Origin: Prostheceraeus crozeri
Taxonomy: Eukaryota > Platyhelminthes > Polycladida > Euryleptidae
NCBI GenBank assembly: GCA_907163375.1
Contig: CAJQUW010001866.1
Location: 434,001-498,000 of the forward strand
Reading direction: 5' to 3'
Length of the DNA stretch: 64,000 nt
The notes beneath the pieces are model-generated. The model was not told where the DNA came from. It ran no database searches and saw only the letters and a list, made by a program, of their open reading frames with translations. Shown here piece after piece: positions 1 to 64,000 of the stretch (position 1 is its first letter; the number at the start of each line of letters is the position of its first letter). Made by a program: the position numbers and the translations under genes.

Positions 1-440
1 TTTCCTACGTCAGATTCATTTCGTAAATAATTTGAATGATTCAACTGAGAAAAATGCTGATAAGATGGAAAATCTCTCCTTGGTGTTTTCAGAAGCAATG
101 CAACGCCGTTGAGCATAAAAGAAAAGATGGCTGTAGATGAGATGACATCATATCGTAGATCTCGAAGTCCTATACGTCAATATAATCCGCAAAGTGGCAC
201 ATCAAACTTTTCAGTCGGGTTTGCAGCTTTGGTATTTTACACGATTTCGAAGTTTATTGTGGTTCTAGGTCTAAACCAAAATCTGAAATCCGAGCATCCG
301 GAGACGTCGTGCGTCTGACTCAAGACCTTCCAGGTGATTTTAGGTTTCATGCTTTCGCTGAAAACTGGTTGAAATTATTGAATTATTGCATGAAAACCCA
401 AATTCATGACAATGATTTTTTGATGAATATTAGAAACAGT
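1..440 (+). pseudogene. piggyBac-type transposase relic
   Basis: A conceptual reading near 109-318 gives a stretch with VDEMTSYRRSRSPIRQYNP. It resembles the piggyBac core block around the catalytic Asp followed by a GR..kQY-type motif. After a frame change near 309 the reading continues with a region like the piggyBac DNFFTS / L..L..GT.R segment (HAFAENWLKLLNYC). Stops and frame changes interrupt it, so it is a decayed fragment and its 5' part lies outside the window. The assignment rests on motif resemblance only. No TTAA ends were found. Confidence 0.45.
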
Positions 441-769
441 TTAAATGTTCTAAGAACGCATGAATCAGCTGTACTGCAATTTCAATTAATTATGATGCTT
501 ACAAAATGTTCATGCACTCCTGCATTCTTTATGTGCTATAGTAGGCCTGCATGTATATTCTGTAATTCTTGACAAAAACTACCTTTTTATTTTGTGTTCC
601 ATGCTTATATTACACAAATTATCTTGTTATGGGCAACTGAAAATCGCATTTCATTGTCGAGTAATTTCAAAGTTATATATAGTCTGTATCACAAAAAACA
701 AGCGGAAAAATTATATTCTGCATCTATGCTCGTCTCGTAAATTATGCTCTTTACATACATGTACATCTA
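441..769. other. AT-rich stretch without recognisable gene
   Basis: Short open frames only and no motif I recognise. It may include the 3' part of the decayed piggyBac copy upstream. Confidence 0.4.
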
Positions 770-2225
770 TGCTCTTCATTTCTATTCATATACTTAAAGT
801 CAATAAATTTGAATGAATATTTTGAATTTCTGCAATGCTCTTATACTTTTTATTTAGTTTCAGCCATCTACTTGAAATCTATGAATTTGAATAGATAATT
901 TGAATTTGTACAATTCGTTTACTCTTCATTTATTTTTGGCTTATTATCGACAGCTTATCGAATGGACTGTACGCAAGGAAGATTGTATTTTTTGATTGAA
1001 AGTCTTCGTCGATGTAATATGAACGCACGCCGCACAAATCCATGAAATCATTGAAGAAGCTTGGCCTGACAGTTGTTTGAGTGCTGTACGGATTCGCACT
1101 ATTTGCCAAGAATTTCGGGATGGCAGTCGGAACACCTTTGAGCGTAAACCATGTAGTGGTGAGAAGAAAAGTCAAGCAAGAACTGAAAATGTCCAAGCCG
1201 TTGAACAACTAATCAATGAGGATAACTGCATGACACTCAGACACATAGCAAAAGTCTTGCAAATATCCCATACTATGGTGGGGAGAATCTTAAAAGAAGA
1301 TCTTGATAAAATGGTGTCACACACGATGGATTCCTCACACTTTGTCAGAGTACAACAGGGCTGTTTGTGTTGAGCGTTGTAAAGATCTACTGGAATCATT
1401 TTCAGCCAGGCAAACGAAGCTGAATTTGGTAACTGTTGATGAAACGTTCTTCTATCTTCGCAAATTAAAACCTAGAAATACAATTGGCAGTTGGATAAGT
1501 GCAGGTGGTGACGAGGAAAAAAGACAGACAGCTTTGAGATCCGAAAAAAACACTTTGAGAAAAACACCTTGTTTTTGTAGCTGTTTCACAGAAAGGCTTT
1601 CATTATTTTGAAATACTACCTGTCAATCAATCTATCAATGCAGACAGATACATCCACTTTCTTGGCAATCTTGCAGATTTTTTGAAGCGACAACCAGATC
1701 CTATTTTACCAGAAAATATGCGGTTGCAACATGACAACGCGAGGCCCCATACCGTCATTTCAACCACTCAGCACATTGCAATAAATAATATTCGACTCTT
1801 GAGACAACCACCATATTCCCCAGATACCAATCTGTGTGATTACTACCTGTTTCCGCGTCTTGAAACAGTTTTGATTCATAAGACGATATTAAACAATTCC
1901 TTGACGCACAGCTCTCCTATTTTACATCGCATAGAATGAAGCAGGCACTCCAAAATTCTATGTCTCACATGGAAAAAGTCATTGAATATGGAGGAGAATA
2001 TGTCTGAATCTTTGGTCTGAATCATCAATGTTATCTGTTTCTTTCGTTTACATGAGGTCTTAGTTTGTTAGAGCATATTACACTTTCTAAATCAAACCGC
2101 TCGTTTTTTGATATATGAGCTGATATTAAGTATAGATGGCTGAAAGTATAAATAGAGAGTATAAACGCATTATAAAGATTCAAATTTATTGATCTTGAGT
2201 AGATGAAAAGTAATGAAGAGCATGC
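770..2225. repeat. Long inverted repeats around a mariner relic
   Basis: The arm at about 770-890 is an imperfect inverted copy of about 2095-2225. Shared words include GCTCTTCATT, TCAATAAATTTGAAT and TTTCAGCCATCTA. The mariner transposase relic lies between the arms. Either they are unusually long terminal inverted repeats of this mariner or the mariner sits inside an older foldback element. Arm identity looks moderate by eye, which suggests an old insertion. Confidence 0.55.
950..2010 (+). pseudogene. mariner (DD34D) transposase pseudogene
   Basis: Three frame-broken pieces make up a mariner transposase. The piece at 1077-1373 has the N-terminal DNA-binding region ending in a helix-turn-helix (LRHIAKVLQISHTMVGRIL). 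The piece at 1303-1611 has the first catalytic Asp in VTVDETFFY. The piece at 1682-1939 has HDNARPH and YSPDTNLCDYYLF. The second and third catalytic Asp are separated by 34 residues, the DD34D signature of mariner. Frameshifts near 1370 and 1600 and stops upstream of 1077 make it inactive. The N-terminal part before 1077 is badly decayed. Confidence 0.85.
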
Positions 2226-2279
2226 ATGTATTTGAAGAGCATGCATTTGCGACACGAGCATAGAAGTGTCTTCCTCCGT

Positions 2280-3115
2280 CTTCCAATTGGAACTTTCCCT
2301 CCACTTTCATGGATTCAACTCTCTTGATGACTTTCTCTTCAGCTGTCCTTTCATGAGTCCTCTGTCGAATTCGGTTCTTCAGGTGTGTCAGTCCGCACAT
2401 TCTCATTACCTCTTCATTGGTGACCCGGTCTAGCTCTTTATCATTTAGCGCAGCATCTTCTGATCACACATTTCAAGTCGACTTCTTTGTTGCCGAGTCA
2501 ATGGCCATATTTCCGCTCCGTATAGCCGAGCCAATCGCACACGCTTCGTTTACTTGAGCTCTACATTTTATTGGAATATCGCTATTGCATAGCAAGTTCG
2601 TGAGATCTCTCCATTTTAACCATACTGCCGAATTTCTGGTAGGGTGGCATACCAACACCTTCACTGTCCCTGCATCGCAGCTAAGCACATTGAAATAGCA
2701 GAACTCATGTAGGCCTTCTTCCTTCACGGAGAGACCGTCAAAGCTCAAGAAGCCCATGCAAGTCGGACAACACAAGTTTGCAATCCTTGTCAACTTTGCA
2801 GCCGAGCACATTTCCTGCGATAACATTTCTTGCAGGAGACACAAAGGATCGAATTGACACCCATCTCCCCTGCCACAGCAGCAACACGGCTAATTGTCGT
2901 TTTCCACCTTCTTTCCAGTAACCACAATCTTTGTCTTCTCCATGTTCACGTTGAGACCACGTAGTTCAAGGTCAGTCTTCCATCTTGCTTCACTCTTGGT
3001 CTCAGCCGTTAGCACCAGATCGTCCGAGTATATCAACTCCCAGGAACCATCGTCTTCACATTCTCTTGCCGCTTCCTCATCCACAAGTTGTTGGCTCAAA
3101 TACGACAAGACGTTT
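2280..3115 (-). pseudogene. Non-LTR retrotransposon reverse transcriptase fragment
   Basis: The minus-strand reading from about 3108 contains ELIYSDDLVLTAET, a variant of the RT motif YADDLVL, followed by LRGLNVNMEKTKIVV, the usual thumb-proximal block. A second open piece (2473-2844) continues with a Cys-containing segment and LTNLLCNSDIPIKCRAQV, and then a frame with MRMCGLTHLKNRIRQRTHER (2170-2406). This order matches the 3' end of ORF2 in L2/CR1-like elements. Stops and frame changes break it. It lies directly downstream of the kinase stop codon, so it may be part of that gene's 3' flank or UTR. Confidence 0.7.
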
Positions 3116-3221
3116 TTCCAGTTTTATGGTAATCCAGAAAGAACAAGTCGATGAATTTGAGAATTTTCGAAGCCAATGCATGAGCATCTATTTAAACATT
3201 CCACGTTTTAGTTGAACGCGC

Positions 3222-3421
3222 CTACTTTAACAGGCAGAATGGATGATTCAAAACCTGTTTCGCTGGAGGACGATCTTTGGGATCCCGGGCTAGTCCTGTC
3301 TCGAGGAAGTCTATGAGAGAAGAAGAGCTGTCTTGAGGGAGAGTGTAGAATGGTCCTATGTTCATCACGATACGATGCTCGACGTTTTGCCAGTAAGGCG
3401 CATCCGGTAGCAGAGATTTAC
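3222..3421 (-). CDS. Terminal coding exon of a MAP3K-like kinase
   Basis: The minus-strand acceptor (CTGCATTTCTCCAG) precedes an exon that starts in phase 1. It fits the phase-1 donor of the exon at 13666-14005. It encodes about 66 residues, with LLPDAPYW near the start, ARDPKDRPPAKQVLNHPF near the end and a TAG at 3222-3224. The RDP.dRP.a..lL.HPF block is subdomain XI of protein kinases, in which the Arg is conserved. The reading frame is open. The intron upstream is about 10.2 kb and filled with transposons. No polyadenylation signal was assigned. Confidence 0.85.
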
Positions 3422-4229
3422 CTGGAGAAATGCAGAAAAGTAAATCATAATTGTGGGGTTACTGAGCATAGTTTGCTTTATAGAATCATTTAACAGGATT
3501 ATGACATGCACGCAAAAATCTGGTGCGATTCCGCAAAGTACTTTGTCGTCATTACAAAAATCGCCACATGAAGATCAAAATGCAGTCAGACATGATTTGT
3601 AGTTAGCATTTCATTAAAAGAACGTATTCTCATGTCATAAAATCTTAAGTCTCCTACACTCCTACGATATTCTCAATCTTAAGACTCATCAAAATTCATT
3701 GATCTGTTTTAAGTAACAAATAGCAGCGCCTAAACTGTACATCATTAAGTCCTATTTATATAAGTACCAATCTGAGTACTAAATGAAAGAGTACTAAAAT
3801 TACCGAGCTTAACTTCACAGAAGTACTAAAATACTTGCTTAGTGTTAATAAGATAAAACATCAATATAGCAATGACTCAATAAGAGGGAAGGGCATACAA
3901 GCGAACAATAGCGATGTATTGATCGGCATGCCTCACTGCATTGCCATGATATCACTTATCACATCTCAGCGATCGCATAACCTGGTGGAAAGTGTGCACC
4001 CACGGGACAGTCGTAAATTTGCAAGAAAATTATTGCAGTCAATTTCGTTGCATTCAATGTTTCAATATGATGCATATATGTATCATATTGAAACATTGAA
4101 TGCATCATTTGGCATTGAATCATCTTGGTATGGTATCAAACCTTCTACATTGCAAACTGTACGATACCAAAGCTACTTACGAAACCGATGCACAAAAGGA
4201 GAACAACAAAATGCACGAAGGTACTTTGG
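3422..4229. other. Intron sequence with a perfect hairpin
   Basis: This is the 3' part of the long kinase intron. I see no coding exon. It contains the perfect inverted repeat described separately and possibly decayed 5' sequence of the Penelope-like element that begins to be recognisable near 4230. Confidence 0.5.
4050..4103. repeat. Perfect 22-bp inverted repeat, 10-nt loop
   Basis: Positions 4050-4071 are exactly complementary to 4082-4103, leaving a 10-nt loop. The stem starts GCATTCAATG. RNA or single-stranded DNA could form a stable hairpin. It lies just upstream of the Penelope-like RT remnant. Confidence 0.85.
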
Positions 4230-4409
4230 TTCGTTTTGATACACTACGAAAGCAATTGGCTCTCTCCTTTTGTACATCTGTTTCGCAATCAAAATCAGCC
4301 AGCTTTCGTACTCTAAAGTTTTAAGCGTCTTTATCATCGGTACATTGACGATGTTTTCATCGGTCCGTTCATTAATAAGTGAGAGACTTTTACTAACGAG
4401 CAGTGGTGG

Positions 4410-4550
4410 GCAGCGATAAATTTTCCGATGGGTCCGATAACGATAAAGCGATAATTTTTTTTGCTAAGTCCGATAACGATAAAGCGATAAATTTTACGCA
4501 AAGGTTAAAGCGATAAGCGATAACGATAAAGTCCGATAACGATAAATCCT
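4410..4550. repeat. Left subterminal CGATAA repeats of hAT
   Basis: Many copies of GCGATAA, ACGATAAAG and CCGATAACG occur just inside the left hAT end. Such subterminal repeats are usual binding sites for hAT transposases. This role is inferred. Confidence 0.75.
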
Positions 4551-5054
4551 GAAATTGTCTCTACTAACGTCTATAATTGGCTCATTTTTTGCTACTAAAC
4601 CTCTACACTGAATTCACTAAAATAAATGCTGTTCTACATGATGTTTTGTTAAACGACGGCCATGCACAAGCATGCACTCCTTCGATTCCATGTCTTCTAA
4701 CAACATCGAGTGCTAGAGCTCGAGGACATGAAATCGAAGTCGTGCCTGCATGCATATACAAGGCCATGTGTAACAATTAATTATGTTGATGCACTCTTCA
4801 TTGGTCTGGGCCTTTGGTCTCAATAATATCGTACAGAAACCTACAAGTACATGCCTAAAATACAACATAGGCTGGTATTGAATAAATAGGAGCATTGATG
4901 AAAGACACGAATTGAGAACTTTATTTTTAACATAAAAACCATAAAAACAACAAGCTACATGTATCGGGTACCACGACAAACTTCACCGCACCACAAAGTA
5001 CAATCAGAGCAGAGAGGAATCATACAAATACTACACATCATCATCATCATCCTC

Positions 5055-7145
5055 ATCGGCCCCTCCTGGCTGCAGCCTCTTGCTGAGGTGGAGGTTTCCC
5101 TTCAGAAACAATCTGTTCAAAATTCTGTTCAAAATTGTCATCACTGAGACAATCCCTCTTCGGCCTCAGTACGTCTCCAGCCACGCTGAAGAGACGCTCT
5201 ACTCCTGCAGAGCTAGGGATCCCGTTATTGTACTTTATGAAAAGTGTTATCCAGTGGGCCTTATGCTTCGCAGGGAAGTGCGACTTCTTCACAGTTGCCT
5301 GAAAAAAAAACACATACATCATTGCAATCTTACATGTACACATTCTGCAATTACACATTACAATGCACCGAATTATCACTTGCTTGTACACGGTATGCTC
5401 ATGGTGCATGAAAGAACATGGCAAGACTTTAAACACATTGTTAGGCCTAACTCCTTGCTCCTCTTCCACCCTTGCAGCTCCTTTTTGAGGTCTTCCTGCA
5501 GGTTATTGTCGCGGTTTTCCTCGGTTCCATCCTCACACTCGCAGAGCTCGGCAAAGGGGTCATCGCTGACCTCCTGATGCTCCTTCATTGTAACTTGGTT
5601 TCCCCCCTCTCTCGCCTCCTCCTGTCTGACGAGCGCCGTCATCTCTTTTAGGATCCTCATGGATATCTCCTCCTTCATATGCGGAGCCATGGAGCCGAAC
5701 GTCGACATCCCGTAGTTTGGATGAAGGGCAGATGCCATGAGGAGATCCATGTTTCTAAACATGGAGCTGAATCTGTAAAGCAAAGTAATTAGTTTAAACA
5801 CGTAGCGGGACATGTGCATGTACTTATTGCCTATACCAGGGATCGCAGGCAATTTAGGCCACCATATAGGCCGTGTCAGGGCCAGGGATCAATAAGGCAC
5901 ACTAGGACAGAGAAAACAGGGAGTAGGCTTACAATGCTCCTGTGAGGAAAATATTGATTTACTAACCATCAAAACAAATCAATCGGAAGCATAATACTTC
6001 TTTGAGACAGAGTCAACGTCCATTGATGATAAATTTGGCTCCTAAATTTGCGAGCACCTGTATAGTAAAGAAAGGGAACAAAACTACACAGCACAAGAAA
6101 TATGCATGTGTACATTTAAAGCTGACATTATTAGCACTAGCTAGGCCTGACAGGCTAGCACCTAACAAGGCCGAACTGGAACACTGAATAGGCCATTTAT
6201 GCCGGAGTTTGCGCGACTCCTGGCTTATAGAAAAAGGTAAGCACCGCAAACATTAAACAGAGAATAAAATACCGGTACCTCTTTATGTTACAGAATATAG
6301 GTGAAGTTGTTGAATTTGTAGGCCTACCTGTTGTCAAATCCTCCTTTGTTGCCCTCTTGTCGGAGGAGGGCGCGCACCAAGGGCTGTGCGTAGATGAGGG
6401 CCTGGTCCCTTTGCGATTCCTCCATGCGCTCCAGCGCCACTTTCATGAGAGTGAGGTTGGGAAGCAGTGCACCAAGGTAGGCGTTCTGCTCCGCCTGTAG
6501 CCGGTCCAGACAGTTGGCGACTGGCCTCATGACTTTGCAGAACTCATGCAGCACCTGGTGATAACGTAAAAAACTCATTAAATTGATAGCATAGCAGGCA
6601 CTAAAACTTGTAAACCAAAAGCAAAAACAAAAACATTATTATCTACATGTAGGCTCATCTCAGCTAAAATGAAATTTGCATCAGACTACTTTGGTACTTT
6701 ACCTGTCTGTCGTGGTCGTCGAAGCCGCTGAAGGACTTCCTGCTCCGGTTGGCGCCCCCCTCGTTCCGTAGAACTTCATTGACGGCCTCCAGGCGAGCGT
6801 CGTCGTTCATGACGCACTGTAGCAGCACGCTGCACGCGTCATACATAGAGTTCCATCTGTTGGTAAAGTGAATATTGTTTAAGAAATGGATGAGGGGGCT
6901 GGAAATACCACATCCAGGCGCAATCACAAGGTGTGGCTGGTCGAGTCAATGGCTTGACTACCTGAGCGGCTGTCGGCCTCTAACTCACTACCCAGGGACA
7001 TGAGGGAATTCGAGTGGGAGACGGGGGGAACGTCTGCAGATCCCGAACTTTCGGAAATGTTCCGCTTCTTCTCTTGAGTCACACCACTACTCCTGTTCTC
7101 AACACGGAAGAAGTCCTCCATACATGTAGTCCTCTTGCGTGACAT
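5055..7145 (-). pseudogene. hAT (ZBED-like) transposase remnants
   Basis: Minus-strand pieces occur in the expected order. The N-terminal piece (about 6924-7145) begins MSRKRTTCMEDFFRVENRSS. A piece at about 6703-6858 contains WNSMYDACSVLLQ (the hAT W.S...M..R-like block) and ends at a GTAAAG donor. A piece at about 6328-6556 contains VMRPVANCLDRLQAEQNAY and ends at a GTAGGC donor. A piece at about 5460-5774 contains MDLLMASALHPNYG. The C-terminal piece (about 5055-5300) has YNNGIPSSAGVERLFS and LRPKRDCLSDDNFEQ, the hATC dimerisation domain. The BED finger and much of the catalytic core are not found, so an internal deletion is likely. Confidence 0.75.
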
Positions 7146-9634
7146 ATTGCAGTCCTCTTGACGCTGAAACTGAAACAAAAAAATCAGTGATTTTATTTTG
7201 ATATATCCTCGGCTATGACAAAATAAATAATACACATGCTTGTATACAGCAGATGTAGCTGCAATGATATAACCTTAAAATTCTTGCGATCCCGAAATTT
7301 ACAAGACAGCTAAATATAACGCATATATACATGTAGTTTCATTGATACAGCGTCTTATAAGCACATGTATGTGTATGTATTTTACTAGACTCTGCAGGAT
7401 GATGGTAAACATGTTGGCAGACAATGAAAAAAATGATGATCGTCGACTTTATCAGCTTAATTGAAAAGTGCGCGCTCAAAAAACGCAATCTATAAATAAG
7501 TATTTACATGTAGCCTACTTAGTGTGGCCCATAGTCTCAGTATACCACCATGGTGAAGGATGACGATCGGATTGCACTTGTCTCTTAGACGTAAATAGCA
7601 TGTAGCAATTTGCAACTCCCAACTCATGTCCAAGCCTGACAAGCAAAGTCCAAAATTATAATGTAGCTATCTGTGGGACCTCACTCGTAACGTATGAACA
7701 TCGAGGGACAATACACTCATCATTGTACCTAGCTAGCTACTGGATAAGACCTATATAGCTTCGATAATTTTGCCAGCCTAATCAATAATCATATCAATAG
7801 ACTAAACAACAATTCAATGTTCTTCTTGTTCTGCGTCCTTGGCTGATGAAGTTCTAGCGGCGTCGCTCTTAGAAATACCAATTAGCCCTACCGGTAATTA
7901 TTAAATTGCACCCTAACTATGCTACGGTATGCCTACATTGCACATAATTTTAAAGTACATGCGTAAGATGAAATAAAAATTTAATAATTAATGTATTTGC
8001 AACGTAAACAATAGATATCAATTGGGATATTCCATCAACCCCATCCCGTGGGTACGTCGATTTATCGACAAGCTAATGCGGTATACTGCAGCATAATAGA
8101 GCGTGTAGTGTTCATTAAAGTTGCTAAAAAATTGAAAAAAATTAATGTAGTGCTCATTACAGTTGCTAAAATACTGAAGGGAATTAATATGTCCACGGCA
8201 CCGCAATTCGAAAGTTAAGAAAATCATATTGTTGTATAAACTTACGATACATACGTATATCTACACGGCTGGAAATAAATGTCTATAAACGTAGGGTAGG
8301 CCAAGTGCCAAGTGATCTACATGTAGGCATATGTACGTGCAATGCCTACGTACAATGTAGGCTACATTATCAGTCTACTCTAGAAACTATGAAAGATAGT
8401 TATCTACAAGTATGTCATCGTCGCTTTATATTGTTCAGCCTGCGCTAGCCTTATGATGTGACTGACATTGACTGTGATACAGTGGCGTAGCGTGAGTTTC
8501 TTGCGCCCGGATGCGAGATACTCATTTGGCGCCCTCAGTCTCCGTGTTAACCATCTTTGAATCCTCCCAAATTTGAGCAGGGGTTCGTTCCCCTATCAGG
8601 CAGACCAATTCCCCGGCGTTCATCTCATTAGAAATGAGAATGGTCAATCAGAATTGCTAAAATAAAACAATCATCTCATTGGAAATGAGAAGGGTCATTG
8701 GTCAATCCAAATTGATAATCATTAACAAGAGATTTAAAAAATTGTGCGACTAGTTGTCCTAGTTGTTTACCACAGAGTATGGGCCTGGCCTACACAAAAG
8801 GTAAATATAGGAACTATATTTTCCTTTTTTATGCATATGCGACGTATTTTTCTACTCTTATAGACGATGAGGATTTAAAAACACTACTCGACTGCTTGCA
8901 GTCTAAAAAGGTACGATTTTGGAAAACACTGTGTTAAATGAATGTTGGTAGTTTCTCATGAATATGCGCATACATAGTATGATTAATAGATTATAAAAAC
9001 GTTGCATGATGAGCTGATTGAACGTTCGATGGTAGAAGACAAATGCACTTTATCACTTGATGAGCAATACCGACTGACACCGACTGCCGCCTAGACGCGA
9101 AGAAAAAATGATTCTCATTGAAACGCTCAAATACGGCTGTCAGGGGCCAATCCTCTTTACATCTTATTCGACAACTTACCTCAGTGAGGTCGACGTCATA
9201 CTTGCTGTCCATGGATGACGACTATTTCGAAGCTAATCGATGCGAAAGGCTTTGTGTGAATGCACGCGCACACACGCAGGATCAGAAGTCGAGGCACATA
9301 CTGCGATGAGTGAAAATGAAACAATCTCATGCTTTTATTAACGAGTACTAATTCAGTAGAAATGTACCAACTCGCTGTTCAACTTACCTTCATCTAACCC
9401 TTTAAATCGTAGATGACCTCAACGAGGAATCGGAACGGGATCGCGCATTGATATTCTACATGCAAGAGTTGTGAACTATCAAGCACTGTGTGGTGTCAAG
9501 GTGTGATCCCCTTAATAGAGCTTAGTAATGCCCGATGCAATTCCAATTGACGCTTTTAAGAGTCACATTCGAGCAGTTAATTCAAATCGTAGAATGTTTG
9601 TCTAATAAGCCAAAGAAATTTTTGTTTTTTTAAA
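7146..9634. other. Non-coding interior of hAT
   Basis: About 2.5 kb without a supported gene. Near 8482 there is CAGTGGCGTAGCG, which resembles the end of another hAT-type MITE; no matching second end was found. At 8620-8720 a segment with TCTCATT.GAAATGAGA palindromes occurs twice in tandem. The rest may be intron or 5' non-coding sequence of the transposon. Confidence 0.4.
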
Positions 9635-9785
9635 AAATTATCGCTTTATCGTTATCGCAGGAAAATTTAAAGCGATAACGATAAACGATAAATTTTGCGA
9701 TTCTTTGCGATAAACGATAAGCGATAAATTTTCGGCCAGTCCGATATTATCGCTTTATCGCTTTATCGCTTCATTTATCGGAACG
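9635..9785. repeat. Right subterminal CGATAA repeats of hAT
   Basis: This is the inverse-orientation counterpart of the left cluster, with repeated TTATCGC, AGCGATAA and ATCGTTATCG words inside the right end. Confidence 0.75.
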
Positions 9786-9879
9786 CCCACCACTGCTAAC
9801 GAGTATATTTTCTCTTAGTAATTTGCCAACGAGTATATTGACTTTGCTTTAGAAACTCCAGCAAATAGTATTTTGAACT

Positions 9880-10341
9880 TAATGGATATCAGTATCTCTG
9901 CTTTGGACGCTATAAACTTCATGCATACTTTATACTTGGTACAAAAAAGCTAGTCATTCAGGCATTAGCTTGAAGGCTGGCAGTTGGGTGCCTTCTTTTG
10001 ATTAGAGTAACTTTGTTAAGGTAATTAACGATAGGTGATCGAATGATGTTAACCCAAAAGAAAGTGATAGTAAGCTCAATACCATTTTGATTAGTAATGT
10101 AGTCAAATACATTAGTAGGCCTACTATCAAAGCTGGCTCGACTGATCGCAACTTCTCTACGCACTATCATGAGCATCTCAGATCTATTAGCAATGTCGAT
10201 GATTCGAGTGCTATCGCCAGTCATGTTCTTATTGATCATTTTAATTCTTTGATAACCATTACTGATTTCACCATTGATTTTCTTGACAGTCAAACCGATC
10301 CTGTACGTATTAGAATTTCTGAAGCGAGCTTTCTGAATTGA
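9880..10341 (+). pseudogene. Penelope-like C-terminal part with GIY-YIG-like domain
   Basis: The segment begins with a thumb-like reading around 9880-10020 that is broken by stops. From 10087 it is open: VKYISRPTIKAGSTDRNFS, then HYHEHL, then IASHVLIDHF, and ends VRIRISEASFLN. The order Y.S/G.T.R....EH....H..RI.EA...N matches the GIY-YIG endonuclease of Penelope-like elements, where the Arg and Glu are catalytic. The canonical GIY and YIG words are not intact, so activity is unlikely. Confidence 0.6.
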
Positions 10342-10403
10342 ATAGGAAACATGAGTTGATGAACATCAATCGATGACTACATTTTTATATACTTGTGTTC
10401 ATC

Positions 10404-10446
10404 AGCTACCCATGAGTATGTCTCTGTGAGACGAAACGTCGGGTTT
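10404..10446 (+). ncRNA. Hammerhead-like motif at Penelope-like 3' end
   Basis: A GTCTC TGT GAGAC hairpin is followed directly by GAAACGTC, the conserved 3' core of hammerhead ribozymes. The 5' core, normally CTGATGA, is degenerate here (CATGAGTAT). Penelope-like elements are known to carry hammerhead motifs, and the position just after the C-terminal coding region fits. Cleavage activity is doubtful because of the altered 5' core. Confidence 0.5.
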
Positions 10447-10681
10447 TATCAGTCACTTACTTGTTTTTATTTTAACACTCGCCCCACTAGGGTGTTTTAA
10501 CAAACGGACACTGCTTTTTCCGAAACGAAAGGTCCAAATTCAAAGCGAAGTACTCCAAATGAAAGCTCTCATCATGGCGAGTCAGAATATTGTCACTGTT
10601 TTGATATTCAAGGTCATTGTCGAGGTCAAAGGTCAAAAAGATGATTTTTTGGTATGATTATTATTTGTTGCCCTACCTCAA

Positions 10682-11825
10682 AGGCCGGTTCATACTCGTA
10701 CGCATTGAAGTGCGCGTCGCGCACAGCGTCATATTCACATGACCACTCGCTTCAACTCGACAGACGCATTAAACTGTGTTTCTTCCCCAAAATCTTATGC
10801 TGTGCGGATACGCATTGCCCAGCCTTCATTTGTCAGCGCGCATGGAATGTTCCGACTTGATCGCTATCGCCCTGTTGTACAGGAGGTACAAAAACAAGGA
10901 AAGCCAAAAGACATACTATAATCGACCTGCAGCTTGGAACCCTGAATATACCGCGTCAAGAGCCTGGAGAATTTCACAGGCTCTTGAAAGACATATGAAG
11001 CCGCCTTCCATTGCTTTTTTTCTTAACACATTGATCACGGAGATACTTCCATCGATCTCCAAACTCTTGCACTTTTGCCGAGAGATTTTGATATTGTTAT
11101 CAATGATTATTGAGCCATCTCCGTGTCTTCATAGTCTGAGGTGATTGTATTATACAAATTCGAAAATCTCTACATTTACTCAATGAAAGGCTCTTCAAAT
11201 TCAACCTCCATTCCCGTGAGTAAAACACAATAATATAAGACCAATTTTCAATTAATCGACAACTTATACATGTGAGAAAGTTGCATTGCTTCATTTACAT
11301 TCATTATGAGCAATAAATGGGTAGAGTGATGTCACAATTCTTGAATAGTTTGCTGATTAAAGTTATTGAGAAACATTTTGAGTTTGCTTCCTTTATTGTA
11401 TTTATGACGAGAATAGAAGAAAATATTTACAAGTGAAGTTGTTGACCGCTATGTTTTATTTTTATGTACATGCTTTGTTCATAAATGGCATTAAATGAGA
11501 GAGTACAATGTTTCTCCGAGGACTATAATGAAAAACTGATTTTTCTGTTTCTGGCTTATTGAATGAAAAGATGCGTAAAGTTGATGCGAGCATGCTCCCT
11601 CCGATTAGATAAGACATTTTCCTACAGTTAATCTACGCAAATTTGGTCAACTTCCAAAATTTTCCGCTTGGAAACATCGCTGCCTTAAAGAATAGGGAAG
11701 ATCGCCATAGCGATGCCTTCCAATGCAATGTCCTGCTCTGACGTACAGATTCAGTGGACTTCCCTGTTCGCCAGAGGCATACGTTATCACGCAGACGAGC
11801 AGCTCGCACAGGTATAAACCGGCCT
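10682..11825. mobile_element. PIF/Harbinger-like non-autonomous element
   Basis: The left end AGGCCGGTTCATAC and right end GTATAAACCGGCCT are imperfect inverted repeats, flanked by the direct repeat TCAA (10678-10681 and 11826-11829). The left end continues with GCG-rich words typical of Harbinger ends. A short frame at about 10845-10910 encodes SDLIAIALLYRRYKNK, which resembles the start of PIF/Harbinger transposases (LL.RRR). No DDE catalytic region is visible. It lies in the kinase intron. Confidence 0.5.
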
Positions 11826-11829
11826 TCAA

Positions 11830-12434
11830 AAATCAGAATTCTAAATTTTTAATTCAAGACGCCGAAGTCTAAATAGAATCTAAAAGGCAATCATCATTTC
11901 ATGTTCAAATTAACACGAGAACACTTTCTTTTATAAATTCGAATAGTTTTGATATTAATAAGGACACATGAAAACATTCAAAGCGAAAAAAATGCAAAAT
12001 TCGACAACTCTGTCGTACATTCAAATTTTTGAAATCTCTTTGTGACGAAAGTATTAAGCCGATGGTGGAAAGTTGTGAAATACGTAGAAAAGATGCTATC
12101 TAAAATTTTGAGTTCGCAAGTCCCTTCATTCAGGTCCTAGATATAATTTTCGGCAGGAGGGGGCCTCCCCAAGTGGGGCGAAGGTTAACTTTCTTATCCT
12201 GCATTAAAAGTCCAGGGAGCAGAAGATCTTATTTTTACAATCGCAATGAACAACCTCTCGTCAAAAGCAGTTGACACATTTCCTTTTTCACAGAAATAAC
12301 AACCTGCTGCAGATTTTCCTATAGAAATTTGTATCATTTAAACTAAATCTGCATTTCGAGCATTGGATGATGGGGCTTTGTTCTCCACCACTTGATAAAG
12401 GAATAGCTCTCACTTCATATAAAGGCAGCGTCGC
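11830..12434. other. Intron sequence, nothing recognised
   Basis: AT-rich and without an open frame or motif that I recognise. Confidence 0.5.
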
Positions 12435-12436
12435 TA

Positions 12437-13438
12437 CACTGTAAACTGCTGGATACGAAAATTACATACAAACATATTCCAAAATCACATACAATTTGAA
12501 ACTAACATCTGATACGAGATTCTCGTATGTTTACAGAGATCTGTTATGTTTTTCATACCACATCTCACTTACTTTCGTATGTAATTGCTGTGTAGCAATA
12601 CGAACTATCCTATCTGTGATTGGCTGTTTTGCACTGAAATACGAGTTTTTGGTATGTTTTATATACGAAACCCGATCCAAATTCATCCTTATTCGTACGC
12701 CTCTGGTATGCATTTCGTATGTGCAGCTCGAAGTCACATAGCAGAAAAAAATAAATGTATTACATACTACTGTCAAATAACTTTTTTCGGTAATACCAGT
12801 CGTAAATATTTTTTGTTTGATAGTGATATTTAATTAGATTAGATTTATTGTGAATTTTATGCTCCACGAGATTGTCGTCATTGCTGCTTGTCTAGTAACA
12901 TTAATAGGACGTTTAGCTAGCTCTACTTTAAGAACCAAGTTGATAACCATCAATTCATTCAAACGATATCTTTCGTGTCATCATGTTTACTTATATATCT
13001 CAAACATCACTATTTTTGCGTTCATGAATTATGATGTGTTTTTATTGATAATATTCTTAATTTCAAAATAGCATAATACATAATTGTTGATGATTAGATA
13101 CTTAGTGATTATTCATGAAATGCCTTAGACTTACATGTATTAAAATCGAATTCAGTATTGAAAGTATGACTCTTGAATGCCATTATCTCACTACTTACAG
13201 AACAGTAGTAACATAAGTGTGATCTTTTTTGACAGAAGGCCTTAAATCGACATACTTTAGATATAATTGATCCTTTCTTTTAACAATGTGCTGGTATGTC
13301 TTCAGTATGCAAAGTACACCACACTTGAAATAACATACGAAAAGCATTCAAATATATACCAAGAGAATACAGAAATATACCAAAACATATTTTCGTATGC
13401 ATCCTTCGTATGTGATTGGTATTGAGCGATTTACAGTG
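12437..13438. mobile_element. Tc1/mariner-type MITE with TA TSD
   Basis: The left end CACTGTAAACTGCT and the inverse of the right end CACTGTAAATCGCT form terminal inverted repeats, flanked by TA on both sides (12435-12436 and 13439-13440). The ends contain repeated ACATACGAA and GGTATG words. The right 670 bp recur in inverse orientation at 50719-51390 inside the Polinton insert, confirming that this is a mobile family. No transposase is encoded. Confidence 0.75.
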
Positions 13439-13665
13439 TACCATGATCACGCTGCCACGTTCAAGTGATTACTTCACTGGCTTTATATGAATATATGAAT
13501 GTATATATGATGTATGAATTAAAGTTTAAATATCCAAGGATGTATACATAACAAACGTCTCTATTTCAGAAATGCTCAGGAGGAAATATTTCGAAAACAC
13601 CGTCAACAGGGGTGCAATTTCCTGTATTCGATGAAGTGGTATCCGAAATTCCCATTTTCTCTCAC

Positions 13666-14005
13666 CTGTTATCATGAATACAACACAGCACGTAAGGCTC
13701 CATATATCCGACGACGTTGAGAACATTTTCTGATCAAGTACCTCTGGGGCTGAATATGAAACTATTCCATAGTAGTAGTCGGTATCGACTTGGTCCAGCC
13801 CTTCACTAAATTGACAGGAAATTCCAAAATCGGTCAATTTCGCAAAGCCGCTGTCATCTAGCAGGATATTTCCCGGATGAATATCTCGATGAATTATACA
13901 TTTGCCGTGCAAGTATTCCAGTCCTTCAAGTATTTGAAGCGTCAGTTGAGAAGTATTCAATTCGGTTAAACTTTGATCAAATTTCACTTTCATCTTCAAA
14001 GATCC
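13666..14005 (-). CDS. Kinase catalytic exon (MAP3K-like C-lobe)
   Basis: The exon begins in phase 0 after a CTTTAG acceptor and ends in phase 1 at an ACAG/GTGAGA donor; it is 340 nt. It encodes GSLKMKV at the start, completing the YMPGGSL hinge block with the upstream exon. Next come HRDIHPGNILL (catalytic loop, Asp present), LTDFGIS (magnesium-binding Asp), YSAPEVL (APE motif) and SSDIWSL. The usual Lys of HRDIK is replaced by His. The downstream partner exon at 3222-3421 joins in frame. This is the centre of the kinase domain and it is fully open. Confidence 0.92.
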
Positions 14006-14620
14006 CTAAAGACAAGAAGCTCTGAATGAGCAAATCCGAAAACATCAAATACTCTATTGTCTTAACATGAGATGGAAGCTGAACATGCCTTGATTTTAAA
14101 AACGTCAACTTCTGTTGATGTTATGTACGGATTTATGAAGAAGTTCCGATCATGGTAAGGTGTAGATGCAGAGCATGAAAGAACAGAATGTGATACAGAG
14201 CACTGCCCAATAGGCCAATTCAATGTGATTATATATAAATAGATTACTGTAATAACTATGTAATTGCAATTTTTCAATTAAATTTTTCACATAATGACAG
14301 CACTGACATCGTCTTGGAACCATGCCAAAACTAAAGTAATTACGACCGGCCAGAGTTTGAAATTAAATGCCCTGACGTTAGCCTAAAACAGCTTCAAATG
14401 CGGTCCAGGACCTCGCATTGAATTGACATTAAGTCTGGTCTTATGCCGGCTTGCCAGTAACATGAAAATTTTTAAGACCCAGCGGCACGAACTGTCCGCC
14501 CCGAAACTTAACAACGGTTTCCCATCTCTGGAAACAAATTTAGGCATACTTGTCAGCATATCTATACATGTGCGCATGCACTATTTACACTATGATGCCA
14601 ATATTTTCATCAGTGTTGAT
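14006..14620. other. Intron sequence, nothing recognised
   Basis: Part of the 5.5-kb intron between the two kinase-lobe exons. No motif is seen apart from the start of the foldback arm near 14620. Confidence 0.5.
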
Positions 14621-14621
14621 G

Positions 14622-15340
14622 AATACAAATGGGTCATTCGACGACGAACTTTTGGAAAATGTTTTGGCACTTAGTCTCAGATTTTGCTCGTTTTTGGACA
14701 ATATGCCATAGAAAACACCAAATCTGCAATATTAACTTCCAATTTTGAAAGTAGCGAAGTCTAGAGCTATTTTTAGAAATTTTTTTCCAAATCTTTTATA
14801 AATCCTCAAAATTTGAATGTTTACATCGTTGTACCTTTTTCTGTATGTTCGTTTTGCATGCAGCATTAGTTTGGTATGAAGGAATTCCTGTATGAATTTC
14901 AACGGGTAACTGGCATGCAAAACGGAGCTGCATGGCTCCAAAAATAGTGGAAAAATAGGGTCCGCGAAAAAACGCAAAAAATTTATACTAATCTCACAAC
15001 TTTCTGCATTCTTGTCACCCGTACGTAATAACTATGATAATAGTGTTGCTGTATATCATTGTGCCTCACATCTGTGAGGTCAAATGGCAACCAAAATACA
15101 CAGAGCTACACCAGCGTTCAAAAATCGTGTTTTTTCAAAAATGCCGAAAATGGATGTTTTCAAGCTGGGCTAGCTGTTTTGTGTGCGTCAGTTTTGACTC
15201 CAAATTGATTACTGAAACTCAGAAACATGCTCAATTACTTGTGGAAGAGGTTCTATCAGGTAACCGATAGTTATAGTAGTATGAATTGGTCAATAAATTG
15301 ATTTTGCACATTTTTTCAATATATGATGTCAATATTTTAT
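14622..15340 (+). repeat. Left arm of foldback
   Basis: Near-identical inverse copy of 18325-19030, including TCATTCGACGACGAACTTTT at the outer end and a run ending near ATATGATGTCAATATT at the inner end. Confidence 0.8.
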
Positions 15341-15354
15341 AAGTAGTATCGAGA

Positions 15355-15690
15355 AGTAGCATTTATAGTACAATAGTCCTTGAAAACGTTAAGTTGGTGT
15401 GCGGTAAGAAATTATCCACTTTGATAGATATTACACATGAAATTTTGATATATTGCAATATAGCCAATTTTAACTTTCGAAGTTCGACTTTTGCTGGATT
15501 AGATGTGCTTTAATCGTCATTGTACTTTTGAATAGCAAAGTTTGTGCGAAATGTTCAGGATCGATTTATCTAACTGTTTTCTGAAGTAATTAATTACTTA
15601 TAGCAATTTCAATTATTCTGATGGTGAGATATCATTCGCAACGAACCGTAGAAGAGCCCTAATGCATTTCATTTGTAACAGACACTATTT
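15355..15690 (+). repeat. Inner, older inverted repeat, left arm
   Basis: Pairs imperfectly with 16950-17285. Shared words include CATTGTACTTTTGAATAG, ACTGTTTTCTGAAGTAAT and GGTGAGA.ATCATTCGC. The divergence is clearly greater than in the outer arms. Confidence 0.7.
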
Positions 15691-16949
15691 CAAAGTTGAT
15701 GTTGAAAAATATTGTGTAGAAAAGATATGCAAAACAATTCGATTGTGGTGGAAAATGATTTTGTTGTATGATGTATGTAGATTTTCTTTCACTAACAGGT
15801 GACTGACTTTCCATGATCATCGGTTAGCATCGAAAGATCCTTCATACAGAAAATGCATTTTTGATTACACCAATCAATGGGCAAACCTCTAATTGAAAAC
15901 AATAGGCCTAATGATATTTTAATATTATGATATTGTGAAAATATTGATCATGAGAAGCCACTCCATTCCGTTCTGAGGTTTTTCAAAAACATTCTAAATT
16001 GATCACGTAATAATGACATTAATGTGGTTATATGTAACCCAAGCACATGGTCTTAATGAACAAAAATATAATTAAATTGTTGCTTGGACAAGAATGAAAT
16101 GTACTGGTAGGCCTTTTTATTACCAAATATATGAAAAAGCATTACATTTTGCATTACTTTTAAAAAGGCTGGGTAGAATCCCGTTTTAGTTTGTTTTCGT
16201 TTTATGAAGACTATAATACTGAGTTACCTTTGTATAGCGTACAGTTTTATGAAAGGCTTAAAAATTGATCTGGTTTCATTTTTCAATGAACAGGAATATT
16301 TTGCTTACAATCGATCGTATGAGTGATTTATGAATCAGAGGGATAAACAACAGCAATTGTTAATATCAAGTGTACTCAATGATTCACATGGGATATTGAT
16401 TAGGATACCTAAAATATCTGACCACGCCTGCTTCTGCTCATTGGGAATTCTTCATTTTTTAATTTCAATTTACGTAAGTGAATACTTGAAATTATTAGTA
16501 GCTCAATTACAAATGTAAAGTTACATGAAATTCAGTCAGTCAGTCGTCGTCATGCAATATCTAATAATCTTACTTAAACAAGCCTGCATTTTCACATGAA
16601 AGGTCTGAACTATTTTATACAGATGTCATTTAATAATAGCGGTTAGCTAAGTACATAGCGATCTCGAATATGATGAGTGAAACGCAGATGAGAGATTCTC
16701 AGTGCCATTTAAAAATGCAGAAAGGTAGCCTACATATGAGATCCTTGACTGATTATGCTTGCCAATCAGTAGTAAGACAACAGCGATACCTGGGAAAATG
16801 TTGCTGCTACCAAGAAAAGATTAAGAAAATAAAGATCGAAATTCTGTCGACAATACTTTAGGTGATCTATTAGGGTCTACCAGATTAATGGATAGTGGGA
16901 TTCGCTCAGAAAACATTCTGTGATACTGGGCCAGTCAAAAGCTACTTAC

Positions 16950-17285
16950 ACTATCACAACATGAAATTAATGCAGTTTCCGTTTCTACGATTCTTTGCGA
17001 ATGATGTCTCACCATTAGAAAAACTGAAATTACTAAAAGTAATTGATTACTTCAGAAAACAGTGAGATAAAAGGATCGTGAGCATTTCGCATAAACTTTA
17101 CTATTCAAAAGTACAATGTCGATTGATACAACATGTCTAGTCCAAAAAAAATTGAACTCAGAAAGTCATATTTGGCTCTATTGCAATAAATCAAAGTTTC
17201 ATATATTATGTTATATATCAGGGGAATGATTTATTAGCGCACACCAGCTTAATGCTTTCAAGTACTATTGCACTAATAACTAGCT
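16950..17285 (-). repeat. Inner, older inverted repeat, right arm
   Basis: Imperfect inverse copy of 15355-15690. Between the arms (15691-16949) and out to 17756 I see no supported gene. Confidence 0.7.
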
Positions 17286-17756
17286 GTAAATTGCGTAAAT
17301 TACGCAGTTGAGATTGAGATATTCAATGCAGTCGAAGTTGGTTTTGCCACCAATTTTGAATGTTAGCTCGCTGTAAGCTAATGATGATGTCTGTAAGTTA
17401 ATCCTATCACATGAATGACATAGAGTGCTTTCATATTTACTGAGAGTTGAAAGTGATGCATTTTATGCCTTTCTTTTTGGTATTTTTGTTTCCGTTGGAT
17501 TGTCTCGAAGACAATATCTTCTCTAGCCTGCTATAAAAATTTTCAAATAGATGTTCTTTCTTGAAATATTCCTGCGATATTATGTCGACAAAATCAATGA
17601 CGCTGTCAGACAGTAAGCGTTTGTATGCAGCTGATGAGGAATGTTTAAATATCAACTTGTTTTGAATTTTAAATTCACTGTCTGGTTTTAGATTTTGCTC
17701 ATCAATTAATTAATATTCTAAAAGAATTATTTTTTCCGCTTAATTCAGCCACAAGA

Positions 17757-17975
17757 AGACTGTCCTTTCTCATTTCCTAACCTCAAGTCCTTCCTTCCTT
17801 GATCCCATGACTGCAAGACTGTACTTTCTCATTTCCTAACCTCAAGTCCTTCCTTCCTTCCTTGATCCCATGACTGCAAGACTATACTTTCTCATTTCCT
17901 AACCTCAAGTCCTTCCTTCCTTCCTTGATCCCATGACTGCAAGACTGTACTTTCTCATTTCCTAACCTCATCAAG
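17757..17975. repeat. 58-63 bp minisatellite, about 3.5 copies
   Basis: Units begin near 17759, 17817, 17880 and 17943 with GACTGTACTTTCTCATTTCC or a variant, and contain a CTTC microrepeat of variable length that explains the 58 versus 63 bp units. Confidence 0.9.
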
Positions 17976-18324
17976 TCGTTGACATCATGATCCTACGACT
18001 TGAGGATTGACATGTTTGATCTATCATTATCAACATCATTGTCAAAGTTTACCTGATATCATCTTCAATCTACGGTATCTAAACGTTGCCGTTTCAACCG
18101 TCCAAGGAGAAGTGCATGCTGCACTAAATATTTACAAATTATTTACTCTACATGTACATTTGAATAATGACACAAATTATATCATGCTAAAATCTCGCTA
18201 TTCTAGATACTTGCGTTTCCAATGAACTAATGATGAAATAAATGCAAACTTAATTGATCCATGATTGATATAGAAGCATCACATGCATTTGAATGCTACA
18301 TCTCGGTACTTACATGTATACAAT

Positions 18325-19030
18325 ATTGACATCATATATTGAAAAAATGTGCAAAATCAATTTATTGACCAATTCATACCACTATAACTATCGGTTACCT
18401 GATCGAACCTCTTCCACAAGTAATTGAGCATGTTTCTGAGTTTCAGTAATCAATTTGGAGTCAAAACTGACGCACACAAAACAGCTAGCCCAGCTTGAAA
18501 ACATCCATTTTCGGCATTTTTGAAAAAACACGATTTTTGAACGCTGGTGTAGCTCTGTGTATTTTGGTTGCCATTTGACCTCACAGATGTGAGGCACAAT
18601 GATATACAGCAAAACTATTATCATAGTTATTACGTACGGGTGACAAGAATGCAGAAAGTTGTGAGATTAGTATAAATTTTTTGCGTTTTTTCGCGGACCC
18701 TATTTTTCCACTATTTTTGGAGCCATGCAGCTCCGTTTTGCATGCCAGTTACCCGTTGAAATTCATACAGGAATTCCTTCATAACAAACTAATGCTGCAT
18801 GCAAAACGAACATACAGAAAAAGGTACAACGATGTAAACATTCAAATTTTGAGGATTTATAAAAGATTTGGAAAAAAATTTCTAAAAATAGCTCTAGACT
18901 CCGCTACATTCAAAGTTGGAATATTGCAGATTTGGTGTTTTCTATGGCATATTGTCCAAAGATGAGCAAAATCTGAGACTAAGTGCCAAAAAATTTTCCA
19001 AAAGTTCGTCGTCGAATGACCCAAATGAAA
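18325..19030 (-). repeat. Right arm of foldback
   Basis: Near-identical inverse copy of 14622-15340. The outer boundary is about where GACCCAAATGAAAA diverges. Confidence 0.8.
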
Positions 19031-19478
19031 ACCAGCTAATCCCCCGTAAGCAGAACATACATGAATACAGCATTTGAATTTCAAACACTGCTTGATTTTT
19101 GTGGCATAATATAGATGATCGTGATGATTCATGCACTTATTCTAAAATAATTATGTACTCAGGTTGAAAATCGATGCGTTTTGCTAAAAGTTATCACACA
19201 AAATTTTTGCAGAAACTCGCAAAATTCCTTCAAATACTACTTTTCACAATTCTTCGCACATTTGACTTTCCGTTTCTCCTAATCCCTCGATCTTTGGTGA
19301 CAAGTTTGAAAATGCGCTAAAATTAAAGCATTAGCAGTCAAAGTCATGCTCCCTAGACCAGATAACCAAAAGGACCATAGCAAAATTGCAACAGAAGGCC
19401 GGTCGAGCTTTGTTAATAATTAAGAAAATGCTTTCTATCTTAATGAGGGAAATTCTTGTGAAAGCAATTTTCACTTAC

Positions 19479-19750
19479 CCCAGGCATGTACTGCATGAAA
19501 AATTTTAGTGATGTGTCATCTTCCTCATGAGCGCCGATATATGAAATGATGTGTTTATGTTTAAGGAAGCTGAAGAGATAAATCTCATTTTTAAACGTTT
19601 TGACTGCTCTCTTGTTGTTTTTCTTATTGGCAAGTAATTCCTTCATTGCGTATTTCAGTCCTGTCATTTTATCCTTGCACAACGTGACTTTGCCAAATCC
19701 ACCAATGCCCAGCTCTTCAACTCTTTCCCATTCGATCGGATTTAAACGGT
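19479..19750 (-). CDS. Kinase N-lobe exon (MAP3K-like)
   Basis: The exon begins in phase 1 after a TGCTTTTCAG acceptor and ends in phase 0 at a GGG/GTAAGT donor; it is 272 nt. It encodes IEWERVEELGIGGFGKVTL (glycine-rich loop), YAMKELL (ATP-anchoring Lys), FKNEIYLFSFLKHKHII (alphaC Glu) and MQYMPG, which completes the hinge motif with the next exon. The style is closest to STE11/MEKK-type MAP3Ks, some of which (MEKK2/3) carry an N-terminal PB1 beta-grasp domain. The exon is fully open. Confidence 0.92.
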
Positions 19751-21649
19751 CTGAAAAGCAAAGCAGCATTCACACAAGGATCGGTACTTCTCAAAATTAT
19801 CTTAAAGCAGTTAATTCTTACTGTGCAGCAAGTGATTGCGAGGAACCCGAGACATAAGATTTAGGTGACGATACAGCTAAAGATTGGCAATGATAAAATG
19901 AAACTATTTTATTTTGAGGAAAAATAATATCATTTTATATCATTTTATTTTTAAAAAATGATAAGAAATGATATCATCAAAATTTTTTTCCACTATATTT
20001 TTTAATCATAGATTCTTCGCATTTTGCACTGATGCAAATTTAGTCTCTTTCGTTTGTTCTAACCATGTCCTTTCGCACTAGTTGGTTCATGTAGCGAATA
20101 GCAGTAGGCTATTGTCTGTCAGTCTGACACAAATTGTCAAACAACTCATTAATAATAATGTCTTGATGTTTTTGAAATTTTGACTGTAATCCAAGTATGT
20201 TTAGCCTTTTTTCGTACTTTAGATACTGTTGGCCAACCGACACCATTTTGTAGGCGTGTGTATTCGAGTGTATAAAGCTTAAATCAAAACTTGTGATGTT
20301 CAATGTACGGCCCAAAGGTCCAACCTAACTTATGATGTACAAGAAGCTTTCTAAACTGCTTTCTTCGGTCTTCCATTATTTGAAATATATCGATGCTGCA
20401 TGCAATCTAATATTAATTTCATTGCTAAGAGCAGTAAAAGAAGCATGATAGCAGTGTAAATTCGTATGACTAGATCTATTTACGGTGTAGGTCAACGTAT
20501 ATTTCACTAAAAAATGGGATATTTTCATTATAAAAGATAAAATGACATCATTGCCGATCATAGGATGCAGCATTGACCATTTTGATTTATTAATCTTTTT
20601 ACATCGATTACTTCAATCGATATGATGCAGGAATAATAACCATCTGAGGGTGGGTTTTAATTGCAGTAATACAGGGCACGGTGCTGCCCTTGGCATGGTG
20701 GAGTTTGTAATAAATGCACGATTGAAATGGTTGTTGCCATTATTATTGTTAGGCCCATAATCCGAATCTGCACTATAGACAGGTAGCATACTAGATGTCA
20801 TTTTTTATTCACTAAATCTTGGCAAACACATCGGGCTTGTATATACTGTACATGTACATAAGAAAGAAAATGACATTTAGGACCTCCCAAAGATGAATAT
20901 AAATAACGAACTTATATTAAAGATCTATAATGATGTTATCCTTGGCCTGTCTATGGTAATCACAGAAATCAACAATTTCATAAATAATTTACTTCATTGA
21001 AACCATAGATACTCGTATCTACTTCTACGATGGCTACAATAGTATGTCTGCACACTCTACATGCATGTGTGTGTATTGGTAGTGAATTGAAATTATAATA
21101 GCTGAGGATGATTTTGGCACTATGAATTCAAAGAAATTGAACAGCAATTTTGCTTTCTTACTTACACGATTGCTATCAATGACTTCGGATTTGAAGAAAA
21201 AATGTGGGAAATTCAAAGTCGTGAAGTTTTCTAAACTGAGCCGGGGTTGCTGTTATTTTCATTCAGCTGTCGAGTTTCTCAATTATCGAGGACGAGCTAC
21301 AGCCGTCTTACAGTGTGTATAATGAGTATGTGCCACCTTGGCAGCTGCGCTCTTCCAATAAAGCCATATGAGCCAGCAAATAAGCGTTATAATGATTGTT
21401 GGTACCTAACAAATTGCTTTTTCAATCACCCAGTGATTTGCAAGTTTAGACTTGCAGAATAACTCACTATAAGTCAATTGAAATGTAGCTACCAGCTTAA
21501 TCTGTGGCTAGAAATGCAACAAAACCGAAAATGAAAGAAAACGAGTCACTGACCACTTCACCAAATGGTGACTTTTACAGAGCTGGCACCGGGTCAGGTT
21601 TACGTCCGTGATTTTCATTAATCCGGATAAGCAAAGTTATTCAGTTGTT
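19751..21649. other. Intron sequence, nothing recognised
   Basis: About 1.9 kb of AT-rich intron between the kinase N-lobe exon and a SINE. I find no exon or transposon domain. Confidence 0.5.
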
Positions 21650-21835
21650 CAGGTGATCTCCGTGGCACAGTGGGTAAGTGATTGGCCTAGTGATCCTTCA
21701 GTTCAGAAGTCGATCCCCGAGGGTGTCATAAGAAGTCGTCAGGAAGGGCATTCGGACTAAAAGATCACAACGCTCCAGTCCAAGCCCCCAGAAAGGAGTA
21801 AGAGATAAGGGAGTAGTGACTTTAAACCATCATTT
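21650..21835 (+). mobile_element. tRNA-derived SINE, copy 1
   Basis: The 5' part has an A-box-like TGGCACAGTGGG and a B-box-like AGTCGATCCCC, the internal Pol III promoter of a tRNA-derived head. The body contains AGGAAGGGCATTCGGACTA, a word common in SINEs with LINE-related tails. A second copy lies at 23677-23850, and both end near GGGAGTAGTGAC. Confidence 0.75.
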
Positions 21836-22069
21836 TTTCAGTGAAGTTATTCATCTGCTACGCTTGATGACACCGATTCAATTCGCTACAAAATCACACA
21901 TTAATTCGGAAAGCATATGACCGTGAAACCTATGAGGACTATGGACGTCTTCATATCCAATTATTGCACATATTAGCCCCTATCAATTACAGTCATGATA
22001 TATACCGTATAAAATGTATCTTTTGCCCGCATTCTTCATTTTTCAAGTTCAGGCCGGCTCACCCAAGGT

Positions 22070-22760
22070 CCAGGTCCGTTTCTAGCTCTGAACTCTTTGA
22101 CCAGGTCACCCTCTGTCAGACTGTGACCCCAATGAACCGATCACATATCGAAACGGTACCCAAAAGAGCATCCTCAGAACTTCATGTTCTTCGATGTCTC
22201 AAACCATTTTTTGAAAAGAATGAAATTATTTCGATTTATATGACGTTCATCAGGAACATACTGGAGTACTGTGCACCTCTATTCGTGAGTCTCGGTGCTT
22301 CTCAATCAAGAATGCTGTCCCTCGTTCAGAATAGATGCCACCGCATCATTTGTGGTTCCATTAGATGTGACTATTCATCTTTCATTTCACATGACTATAG
22401 ACGGCCTATAATTGGTTGGAAGCTTTTTCAAGCTCTGTTATGTGATCACCAGCATTCACTGCACCATTTGATCTTTCCAAAATTGACTCACTGCCATCAT
22501 TTTCGGTGTGCACAAACCTCATCATGAGAAGATTGGCCATTTACGTCATGTCATTATTAGCAAATTGCGACTTTGATATGTAACCAACCGTATGTTTTCA
22601 ATATCTAATTGCATGTTTTCAACGTCGAATCTGCAATTTAGTGTCTTGGTGTTATGTTACTTCCGTTTTATACTTTGTGAAACATTTCCTGTCCTATGTA
22701 GGATCATGGCCTCACGATTCCCATTGTTGGGGATTTTGCAGTAATAAACGTATTCATTGT
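22070..22760 (+). pseudogene. CR1/Jockey-like non-LTR 3' fragment
   Basis: The open reading to 22527 contains LHVLRCLKPFF, YMTFIRNILEYCAPLF and RMLSLVQNRCHRIICG. This is the conserved block after the RT thumb in CR1/Jockey-like ORF2 (fL..Lk....fY..fIRs.leY..p.w....iQ.ra.rII). The RT catalytic core is absent, so this is a typical 5'-truncated insertion. The 3' region ends near AATAAACGTATTCATTG at about 22745. Confidence 0.65.
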
Positions 22761-22865
22761 AATTATCACCGGTGCATCCGCCAAATCTGCTTAAGAGATG
22801 GAACAGGCTGAATACACTACTGCCTCAAGCACAAATGAGATAGATTTCAGATAGGAGTAGCTTAC

Positions 22866-23198
22866 CTGGAGGTGACGCGATGATTTCATTCTTCCAATGG
22901 CCTGCAAACGTGATTTCATCGTCGTCATTGAGGAAATTATTTTTCATGTTATGTACTGTGAACGAGTTGTAGATGATGCCAGCACTGTCAGCGAAGCTCT
23001 TAAATAACCCTCCCGAAATGCTGTAGACTTAAGATCCTTCGTGGAAACCAACACCCCGACTGAGAACAAAATCTTCACTGGAGCGATCCATTAACTTCGC
23101 CATCTTGTCTCGCAGATCCCGAACAGATGGATGTGTGGGGAAATGAACGTCATAATCGTTACCATAATCAAAGAGGCTTATGATTCTCAACCAAATAC
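22866..23198 (-). pseudogene. Beta-grasp repeat exon 4 with in-frame stop
   Basis: A 333-nt phase 1-1 exon (acceptor TCATTTTCAG, donor CCAG/GTAAG) in the same position and length class as the three repeats upstream. It reads GIWLRIISLFDYG at the start, SVRDLRDKMAKLMD in the helix region, FADSAG in the second half and IIASPP at the end. This aligns with the other repeats across the whole length. A TAA at 23029-23031 interrupts it after GFHEGS. It is the most divergent repeat. The frame is open on both sides of the stop. Because it is symmetric, skipping it would join repeat 3 directly to the kinase N-lobe. Confidence 0.75.
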
Positions 23199-23676
23199 CT
23201 GAAAATGAGATCAGAGAAGTCACTTTGACATCATACATAGCTCGGGAAAACAACTCACCACATGATAGCGAACGTCATACATTACAGAAACGATTCGTCA
23301 ATTGCTTTCTGGTTTTATCAGCCGCAACGAGCAAAATAATTATTATGAAATGAAAGGCATTTGAATCTAGTCATCATTTTGTACAGGAAACTAAGTTTCA
23401 TGAAGTCTAATTATTTAGAGACGACTAAGAGATTTGTGGTTGTTGCGACTAATGCATTCCATACAGGTCGGCTATGAGGAAACTGAATAGAATTGGCGCT
23501 CGTCTGGGTAGATATTATGGACCCCTATATTAGAACCTGCATTTTTCTATTAGCCCTATACACACTGGTGTCTAGATTCAATTGTTTTTTAATTACTTGG
23601 TTTTACGTTTCAATTGTCCTTTATTGCGCATGTGGGTGACATATCTTTCGTCTTGAAATAATTTATATATCACATG

Positions 23677-23850
23677 TGGTCTCCGTGGCACAGTCGACAA
23701 GTGCTTGGCCTAGCGATCTTTTTGTCCAGAGGTCGAGCCCCGAAGGTGTCATTGGAAGTCGGCAGGAAGGGCATCCGGACTATAAGTACTTCAACGCTTT
23801 ATAAGTCTGACTATGTCAGAACTGTCTAAGCTCCAGGTATGGGGAGTAGT
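23677..23850 (+). mobile_element. tRNA-derived SINE, copy 2
   Basis: It has TCCGTGGCACAGTCGAC (A-box region), AGGTCGAGCCCC (B-box region) and GGCAGGAAGGGCATCCGGAC in the body. Same family and orientation as the copy at 21650. Confidence 0.8.
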
Positions 23851-24154
23851 GACGTACAAAAAGAAAATTCATGTTCTATTTTCCACAAAGATGTTGAAAG
23901 CATTGTTGGTCATGGGCGGCAGCTTTCGTCGCTTTACATGAGAAATATGCTTCCATCGAAGTTCTGTTCCTGTTCTCAAAAATATGACGAATGGATCCCC
24001 GCGTTCCACTCAAGATTGTCGGATAAATCCAATGAATTCAAAAAAGAATCCACGCACACGGATCAGTTTTCAGTTCAATCAGTTGAAATAGAAATATATC
24101 AAAGTCTCCTGTCCAGTGTCTGAAATCTTAGAAGTTCTGCAAAGTTCAACTTAC

Positions 24155-24487
24155 CCTCATCAGAGACGAAGATGTGGTTGATAAATGCACCTGCTATTGG
24201 GAAGAGTTCGGTATTCTCAGTCAGCAGATTCATCTTTATTTCCTTCAATTCCCAATAATGAAAACCATTGCCTGCGGTATCGGCGAAGTCTAAATACTTA
24301 TCATCAACTTCAAAAACGGAAGTTTCTTCGTGCAAACCGGTCTTTCTCCTCAAGATTGTCGTCTCCACTGGCCTCTTCATCTTCTTGGAGATAGCTTCAC
24401 GGACGTCTTGCACATTGAGTTCAGATGGAAGATCTAAGACGATGGAGCACTTATCACCATCAAATTTTTTGATCATGAAGGGAATAC
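24155..24487 (-). CDS. Beta-grasp-like repeat exon 3 of kinase gene
   Basis: A 333-nt phase 1-1 exon (acceptor GTCTCATCAG, donor GAGG/GTAAGT). It encodes about 110 residues: a start like FMIKKF, a strand LDLPSELNV, a helix DVREAISKKM, then ILRRKTGLHEETSVFEVDD, FADTAGNGFHY and an end HIFVSDEG. The order beta-beta-helix-beta with V.DVR.AI is compatible with a ubiquitin-like or PB1-like fold; this is inference without a structure match. It is a clear tandem paralogue of the exons at 25114 and 30105. Confidence 0.85.
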
Positions 24488-24542
24488 CTGATGAGACAGA
24501 CAAATATAGGACAAAAGTTGCAGTAATGAATTGGTAAGCCAT

Positions 24543-24845
24543 CCTACAGAATTTCAGCAAAGCATCCTACAGCATTTCGGTAAAACATACCGAAGAATTT
24601 CAGCAAAACATCATACAGAATTTCAGTAAAACAACTTTTAGAATTTCAGCAAAGCATATCTTCAGAGTTTCAGCAAAACATCCTTTCAGAATATCATCAA
24701 AGCATACTTCAGAATTTCAGCAAAGTGTCCTACAGAATTTCAGTTGAACATCCATTCAGAGTTTCAGCAAAACATCCTACAGAATATCATCAAAACATCC
24801 CTTCAGAGTTTCAGCAAAACATCCGACAGATATTCAGGAAACCAT
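24543..24845. repeat. 23-24 bp tandem repeat, about 13 copies
   Basis: Degenerate tandem copies of a unit like CAGAATTTCAGCAAAACATC lie in the intron between beta-grasp exons 2 and 3. Two further isolated half-copies occur at 24998-25050. The run produces a fortuitous open frame that I do not call as a gene. Confidence 0.9.
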
Positions 24846-25113
24846 TAAGTCATTTACAGGCAAAAATAGACTCTACCTTTAGTTTTCCGGAAGTCAAAAA
24901 CAATATTTTCAAGAAGTATGCGTCTCGGACGTTTCGGATCCGTGTTGCCTGTGTATAACAATTAAAAAACTCCCGTCTGAAGCAATATACAATAAACATT
25001 CTACAGAATTTCTGCAAGACGTTCAACAGAACTTCCGTAAAACATCACTAAGGATGACAGCAATGGATTAGAAATGCATCTTAATAGAAGACAGGCATGG
25101 AGATTTTACGAAC

Positions 25114-25440
25114 CTGGTTCAGAGACGATGATGTGGTTCGTATATCCGCCTGCAGTCGGAAAGGATTCGTTGTCATCCGACAGAAGGATAAGTCTCCTTT
25201 TTTGGACATCCCATCGGAGATAAGTACCACCCGCAGCGTCAGCGAACATCCGCTCATCAACTTCAAAGACGGGAACATCTCTGTGCAATCCAATTTTCCT
25301 CCTGAGAATTGTGCTTTCCGCAGACCTATCCAATTCCCATGCGATGGCTTTACGTACGTCCTTTACTTTGATTTCTGGTGGAAGATCCAAATGCACGAGA
25401 GACTCCTTGCCACCTAATTCTTTGATCATGAATGGGAAAC
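25114..25440 (-). CDS. Beta-grasp-like repeat exon 2 of kinase gene
   Basis: A 327-nt phase 1-1 exon. The acceptor is CATTTAACAG. The donor is CCAG/GTTCGT, weaker than the others but forced by the shared phase. It encodes FPFMIKELGG, HLDLPPEIKVKDVRKAIAWE, ILRRKIGLHRDVPVFEVDE, FADAAGGTYLRW and HIIVSEPG. It is strongly similar to repeat 3 and shares its residue pattern throughout, pointing to exon duplication. No stop or frameshift. Confidence 0.85.
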
Positions 25441-26162
25441 CTGTTAAATGGAATAAGAATAATGCTACCTGGAAATGCATGGTTATATCAATTAGTCCGT
25501 AGACTTGTACAGATTACTGAACCCAATTATCATTCTGAAGCTCATGTGTTTACATTGCATATTTTTTATGTTGCTATCTATTATTAAAGTCACTCTACAG
25601 TTCAGAAGAATTTAAGTTCTGCTAGCTGTGTGTGGAGCAGCGATGGTTATGTCTGAATAGTTGGCGTCACGGTTGGTATCTGGTGGGCACCTGAATTCTC
25701 CTACGAGCACCTATGGATACGGGAGACATCCTCCCAAATCCAGAGTCAGCGATAGGGAACGCGTCCCTGATAACGTGAAGATTGATGTTGCTTCCCATAA
25801 GAGCAGTCTTATCCCTTATTGGCTTAATGGAGTGTTCCTGTAGACCTTTGCATCCATAGTAACAAGTAAAAATGGCTAATAGCTTGTTTCAGGGTGAATT
25901 GAGGAGGATTATAGCTACTCTGTGTCTCACTCTTCACATTGTTATTTAATTTATTTAGCATGTGAAATCGATAAAGACAACTAAAGGGGTGAAGTAGTTA
26001 GAACCCTGTAAGGGAAGATAAGAAGTTAAAGTAATCCATTGAGGTTCGATGGCTGGATGGGCATTTGGCGGACAAGTAGGTGTCCATTTCCACGTTGGCG
26101 GACAATGCTGAGGGGCTTCATCAGTCGTCGCATCGAGTTGATGTGCGGGTCACAAAAAAGAA
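25441..26162. other. Intron sequence, nothing recognised
   Basis: No exon or element domain is seen. A further copy of the beta-grasp exon was looked for here and not found. Confidence 0.4.
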
Positions 26163-26693
26163 TCACAAAAACGATGGAATATTCAACGAGAGACCACACA
26201 AGTACAAAATATCCGGAAATACATGTACAAAAATATCAGAGCAGCTATCCGGAGAGACACAACCACCGTCACGTCCGTCGTGTCTAGACGTAGTATCAAA
26301 GAGTATCCAAGAGATAAAGCGCGAATGACCAGGAAAATCAGCGGGACAATCATAGAAATGAAGTGCGCATCTACTTGTTTGTTTGGCCATCAGTTGAAAT
26401 GTTTCTTCACGTAAATAAAGAAGAAAATAATCACTGGACTCAAAATCCGTGGTATTGGCGAGAGCGCCTACACTTATGTTGAATGATGTCAACCAACACT
26501 GCTCAAAATTATGATCACATTCTTGCCATTGAAAACTGTAGGCCATTAGTGGCGACGATATTGCATCGTAATCGTCTGAATTTGAGCCTATATCCTGATC
26601 CTCATCTGAATTATAGTCTGACATTTCACCGTCACTATCCATAATTAACGCTGCAGCTTCATCTGCCGAGAGACCTCCTTTTGGACGAGCCAT
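26163..26693 (-). pseudogene. piggyBac-like transposase N-terminal fragment
   Basis: The minus-strand frame begins MARPKGGLSADEAAALIMD, followed by an acidic stretch (DSDGEMSDYNSDEDQD), then WQECDHNFEQCW and SSDYFLLYLREETFQLM. This layout (short basic start, DEA..LI.D, acidic tail, then the F..FF.DE.....V..TN-like block) matches piggyBac/PGBD transposase N-termini. The frame then runs into unrelated sequence, and the catalytic DDD part is absent. It is a truncated copy in the intron between beta-grasp exons 1 and 2. Confidence 0.6.
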
Positions 26694-26699
26694 ATCTCA

Positions 26700-28001
26700 G
26701 CGGGACGCGAAAGAAAGTGAATGGATTCATCTAGCTTGGCTTGATGTCATGCAAGTCAAGTCAAGTCAAGTGAAAAGAGAATTTATTTAAAATTGTGGCG
26801 TCATGCCAAGAGGATAGTACACCTCTACAGTACACCGTAGAGGATAATGTGAAATGTAATCAACATGATTATGATTGCTCCAACAAGCTTAGTCACCCTG
26901 CGATCGCTTCATTATTGTTCTTGTGGGTGCATGCGCACTCGAGTAAATGGTTGCATGTCATTCCGAAATCACAGCACTCGGTTAAGTTCAAGATGAAACG
27001 TCAAAAATGCAGGAAAACCGATAGTCGAATACAGTCGCCGATGGCACTGATAAGGTCAGTGGATACGGTCTACTGATCTTTGTCTGGGTTTTGCAGGCTG
27101 GCTAAAGCAAGGATGATCCTCTCGCACCCTGAAGCTACGTTGACACCAAGCTGAGATAACTAAAGGGCGGGGTGGGGCGGCTTGATGTTTAGCATACTGG
27201 GCGCCATACTCCTCCTACCGCGATCTGCCAAACTCCTTCGTTTTTCTTGGCCACAGCATGTAGACGAGCAACACAGAAGGATGGAAGAGCCCCCATTTAG
27301 AACCAAACTAACTAATTTGGTGATGGATGACCGAACGCGCTCGGAGGACTGAAGTGACGAGCAGGAAATTGCGTCCTTCGGGTGCTCCGGACGTAAGAGT
27401 GACGGCCTGGGTGCTGATCCGTGGAATATATTTCCTCACGGAGTGGATAGACGTGAAAAGACGAAGACAACAGACCCATGGGAACCAATGGACGATTGGG
27501 TGGATTGTGGATGGAGCTCCAAGACTTTTGATACCGTTGCTTGATTGCTACAGGCTAGGCCGAATGATGTCAGCGCTTGGGCCACTTCGCAATATTCTCC
27601 ATCGCGGATGGCGGCGGAAGATCTTCGGGCGTCTACTACCTCTTGGAACTGGTTGCTTCTCGTGATATGTTTGTTCTTCGACTATGAGAACAATTCGTAG
27701 AGTTCTTTGTATTTACCGAGGGACAAATACAGCATCTTCCTCCGTGTAAAGGCTTCCCGTCACGCCATGATTCGTGGTGGCGTCTGTATTGGAGGAGGGG
27801 GACACACTTGGTCATTATCAATAAAGGATTCCAATTGAAGAGATGGCTAAGGCTCTCTAGCACTGATGGTGTCCGCTGATGGCAAGTCGATCGCTTCGAG
27901 ATGAGCTGATGCCGATAGCGCAGGCTGAACTGGGCTGAGCGTTGAGTCAGGTTCGGAGGGAGTTACGGTTGAGGAGTATTCCAGCAAGAGCATTAACTAG
28001 T
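26700..28001. other. Unassigned, relatively GC-rich transposon-like sequence
   Basis: Several short frames on both strands, none convincing. A minus-strand frame at 27636-27863 has GGRCCICPSVNTKNSTNCSH, faintly like the Cys-rich C-terminus of piggyBac transposases and perhaps linked to the fragment at 26163. Base composition is less AT-rich than the neighbouring intron. Confidence 0.3.
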
Positions 28002-28692
28002 CCGGCTACCAGAGCGAGATTCTGCAGGGAACGAGGCCGAGAATGAGACTTTCACAGAATAACGTACACCCCATTCATACGACGATTCTGCACGTCTGCT
28101 GAGTTCTAACTGGTTCCTCTTCTTGTCAGACATGACCAAAGAAAAACACAAGGGATGCAGATTGTTTATTTTGGTTAAAATGAAATTTTCAATGTTTTAT
28201 CTTATCAACTGAAAAGTATTAAGTCTAGAGCCATGATTTTCGACATGATATGTCTTCCGGTCATTTCCTATCATTAATAAGCATTTATCCATGAATCTTC
28301 ACACATTTGGCAAGCTTCCAACTGTCGGTAAACACCAACATGCCGGCCCACTTTATTGAGATTGAACCACATTTTCGCTTAAATCACCGATCAGAAACAT
28401 CATAATATCAGATACGCCTGATAGGAAATGGTCTGTAGACACATCATGTCAAAATTTTGGCTCTAGAGTTAGTACTTTTCAGTTGCTAAGAGAAAACATA
28501 GAACATTTCACTTTTGCCAAATATTTTAATCTGCGTCCCATTGGAGTTACGTCTGCTTTTGATCCTGTCTGACAAGAAGAGAGAGGAATAAGGTAGACGT
28601 GCAAATTCGTAGTATGCATAAAATGCATATCATTCTGTAAAAGTCTCATTTTCGGCTTCGTTCCCTGCAAAAACTCACTGGCTGCCGGACTA
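28002..28692. mobile_element. MITE with ~60-bp terminal inverted repeats
   Basis: The left end (TAGTCCGGCTACCAG, then TTCTGCAGGGAACGAGGCCG and GAGACTTTCACAGAAT) is repeated inverted at about 28632-28692. ATTAA lies next to both ends, offset by one base on the left, and may be the target duplication. The left terminus also occurs at 50634-50712 in the Polinton insert. There is no coding capacity. Confidence 0.75.
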
Positions 28693-29159
28693 ATTAAGGA
28701 AGCTGCGATGACGTGATTTAGTCAGAGAGTGTGCGAAGACAGACAGACAGTAGCAGCAGAGTAGACAATGCACTTCAATTTTATCTCATAGGAAAAATGT
28801 GACAAAGAGATGAATACGCAAACTCTAGTGGTTATATGGCAAGAACGGCTTAACTACGCACATCGAATTTAGCTTGATTAAAATCGTCTTCAAGATCAAG
28901 AAGTTCTGGTGTCAATAAAAGAAGAAATAGATCGGCTTTGCATGTACATATTCATTTCTTCATAGCCTTCGTATCAGTGGACAATGAAGTGGTCTATGAG
29001 ACGACACTGGATACTTTAAAGTACACTTGATACTCGTACTTGATAACAAAAATAACGTTCTTCTCATGTAAATGCACATTCCGATCATAACTCAAATAAT
29101 GTGAATCCTGACAGAGAAAGCTGATTGATTTCAGATGTAAATAAGAAAAAAAATTGGTT

Positions 29160-29860
29160 ATAAGTAAAACATATGGACCTGCGTTTAGAAATAGTAGATG
29201 CGAACATTCAACAGAGATTGCAAGTCGCCTAGAGGAAAATTAAAAGAAGAATCCTGAACATATCAAACCGAGAGAGAAAAAGAAACGCCCAAATAAGGTC
29301 AATCAGTCTACAGAGGATTTCCTGTCACGCATAAGAAGACTCAAATGGACTTGGGCAAGTCACGTCAGTCACTGCTCTGACGACTGGTGGTCTCACTTCC
29401 TGATCAGTTGCCTGAAAAGTCTGTATCAGAAAAAATGTGTGCTGCTACTATCTTTTTTTAAAACTACGACTTCTTTTTTAAACTTCAATAGGGACCTGTT
29501 AGTTTAGACGTAGGAGTTAAACATGCTTTTATTGCGTAGGGAGGAATCTGAGCGAAAAGGCTAACAGCCAGTGGGAAATCATTGAAAAAGCTGCAGCAAG
29601 AATCACTTCTTTTTTTGCAGCCTGTTTTAAACAAAATTTGTTTAAAACACTACCAACCCTGGATATATACTGATGGAATTGACCCCTTCTGGCCGCCACA
29701 CGTTACGGGGATGATAGAGAAGAAGATGGAAACAGGAACTCCGGCAACGCGAACTTGGCTGCCACCACTCGATGTAGAGAAACATGGAGGTCGTTGTGCA
29801 AGGCCTATGTCCGAACCAGCGGGATACGACAGGGTGCATTTAAGTCAGTGAGTGAGATCG
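29160..29860 (+). pseudogene. Non-LTR ORF2 C-terminal relic
   Basis: Frame-shifted readings contain RILNISNRERKRNAQIRSI, FLSRIRRLKWTWASHVSHC and a later stretch with CREWKRSLCKAYVRTSGIR-like content. This order matches the last part of L2/RTE-like ORF2 proteins (R.Ml.itlrdr.rn..ir....di...i..lkW.WagHvaR). No RT core is present. It sits in the intron upstream of beta-grasp exon 2. Confidence 0.5.
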
Positions 29861-30104
29861 AAATAGACGCATTATAATTTTTAATCCCAAATCATCACTT
29901 TTTGTCAATGAGAACACAATGGAGTGCTCCTGAAAAAATACAGGTGGTGAATAGCCTATCAGTAAACCCGCGGTAAATATTCTCTTCATAGCATTCAATC
30001 TCGCTGGATTTAACTTTCTGGCCTAGACATCTCAGGTAACCACGTTGTGGAGTTCCATTAGGTTGCATGCATGCACAACTATTATACTCAGAAGACCAAC
30101 TTAC

Positions 30105-30437
30105 CTGGCTCGGATACGATGATGAGATTAGAATTCCCCTTTACAATCTGGAAAGGATCGTTATCATCCGACAAACGATTGATCGCATTCTCCTCTACAT
30201 CCTGATGACAAAATGTGTTGCCAGCAACGTCCGCGAATTTCCAAGTATCAGCTTCAAAGACGGTAACATGATCATACAATCCAATCTTCCTCCACAAAAT
30301 CGTCTTGTCAATCGGCCTTTCCAACTTATTCGCAATAGCCTCACGGACGTCAATCACTTTGGCTTGAGATGGAAGATCCAGATAAAGGAAGGAATGGACT
30401 ATGCTATCTCCTAACCCTTTGATCAGGAAAGTAAAAT
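30105..30437 (-). CDS. Beta-grasp-like repeat exon 1 of kinase gene
   Basis: A 333-nt phase 1-1 exon (acceptor CTGTCTCAACAG, donor CCAG/GTAAGT). It encodes FTFLIKGLGD, YLDLPSQAKVIDVREAIANK, ILWRKIGLYDHVTVFEAD, FADVAGNTF and LIIVSEPG. It is the first repeat visible. Because it starts in phase 1 there must be at least one exon upstream, which I cannot find before the Gypsy element at 31 kb. It is fully open. Confidence 0.85.
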
Positions 30438-31149
30438 CTGTTGAGACAGGAATTTAATTGCAACAAGTGGGCAGCATAAATCACACAGATGATATTCGAC
30501 ACTGCTTCACGCATTTTGGGAAATCATTGGAGATTAATTTTCGCAAATTCGGCTCATATCGAATTCTGTCCTATTTCTAAATAATTCGGACCAATTTCAT
30601 TATTTTGAGACATCAAAAATTTGTAAAATTGGAAAAGTATATTGTTGTGTACAAAAAGAGATCTGCATCTCAAATTTCATTGGGAATACCGACTTCATTT
30701 CACATTTGATCTAGGACTAGTATCCAGTGGCGATTTCTCAGGGTAATTAAGGTAAACAGTGTTTGCTGTCAAATTATCATGTTAAACCAACTTTTACCGT
30801 TTTATTACGATAGAGCAATTCGTTCCAAAACTAAATTTTAGAACTTTGATTCTTATCATAGGCAATTATTAACATTTGTACAATTTGAAGCTAATTAGTA
30901 ACATATCACACAGTGGCGAAATCTACATGGTGAAAGAATTCAATATTAAGAAGATGAACAACATGTATTGGCAAAACGATGTATTGGCATGGAAACATGG
31001 TTTATTGATAAACGTCACCAGTGATATCTCGAGTTGGCAGAGACATCAGGGTAAAGACTCATCTCAAACATTGCCCAGTGTTACGGGAATGTTATACCTG
31101 TTTTATCTCCTAATGATTTTGCGACAGCAATCGTCATGTCGTGGATAGG
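30438..31149. other. Upstream intron or flank, nothing recognised
   Basis: AT-rich. No exon with the repeat signature and no transposon domain were found before the LTR-like region. Confidence 0.4.
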
Positions 31150-31412
31150 GCATTGTGTCGTCAAACTGACAATGATATCGGACGTTATTGTCCTTGGTGA
31201 AACCTTCTCGGACGTTGTCATTGTATGACGTCATCGAATATTTCGTCATCTTTTAGTTTAATTGATGACTGCGTTAGTAAATGTTGCAGCAAGTCGCTGA
31301 TTGATGACCTATGTTCAAATGAATAATTGATTGTCTCTGATTTGTATATAAACATTGTCTTTACCTTAATACAACACACTCATCTCGGAATCCAAACTGG
31401 TTTTCTATAGCA
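31150..31412 (+). repeat. Probable 5' LTR of a Ty3/Gypsy element
   Basis: The region precedes a gag gene and contains a TATA-like TGTATATAAACATTG at about 31345 and AATACAACA downstream. It ends in CA at 31412, three bases before a TGGCGTCGC primer-binding-like site. The left boundary is uncertain and the second LTR is outside the window, so the call cannot be checked here by LTR comparison. Confidence 0.5.
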
Positions 31413-31415
31413 ATT

Positions 31416-31433
31416 TGGCGTCGCGATCTACAA
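31416..31433 (+). promoter_or_regulatory. Candidate primer-binding site
   Basis: TGGCGTCGCGATC starts with TGG, complementary to a tRNA CCA end, just after the LTR-like region. The primer tRNA was not identified. Confidence 0.45.
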
Positions 31434-31470
31434 GGCTTCTCCGATTGCTTTAAAGGACTTCTTCGTGTCC

Positions 31471-31630
31471 ACTGCTGCATCTACAAGCCATTCTACTGGC
31501 CCCGAGAAGCACTGCTGCATCTACAAGCCATTCTATTGGCCCCGAGAAGTGCTGCTGCATCTACAAGCCATTCTACTGGCCCCGAGAAGTGCTGCTGCAT
31601 CTACTAGCCGATCTGCTGTTACTGCTGGGC
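31471..31630 (+). repeat. 40-bp tandem repeat in Gypsy leader
   Basis: Units start at 31471, 31511, 31551 and 31591, each with CTGCTGCATCTAC and GGCCCCGAGAAG. The fourth is partial and diverged. The 40-bp period rotates the reading frame, so any protein reading across it is not repeated in register. Confidence 0.9.
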
Positions 31631-32002
31631 CTGAAAAGTGCCTCTTCGAGCCCAAACTAAAGCTAATACATACGACGATTGGTTACCTTACCCGGTACCA
31701 TCGTGAACATTCAATGCAGGTCTTTCTTGGTCGGCAGTTCACTATTACACACTTACACACCCCTATCACCGTAAGTAAAACGCGTATTATTAAAATCACA
31801 ATCATTACACGTGAGGACTTACTAAAGCTACGTTAAGGCTAAGGACGTTAAGGCTAAGTTTGGACGTCATAGAACGTGTTGCAGATTACGTACTGTTTAC
31901 GTAATCTATCGGCCTACTGTACGTGACGATAAGGACGGTTACACAACGTTTAATTAACGTTAATAGGACCGATTACTTACCTTGTTTGCGTAATCCTTAC
32001 TA

Positions 32003-32505
32003 ATGGAGGGCCGCTTAGAAGAACTGGACACAGACGACCCTGTACAAGTAGTCGAATGGCACGAACGTTTTAGTCACTACTGCAAGATAAACTCTAAGAT
32101 TACAACGGCCAACGACGTTGACTACTATCTGACCCTTATCGGCAGACGCGCTTACAGTCTATTAAAAGGCTTAACCGTTCCCGCTAAGCCTGATACCAAG
32201 ACGGTTAAAGAATTACAAGCAATACTTGAGAGCCACATTTGCCCAACGCACTTCGAGGCAACCGAACGCGAACAGTTCCACAACCTGATGCCTCGTCCAG
32301 AGGAGTCGTGTCGCAACTTTCTGCTACGACTACAGAAGCAAGCTGCTAGATACAACTTCGGCGTCGAGCTGAATACACAAATAAGGGATCGTATCGTTGC
32401 AGGCATAAACGATAATGACTTGCAAAAGAAGCTACTAGCCCACGGTAAGCTGACATTCGATGTTGCCAGGAAGACGATAGAGACGTGGGACAATGTACAC
32501 AATTA
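32003..32505 (+). pseudogene. Gypsy gag, 5' part, interrupted by satellite array
   Basis: The open frame begins MEGRLEELDTDDPVQVVEWH and contains WHERFSHYC, LTLIGRRAYSLLKGL, LQAILESHICP and a FHNLMPRPEESCRNFLLRL-like block. This is the capsid-type gag of Ty3/Gypsy elements. The reading leaves gag and enters array sequence at about 32500 and stops within three codons. The zinc-knuckle and protease part resumes at 63457, about 31 kb downstream on the same strand. Confidence 0.85.
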
Positions 32506-32555
32506 ACAACAATGAGATTAAATACACGATAGATCAGATTGCCATGCAAAAGATG

Positions 32556-32629
32556 TGCGGCTGGTAGGATTCGAACCTACGACCAAGGTTAACTAGACCT
32601 GTGCTCTAACCAACTGAGCTACGAGCCAC
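32556..32629 (-). tRNA. tRNA-like gene, copy 1 (anticodon AGT as read)
   Basis: The minus-strand sequence begins GTGGCTCGTAGCTCAGTTGG and ends CCAGCCGCA. The A box TAGCTCAGTTGG and B box GGTTCGAATCC match the Pol III consensus, and a TTTT terminator lies about 5 nt downstream. A canonical 7-nt anticodon loop CTAGTTA gives AGT (Thr). The acceptor stem needs a bulged C on the 5' side, and position 37 is T, both unusual. CCA is not encoded. It may be a real tRNA gene or a tRNA-derived repeat. Confidence 0.7.
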
Positions 32630-32853
32630 TTACGCGACCCTGTCAATTGGCAGGATCAAACCCTCACCACCACACATCAGTTGTCAAGGCAATAATAATC
32701 AATGAATAAATAACACGTCACAATTGTGACCGCCGACATTAAGGCAAGTAGCGGGGATCGATTGTCCACCAAAGCATCTTAAGCCATGTCGTGAATGCAA
32801 TTAACAACAATGAGATTAAATACACGATAGATCAAATTGCCATGCAAAAGATG

Positions 32854-32927
32854 TGCGGCTGGTAGGATTCGAACCTACGACCAAGGTTAACTAGACCTGT
32901 GCTCTAACCAACTGAGCTACGAGCCAC
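32854..32927 (-). tRNA. tRNA-like gene, copy 2
   Basis: Standard 74-nt form, identical in boxes and anticodon to copy 1. Confidence 0.7.
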
Positions 32928-33151
32928 TTACGCGACCCTGTCAATTGGCAGGATCAAACCCTCACCACCACACATCAGTTGTCAAGGCAATAATAATCAA
33001 TGAATAAATAACACGTCACAATTGTGACCGCCGACATTAAGGCAAGTAGCGGGGATCGATTGTCCACCAAAGCATCTTAAGCCATGTCGTGAATGCAATT
33101 AACAACAATGAGATTAAATACACGATAGATCAGATTGCCATGCAAAAGATG

Positions 33152-33225
33152 TGCGGCTGGTAGGATTCGAACCTACGACCAAGGTTAACTAGACCTGTGC
33201 TCTAACCAACTGAGCTACGAGCCAC
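33152..33225 (-). tRNA. tRNA-like gene, copy 3
   Basis: Standard 74-nt form. Confidence 0.7.
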
Positions 33226-33449
33226 TTACGCGACTCTGTCAACTGGCAGGATCAAACCCTCACCACCACACATCAGTTGTCAAGGCAATAATAATCAATG
33301 AATAAATAACACGTCACAATTGTGACCGCCGACATTAAGGCAAGTAGCGGGGATCGATTGTCCACCAAAGCATCTTAAGCCATGTCGTGAATGCAATTAA
33401 CAACAATGAGATTAAATACACGATAGATCAAATTGCCATGCAGAAGATG

Positions 33450-33523
33450 TGCGGCTGGTAGGATTCGAACCTACGACCAAGGTTAACTAGACCTGTGCTC
33501 TAACCAACTGAGCTACGAGCCAC
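33450..33523 (-). tRNA. tRNA-like gene, copy 4 (terminator altered)
   Basis: Standard body. The downstream TTTT is interrupted (CTTCTGC instead of CTTTTGC), so termination may fail. Confidence 0.65.
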
Positions 33524-33747
33524 TTACGCAACCCTGTCAATTGGCAGGATCAAACCCTCACCACCACACATCAGTTGTCAAGGCAATAATAATCAATGAA
33601 TAAATAACACGTCACAATTGTGACCGCCGACATTAAGGCAAGTAGCGGGGATCGATTGTCCACCAAAGCATCTTAAGCCATGTCGTGAATGCAATTAACA
33701 ACAATGAGATTAAATACACGATAGATCAGATTGCCATGCAAAAGATG

Positions 33748-33828
33748 TGCGGCTGGTAGGATTCGAACCTACGACCGTCGACCAAGGTTAACTAGACCTG
33801 TGCTCTAACCAACCGAGCTACGAGCCAC
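33748..33828 (-). tRNA. tRNA-like gene, copy 5 (+7 variable region)
   Basis: Carries the 7-bp GTCGACC insertion that lengthens the variable region, and a substitution in the D arm (AACCGAGCT on the plus strand). Confidence 0.6.
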
Positions 33829-34052
33829 TTACGCGACTCTGTCAATTGGCAGGATCAAACCCTCACCACCACACATCAGTTGTCAAGGCAATAATAATCA
33901 ATGAATAAATAACACGTCACAATTGTGACCGCCGACATTAAGGCAAGTAGCGGGGATCGATTGTCCACCAAAGCATCTTAAGCCATGTCGTGAATGCAAT
34001 TAACAACAATGAGATTAAATACACGATAGATCAGATTGCCATGCAAAAGATG

Positions 34053-34126
34053 TGCGGCTGGTAGGATTCGAACCTACGACCAAGGTTAACTAGACCTGTG
34101 CTCTAACCAACTGAGCTACGAGCCAC
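34053..34126 (-). tRNA. tRNA-like gene, copy 6
   Basis: Standard 74-nt form. Confidence 0.7.
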
Positions 34127-34350
34127 TTACGCGACTCTGTCAACTGGCAGGATCAAACCCTCACCACCACACATCAGTTGTCAAAGCAATAATAATCAAT
34201 GAATAAATAACACGTCACAATTGTGACCGCCGACATTAAGGCAAGTAGCGGGGATCGATTGTCCACCAAAGCATCTTAAGCCATGTCGTGAATGCAATTA
34301 ACAAAAATGAGATTAAATACACGATAGATCAGATTGCCATGCAAAAGATG

Positions 34351-34424
34351 TGCGGCTGGTAGGATTCGAACCTACGACCAAGGTTAACTAGACCTGTGCT
34401 CTAACCAACTGAGCTACGAGCCAC
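34351..34424 (-). tRNA. tRNA-like gene, copy 7
   Basis: Standard form. The Polinton starts 40 bp away on the tRNA's upstream side. Confidence 0.7.
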
Positions 34425-34458
34425 TTACGCGACTCTGTCAACTGGCAGGATCAAACCC

Positions 34459-34464
34459 TCACCA
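34459..34464. repeat. Polinton target site duplication, left
   Basis: TCACCA, repeated exactly at 52142-52147. Removing the element and one copy restores a normal satellite unit. Confidence 0.95.
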
Positions 34465-34630
34465 AGTAGTATATAGTGTGACATCCGGCGCGACGCTTCG
34501 CTTCGCTTTGCTTCGCTTCGCTTGCGCCGGATGTCACACTTTTGCGGGTTTTTTCAAAAAATCAAAATTTCAAAAATTTAGGTAGACTTCAAATTTCACG
34601 TGGCCGAAGGCCGAAGGGCGAAAATTTAAG
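34465..34630 (+). repeat. Polinton left TIR (166 bp)
   Basis: Matches the inverse of 51976-52141 with one clear mismatch near the end. It contains an internal palindrome (GTGACATCCGGCGC against GCGCCGGATGTCAC) around a GCTTCG-type repeat, so the end can fold into a hairpin. Confidence 0.95.
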
Positions 34631-34748
34631 TTGTCTCAAAATATCACGTAATCGAAAATTTAAGTTGTCTCAAAATATCACGTGGTCTAAGAATTTTGAA
34701 AATTTAGGCAGACAAAAATTTAAGTTGTCTCAAAATATCACGTAGTCT
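34610..34748 (+). repeat. Subterminal repeats inside left TIR
   Basis: Three copies of AAAATTTAAGTTGTCTCAAA followed by ATATCACGT. They are present on the left side only. Confidence 0.8.
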
Positions 34749-34814
34749 CAATATACCAGGAGATTGTATTCAAAATATTTATTCAAAATATTTATTCAAA
34801 ATATTTCTTTAAAA

Positions 34815-35525
34815 ATGGAAGAAACAAAAATGGAAGAAACCGCGAGAATATATCCTTCGTTATCATATGAACGTAGTTCTACTTTAATGGACATTGAAAA
34901 GATTAACATTGAAAAAATGAACATTGAAAAACACAAAGATAGAGTTAGGTATATGAAAGATAAGGAATCTCAATTATTATTAAGATTAGAGCATTATAAA
35001 AAATTAAGAAAGAGATGGACCAAAGTTAAGAATGTAACACAAGGAATTGGCATATTCTTAACAATAAGTTTAGGTGCTTTAACAATTGTTATATATTCAG
35101 GTGTTTTATTAATTCCAGTAGTTGCTACAGCTTTAACAGGTACGGGTGTTTTTGCAACTTCACTTGTTACAATGTTAGATAAATCTTTAATAACTAAGAA
35201 ACGAAAATCATTAAAAACAAAGCATTTACATATTAAAGAAGTTTATGACAAATTACACTACTACTTTCAAAGAGTATGTGATGATAATGTTATTACGTTA
35301 GATGAGATTGAAACATTTGATCAAATAGCTAATGAAGTAAATCAAATATCATTTCAATTACAGTCCGAAAAAGTTGATGATAAGAATAAACAGGATGGCA
35401 AAATTTCTAGTGATGGTAAAATTTCTAATGAAGAAAATGACAAAATGTTTTTAGAAGAGCTAAAAACTTTAAGCGAAAATTTAAGCAAAACTTTATTAAA
35501 CAAAACTTTATTAAACAAAACTTAA
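34815..35525 (+). CDS. Polinton two-TM protein of unknown function
   Basis: I chose the ATG at 34815 because it follows the AAAA-ATG context seen at the other genes of this element, not the in-frame ATG at 34764. The product is 236 residues: a basic, coiled-coil-prone N-terminal region, two hydrophobic segments around residues 80-130 (ISLGALTIVIYSGVLLIPVV and the next), then a helical region with KHLHIKEVYDKL and DDNVITLDEIETFDQI. Proteins of this layout recur in animal Polintons, but I know of no function. The frame is intact, unlike many neighbours. The C-terminus has a short LLNKT repeat. Confidence 0.65.
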   Translation: MEETKMEETARIYPSLSYERSSTLMDIEKINIEKMNIEKHKDRVRYMKDKESQLLLRLEHYKKLRKRWTKVKNVTQGIGIFLTISLGALTIVIYSGVLLIPVVATALTGTGVFATSLVTMLDKSLITKKRKSLKTKHLHIKEVYDKLHYYFQRVCDDNVITLDEIETFDQIANEVNQISFQLQSEKVDDKNKQDGKISSDGKISNEENDKMFLEELKTLSENLSKTLLNKTLLNKT

Positions 35526-35646
35526 AAAGAGAAAACTTTAAACGAAAAGATGTCAAACAACAAAGCAATAAAAAAATAATTTGTTCAGTAAAATGTTTTT
35601 GCTGTATTCCAATGTTACCACAAAACTCAAATATTATATTTTAAAA

Positions 35647-36475
35647 ATGGATAAAATTAGAGCTGATAATTTTAAAAGAATAAAACAATTAGAAGAGTTA
35701 ATAAAACAAAGAAATATTATGAAAGAAAATCATCTTCAACATAGAATGATAAAAGCTGGTATTCAATCTGATATGTTTGAAAAAATGCAGCAAACCGAGC
35801 AAGTAAAAACTGATTTTGAAAAACTATGAAGCCATTTAAAACTCTTGAAAAAGAACTTACAAATAATGATAAACAAATTGATATAACAGATCCAGAGCAC
35901 ACAACTATTTTAGATGACTATGGATTACTAGAAGCAAACATTAATAAAAATTACCAAAATCTATGCAATTTGAACATTCTATTTCATTTATAGATGGAAA
36001 AACAATACCTAGATTTTATCTCGGACAAAAAGAAATATTTCCACAACCTTTTCGAGGTTTAATTTTTTCACCAGATAAATCTCCTTTTAATTTAGATAGA
36101 AATTTTGTTAATCTTTTAAGAGGAGCAGATTTAAATAATTATGCTGTAGAAGATCTCATAAAATATAAAGCTATGTTAGACAGAGTTGGTGCAGTAAAAT
36201 CTCTTAGACGTTATAAACAATTAGAAAATTTATTATCAACGGGAGTAAAAGTAGGAAAAGGTTTATCTGAAAAACAGAAAACAGAAACAACCATATTTTT
36301 ACCAGATGATCCACAAGAATTACTAAATGGATTAAATATTTTAATATCTGCAATAAAAGAAGGACATAATTCTAGTTTCAATAAAATTCATGCTATATTA
36401 AAAAGACTGTTAGAAAAGAAGATTCTAAATGAAGAGGATTATAAAAGTGTAGCTGAAATATGTTGTTGTTTTTAA
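35647..36475 (+). pseudogene. Polinton conserved ORF, frame-broken
   Basis: Three overlapping frames look like one decayed gene. The first, 35647-35829, starts MDKIRADNFKRIKQLEELI. The second, 35826-35993, overlaps its stop by ATGA. The third, 35963-36475, contains FYLGQKEIFPQPFRG and ends LKRLLEKKILNEEDYKSV. The ending (a leucine-rich helix, then ilkrLLekkIlneedyk) resembles a conserved Polinton protein of unknown role. Alternatively they are three small real genes. Overlap at both joins with no spacer favours frameshifts. Confidence 0.55.
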
Positions 36476-36532
36476 TTTTTTATAAAAAAAATATTTCATA
36501 AAAAAATATTTATTCAAAATTTTAACTAAAAA

Positions 36533-37311
36533 ATGTGTTCAGCAGATTTAGACAAAATTAATAATCATTTAGAAAATTTGACAGAGATTTTGGGTTCATC
36601 AAAATTTAGTACGACGTTAAAAATTATAACAACTACTTCATCACACACTTGTAATTTAGAACCCATTCTACATTTGGAAGAAAATAAAAATTATCAAATT
36701 GCATTGACTAGTTACTCCACATTTAACACTATTCAAAACGTTATCAAAGATGTGAATGATCAATTTAGATATTCTACTGATAAAGGCAAATCATGGAAAA
36801 TACTTACTTTTCTTCCTGGTTCTTACGAAGTTGAATCAATATCAAATGAAATTAAGAGAAATTTAGGTATACCATTTAAAGATAAGAAACAATTACATTT
36901 TGCAGTTGAACCGGCAGTTAATAAATTTTCTCTTACTTTAGACGAAAATCATCAAGTTGATTTTAATCATGATAGATCATTGTCAAAGCTATTAGGATTT
37001 AATAAACAAACCTATAGTCAAGGTTGTCATTTAGGTGAGAAGATTCCAAAAATAACTGAAATAAATTCAATTGTTATACATTGTGACATTATTGAAGGAG
37101 GATATATAAATGGTAAATTTTCAAATTTAATATTCAGTTTACTGTACCCATTGGTTATAGATTAAATGTAATTCCACAAACATTAATATATTTCCCTATT
37201 ACAAGAAAAACTATTAACAACATTCACATGAGAATCACTGATGAAAAAGGACAAGAAATAAATTTTGGAGGTGAAGAGATTATGATAGATCTTTTGGTTC
37301 GGGAGGTATAA
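36533..37311 (+). pseudogene. Polinton minor capsid (penton) protein, frameshifted
   Basis: It starts MCSADLDKIN. Recognisable blocks are EENKNYQIALTSYSTFNTI, RYSTDKGKSWKILTFLPGSY, LSKLLGF and INSIVIHCDIIEGGYINGK, then after a frame change at about 37130-37150 a block ending FGGEEIMIDLLVREV with TAA at 37309. This order matches the single-jelly-roll minor capsid protein of Polintons, which forms capsid vertices. One frameshift separates the C-terminal strands. It precedes the packaging ATPase. Confidence 0.8.
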
Positions 37312-37403
37312 ACTCCTACGTGACGCTAGAGAAGTCTAATTTTCTTCTTCTTCTTTAGAAACAAAAAATAAAAAAAATAAAAATAAAATTTTTTTTTTAA
37401 AAA

Positions 37404-38169
37404 ATGAGTGAACTACCTCCATTTAATAAAAAAAACTTAAATTTAATCATCATCCAAATTTATCTAATAAAGTTTTGTCAGTTATTTGTGGAAGATCAGG
37501 ATGTGGAAAAACATATCTATTATTTAAAATTTTAACGACTCCAAACTTTTTGGATTATAACAATCTTATAATTTATACAACAACGGCAGAACAACCCGTC
37601 TATCAATTTTTAAAATATGGATTTGAAAATAATCTTAAAAAACAGCAATTGCTTCATTATTCAAAGAATATGAAAAATCTGCAGATGAAGAAGAAATAAG
37701 TTCGTGGTGTGAAGAAGCAGCAAAAAATAATCAGTTAGTTGAAACCAATAAAAATAAGCATATAAAGATACAATTAATAGATGATAGTGGTAATATGCAA
37801 GATCCTAGTAAACTAGATAAAACAATGAAACATTGTGTAATTTTTGATGATTGTGTTAATGATAGAAATCAGTCAGTTCAGAGAAATTATTTCACAAGAG
37901 GTAGACATAATAACTGTAGTGTTTTTTATTTAACACAAAGTATGTATTCATTAGATGGAAGTGTTATTAGAAAGAATGCAAATATATTTATACTATTTGA
38001 AATAAATGCAAGAAACTTAAGTGATTTGTTAAGAGATTTATGTGTAAGAAATAAAGATGAATTTAAACAATCGTGTAACAATGCTTGGTCAAAAGATTAT
38101 GGATTAATCACAATTAATATTGATAAAAAAATTCATGATAGAGATATCGAACAATTGTTCTCTGACTGA
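37404..38169 (+). pseudogene. FtsK/HerA-type packaging ATPase, frameshifted
   Basis: The ATG at 37404 is followed after about 12 codons by a frame change. The next frame has Walker A GRSGCGKTYLLF and then IYTTTAEQPVYQFL. A second frame change near 37650-37680 leads to HCVIFDDCV (Walker B) and RGRHNNCSVFYLTQSMY (sensor region with Gln). This is the A32-like ATPase that pumps DNA into capsids in Polintons and large DNA viruses. Length with all parts is about 255 residues, normal for the family. Two frameshifts disable it. Confidence 0.85.
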
Positions 38170-38249
38170 AAGTCGATAGAAAATATTTTCGTGGAGTGAT
38201 CGAATAATTTTTTCTTATAAATTTTTTGTTTATAAAAATAAAAAAAAAT

Positions 38250-38555
38250 ATGTTGAATGCTTACAAGATAGAGCATGTACCAGTTTTAAAAGATTATCGT
38301 CATCCTACAAATCCTGCAAATTCGAAGAAAGAAGTTAGATTTTATTATCATCATAAATACGTAGCGCTCGTTACAGATTATAAAACAAAACATGGTATTA
38401 AACCGTGTGTTAAAACAAAAGACTTTCCACTTTGTTTAAGAAGTTTCCGAGTATTTTTGGCGTATAATAATTTATGGTGGTTGGTTAAGAAAGAACATTT
38501 AACAACACATGAATTAGAAACATTACATCAATTACATATTCCTGTGTATATGTAA
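38250..38555 (+). CDS. Small Polinton protein of unknown function
   Basis: 101 residues from the ATG at 38250, beginning MLNAYKIEHVPVLKDYRHP. It is rich in aromatic and basic residues (RFYYHHKYVALV, NNLWWLVKKEH). I do not recognise the family. It lies between the ATPase and the polymerase, has an intact frame and AT-rich spacers on both sides. Confidence 0.55.
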   Translation: MLNAYKIEHVPVLKDYRHPTNPANSKKEVRFYYHHKYVALVTDYKTKHGIKPCVKTKDFPLCLRSFRVFLAYNNLWWLVKKEHLTTHELETLHQLHIPVYM

Positions 38556-38604
38556 AAACGGAACCGAGGTTCTATGTGAAAATTCATTTTTTCTTTTAAA
38601 AAAT

Positions 38605-41600
38605 ATGAATCGTGAAATGTCTCTCGGACAAACGTCTAGGATTGATGAATTAATCAAGAAACAAACTTCTGAGTTTGATGCGCAAATTAAACATAGTAAA
38701 CGTAGTAAACGTATTAAAAAACAGAAACGTACTAGGCGTAGTATTAGACGTAGTACTAAAAAACAGAAACGTGGAACAAAAGAAATATTAGAAACTCCTA
38801 TTAGTGATATCTTTTTTGATGATAGAATTAAGGATGAACTTGGTGATGATTTATGTAATTTATTTAATCCAAATGAAATTAAATATGAAAATGTATCCTT
38901 TATTAATGTAGTAAATGATATGCGGAAACTTTTAGCAAATGGTAAAATTATTAATTTACTTGGAAAAGTTGTTAAAGATCAGGAAAATATAATTCAAAAT
39001 TTTTACGTAACCTTCTATAATAAAAAATCATTTGAAACATGGTTTTCGAATCTGGATGAGAAATCCGATGCTAACGAATGGATTTTTACAGGTAATATTA
39101 AATATGAAGATTTTGGAATGAAGTTAGTACAAAGATCGCATAGAGGGGCAGGGATTAATATGAAATATAGAATCAAAGAATATTTCGGTGAATATTGTTA
39201 TATTCCTTCTGAAGATTTTTGTTTTATTAAATGTTATAATGTTTTACGAGGTTTTAATGAAGAACAAGGAGAAATGATGAAAGAAATGTTTAATAATTTT
39301 TTATATAAAGAGAAAGCCACATCTAGAACAGGAGTAATGTCAAACTGCAAATTTTCTCAATTCAATAAATATTTTGGAGAATGCGTTCAATATTATAGTC
39401 CTGCCAATCGTCATTTAAATCCTAGAGGAATTGAAACGTTTCATAATTATGTTTATTACAATTATTTTCACGCAGGTTCAACAATTGGTCACTATTGTTT
39501 AATTGATAAATTTCATAAATTAAAAGCTATTAGAGAAATTGAAAATAGTTTCAAACCCATATATAAAACAGTTACTGATGAAAATCTAACAACGCGTCCA
39601 TATAAAATCATAACAAAGAAAAAAATTGACTATGGTTCAACATATATTTGGGATCTCGAAACTTTTCCCGATCCTAACTGTTCAACAGCTCATCCTATTC
39701 CTTACGCTGTAGGAGCTATTAATTTTAATAAATTTATATGTTTTTTACCGAAACAAAGATTGAAAGAATTAGAAACACGTTTGTTAAGTGATATGATTAA
39801 AATTAAACGATCAAAAGATGAAGATGAAATTAAAAAACTTAAAAAACAGATTAATGAGTATAATAATTTAACTGAATTAGAATTTAATAAACTTCAAAAT
39901 TGTGTGAAAATATTTACGAGAACTGAGGATGATGAATGTTCGATCGGGGGAAACCCAGAGGACGTATGTCCGATCCATCAATTTTTTAAAACTCTTGGAA
40001 AATTTAATTATTCTAGAGTAACTTTAATAGCTCACAATTCATCAGGTTCATCAGATTTAAAAACAATATGAAAAAAGATTCACCGTCAGGTAAATTAGCA
40101 CTTCAAACTATTATAATGAAATGTAGTTATCAACATGTAAAAACAAGTCTTTCTAAATGGTGTGAGAATTTTAAAATTCCTACGAATGTGTGTAAATTAA
40201 ATTATGAAATTGGAGACATAACACATGAAAATTATAAAGAAAAAGAAAATGAATGGAGACCATATTTAGTTAACGATATTCTTTCTTTAGCTTTTTGTAT
40301 CTACAAATATAATAATGTTATGCGAGATTTAGTTGGTGAAGATATAACTACTAATTTGTCATCCTCTGCTTTAACATTTAACGGTTGGATGAAAAGCGTA
40401 CAAAATGACAATACAAATATTCATTCTCATATAGATTTATGGGCTAGAAATTATATTAGAAAATCTGTTAAAGGTGGAAGAGTTTCAGCAAATATAAGAA
40501 AATACGTGTACATATCGCCATTTTGTAGCATCTTGTTGCCAATATTAAAACAGTATTTACCTGGTCGCTACGCTGGGGGGACTTTGTCCCTTGGTCGCTA
40601 CGCTGGTGGGGCTTTGTCCCCTGGAAGTAATTTAATAGATTTAATGAAACAGTATCGAGATTTAGGAGATAAAACTGAAATTTGTAAGAAAATTTCAAAT
40701 CAACTACTTGAACAAAAAAATGAATTTCTAATGGCTTTTGATGCAACATCTTTATATCCATCAGCTATGTATGATGAAAATTCAGAATACCCTAAAGCTG
40801 AATCAGCTAGAAAATTTCGTCAAGAAGAAGAGCCGGAAATAGTATATAAATTTAATACTCAAACATTTAGACCTAAAACTGGAATATTCTCTGTTGTGTT
40901 TCAATATCCGAATGATATGTTTTTCCAACCAGTTCCTATAAAAGATAAAGTTAAAAATCGAAATAATAATTCTCATGTAAAAGTAATCAGGTTTAGAAAT
41001 GGTATATGTTATGATGTATTAACTTCTATAGACATACAAGAAATTGTTAGATGTGGGGGAAAAATCTTACATATTACTGATGGTATAATTTATGAAAAAA
41101 ATTATCAAGTTTCACCATTTCGAAATTATATTAAAAAACTTTTTAATTTGAGAAAAAGATATAAAACAGAAGGAAATACTGTAGGTGATGAGTTAATTAA
41201 ATTATTGATGAATTCGCTATATGGCAAAACTGTGCAAAAAGATATAACCACTAAATATCATTTATGGAATGAGAATACATTGAGAAAAAATTTCACTCAA
41301 GAAGTAAAAGATTATGAAAAATTAAATGATGAACAATATTTAGCGAAAGTAGAAATGGAAGATGATGAATTTCTCAAAACTAATATTGTAAAAGATGGGA
41401 AGACGTCATTCATGCCATCACACTTAGGTTCTTTAATTTTTCTCACTCTAGAAGAATCATGAATAACTTTATTTTAGAAATTAATGGTTTCAAAGAAAAA
41501 TACATTCATTTTACAGATACTGATTCAATATACATTTCTAATGAGCTCTTCAATAAATTAGATGCTGCTGGATATGTTGGTGGGGAATTGTGTCAAGGAA

Positions 41601-42012
41601 AAAATGATTATGGAAATGTTGGAATTATTTTGCAATGTTTATTGCTCCTAAAATAAAATATTGTATTACTGTAGATGAACAAGGGAGACTTAGTGAAAAG
41701 AGAACATTTAAAGGATATTCACAAGATAAAGTAAAAGTAGAAGATTTTCTAAAATTATATTCGGGGAAAACATTATCGACTACAGTTAATAAACCATGGA
41801 AAAGATCTTTAGAAACTGGAATTAGTATTCCTGATAAAAATAATAATACTGAAGAAAAAAAATTTTCTGGTCAAATAAATATTCTTAAACGTCAAGCACC
41901 TGATGAAAATGAAATTATGTTACCTTATAACGGAGAAGATATTCAAGCTGAAATATTTCAAGCAATCATCTGTGAGAGTAATTTAAGTGATGATGATGAC
42001 ACGTGGGAATAA
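38605..42012 (+). pseudogene. Protein-primed DNA polymerase B, frameshifted
   Basis: The N-terminal part (from 38605) begins with a basic region. ExoI is YIWDLETFPDP and ExoII is LIAHNSSGSSD, which lacks the usual F-D ending. After a break at about 40068, ExoIII is YLVNDILSLA, motif A DATSLYPSAM and motif B LLMNSLYGKT. After a break at about 41458, motif C is FTDTDSIYIS. After another near 41635, the C-terminal IAPKIKYCITVDE and FKGYSQ follow. This is the replicative polymerase of Polintons; about 1,130 residues fits. Sequence between ExoII and ExoIII seems short, so a small deletion is likely. Within 40555-40630 a 9-residue motif GRYAGG.LS is tandemly duplicated. Confidence 0.9.
40555..40630 (+). 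repeat. GC-rich tandem duplication inside PolB
   Basis: GGTCGCTACGCTGG.GGG.CTTTGTCCC occurs twice in tandem, in frame, in an otherwise AT-rich gene. It looks like an inserted foreign module. Confidence 0.8.
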
Positions 42013-42029
42013 TAATTTTTTTATTCCAT

Positions 42030-42175
42030 CTAAAAGTTTTATAACATCTAAAAATTTTATAACATCTAAAAAATTTATAACATCTAAAAAATTTATTACA
42101 TCTAAAAACTTATTACATCTAAAAATTTATTACATCTAAAAACTTATTACATCTAAAAATTTTATTACATATGAA
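42030..42175. repeat. AT-rich tandem repeat between PolB and ORF
   Basis: About eight units of ATTACATCTAAAAA or ATAACATCTAAAAA, 16-19 bp each, lie in the convergent gap between the plus-strand polymerase and the minus-strand gene. Confidence 0.9.
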
Positions 42176-42222
42176 AATATATTTATCGAATATTTTGATA
42201 TTTTCTATTAAGTTTTATCATA

Positions 42223-43572
42223 TTAAGTTTCATCATATAATGTTTTATCAAAAGATAATTTAAATTTTTTTTCACTAACTATTGATTCTTCATCATCATC
42301 ATCAAATGATTCTTCATCATCATAAATTGATTCTTCAACATCATAAATTACACTTTTTGGTATAGGATGCCATTCCCTGATAGGTTACCATTCTCTTATT
42401 GGAATATCTAACTCTAAATTACATCTTTTATCTGATAATAATATAATAGAGAAAAATATTGGTCTTTGATCTCTTTTGGAAAATTTAATAACACCACCAT
42501 AATCTGAATCACTTTTAGTTTTTATTAAAGATGATAAAATTTTAAATTGATTAGATGTAAATCCTAATTTAAATTTTGTAGACCCGACACATAGTTGTCT
42601 AACAGTATCTTCAACTATTCCATCATTATTATTTTCAATTGTAAGAAAATGAAATTTAGATAAATTTTGATTATATGTAGTATTAATATCATGTACATCA
42701 GTATGAGATATAAATTTTTCTTCACTTAAATTTTTATAATTACTAATATTTTTATAATCTTTTTTACCATTTACACCATTTTCAGATGTTTCAGAATCAT
42801 CATTATTATCAAAAGATTCTTTAAGATCTGGCAAAGCCCTAGAACCTTCAGTTCGTTTATTATGATTATGGACATTGTTAATAGTATAAGGTGTTGTCCA
42901 CATATATATTTTTTCTTGTTGAGCTAAACCATTTATGTAAGATTTTAATAAATTAATATTTAAGTTGGAATACAATCCTATATATGTATCATCATCATAT
43001 CTTTGCGGCATTTCTAATGTTTCTTGTTTATAAATTGTATCTCTATAATAAACTTGACATAATAATTCTTCATTATGTTTTTTACTCTCTATGTGAATGT
43101 TATATTGATTTTGATCGTCAACAAATAATCTAATTTTTTCTTTCGAAAAAGATTTTAATTTTTTAACTAATTCTTTAATATTGATATAATTAATAATTTT
43201 ATTTTCTATCCATTCAGTATTACTAATTGGTAACACTGCTCTAATAAAACCATAAACGTTATTATGACCTATTATAACCATATTTTCTTTATTTAATTCA
43301 ACATAAGCTACATCATTATATTTACTTACAATCTCCATAAATTTTATAAATGGATCACCTGGAAATAAACAATAATTAGTTTCTATAGAAGGTAAACCTT
43401 TTGTTTGTTCTCTAAATATTTCGGCTTGTAATTCAAATAAAATATTAACATCTATACATGGATTGTTATTATTATTATCAAAACATTTATTTTCAAATCC
43501 CGTTGATCTCGTCGAATAAGAAGAACAGGATGATGCGGTCGAATATAATTTTTTTAAATTTGGTTTTTCCAT
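42223..43572 (-). pseudogene. Minus-strand Polinton protein, clamp-like candidate
   Basis: The long minus-strand frame starts MEKPNLKKLYSTASSCSSYS at 43572. An in-frame TAA at 42385-42387 is followed by a further 54 codons in the same frame that end in a very acidic tail (YDDEESFDDDDEES). PIREW occurs on both sides of the stop, pointing to a small local duplication. The core has alternating strand-like segments (NMVIIGHNNVYGFI, IRLFVDDQNQYNIHI) and a C-terminal block KFKLGFTSNQFKILSSLI. This faintly recalls sliding-clamp (PCNA-like) proteins, but I do not see diagnostic motifs. It is one of only two minus-strand genes of the element. Confidence 0.5.
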
Positions 43573-43574
43573 TT

Positions 43575-43672
43575 TTTTATTTTTATTAGCAAAAATTTTA
43601 TTTTTTTATTTTTATTAGAAAAAATTTTATTTTCTTATTTTTATTAGAAAAAAATTTATTTTTTTATTGTTA
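43575..43672. repeat. TTTTTATTTTTATTAG repeats at divergent gap
   Basis: Three copies of an AT-only unit of about 33 bp lie between the divergent starts of the minus-strand gene and the fibre-like gene. It probably contains both promoters. Confidence 0.75.
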
Positions 43673-43676
43673 AAAA

Positions 43677-44569
43677 ATGATGTTACCAAATGTTGGTGGA
43701 GGTGCATATATCCCGAATAATCGTGAATTAGAAATAGAGATAGAAAATTATATTATGAAAACTGGAGACGTTTTATCTGGTCCATTGCATCTTTCTATTC
43801 TTCCGCAACAAAATACAGAGTTAACAAATAAACAATATGTTGATACACAAATCAATGACTTAAAAGAAAAATATATAAACGATGTTTTGGTTCCACTGAT
43901 GAATGAATTAAAGTTGCTTAAACTTAATGACAAATCATTAAACGAAAAATTATTAAAACTTGATAAAAAGGATAGAGAGCTAGAAGCAGACATAGCAAAA
44001 CTTTTTAAAAAGATTTCTGAACAATCAAAAATATTTAATATTACTTTCTATAAAGTTAAAATCTGCAGTCATTAAAAATAAACAACAGATAAAAATGTTA
44101 AAAGAACAATTAGAAGATGAAATAGAAAAACTACCTCAAAGAATTAAAACAAATTTAAAGCAGTTACAAAATATATTCCAAAGAAGTGTTGATGAATTGA
44201 GTTCTAAAATTACTCAAGAAATGAAAAAGATGAATAAAATAATAAATGAAGTAAACTCGCTTAATCAAAGAGTTGATAAAATGAAAACTCTTAAAATCAA
44301 TTTAGAAAATGAATTAAAGAAACATTTACAAGAAAACTAACTCTAAAGAAAATAAAGAACAGTTAGATGCTGTTAAAAGACAATTAGATGTTCGTAAAAT
44401 TAAGTTAAATGCACTTAAAACGGCATTGAAGATTAATCAGCAGAAAATGAAAGTTAATAGAAAAGAAATTAAAGTACATCACACGCTGCTTGACGCAATA
44501 GATAAAGTGCAACAGTCAATTAATAAAGTTATCTCGAAGTTGTTGTCCATTCACAAACGTAAATCTTAA
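43677..44569 (+). pseudogene. Coiled-coil fibre-like protein, frame-broken
   Basis: The first piece (43677-44075) begins MMLPNVGGGAYIPNNRELEI and has YIMKTGDVLSGPLHL and ELTNKQYVDTQI, the pattern of tail-fibre-type shaft starts (M.G.l.gpl...p....eatNK.YVD). Long heptad-type coiled coil follows, continuing in new frames at 44095-44340 and about 44341-44569. Together this suggests a trimeric fibre or spike-like virion protein of roughly 290 residues broken by two frameshifts. Function is inferred from the motif and the position among capsid genes. No receptor-binding head is recognised. Confidence 0.6.
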
Positions 44570-44642
44570 ACGGACCAATGGTCCTCAGGTTACTAGCCGA
44601 TCGTAAATATTTTTTCCCAAAAGTCAAATTTAATCCTAAAAA

Positions 44643-45179
44643 ATGCCTATAATTTATAAACACAATCTTAAACATTTTGCTTCAAATCAAAAAATTGCTC
44701 ATGAACCATCTATGAAATCTGTTTACCATTATGACAGTGTAGAAACAATCGGAACACAAAAGTTCCTAGCCACCGCAGGTGCCGTTCAAAAAGAAGGGGC
44801 TGGCATCTTTTCTGGTATTGGAAGTATCGTTAACTTAATTAAAAATAATAAAGATTTGATTACATCTGCTGCAAAAGGAGCAGCTGCTATAGGTAGTACA
44901 GCTAGTGCAATATCAAATGCTGTTAAGTCTCAAAACGAATTAAAACAACTAGAAGCTATTCGTAAACTAAGGAATGATTCTGAAGAACTAAAAAATTTAA
45001 AAAAACTTTCAGAGGAAACAAAAAACAAAATTGCTAACATAGCTGTGGGGGAAACCTTGAGGAGCGGAGCTCCGTCTGATAGTAAACATAAGAAGAAATC
45101 AGGCGTAGCCATAAAACGTTCAATTGAAGAAATAAGAGGCAATGGTATTAATAGCGGAGCTGGTCTAGCAAAATTCTAA
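44643..45179 (+). CDS. Polinton virion protein candidate (pVI/pX-like)
   Basis: 178 residues, beginning MPIIYKHNLKHFASNQKIAH. A central Gly/Ala-rich amphipathic to hydrophobic region (FSGIGSIVNLI, AAKGAAAIGSTASAISNAV) is followed by a charged helix (KQLEAIRKLRNDSEELK) and a basic C-terminus ending NSGAGLAKF. It lies directly upstream of the major capsid gene. The layout resembles adenovirus-like minor virion proteins of Polintons such as pVI or pX, but I cannot prove homology. The frame is intact. A GC-rich hairpin (GGAGCGGAGCTCC) lies within its coding sequence at about 45060. Confidence 0.55.
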   Translation: MPIIYKHNLKHFASNQKIAHEPSMKSVYHYDSVETIGTQKFLATAGAVQKEGAGIFSGIGSIVNLIKNNKDLITSAAKGAAAIGSTASAISNAVKSQNELKQLEAIRKLRNDSEELKNLKKLSEETKNKIANIAVGETLRSGAPSDSKHKKKSGVAIKRSIEEIRGNGINSGAGLAKF

Positions 45180-45180
45180 A

Positions 45181-45290
45181 ATATATTTTTTAGTAAAATT
45201 ATTTTAGTAAAATTATTTCAGTAAAAATTTTTTAGCAAAATTATTTTAGTAAAAATTTTTTAGTAAAATTATTTTAGTAAAATTTTTTCT
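45181..45290. repeat. TTTTAGTAAAATTA repeats
   Basis: About seven imperfect copies of TTTTAGTAAAATTA lie upstream of the major capsid gene. Confidence 0.85.
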
Positions 45291-45332
45291 GTGCGTGAGA
45301 AAAAACAAAAAGTCAAATTATCTTTTATAAAA

Positions 45333-46667
45333 ATGTCTTCGCTTATCGAAAATAAATTTAGATTAGACGATCCTCCGTTCGTCAGTTATAATCAAAAAAA
45401 GAATGACTATATAAGAATTGGTATGAATCCCGGATCTTCCAGTAGAGTAAATACTGGAGGTGATTTAATTTTTGAAGTTGATAATCAGCAGAGTTATATA
45501 TATTTACCTGAATCATTTTTACACTGTGACTATTCTTTATATAGTGATGCCAATTTTACAACACCATTACCTGATACCGATAATATTGCACTAGAGAATA
45601 ATTTCTTTCCAAGATTATTTACACAAATGCGTTTAGATGTTGCAACTCAAAATATAGAAAGAATAAGTGATTCTCCAGGTGTAATTGATACAATGCTTAG
45701 ATTTGTAACAATTGGTGAAAATAATAAATAGTATGAAATCGAAGGTTGGTTTCCTGATACTAATGATGGTATAATTGTTGATGATTTAACTCACGCTGGA
45801 ACAGATGCAGCAGGAATTGCGAAAGGTGTAGAAAATATTGCAAAACATTTAAATAAAACAAATAATGATGCATATAAAGAAAGACGTGAATTTAACAAGA
45901 AAAGTAAACAGACAGTTAATTGGTCGTTGTCTCCATTATTCGGATATTTAGATTATGATAAAATATCATATCAATTAAAATTTAAGTTAATAATTCATCG
46001 TACAGCAAATAATGAATTAATCTTTTTTGGTAAGACTGGAAAAAAAGCATATTTAAAAATTGATAGACTTGAATGGTTGATTAAGCATATTACTCCTAGT
46101 TTAGAGATTGAAACAGCTATTGCAAAAAGATTAAATACTAACAAACCAATTCCAGTAAATTTTCTAAAGCGTACTGCTAGTTCAGTAACTTTTTCTGAAC
46201 AAAGATTTAACTGGCATTTTACTAGAACTGCGAATACACCAAGATATTTAATACTAACATTTCAAAGAAATAATTCTCCAAGTTTTGATAAGAACAATAA
46301 TCTCTTCCATATTAATACAATTCGAAGTTCACAAGTTTCATTAAATCAAACCCGATATCCAATTGATCCATTAAGATTCGATGATACCAATAATCAATTT
46401 ATGGAAGGATATGATTCTTATCGAAATCTTTGTATAGAATTTGGAGTTGAACCACAATTAACTCCTGGAGATTGGAGACATTTATATCCTGTTTTCTGTT
46501 TCGATTTAAGTGCACAATCTGAAGATATTATCAAGACTGGTTGTGATGTAACAATTAATATTTAAAAAAAAGATTCCACGACTTCATTGATGGCTTATGG
46601 TTTATTGCTAGAAGATGTAAAATATTCTATTGAAATTCTTAATGGAAAGATGGCTAGGATAGGCTAA
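45333..46667 (+). pseudogene. Polinton major capsid protein with two in-frame stops
   Basis: The ATG at 45333 follows the usual AAAA context. One continuous frame runs to a TAA at 46665-46667 but is interrupted by TAG at 45729-45731 and TAA at 46563-46565, with no frameshift. Blocks include RIGMNPGSSSRVNTGGDLIF, SYIYLPESFLHCDY, FFPRLFTQMRLDV, VNWSLSPLFGYLD, FLKRTASSVTF and TPGDWRHLYPVFCFDLS. These fit the double-jelly-roll major capsid protein of Polintons; the full length of about 445 codons is usual. The stops make it non-functional unless read through. Confidence 0.85.
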
Positions 46668-46689
46668 AGCCAGAGGAGCATCGCTCCGA

Positions 46690-46818
46690 TTAATTATTTT
46701 TTTTTTCATAACTTAAAATTTTGACAACTATAATAGATTAAAAAATTTTGATAACTTAAAATTTTTTTATTACTAGAATAGATTAAAAATTTTTGATAAC
46801 TTAAAATTTTTTTATTAA
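46690..46818. repeat. TTTTGATAACTTAAAATT repeats
   Basis: Two and a half copies of a ~55-bp AT-rich unit lie upstream of the next gene. Confidence 0.8.
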
Positions 46819-46820
46819 AA

Positions 46821-47301
46821 ATGTCGCAAGCGAAAAGTAATAATAATAAAACTGTTGAATTAAAATTACGTAATATTGTTGACAAAAATACCCCTAAAAC
46901 TATTACGATTAACAAAAAAGTATTACATAAGTAAACCAATGATAGAGAATATTCAATTACAAGAAGAAAAGAATGGCGGGATTCTCCCATTAATTCCTCT
47001 AATAATAGGAGGTATAGCAGCAGCAGGAAGTGTCGCAGGTGGGACAGCTGGTATTGTCCAAGCAGTAAATAAAAATAAATCAGAGAAGGCAGCATTAGAA
47101 GAACAAAAACGTCATAATAGAGAGTTACAGAAAGTTGCTAGGGGTGACGGAATAGTAGATAATTTTATTAGTAAATTAAAATTAGTTGATGAAGGAAAAC
47201 GAGTTCTTAAAAATATTCTCCACAATGTTGATGATTTAATTGAAATTAAGGAAACCAAAGATGGTTCTGGAATATATCTAAGTCCTAGTATGATAAGGTA
47301 A
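46821..47301 (+). pseudogene. Hydrophobic pVI-like virion protein, frameshifted
   Basis: The ATG at 46821 (MSQAKSNNNKTVELKLRNIV) runs into a stop at about 46934. The +1 frame continues from about 46925 with NGGILPLIPLIIGGIAAAGS and AGGTAGIVQAVN, then a charged helix RHNRELQKVARGDGIVD and an end GSGIYLSPSMIR. The GG..lPLi..iiGGiaaaGs.aGG pattern followed by RHN..l..vArG is a recurring Polinton protein, compared with adenovirus pVI. One frameshift near 46900-46930. Confidence 0.65.
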
Positions 47302-47323
47302 AACATTTATTTTATCTTTTAAA

Positions 47324-47820
47324 ATGAATTCTACAAATTCCGAAAATTTAATTAAATTAAAAATTGCTAATTTAGATTTATTAAATTATCTATTAAACAA
47401 AAATAAAAACTCAAATTGTAAAATTTATGAAGGTAACGACAACAAACAAAGTTTGGCTACTACCTACAGTGGTGATATACAAAAAACATTAGAAACTTTC
47501 CTGGATTTATTTGGAGTAAATATTCGAAAGAAAAACATCTTCCTGGTCATTCATATACCGGTCCAGGAACTCGATTAGATATAAGACTAGATGAGAATAA
47601 TAATCCGAAACCAGGTGAAGAACCAATAAATAGAGTAGATGCCGCAGCTTGCAGGCATGATTTAGCTTATCGAAATCATGATCTAAGTTCTCGACATGCA
47701 GCTGATAAGAAGATGATTCAAGAATTAGATAATATTCAAAATCCTACATTTAGAGAAAAAATTGAAAGAATGTTTGTTAAGAAAGCTTTACAAGCTAAAA
47801 TATTATTCGGTCAGGTTTTA
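47324..47820 (+). pseudogene. Phospholipase A2-like virion protein, frame-broken
   Basis: It starts MNSTNSENLIKLKIANLDLL. After a frame change at about 47500-47540 a PLA2-like domain is readable: SYTGPGTRLDI (calcium-loop type) and VDAAACRHDLAYRNHD, with the His-Asp catalytic pair and a following AADKKM. Such PLA2-like domains occur in parvovirus VP1 and in Polinton-like elements, where they are thought to act on membranes at entry. The domain is in frame with, and runs into, the integrase gene. Confidence 0.75.
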
Positions 47821-48651
47821 AATGAAACGACAGCAAAGCTGTCTGAGAGCAACGCTCGAACCTACGCGTCTGAAATTCATAGGGAATACAGAAGGCCTAA
47901 ATATTTATTGAAAGTGAAAGCATTTAATAAAGATGATATTTGGAGTGCTGATCTTATTCATATGCCGAATGAAAGGGACTACAAATACGCATTGATCGTT
48001 ATAGATTTATATACACGATACGCTTGGGTAAAGCCTTTAAAAAATAAAAGTGGTCTTTCAGTTAAATATGCGTTTGAAGAAATCTTTAAAGAAAGTAAGA
48101 GAAAGCCAAAAAAATTGTTTGTTAACAAAGGGTCGAAATTTTATAACCGAAACTTTCAGCCGCTATTTGAAACTGTTTATTCAACTGAAAATGCAGGGAA
48201 GGCCGTAGTGATAGAAAGATTCAATCGGACGTTAAAAAATAAATTATTCAAGAAATTTACTGACCAAAGAAATCAGAAATGGTTGAAGATATTACCAGGA
48301 GTTGTAGAAGAGTACAATAATAAACTTCATTCTGGTATTGAAGAAACCCCGAAGAATGCTTCTGACGACCCTGATTTAATACGAAAGAAAATATTCGAGA
48401 ATAATTATTCGAATGAGAGTAATCCGAATTTGCAGAAACTTAAGCCGAAATTTAAAATTGGAGATAGAGTTAGAATATTTAAATATAAGAATAAATTTGA
48501 AAAAGGCTTTGTTGGCTATTGGACTAAAGAAATATTTGAAGTTTGCAAAATAAATCAAACTTATCCGATTACTTACGAAATCAAAGATTTAGATGATGAA
48601 AATATCAGAGGCCGATTTTATCAAAATGAATTACAACGAACTGATTTTTAA
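47713..48651 (+). pseudogene. Retroviral-type integrase with altered active site
   Basis: From about 47820 the frame is an rve integrase: DIWSADLIHM (first Asp), YALIVIDLYTRYAWVKPLKN, KKLFVNKGSKFYN, STENAGKAVVIERFNRTLK (catalytic Glu) and EEYNNKLHSGIEETP, followed by an SH3/chromo-like C-terminal part (FKIGDRVRIFKYKNKF). In the second catalytic motif the usual D.G.EF is N.GSKF, so the Asp is replaced by Asn, a G-to-A change. The open frame upstream belongs to the PLA2-like gene, so the two are fused and the integrase N-terminal zinc domain is missing. Confidence 0.88.
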
Positions 48652-48689
48652 TTATCATTATTTTCATTAGGCGTAGCCATAGAACCTAC

Positions 48690-48985
48690 GGTTCGTTCAA
48701 TTCTAACATAATATCTAGAAATGGTACTCCTTCCTGTAATTTAAATAAAACATAAAGACATAATTGACGGCAATATGCAGTTCCTGGTTTTTGAATTTGA
48801 AATGTATTATAAATTCCATTGCCAAGTAATTTTTTGACTTCGTTTGTAGGTGGAAGTCCGTATGAGTCAAACTAATAATTAGAACATCGTTAAAATGATT
48901 GTTTAAATATGCCATAACAACTAACCCGCATATCGGCGTTTATGCGTTCTGAGTTCACAAGAAGAATTTTATTGTCATTTGTTTT
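48690..48985 (-). pseudogene. Adenain-like cysteine protease remnant
   Basis: The minus-strand reading contains ILLVNSERINADMR, then after stops FDSYGLPPTNEVKKLLGNGI, TFQIQKPGTAYCRQLCLYVL and QEGVPFLDIMLE. This matches the C-terminal half of the adenovirus-type maturation protease of Polintons (FDSfG.pP....l......iQ....yCG.yCLyfL). The Gly after the catalytic Cys is Arg here. The His motif region is decayed and two stops interrupt it. It is convergent with the integrase. Confidence 0.75.
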
Positions 48986-49236
48986 TATTGTCAATGCACT
49001 CTTATGTGCTTAATCTATTCATGTCTTCACAATGGGAAGTACTTTACTACCCGTATGTGTTTGGCAAACGCTAAATGAATTTTGCAAATCGATTTCTAAA
49101 ACTGAATTTGAAAACAGACTTTGAAAATAGATTTTGAAAACAGATTCTGAAAATAATTTACGTAGGGGTAAATTGAAATGTCAAAACTTTACGCACGCGT
49201 AAGTTGAAATGCCAAAAGTTTACCGATGAGTAAATT
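48986..49236. other. Polinton sequence, no gene seen
   Basis: AT-rich. Two similar stretches with GTAAATTGAAATG..AAAAGTTTAC-like words occur near 49150-49236. Confidence 0.4.
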
Positions 49237-49947
49237 GACAAGAGATAGCACGATAATTTTAGGGGAAAGCTGCTAGATGTTTCTCTCTCTTCAATTATCA
49301 GCCAGTGTACGGGTTCATTGAATAATTTTGAGTTTAGGAGTTACAATGATCTTCTAGTTCACACAATTAGTCCTTTAAATAATGTTGAGCATACAATAAC
49401 GAAGAATGACTAACTAATAATTGCGTCTTCTTAATTTATCATAATGCTCTAATCTTAATAATAATTGAGATCCATTTCACCTGTTTTTAATTGCGATAAC
49501 GAAGGATATATTCTTGCGGTTTCATCCACTTTTGTTTCTTCCATTTTTAAAGAAATATTATTAGTCACATGTTATATTTTAAAAACCTGAAAGATGGATA
49601 AAATTCATGAATTTGAAATTCTCAACTTTTATGATTTTTGGTGTCCTGGAACGGTCATGATTTAAGCTAGAAAATTGTAATTCTCAAATTTTGAGATTCT
49701 TAACTTTTATGATTTTCGGTGTCCTGGAACGGTCATGATTTTAAGGGTGAAAATTGTAATTCTCAAATTTTGAGATTTTGAAAAATTTGAAAATTGGGTA
49801 TTTTTAAAAACGCTTAAATTTTCGCCCTTCGGCCTTCGGCCACGTGAAATTTGAAGTCTACCTAAATTTTTGAAATTTTGATTTTTTGAAAAAACCCGCA
49901 AAAGTGTGACATCCGGCGCAAGCGAAGCGAAGCAAAGCGAAGCGAAG
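49237..49947. repeat. Right-end duplication, copy A
   Basis: About 711 bp nearly identical (a few substitutions) to 51400-52110. It begins GACAAGAGATAGC and stops inside the TIR, before the terminal 31 bp. Each copy also carries two copies of a segment with GGTGTCCTGGAACGGTCATG. Confidence 0.95.
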
Positions 49948-49964
49948 AACTTTCTCATGTACAT

Positions 49965-50633
49965 ATATTATAATGACATCTAGCTTACGAAGTCTATACG
50001 AAATCATCGAGGTCCGGAACATCAGTAATTTAGCGTGTCTCGTTTTTCCTAAATTTCGATCCTTGAATTGGATTAGAATTCTTTTTAGTCAGAATAAATG
50101 TATTATGAAAATTTGCTTTGATCATATTTCACTCAGTTCGAATGACATTAACTACTTATATACATAGTCTTGGAGAAAAGGAAGACTTATCAAGCGATTA
50201 AATCTATCACACCTTCAAGAAAACATAATCAACTTAAATTTAGCTATTGGGCAATGTAAGAAACTGAATGGATAAATGACGCCAAAAGAAGTCGCACTGG
50301 TACCGACTATTTGGAATCAGCACAGTTTGATTGCTCAATAAAACATTATCTGACCATAAATATGGCACATAAAGATATAGCACCATTGTTAAAAATGATG
50401 TGTGTAAATCATAATTTAGCGGTAAGAACAGGAAGTTATAGAAATAGATTTGAATATGAAGAGAGAACATGCAGTTCGTGCAATGATACAACAACGGAAA
50501 CTGTATTTCATTTCATTTGTGAATGCTCAGTGTATAATGATATCAAATTACGCTGCACACCATTTCTTATTGATGCTTCGAAGCAAAATTTCTATGGCTT
50601 GTTACAAAGACTGAATATTGGAAGCATTGCTAA
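49965..50633 (+). pseudogene. Non-LTR RT C-terminal zinc-binding fragment
   Basis: The frame at 50311-50682 contains YLTINMAHKDIAPLLKMM and then CSSCNDTTTETVFHFICEC, the C..C......H....C pattern of the zf-RVT domain after the RT of non-LTR elements. Upstream, frames are broken. It is a truncated copy that ends where the MITE terminus begins. Confidence 0.65.
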
Positions 50634-50712
50634 TAGTCCGGCAGCCAGAACGAGTTTCTGCAGGGAACGAGGCCAAAATTGAGACTTTCACAGAATGTTG
50701 TGCACCCTATGC
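50634..50712 (+). mobile_element. MITE terminus (same family as 28002)
   Basis: TAGTCCGGCAGCCAGAAC, TTCTGCAGGGAACGAGGCC and GAGACTTTCACAGAATG match the left end of the element at 28002-28692. The rest is missing. Confidence 0.8.
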
Positions 50713-50718
50713 CTTCTA

Positions 50719-51390
50719 CACTGTAAATCGCTCAATACTAATCACATACGAAGGATGCATACCGAAGTATCTTTTTGGTATATTTCTGTATGATCTTGGT
50801 ATATATTTGTATGCTTTTCGCATGTTATTTCAAGTGTGGTATGCTTTACATACTAAAGCCATACCAGCACAGTGTTAAAAGAAAGCATCAATGATGTCCA
50901 AAGTATGTTGATTTAAGGCTTTTTGTCAATAAAGATCACACTAATGCTACTACTGCTTTGTAAGTAGTGAGATAATGACATTTTATAGTCAAACTAACAA
51001 TACTGAATTCGATTTTAATACATGTAAGCCCGAGGCATTTCATAAATAATCAATAAGTATTTGACCATCAACAATTATGCATTATGTAAATTTGAAATTA
51101 AGCATATTATCAATCGAAAATAAAGACACTTTATAATTCATGAACGCAAAAATAGTTATGTTTGAGATATATAAGTCAACATGGTTGCTGAAAAGTTATC
51201 GTTTTAGTGAAATGATGTTTATCAATATAGATCAAGGAAATGAACTAATTATGAGTCTCGTGAATGTTGTAAGACAAGTTGCAAAGATGACATGCGGCTT
51301 TAATTCCACTACAAATCTAATCTAGTTAACTACCACACTTTCACAAAGTAATATTCACGGCAGGTATTACTCGAAAAAAGTTATTTGACA
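50719..51390 (-). mobile_element. Truncated copy of the TA-flanked MITE
   Basis: Starts TA/CACTGTAAATCGC and follows the inverse of 13438 down to about 12770, with clear but diverged similarity, ending at GTTATTTGACA. Confidence 0.85.
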
Positions 51391-51399
51391 AGAGATAAT

Positions 51400-51975
51400 G
51401 ACAAGAGATAGCACGATAATTTTAGGGGAAAACTGCTAGATGTTTCTCTCTCTTCAATTATCAGCCAGTGTACGGGTTCATTGAATAATTTTGAGTTTAT
51501 GAGTTACAATGATCTTCTAGTTCACACAATTAGTCCTTTAAATAATGTTGAGCATACAATAACGAAGAATGACTAACTAATAATTGCGTCTTCTTAATTT
51601 ATCATAATGCTCTAATCTTAATAATAATTGAGATCCATTTCACCTGTTTTTAATTGAGATAACGAAGGATATATTCTTGCGGTTTCATCCACTTTTGTTT
51701 CTTCCATTTTTAAAGAAATATTATTAGTCACATGTTATATTTTAAAAACCTGAAAGATGGATAAAATTCATGAATTTAAAATTCTCAACTTTTATGATTT
51801 TTGGTGTCCTGGAACGGTCATGATTTAAGCTAGAAAATTGTAATTCTCAAATTTTGAGATTCTTAACTTTTATGATTTTCGGTGTCCTGGAACGGTCATG
51901 ATTTTAAGGGTGAAAATTGTAATTCTCAAATTTTGAGATTTTGAAAAATTTGAAAATTGGGTATTTTTAAAAACG
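51400..51975. repeat. Right-end duplication, copy B (part before TIR)
   Basis: Near-identical to 49237 onward; continues into the complete right TIR. Confidence 0.95.
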
Positions 51976-52141
51976 CTTAAATTTTCGCCCTTCGGCCTTC
52001 GGCCACGTGAAATTTGAAGTCTACCTAAATTTTTGAAATTTTGATTTTTTGAAAAAACCCGCAAAAGTGTGACATCCGGCGCAAGCGAAGCGAAGCAAAG
52101 CGAAGCGAAGCGTCGCGCCGGATGTCACAATATATACTACT
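51976..52141 (-). repeat. Polinton right TIR (166 bp)
   Basis: Inverse of 34465-34630 with one clear mismatch. It has the same internal palindrome. Confidence 0.95.
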
Positions 52142-52147
52142 TCACCA
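52142..52147. repeat. Polinton target site duplication, right
   Basis: TCACCA, same as 34459-34464. Confidence 0.95.
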
Positions 52148-52331
52148 CCACACATCAGTTGTCAAGGCAATAATAATCAATGAATAAATAACACGTCACA
52201 ATTGTGACCGCCGACATTAAGGCAAGTAGCGGGGATCGATTGTCCACCAAAGCATCTTAAGCCATGTCGTGAATGCAATTAACAACAATGAGATTAAATA
52301 CACGATAGATCAGATTGCCATGCAAAAGATG

Positions 52332-52405
52332 TGCGGCTGGTAGGATTCGAACCTACGACCAAGGTTAACTAGACCTGTGCTCTAACCAACTGAGCTACGA
52401 GCCAC
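52332..52405 (-). tRNA. tRNA-like gene, copy 8
   Basis: Standard form. Confidence 0.7.
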
Positions 52406-52629
52406 TTACGCGACTCTGTCAATTGGCAGGATCAAACCCTCACCACCACACATCAGTTGTCAAGGCAATAATAATCAATGAATAAATAACACGTCACAAT
52501 TGTGACTGCCGACATTAAGGCAAGTAGCGGGGATCGATTGTCCACCAAAGCATCTTAAGCCATGTCGTGAATGCAATTAACAACAATGAGATTAAATACA
52601 CGATAGATCAGATTGCCATGCAAAAGATG

Positions 52630-52703
52630 TGCGGCTGGTAGGATTCGAACCTACGACCAAGTTTAACTAGACCTGTGCTCTAACCAACTGAGCTACGAGA
52701 CAC
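52630..52703 (-). tRNA. tRNA-like gene, copy 9
   Basis: CAAGTTT variant (weakens the anticodon stem) and GAGACAC variant at the 5' end. Confidence 0.6.
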
Positions 52704-52927
52704 TTACGCGACTCTGTCAATTGGCAGGATCAAACCCTCACCACCACACATCAGTTGTCAAGGCAATAATAATCAATGAATAAATAACACGTCACAATTG
52801 TGACTGCCGACATTAAGGCAAGTAGCGGGGATCGATTGTCCACCAAAGCATCTTAAGCCATGTCGTGAATGCAATTAACAACAATGAGATTAAATACACG
52901 ATAGATCAGATTGCCATGCAAAAGATG

Positions 52928-53001
52928 TGCGGCTGGTAGGATTCGAACCTACGACCAAGGTTAACTAGACCTGTGCTCTAACCAACTGAGCTACGAGCCA
53001 C
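52928..53001 (-). tRNA. tRNA-like gene, copy 10
   Basis: Standard form. Confidence 0.7.
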
Positions 53002-53225
53002 TTACGCGACTCTGTCAATTGGCAGGATCAAACCCTCACCACCACACATCAGTTGTCAAGGCAATAATAATCAATGAATAAATAACACGTCACAATTGTG
53101 ACCGCCGACATTAAGGCAAGTAGCGGGGATCGATTGTCCACCAAAGCATCTTAAGCCATGTCGTGAATGCAATTAACAACAATGAGATTAAATACACGAT
53201 AGATCAGATTGCCATGCAAAAGATG

Positions 53226-53299
53226 TGCGGCTGGTAGGATTCGAACCTACGACCAAGTTTAACTAGACCTGTGCTCTAACCAACTGAGCTACGAGCCAC
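53226..53299 (-). tRNA. tRNA-like gene, copy 11
   Basis: CAAGTTT variant. Confidence 0.65.
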
Positions 53300-53523
53300 T
53301 TACGCGACTCTGTCAATTGGCAGGATCAAACCCTCACCACCACACATCAGTTGTCAAGGCAATAATAATCAATGAATAAATAACACGTCACAATTGTGAC
53401 CGCCGAAATTAAGGCAAGTAGCGGGGATCGATTGTCCACCAAAGCATCTTAAGCCATGTCGTGAATGCAATTAACAACAATGAGATTAAATACACGATAG
53501 ATCAGATTGCCATGCAAAAGATG

Positions 53524-53597
53524 TGCGGCTGGTAGGATTCGAACCTACGACAAAGGTTAACTAGACCTGTGCTCTAACCAACTGAGCTACGAGCCAC
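53524..53597 (-). tRNA. tRNA-like gene, copy 12
   Basis: CGACAAAGG variant in the variable region. Confidence 0.65.
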
Positions 53598-53821
53598 TTA
53601 CGCGACTCTGTCAATTGGCAGGATTAAACCCTCACCACCACACATCAGTTGTCAAGGCAATAATAATCAATGAATAAATAACACGTCACAATTGTGACCG
53701 CCGACATTAAGGCAAGTAGCGGGGATCGATTGTCCACCAAAGCATCTTAAGCCATGTCGTGAATGCAATTAACAACAATGAGATTAAATACACGATAGAT
53801 CAGATTGCCATGCAAAAGATG

Positions 53822-53895
53822 TGCGGCTGGTAGGATTCGAACCTACGACCAAGTTTAACTAGACCTGTGCTCTAACCAACTGAGCTACGAGCCAC
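53822..53895 (-). tRNA. tRNA-like gene, copy 13
   Basis: CAAGTTT variant. Confidence 0.65.
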
Positions 53896-54119
53896 TTACG
53901 CGACTCTGTCAATTGGCAGGATCAAACCCTCACCACCACACATCAGTTGTCAAGGCAATAATAATCAATGAATAAATAACACGTCACAATTGTGACCGCC
54001 GAAATTAAGGCAAGTAGCGGGGATCGATTGTCCACCAAAGCATCTTAAGCCATGTCGTGAATGCAATTAACAACAATGAGATTAAATACACGATAGATCA
54101 AATTGCCATGCAAAAGATG

Positions 54120-54200
54120 TGCGGCTGGTAGGATTCGAACCTACGACCGTCGACCAAGGTTAACTAGACCTGTGCTCTAACCAACTGAGCTACGAGCCAC
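54120..54200 (-). tRNA. tRNA-like gene, copy 14 (+7)
   Basis: Has the 7-bp variable-region insert. Confidence 0.6.
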
Positions 54201-54424
54201 TTACGCGACTCTGTCAACTGGCAGGATCAAACCCTCACCACCACACATCAGTTGTCAAGGCAATAATAATCAATGAATAAATAACACGTCACAATTGTGA
54301 CTGCCGACATTAAGGCAAGTAGCGGGGATCGATTGTCCACCAAAGCATCTTAAGCCATGTCGTGAATGCAATTAACAACAATGAGATTAAATACACGATA
54401 GATCAGATTGCCATGCAAAAGATG

Positions 54425-54498
54425 TGCGGCTGGTAGGATTCGAACCTACGACCAAGGTTAACTAGACCTGTGCTCTAACCAACTGAGCTACGAGCCAC
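54425..54498 (-). tRNA. tRNA-like gene, copy 15
   Basis: Standard form. Confidence 0.7.
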
Positions 54499-54722
54499 TT
54501 ACGCGACTCTGTCAATTGGCAGGATCAAACCCTCACCACCACACATCAGTTGTCAAGGCAATAATAATCAATGAATAAATAACACGTCACAATTGTGACC
54601 GCCAAAATTAAGGCAAGTAGCGGGGATCGATTGTCCACCAAAGCATCTTAAGCCATGTCGTGAATGCAATTAACAACAATGAGATTAAATACACGATAGA
54701 TCAGATTGCCATGCAAAAGATG

Positions 54723-54796
54723 TGCGGCTGGTAGGATTCGAACCTACGACCAAGGTTAACTAGACCTGTGCTCTAACCAACTGAGCTACGAGCCAC
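54723..54796 (-). tRNA. tRNA-like gene, copy 16
   Basis: Standard form. Confidence 0.7.
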
Positions 54797-55020
54797 TTAC
54801 GCGACTCTGTCAATTGGCAGGATCAAACCCTCACCACCACACATCAGTTGTCAAGGCAATAATAATCAATGAATAAATAACACGTCACAATTGTGACCGC
54901 CGACATTAAGGCAAGTAGCGGGGATCGATTGTCCACCAAAGCATCTTAAGCCATGTCGTGAATGCAATTAACAACAATGAGATTAAATACACGATAGATC
55001 AGATTGCCATGCAAAAGATG

Positions 55021-55094
55021 TGCGGCTGGTAGGATTCGAACCTACGACCAAGTTTAACTAGACCTGTGCTCTAACCAACTGAGCTACGAGCCAC
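55021..55094 (-). tRNA. tRNA-like gene, copy 17
   Basis: CAAGTTT variant. Confidence 0.65.
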
Positions 55095-55318
55095 TTACGC
55101 GACTCTGTCAATTGGCAGGATCAAACCCTCACCACCACACATCAGTTGTCAAGGCAATAATAATCAATGAATAAATAACACGTCACAATTGTGACCGCCG
55201 ACATTAAGGCAAGTAGCGGGGATCGATTGTCCACCAAAGCATCTTAAGCCATGTCGTGAATGCAATTAACAACAATGAGATTAAATACACGATAGATCAG
55301 ATTGCCATGCAAAAGATG

Positions 55319-55399
55319 TGCGGCTGGTAGGATTCGAACCTACGACCGTCGACCAAGGTTAACTAGACCTGTGCTCTAACCAACTGAGCTACGAGCCAC
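55319..55399 (-). tRNA. tRNA-like gene, copy 18 (+7)
   Basis: Has the 7-bp insert. Confidence 0.6.
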
Positions 55400-55623
55400 T
55401 TACGCGACTCTGTCAATTGGCAGGATCAAACCCTCACCACCACACATCAGTTGTCAAGGCAATAATAATCAATGAATAAATAACACGTCACAATTGTGAC
55501 CGCCGACATTAAGGCAAGTAGCGGGGATCGATTGTCCACCAAAGCATCTTAAGCCATGTCGTGAATGCAATTAACAACAATGAAATTAAATACACGATAG
55601 ATCAAATTGCCATGCAAAAGATG

Positions 55624-55704
55624 TGCGGCTGGTAGGATTCGAACCTACGACCGTCGACCAAGGTTAACTAGACCTGTGCTCTAACCAACTGAGCTACGAG
55701 CCAC
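55624..55704 (-). tRNA. tRNA-like gene, copy 19 (+7)
   Basis: Has the 7-bp insert. Confidence 0.6.
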
Positions 55705-55928
55705 TTACGCGACTCTGTCAACTGGCAGGATCAAGCCCTCACCACCACACATCAGTTGTCAAGGCAATAATAATCAATGAATAAATAACACGTCACAATT
55801 GTGACCGCCGACATTAAGGCAAGTAGCGGGGATCGATTGTCCACGAAAGCATCTTAAGCCATGTCGTGAATGCAATTAACAACAATGAGATTAAATACAC
55901 GATAGATCAGATTGCCATGCAAAAGATG

Positions 55929-56002
55929 TGCGGCTGGTAGGATTCGAACCTACGACCAAGTTTAACTAGACCTGTGCTCTAACCAACTGAGCTACGAGCC
56001 AC
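55929..56002 (-). tRNA. tRNA-like gene, copy 20
   Basis: CAAGTTT variant. Confidence 0.65.
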
Positions 56003-56226
56003 TTACGCGACTCTGTCAATTGGCAGGATCAAACCCTCACCACCACACATCAGTTGTCAAGGCAATAATAATCAATGAATAAATAACACGTCACAATTGT
56101 GACCGCCGACATTAAGGCAAGTAGCGGGGATCGATTGTCCACGAAAGCATCTTAAGCCATGTCGTGAATGCAATTAACAACAATGAGATTAAATACACGA
56201 TAGATCAGATTGCCATGCAAAAGATG

Positions 56227-56300
56227 TGCGGCTGGTAGGATTCGAACCTACGACCAAGGTTAACTAGACCTGTGCTCTAACCAACTGAGCTACGAGCCAC
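56227..56300 (-). tRNA. tRNA-like gene, copy 21
   Basis: Standard form. Confidence 0.7.
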
Positions 56301-56524
56301 TTACGCGACTCTGTCAATTGGCAGGATCAAACCCTCACCACCACACATCAGTTGTCAAGGCAATAATAATCAATGAATAAATAACACGTCACAATTGTGA
56401 CCGCCGAAATTAAGGCAAGTAGCGGGGATCGATTGTCCACCAAAGCATCTTAAGCCATGTCGTGAATGCAATTAACAACAATGAGATTAAATACACGATA
56501 GATCAGATTGCCATGCAAAAGATG

Positions 56525-56598
56525 TGCGGCTGGTAGGATTCGAACCTACGACCAAGTTTAACTAGACCTGTGCTCTAACCAACTGAGCTACGAGCCAC
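56525..56598 (-). tRNA. tRNA-like gene, copy 22
   Basis: CAAGTTT variant. Confidence 0.65.
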
Positions 56599-56822
56599 TT
56601 ACGCGACTCTGTCAATTGGCAGGATCAAACCCTCACCACCACACATCAGTTGTCAAGGCAATAATAATCAATGAATAAATAACACGTCACAATTGTGACC
56701 GCCGACATTAAGGCAAGTAGCGGGGATCGATTGTCCACCAAAGCATCTTAAGCCATGTCGTGAATGCAATTAACAACAATGAGATTAAATACACGATAGA
56801 TCAAATTGCCATGCAAAAGATG

Positions 56823-56896
56823 TGCGGCTGGTAGGATTCGAACCTACGACAAAGGTTAACTAGACCTGTGCTCTAACCAACTGAGCTACGAGACAC
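56823..56896 (-). tRNA. tRNA-like gene, copy 23
   Basis: CGACAAAGG and GAGACAC variants. Confidence 0.6.
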
Positions 56897-57120
56897 TTAC
56901 GCGACTCTGTCAATTGGCAGGATCAAACCCTCACCACCACACATCAGTTGTCAAGGCAATAATAATCAATGAATAAATAACACGTCACAATTGTGACCGC
57001 CGACATTAAGGCAAGTAGCGGGGATCGATTGTCCACGAAAGCATCTTAAGCCATGTCGTGAATGCAATTAACAACAATGAGATTAAATACACGATAGATC
57101 AGATTGCCATGCAAAAGATG

Positions 57121-57194
57121 TGCGGCTGGTAGGATTCGAACCTACGACCAAGTTTAACTAGACCTGTGTTCTAACCAACTGAGCTACGAGCCAC
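57121..57194 (-). tRNA. tRNA-like gene, copy 24
   Basis: CAAGTTT variant plus a substitution in the D-stem region (GTGTTCTAAC on the plus strand). Confidence 0.6.
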
Positions 57195-57418
57195 TTACGC
57201 GACTCTGTCAACTGGCAGGATCAAACCCTCACCACCACACATCAGTTGTCAAGGCAATAATATTCAATGAATAAATAACACGTCACAATTGTGACCGCCG
57301 ACATTAAGGCAAGTAGCGGGGATCGATTGTCCACCAAAGCATCTTAAGCCATGTCGTGAATGCAATTAACAACAATGAGATTAAATACACGATAGATCAG
57401 ATTGCCATGCAAAAGATG

Positions 57419-57499
57419 TGCGGCTGGTAGGATTCGAACCTACGACCGTCGACCAAGGTTAACTAGACCTGTGCTCTAACCAACTGAGCTACGAGCCAC
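57419..57499 (-). tRNA. tRNA-like gene, copy 25 (+7)
   Basis: Has the 7-bp insert. Confidence 0.6.
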
Positions 57500-57723
57500 T
57501 TACGCGACTCTGTCAACTGGCAGGATCAAACCCTCACCACCACACATCAGTTGTCAAGGCAATAATAATCAATGAATAAATAACACGTCACAATTGTGAC
57601 CGCCGACATTAAGGCAAGTAGCGGGGATCGATTGTCCACCAAAGCATCTTAAGCCATGTCGTGAATGCAATTAACAACAATGAGATTAAATACACGATAG
57701 ATCAGATTGCCATGCAAAAGATG

Positions 57724-57804
57724 TGCGGCTGGTAGGATTCGAACCTACGACCGTCGACCAAGGTTAACTAGACCTGTGCTCTAACCAACCGAGCTACGAG
57801 CCAC
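57724..57804 (-). tRNA. tRNA-like gene, copy 26 (+7)
   Basis: Has the 7-bp insert and the AACCGAGCT D-arm change also seen in copy 5. Confidence 0.6.
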
Positions 57805-58028
57805 TTACGCGACTCTGTCAACTGGCAGGATCAAACCCTCACCACCACACATCAGTTGTCAAGGCAATAATAATCAATGAATAAATAACACGTCACAATT
57901 GTGACCGCCGAAATTAAGGCAAGTAGCGGGGATCGATTGTCCACCAAAGCATCTTAAGCCATGTCGTGAATGCAATTAACAACAATGAGATTAAATACAC
58001 GATAGATCAGATTGCCATGCAAAAGATG

Positions 58029-58102
58029 TGCGGCTGGTAGGATTCGAACCTACGACCAAGGTTAACTAGACCTGTGCTCTAACCAACTGAGCTACGAGAC
58101 AC
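58029..58102 (-). tRNA. tRNA-like gene, copy 27
   Basis: GAGACAC variant. Confidence 0.65.
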
Positions 58103-58326
58103 TTACGCGACTCTGTCAATTGGCAGGATCAAACCCTCACCACCACACATCAGTTGTCAAGGCAATAATAATCAATGAATAAATAACACGTCACAATTGT
58201 GACCGCCGACATTAAGGCAAGTAGCGGGGATCGATTGTCCACCAAAGCATCTTAAGCCATGTCGTGAATGCAATTAACAACAATGAAATTAAATACACGA
58301 TAGATCAGATTGCCATGCAAAAGATG

Positions 58327-58400
58327 TGCGGCTGGTAGGATTCGAACCTACGACAAAGGTTAACTAGACCTGTGCTCTAACCAACTGAGCTACGAGACAC
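58327..58400 (-). tRNA. tRNA-like gene, copy 28
   Basis: CGACAAAGG and GAGACAC variants. Confidence 0.6.
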
Positions 58401-58624
58401 TTACGCGACTCTGTCAATTGGCAGGATCAAACCCTCACCACCACACATCAGTTGTCAAGGCAATAATAATCAATGAATAAATAACACGTCACAATTGTGA
58501 CCGCCGACATTAAGGCAAGTAGCGGGGATCGATTGTCCACCAAAGCATCTTAAGCCATGTCGTGAATGCAATTAACAACAATGAGATTAAATACACGATA
58601 GATCAAATTGCCATGCAAAAGATG

Positions 58625-58705
58625 TGCGGCTGGTAGGATTCGAACCTACGACCGTCGACCAAGGTTAACTAGACCTGTGCTCTAACCAACTGAGCTACGA
58701 GTCAC
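58625..58705 (-). tRNA. tRNA-like gene, copy 29 (+7)
   Basis: Has the 7-bp insert; the 5' end is GAGTCAC on the plus strand. Confidence 0.6.
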
Positions 58706-58929
58706 TTACGCGACTCTGTCAACTGGCAGGATCAAGCCCTCACCACCACACATCAGTTGTCAAGGCAATAATAATCAATGAATAAATAACACGTCACAAT
58801 TGTGACCGCCGACATTAAGGCAAGTAGCGGGGATCGATTGTCCACCAAAGCATCTTAAGCCATGTCGTGAATGCAATTAACAACAATGAGATTAAATACA
58901 CGATAGATCAGATTGCCATGCAAAAGATG

Positions 58930-59003
58930 TGCGGCTGGTAGGATTCGAACCTACGACCAAGTTTAACTAGACCTGTGCTCTAACCAACTGAGCTACGAGC
59001 CAC
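58930..59003 (-). tRNA. tRNA-like gene, copy 30
   Basis: CAAGTTT variant. Confidence 0.65.
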
Positions 59004-59227
59004 TTACGCGACTCTGTCAATTGGCAGGATCAAACCCTCACCACCACACATCAGTTGTCAAGGCAATAATAATCAATGAATAAATAACACGTCACAATTG
59101 TGACCGCCGACATTAAGGCAAGTAGCGGGGATCGATTGTCCACCAAAGCATCTTAAGCCATGTCGTGAATGCAATTAACAACAATGAGATTAAATACACG
59201 ATAGATCAGATTGCCATGCAAAAGATG

Positions 59228-59308
59228 TGCGGCTGGTAGGATTCGAACCTACGACCGTCGACCAAGGTTAACTAGACCTGTGCTCTAACCAACTGAGCTA
59301 CGAGCCAC
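59228..59308 (-). tRNA. tRNA-like gene, copy 31 (+7)
   Basis: Has the 7-bp insert. Confidence 0.6.
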
Positions 59309-59532
59309 TTACGCGACTCTGTCAACTGGTAGGATCAAACCCTCACCACCACACATCAGTTGTCAAGGCAATAATAATCAATGAATAAATAACACGTCAC
59401 AATTGTGACCGCCGACATTAAGGCAAGTAGCGGGGATCGATTGTCCACCAAAGCATCTTAAGCCATGTCGTGAATGCAATTAACAACAATGAGATTAAAT
59501 ACACGATAGATCAGATTGCCATGCAAAAGATG

Positions 59533-59606
59533 TGCGGCTGGTAGGATTCGAACCTACGACCAAGTTTAACTAGACCTGTGCTCTAACCAACTGAGCTACG
59601 AGCCAC
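59533..59606 (-). tRNA. tRNA-like gene, copy 32
   Basis: CAAGTTT variant. Confidence 0.65.
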
Positions 59607-59830
59607 TTACGCGACTCTGTCAATTGGCAGGATCAAACCCTCACCACCACACATCAGTTGTCAAGGCAATAATAATCAATGAATAAATAACACGTCACAA
59701 TTGTGACCGCCGACATTAAGGCAAGTAGCGGGGATCGATTGTCCACCAAAGCATCTTAAGCCATGTCGTGAATGCAATTAACAACAATGAGATTAAATAC
59801 ACGATAGATCAGATTGCCATGCAAAAGATG

Positions 59831-59911
59831 TGCGGCTGGTAGGATTCGAACCTACGACCGTCGACCAAGGTTAACTAGACCTGTGCTCTAACCAACTGAG
59901 CTACGAGCCAC
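59831..59911 (-). tRNA. tRNA-like gene, copy 33 (+7)
   Basis: Has the 7-bp insert. Confidence 0.6.
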
Positions 59912-60135
59912 TTACGCGACTCTGTCAACTGGCAGGATCAAACCCTCACCACCACACATCAGTTGTCAAGGCAATAATAATCAATGAATAAATAACACGT
60001 CACAATTGTGACCGCCGACATTAAGGCAAGTAGCGGGGATCGATTGTCCACCAAAGCATCTTAAGCCATGTCGTGAATGCAATTAACAACAATGAGATTA
60101 AATACACGATAGATCAGATTGCCATGCAAAAGATG

Positions 60136-60209
60136 TGCGGCTGGTAGGATTCGAACCTACGACCAAGGTTAACTAGACCTGTGCTCTAACCAACTGAGCT
60201 ACGAGCCAC
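60136..60209 (-). tRNA. tRNA-like gene, copy 34
   Basis: Standard form. Confidence 0.7.
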
Positions 60210-60433
60210 TTACGCGACTCTGTCAATTGGCAGGATCAAACCCTCACCACCACACATCAGTTGTCAAGGCAATAATAATCAATGAATAAATAACACGTCA
60301 CAATTGTGACCGCCGACATTAAGGCAAGTAGCGGGGATCGATTGTCCACCAAAGCATCTTAAGCCATGTCGTGAATGCAATTAACAACAATGAGATTAAA
60401 TACACGATAGATCAGATTGCCATGCAAAAGATG

Positions 60434-60507
60434 TGCGGCTGGTAGGATTCGAACCTACGACAAAGGTTAACTAGACCTGTGCTCTAACCAACTGAGCTAC
60501 GAGACAC
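60434..60507 (-). tRNA. tRNA-like gene, copy 35
   Basis: CGACAAAGG and GAGACAC variants. Confidence 0.6.
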
Positions 60508-60731
60508 TTACGCGACTCTGTCAATTGGCAGGATCAAACCCTCACCACCACACATCAGTTGTCAAGGCAATAATAATCAATGAATAAATAACACGTCACA
60601 ATTGTGACCGCCGACATTAAGGCAAGTAGCGGGGATCGATTGTCCACCAAAGCATCTTAAGCCATGTCGTGAATGCAATTAACAACAATGAGATTAAATA
60701 CACGATAGATCAAATTGCCATGCAAAAGATG

Positions 60732-60812
60732 TGCGGCTGGTAGGATTCGAACCTACGACCGTCGACCAAGGTTAACTAGACCTGTGCTCTAACCAACTGA
60801 GCTACGAGCCAC
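60732..60812 (-). tRNA. tRNA-like gene, copy 36 (+7)
   Basis: Has the 7-bp insert. Confidence 0.6.
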
Positions 60813-61036
60813 TTACGCGACTCTGTCAACTGGCAGGATCAAGCCCTCACCACCACACATCAGTTGTCAAGGCAATAATAATCAATGAATAAATAACACG
60901 TCACAATTGTGACCGCCGACATTAAGGCAAGTAGCGGGGATCGATTGTCCACCAAAGCATCTTAAGCCATGTCGTGAATGCAATTAACAACAATGAGATT
61001 AAATACACGATAGATCAGATTGCCATGCAAAAGATG

Positions 61037-61117
61037 TGCGGCTGGTAGGATTCGAACCTACGACCGTCGACCAAGGTTAACTAGACCTGTGCTCTAACCA
61101 ACTGAGCTACGAGCCAC
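61037..61117 (-). tRNA. tRNA-like gene, copy 37 (+7)
   Basis: Has the 7-bp insert. Confidence 0.6.
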
Positions 61118-61341
61118 TTACGCGACTCTGTCAACTGGTAGGATCAAACCCTCACCACCACACATCAGTTGTCAAGGCAATAATAATCAATGAATAAATA
61201 ACACGTCACAATTGTGACCGCCGACATTAAGGCAAGTAGCGGGGATCGATTGTCCACCAAAGCATCTTAAGCCATGTCGTGAATGCAATTAACAACAATG
61301 AGATTAAATACACGATAGATCAGATTGCCATGCAAAAGATG

Positions 61342-61415
61342 TGCGGCTGGTAGGATTCGAACCTACGACCAAGGTTAACTAGACCTGTGCTCTAACCAAC
61401 TGAGCTACGAGCCAC
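61342..61415 (-). tRNA. tRNA-like gene, copy 38
   Basis: Standard form. Confidence 0.7.
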
Positions 61416-61639
61416 TTACGCGACTCTGTCAATTGGCAGGATCAAACCCTCACCACCACACATCAGTTGTCAAGGCAATAATAATCAATGAATAAATAAC
61501 ACGTCACAATTGTGACTGCCGACATTAAGGCAAGTAGCGGGGATCGATTGTCCACCAAAGCATCTTAAGCCATGTCGTGAATGCAATTAACAACAATGAA
61601 ATTAAATACACGATAGATCAGATTGCCATGCAAAAGATG

Positions 61640-61713
61640 TGCGGCTGGTAGGATTCGAACCTACGACCAAGTTTAACTAGACCTGTGCTCTAACCAACTG
61701 AGCTACGAGCCAC
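61640..61713 (-). tRNA. tRNA-like gene, copy 39
   Basis: CAAGTTT variant. Confidence 0.65.
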
Positions 61714-61937
61714 TTACGCGACTCTGTCAATTGGCAGGATCAAACCCTCACCACCACACATCAGTTGTCAAGGCAATAATAATCAATGAATAAATAACAC
61801 GTCACAATTGTGACCGCCGACATTAAGGCAAGTAGCGGGGATCGATTGTCCACCAAAGCATCTTAAGCCATGTCGTGAATGCAATTAACAACAATGAGAT
61901 TAAATACACGATAGATCAGATTGCCATGCAAAAGATG

Positions 61938-62018
61938 TGCGGCTGGTAGGATTCGAACCTACGACCGTCGACCAAGGTTAACTAGACCTGTGCTCTAACC
62001 AACTGAGCTACGAGCCAC
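61938..62018 (-). tRNA. tRNA-like gene, copy 40 (+7)
   Basis: Has the 7-bp insert. Confidence 0.6.
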
Positions 62019-62242
62019 TTACGCGACTCTGTCAACTGGTAGGATCAAACCCTCACCACCACACATCAGTTGTCAAGGCAATAATAATCAATGAATAAAT
62101 AACACGTCACAATTGTGACCGCCGACATTAAGGCAAGTAGCGGGGATCGATTGTCCACCAAAGCATCTTAAGCCATGTCGTGAATGCAATTAACAACAAT
62201 GAGATTAAATACACGATAGATCAGATTGCCATGCAAAAGATG

Positions 62243-62316
62243 TGCGGCTGGTAGGATTCGAACCTACGACCAAGGTTAACTAGACCTGTGCTCTAACCAA
62301 CTGAGCTACGAGCCAC
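62243..62316 (-). tRNA. tRNA-like gene, copy 41
   Basis: Standard form. Confidence 0.7.
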
Positions 62317-62540
62317 TTACGCGACTCTGTCAATTGGCAGGATCAAACCCTCACCACCACACATCAGTTGTCAAGGCAATAATAATCAATGAATAAATAA
62401 CACGTCACAATTGTGACCGCCGACATTAAGGCAAGTAGCGGGGATCGATTGTCCACCAAAGCATCTTAAGCCATGTCGTGAATGCAATTAACAACAATGA
62501 GATTAAATACACGATAGATCAGATTGCCATGCAAAAGATG

Positions 62541-62614
62541 TGCGGCTGGTAGGATTCGAACCTACGACCAAGGTTAACTAGACCTGTGCTCTAACCAACT
62601 GAGCTACGAGCCAC
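62541..62614 (-). tRNA. tRNA-like gene, copy 42
   Basis: Standard form. Confidence 0.7.
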
Positions 62615-62838
62615 TTACGCGACTCTGTCAACTGGCAGGATCAAACCCTCACCACCACACATCAGTTGTCAAGGCAATAATAATCAATGAATAAATAACA
62701 CGTCACAATTGTGACCGCCGACATTAAGGCAAGTAGCGGGGATCGATTGTCCACGAAAGCATCTTAAGCCATGTCGTGAATGCAATTAACAACAATGAGA
62801 TTAAATACACGATAGATCAGATTGCCATGCAAAAGATG

Positions 62839-62919
62839 TGCGGCTGGTAGGATTCGAACCTACGACCGTCGACCAAGGTTAACTAGACCTGTGCTCTAAC
62901 CAACTGAGCTACGAGCCAC
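62839..62919 (-). tRNA. tRNA-like gene, copy 43 (+7)
   Basis: Has the 7-bp insert. Confidence 0.6.
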
Positions 62920-63143
62920 TTACGCGACTCTGTCAACTGGTAGGATCAAACCCTCACCACCACACATCAGTTGTCAAGGCAATAATAATCAATGAATAAA
63001 TAACACGTCACAATTGTGACCGCCGACATTAAGGCAAGTAGCGGGGATCGATTGTCCACCAAAGCATCTTAAGCCATGTCGTGAATGCAATTAACAACAA
63101 TGAGATTAAATACACGATAGATCAGATTGCCATGCAAAAGATG

Positions 63144-63217
63144 TGCGGCTGGTAGGATTCGAACCTACGACAAAGGTTAACTAGACCTGTGCTCTAACCA
63201 ACTGAGCTACGAGCCAC
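63144..63217 (-). tRNA. tRNA-like gene, copy 44
   Basis: CGACAAAGG variant. Last complete copy. Confidence 0.65.
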
Positions 63218-63441
63218 TTACGCGACTCTGTCAACTGGCAGGATCAAGCCCTCACCACCACACATCAGTTGTCAAGGCAATAATAATCAATGAATAAATA
63301 ACACGTCACAATTGTGACTGCCGACATTAAGGCAAGTAGCGGGGATCGATTGTCCACCAAAGCATCTTAAGCCATGTCGTGAATGCAATTAACAACAATG
63401 AAATTAAATACACGATAGATCAGATTGCCATGCAAAAGATG

Positions 63442-63456
63442 TGCGGCTGGTAGGAT
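63442..63456 (-). pseudogene. Truncated tRNA-like stub at array end
   Basis: Only the 3' 15 nt of the tRNA-like sequence remain before Gypsy sequence resumes with CGCAAGGCAG. Confidence 0.85.
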
Positions 63457-63984
63457 CGCAAGGCAGTAAGGTATGAGAAGCTGTACAACAGGAACGCACA
63501 ACGACGTTACTCTGCACCCAAGTCTACAGTGTTTACAAAGAAGCCACTTCCGGCTAACACTTTTCAACCTAAGCCACAGTCGAAACCAGTAGCATTACGT
63601 CAGCAACAGTCGACTGGTGCATGCAACTCCAGTGGAGGGCGGCATGAGAGAAAAACGTGCTAGTTCAGGTCAGCTAAGTGCTACAAATGCCAACGCACAG
63701 GCCACATTGCAAAAGTTTGCCGTAGCCAACCTACACAGCAGCGTATGCGTCAAGCTAACACAGTTACTGTAGAACCTGAGACTGGGTCGACTTACGAGTG
63801 GGATGATCGTAAACACTTCTTGGATCTTACCATCGACGGGGAGCATCTGTATCACGACATCCAGTTGACTCCAGGCAGAACGCATAAGTTTATCGTCGAC
63901 ACAGGCAGTCCTGTCAGTTTTTTTGCCGAGCTCTGCGGTACAACGGCTTCGCCTAAGCGACCAGATCAGACATTCCACTGCTAA
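63457..63984 (+). pseudogene. Gypsy gag zinc knuckle and protease part
   Basis: This is the continuation of the gag/pol region that stops at 32.5 kb. It begins RKAVRYEKLYNRNAQRRYS and then has a basic Pro-rich stretch. The first knuckle is damaged (Cys replaced in CNSSGGRHERKTC, then an in-frame TAG at 63661). A normal CCHC knuckle CYKCQRTGHIAKVCR follows, then an aspartic protease motif FIVDTGSPVSF. The stop at 63982-63984 and the TAG show decay. The rest of pol lies beyond the window end. Confidence 0.85.
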
Positions 63985-64000
63985 CATACGAGGTGTCTCC

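Follow-up and report, generated by a model that had tools for sequence, protein, structure and literature searches.

How approximately 44 tRNA-like units came to lie inside the gag gene of an LTR retrotransposon, and what kind of repeat they form, are the questions raised by this locus of Prostheceraeus crozeri. We analysed a stretch of 64,000 nt (GCA_907163375.1, contig CAJQUW010001866.1, positions 434,001-498,000, forward strand), hereafter the window, which contains 0 N bases. The nest is real: the gag of a Gypsy copy is interrupted by the array of tRNA-like units, which is itself split by a 17.7-kb Polinton. The three layers described in the sequence-only reading (a Polinton in a tRNA-like satellite in a Gypsy gag) were recovered, with the array lying between the gag pieces and the Polinton carrying terminal inverted repeats (TIRs) and a target site duplication (TSD). 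The array seems to have arisen as a single insertion of a mobile repeat, so far unclassified and copied through RNA, that is dispersed through the same genome.

The 5' LTR of the host Gypsy (31120..31412, plus strand; TGCGACAG...CTATAGCA) was identified by its match to a 3' LTR beyond the window (C1532:500934-501226). The pair is 97.66% alike over 299 columns, and GATTT occurs both upstream of 31120 and downstream of the 3' LTR. The 5' part of gag (31994..32502, plus) has homologues among polyproteins P0001-P0007, and the 3' part (63459..64000, plus), which extends past the window end, carries a zinc knuckle (PF00098) and DTGSP, which we take to be a protease-like motif. The junctions at 32502 and 63459 agree with the earlier placement of the gag stop at about 32500 and its resumption at 63457 on the same strand; the final three bases of the 5' part, CAA, may belong to the target or to the unit. 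On the sequence evidence, both gag pieces belong to a single element, because they share polyprotein homologues (both match P0004-P0007), the single LTR pair is flanked by GATTT on both sides, and the site is uninterrupted in other copies. The gap between the matched parts spans 45-55 residues in the relatives versus 49-54 in the right gag piece. An origin of the two parts from different families, named earlier as a sign of misassembly or coincidence, is not what we found, and a chance join or two different Gypsy copies are ruled out by the LTR pair, the GATTT flanks and the empty sites. The LTRs, zinc knuckle, TSD and relatives with reverse transcriptase and integrase assign the host to Ty3/Gypsy. 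The reverse transcriptase and integrase of this copy itself are located outside the window.

Other copies of the host Gypsy were searched for units at the gag position, as had been proposed, with 40 of 47 candidates scored in each search, and none of the scored copies was seen to carry a unit. The right gag half lay within 16 bases of the left half in 36 of the 39 other scored left-gag copies. Among the remaining three, C514 had approximately 7.6 kb separating the halves, of which 400 bases were read and gave no match to the unit, and two lacked the right half among the matches listed. These empty sites bear out the earlier option that the array was inserted into gag. In viral contigs, no gag relatives were confirmed, and a single exact 28-mer search for the unit gave 0 matches.

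The array consists of a left segment of 6.6 units (1,965 bp; 32500..34464) and a right segment of 37.7 units (11,315 bp; 52142..63456), both on the minus strand. In all, it measures about 13 kb and comprises 30 full units of 298 bp and 13 of 305 bp (43 in total), together with the unit split by the Polinton and an incomplete one at the end. The inferred RNA strand is likewise minus, with its 3' end at about 32502, a boundary common to the dispersed copies. The 298-bp unit (44% GC) contains a tRNA-like domain, located in the first unit at 32555..32629 (minus; ARAGORN, tRNA-Thr AGT), that recurs through the array; the 44 tRNA-like genes predicted by ARAGORN all lie on the minus strand, and Rfam gave 43 tRNA matches (31.9-44.2 bits). 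Sequences that, judged by eye against the consensus, resemble the A and B boxes of RNA polymerase III are also present. A 1-kb stretch of the array, compared with Rfam at E values as high as 10, yielded no ribozyme, and neither strand of the unit consensus contained a hammerhead-type CTGANGA core with GAAA. Folding of the minus-strand monomer circle exceeded that of 100 shuffled sequences (z -6.0), compared with z -3.1 for the plus strand. The array is a mosaic rather than uniform, and exact repeats as long as 674 bp, recurring at several spacings, are signs of unequal exchange. The Polinton/Maverick (34465..52141, plus) carries 166-bp TIRs that mismatch at a single position and is flanked by the 6-bp duplication TCACCA (34459..34464 and 52142..52147, plus). 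TIRs of Polintons/Mavericks begin with AG. Pfam domains of DNA polymerase B, an integrase core and a double jelly roll were detected, the integrase match (E 3e-07, 31.1 bits) falling slightly below the Pfam cut-off of 32.6. The TIRs, 6-bp TSD, DNA polymerase B, retroviral-type integrase and double-jelly-roll capsid together place it in this group.

A pattern built on the left boundary matched the 2.05-Gb genome 443 times, not necessarily always at true boundaries, and the reversed control matched 0 times. In the window, this fixed 3' end of the repeat occupies 32502..32514 (minus; ATTAACAACAATG in plus orientation). Of 37 other loci found in the full-unit search, 36 have their left edge within unit positions 1-6, which corresponds to the same sequence and to the 3' terminus of RNA from the tRNA strand. 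The flanks of dispersed copies were unrelated, common repeats excepted, and no A-rich tail was seen at the copy edges displayed. Copy sizes ranged from less than one to approximately 44 units, with insertions longer than one unit at 27 of 79 loci.

The opposite end varies. In the window it lies at 63453..63458 (minus), where the repeat stops with GGAT, one base short of the T-loop A58, followed by CG and then gag, as judged from the empty site. Right ends at unit positions 71-72, adjoining A58, were found at 8 of 75 loci versus 0.5 expected, with an even spread over the unit assumed for these and all other right-end probabilities. The first 57 loci contributed seven, a number that no 2-base window reached in 20,000 uniform simulations, and the follow-up set alone gave 1 of 18 (P 0.11). 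Positions 63-72 contained 14 of the 75 ends and positions 73-86 none, although two copies in a set chosen by similarity end within the latter stretch (L024 at 80 and C10126 at 86). A second cluster of right ends lies at 174-183 (9 of 75). Four loci that ran beyond the fetched stretch (L088, L132, L135 and L151) were left out of these counts; L126, a duplicate of L116, was dropped, and L150, an apparent duplicate of L077, was retained. A58 of tRNAs is commonly methylated in cells, and m1A58 may have stopped the reverse transcriptase at this hot spot. Laps that read through the position showed no excess of changes there (2 of 86 loci).

No general target duplication was found in the family. Against expectations derived from cross-pairs, edge words of at least 7 bases were shared at 4 of 35 loci in the first set (1.1 expected, a slight excess) and at 1 of 57 in the second (2.5 expected), where abutting matches of at least 3 bases occurred at 46 loci (37.1 expected, a small excess). 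L021 and L041, with rearranged edges, and L043-L048 and L050 had been dropped from the first set. Insertions driven by LINEs mostly carry a TSD. A partner LINE with a common 3' end, as tRNA-derived SINEs have, was sought with the 13-nt end followed by a non-family base; this gave 136 matches versus 126 in the control and revealed no LINE, although longer sharing would escape such a search.

Successive laps of the unit within a locus resemble each other. Lap 1 and lap 2 agreed at 0.863 of polymorphic sites, compared with 0.604 +/- 0.036 after shuffling (48 loci); 21 of the 48 multi-unit loci showed some disagreement, eight of them with agreement below 0.7. Among locus-private variants, 5 were common to all units and 55 occurred in only some. 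Three long arrays (16.6, 20.3 and 6.6+21.2 units) showed little internal variation, and each carried its own set of variants. One of them, C11405, consists of two inverted arms, the second without the fixed end, an arrangement like that left by twin priming.

As read from its genomic copies, the family has one fixed end, another end variable over at least one lap of the 298-nt unit, unrelated targets and no general TSD. We infer that the copies are 5'-truncated products of reverse transcription from a template that is either circular or multimeric. The array in the window is interpreted, with a probability of about 0.7, as a single insertion of a non-autonomous retroposon, made with a borrowed enzyme from circular or multimeric tRNA-strand RNA. 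The borrowed reverse transcriptase would begin at ...GUUGUUAAU and drop off after a varying number of laps, often at a T-loop A58 carrying m1A. In the window, an older Gypsy copy would have received the cDNA in its gag, in antisense orientation and with the right end of the cDNA at the A58 stop. Unequal exchange may subsequently have enlarged the multimer, and the Polinton would have inserted into it later. Of the earlier option that amplification began inside a Gypsy copy, only this growth of a shorter multimer after landing in gag survives. In favour of the retroposon, we count the fixed edge, the boundary-pattern matches with 0 in the control, unrelated flanks, insertions longer than one unit, ends at 71-72, lap agreement, uniform arrays and the inverted pair among them, minus-strand fold, empty gag sites and the stop at m1A58 in HIV (PMC13191261). 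Against it, we count the missing TSD, the weak follow-up at 71-72, the 174-183 cluster, the lack of excess A58 changes, lap disagreements, private variants mostly confined to some units of a locus, the mosaic window array, the failure to find a LINE with the 13-nt end, the ends of L024 and C10126, and a fall-off of about 0.4% per nt, which cannot yield 17-44 laps in one memoryless run.

Arrays already present in the genome might instead have supplied the template as linear multimeric transcripts, a variant to which we give rather less than even odds: the strong but imperfect agreement between laps is what neighbouring array units would produce, and mosaic arrays such as that in the window exist, whereas the three near-uniform arrays with different variant sets would need equally uniform sources. 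Rolling-circle DNA transposition of a Helitron-like or Rep type is unlikely. In that model, the unit forms a DNA circle that is nicked at a constant origin, copied for variable laps and pasted without a TSD; this would account for the fixed and variable ends, the uniform multimers and the lack of a general TSD, but it does not predict ends in the T loop just before A58, a stronger fold of one strand or an inversion resembling twin priming.

Excision and random re-insertion of pieces or DNA circles of an ordinary tRNA-containing satellite would fit the signs of unequal exchange in the window, yet random pieces should start in random phases and not within the same 6 bases at nearly all loci; the fixed boundary contradicts this explanation, which we regard as very improbable. 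Hardly credible is a satellite carried as a passenger by the Gypsy, a possibility that the sequence-only reading had raised. The location of the window array in gag would suit it, but the other scored left-gag copies are mostly uninterrupted, with none seen to carry a unit, and the flanks of unit copies at other loci are unrelated; for the copies scored, this possibility is rejected.

Returning to the retroposon, the family resembles the non-LTR retrozymes of metazoans (Cervera and de la Pena 2020, PMC7229834; PMC7761336), which have low-GC monomers of ~300 bp, dimers and longer forms, RNA with strong self-pairing, circular RNA in tissue, and multimers thought to arise by reverse transcription of circular RNA. 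The family here shares low GC, a strongly self-pairing strand and units within the 150-450-bp range in dimers to long multimers; unlike in those repeats, every unit contains a tRNA-like domain, one end is fixed and the other has a hot spot, and the type I hammerhead of each retrozyme unit was not detected (1-kb array stretch; consensus). tRNA-derived SINEs and their satellites (PMC10702118) likewise combine a tRNA-like part, dispersed copies and tandem forms. The tRNA-like part here has ARAGORN and Rfam support, with the boxes judged by eye, but is internal to the unit, many insertions exceed one unit while sharing one end, the displayed edges lack an A-rich tail, and monomeric copies with target duplications are not the rule. 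Helenus TRIMs (PMC10886601) carry tRNA-like sequence on a small mobile element with some tandem arrays; they have two LTRs, an internal part with PBS and PPT, fixed ends and a 4-5-bp TSD, whereas here one end varies across the whole unit, no general TSD occurs and no LTR-internal-LTR layout was seen. In HIV, reverse transcription of the primer tRNA-Lys3 halts just before m1A58, giving the plus-strand strong stop (PMC13191261); there the tRNA primes a retrovirus, whereas here the tRNA-like domain would be part of the mobile RNA and its modification is conjectural.

We tentatively suggest a ribozyme-free retrozyme: a circular tRNA-like RNA, carrying a host modification at A58, would be reverse transcribed over multiple laps and inserted, the 5' end of each copy recording whether or not the tRNA methylase had been active, and such circles would also seed large satellites. 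tRNA-derived retroposons, circle-templated multimers and satellite DNA, usually treated apart, are joined here, and if the hot spot reflects m1A58, genomes keep a readable record of RNA modification at retrotransposition. PMC7761336 reports no conserved motif in animal retrozyme-like repeats from which their machinery could be deduced; the fixed 3' end offers a handle on it.

The sample of 80 places, taken in listed order from 100 listed of the 443 boundary-pattern matches, informs only on the variable end because it was selected by the fixed end. It leaves out C1303:46755, already included as L011, and two C2314 places adjoining another. The latter two resemble inner units with a changed base.

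The host Gypsy element starts with its 5' LTR at 31120-31412 and carries its 3' LTR outside the window (G000:C1532:434001-498000 of the 2.05-Gb assembly), at C1532:500934-501226. The two LTRs agree at 97.66% over 299 columns, and each has GATTT on its outer side. The gag is broken off at 32502 and picked up again at 63459, with both halves matching the same polyprotein homologues (P0004-P0007). DNA searches were performed with each half, the best 40 of 47 candidates being scored in each; among these, the right half lay at most 16 bases from the left half in 36 of 39 other left-half copies, and two of the 39 had no right half among the matches listed. The gag junction was identical in 16 of 20 fetched Gypsy copies, all uninterrupted, and three more showed small local differences. 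The remaining one, on contig C514 (G000:C514:233106-241132), has approximately 7.6 kb separating its gag halves, within about 10 bases of the position interrupted in the window; the 400 bases adjoining its right half match neither the unit nor the window. Relative to the empty site (...GACAATGTAAACAAGGCAGT...), the window array has an extra CG at its right end, and CAA is present at both edges, which would be a duplication of 3 bp or else sequence common to the unit. The right gag piece was 91.4–96.6% identical to the 20 copies, whereas ten of these averaged 99.2% to one another; thus, the window copy is older or divergent. A 40-bp minisatellite (3.5 copies, 31470-31609) occupies the Gypsy leader between LTR and gag.

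Of the 43 complete units in the interrupting array, 30 measure 298 bp; the other 13 measure 305 bp and have a 7-base insertion within the tRNA-like part. This part lies on the minus strand and gave 43 Rfam tRNA matches (31.9–44.2 bits), below the scores of working tRNAs. Unit variants are intermixed along the array in a mosaic, and exact repeats within it reach 674 bp, which fits growth in place. It is split by a Polinton at 34465-52141 (166-bp TIRs with one mismatch; target site duplication TCACCA). The nest proposed in the sequence-only reading, a Polinton in a tRNA-like array in a Gypsy gag, was borne out by the shared relatives of the gag halves, the LTR pair, and the uninterrupted copies.

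Most interest attaches to the units, which form an independently mobile family of tRNA-like, multi-lap retroposons whose ends cluster at A58. A one-unit query gave at least 144 genomic matches (best 40 of 518 candidates scored). Among 37 loci examined with flanks (34 other places and three long arrays taken whole), the left edge in window orientation fell at unit positions 1-6 in 36, the exception being L021, and the right edge was variable. The left-edge pattern occurred 443 times in the genome, a few of which may be inner units with one changed base, and its reversed control 0 times. Common repeats excepted, flanks were unrelated; given this and the uninterrupted Gypsy copies among those scored, the earlier suggestion that Gypsy may have spread the satellite was not supported. 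Read from the tRNA strand, the 3' end is fixed and the 5' end variable, as in target-primed reverse transcription. For L014, two relatives of the target site show that the insertion neither removed nor duplicated more than a few bases. No general target duplication was found over sets of 35 and 57 loci, and short abutting matches at insertion edges were slightly in excess.

Laps and ends were analyzed in 80 loci from listed places of the left-edge pattern (79 after removal of one duplicate), and 27 of the 79 insertions exceeded one unit. At sites variable between loci, first and second laps agreed in 0.863 of cases, compared with 0.604 ± 0.036 when laps were shuffled among the 48 loci; some disagreement occurred in 21 of the 48, with agreement below 0.7 in 8 of those. 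The long arrays on contigs C10126, C11405, and C3601 were almost uniform internally, with a different variant set in each, and 3 of 29 units in C11405 deviated at several sites. One template was therefore mostly copied repeatedly; it would have been either circular or a multimer of fairly uniform units. Locus-private variants, 5 common to every unit of their locus and 55 to only some, witness repeated copying of one template less clearly. Fall-off was approximately 0.4% per base, a rate at which 17 to 44 laps would be unreachable by fall-off alone; the longest arrays therefore probably grew in place or arose from events of a more processive kind. The C11405 array has two inverted arms, the second of which lacks the fixed end, an arrangement resembling twin priming. 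By eye, L110 offers a second inverted arrangement, in which an inverted-unit-like piece adjoins the fixed end of another copy.

Right ends were available for 75 loci; 8 of them fell at unit positions 71 (5 ends) and 72 (3 ends), against an expected 0.5 (P about 5e-8, presuming evenly spread ends), and 14 fell at 63-72 and none at 73-86. No 2-base window in 20,000 simulations equalled the 7 ends at 71-72 among the first 57 loci; the 18 follow-up loci contributed 1 (P 0.11), which alone proves nothing. In an earlier, similarity-chosen set, ends fell at 71 (L010, L022, L026), 70 (L018, L036), 69 (L021), and 67 (L015), with contrary ends at 80 (L024) and 86 (C10126). Another 9 of the 75 ends form a cluster of their own at 174-183. 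Position 71 is the complement of tRNA T loop base 59, one base short of A58, and the window array ends at this same base; the CG that follows matches the next template bases if A58 is skipped, which may be chance. A58 widely carries m1A, and HIV plus-strand synthesis halts ahead of it (PMC13191261). Read-through copies showed no excess of changes at A58 (2 of 86 loci), and read-through may therefore have occurred on unmodified RNA.

Folded as a circle, the minus-strand monomer reached -99.6 kcal/mol (z -6.0, 100 dinucleotide shuffles), compared with z -3.1 for the plus strand, and the predicted minus-strand fold is a long rod surrounding the tRNA-like part. PMC7229834 reports a high degree of self-pairing in retrozyme circles, much like this predicted rod, and metazoan retrozymes share size, GC content, and multimers with the unit family (PMC7229834, PMC7761336). 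The hammerhead, the defining trait of retrozymes, was not found in the unit, and the family is therefore not classed as one, although it may work like a retrozyme. SINE-derived satellites (PMC10702118) and Helenus (PMC10886601) differ from it. The terms m1A and T-loop are absent from the accessible part of a catalogue of chimeras between LINE-1 and other RNAs (PMC13174262), and among the open-access papers searched, no listed title or abstract opening described a tRNA-like multi-lap retroposon with an A58 end hot spot.

The Polinton has DNA polymerase B, integrase-core, and double-jelly-roll domain matches. Its polymerase region (38518-42012) is split across three overlapping or adjacent frames, with the polymerase match in the middle frame only, so this copy is probably broken. 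In one of its reading frames (47476-48651), the integrase core is joined with a domain resembling phospholipase A2. Elsewhere, three short minus-strand reading frames (24099-24566, 25106-25513, and 30088-30453), without Pfam matches and mutually alike by eye, are perhaps a local gene family, and fragments of a DDE transposase and a protein kinase lie at 1559-1939 and 13526-14005, respectively.
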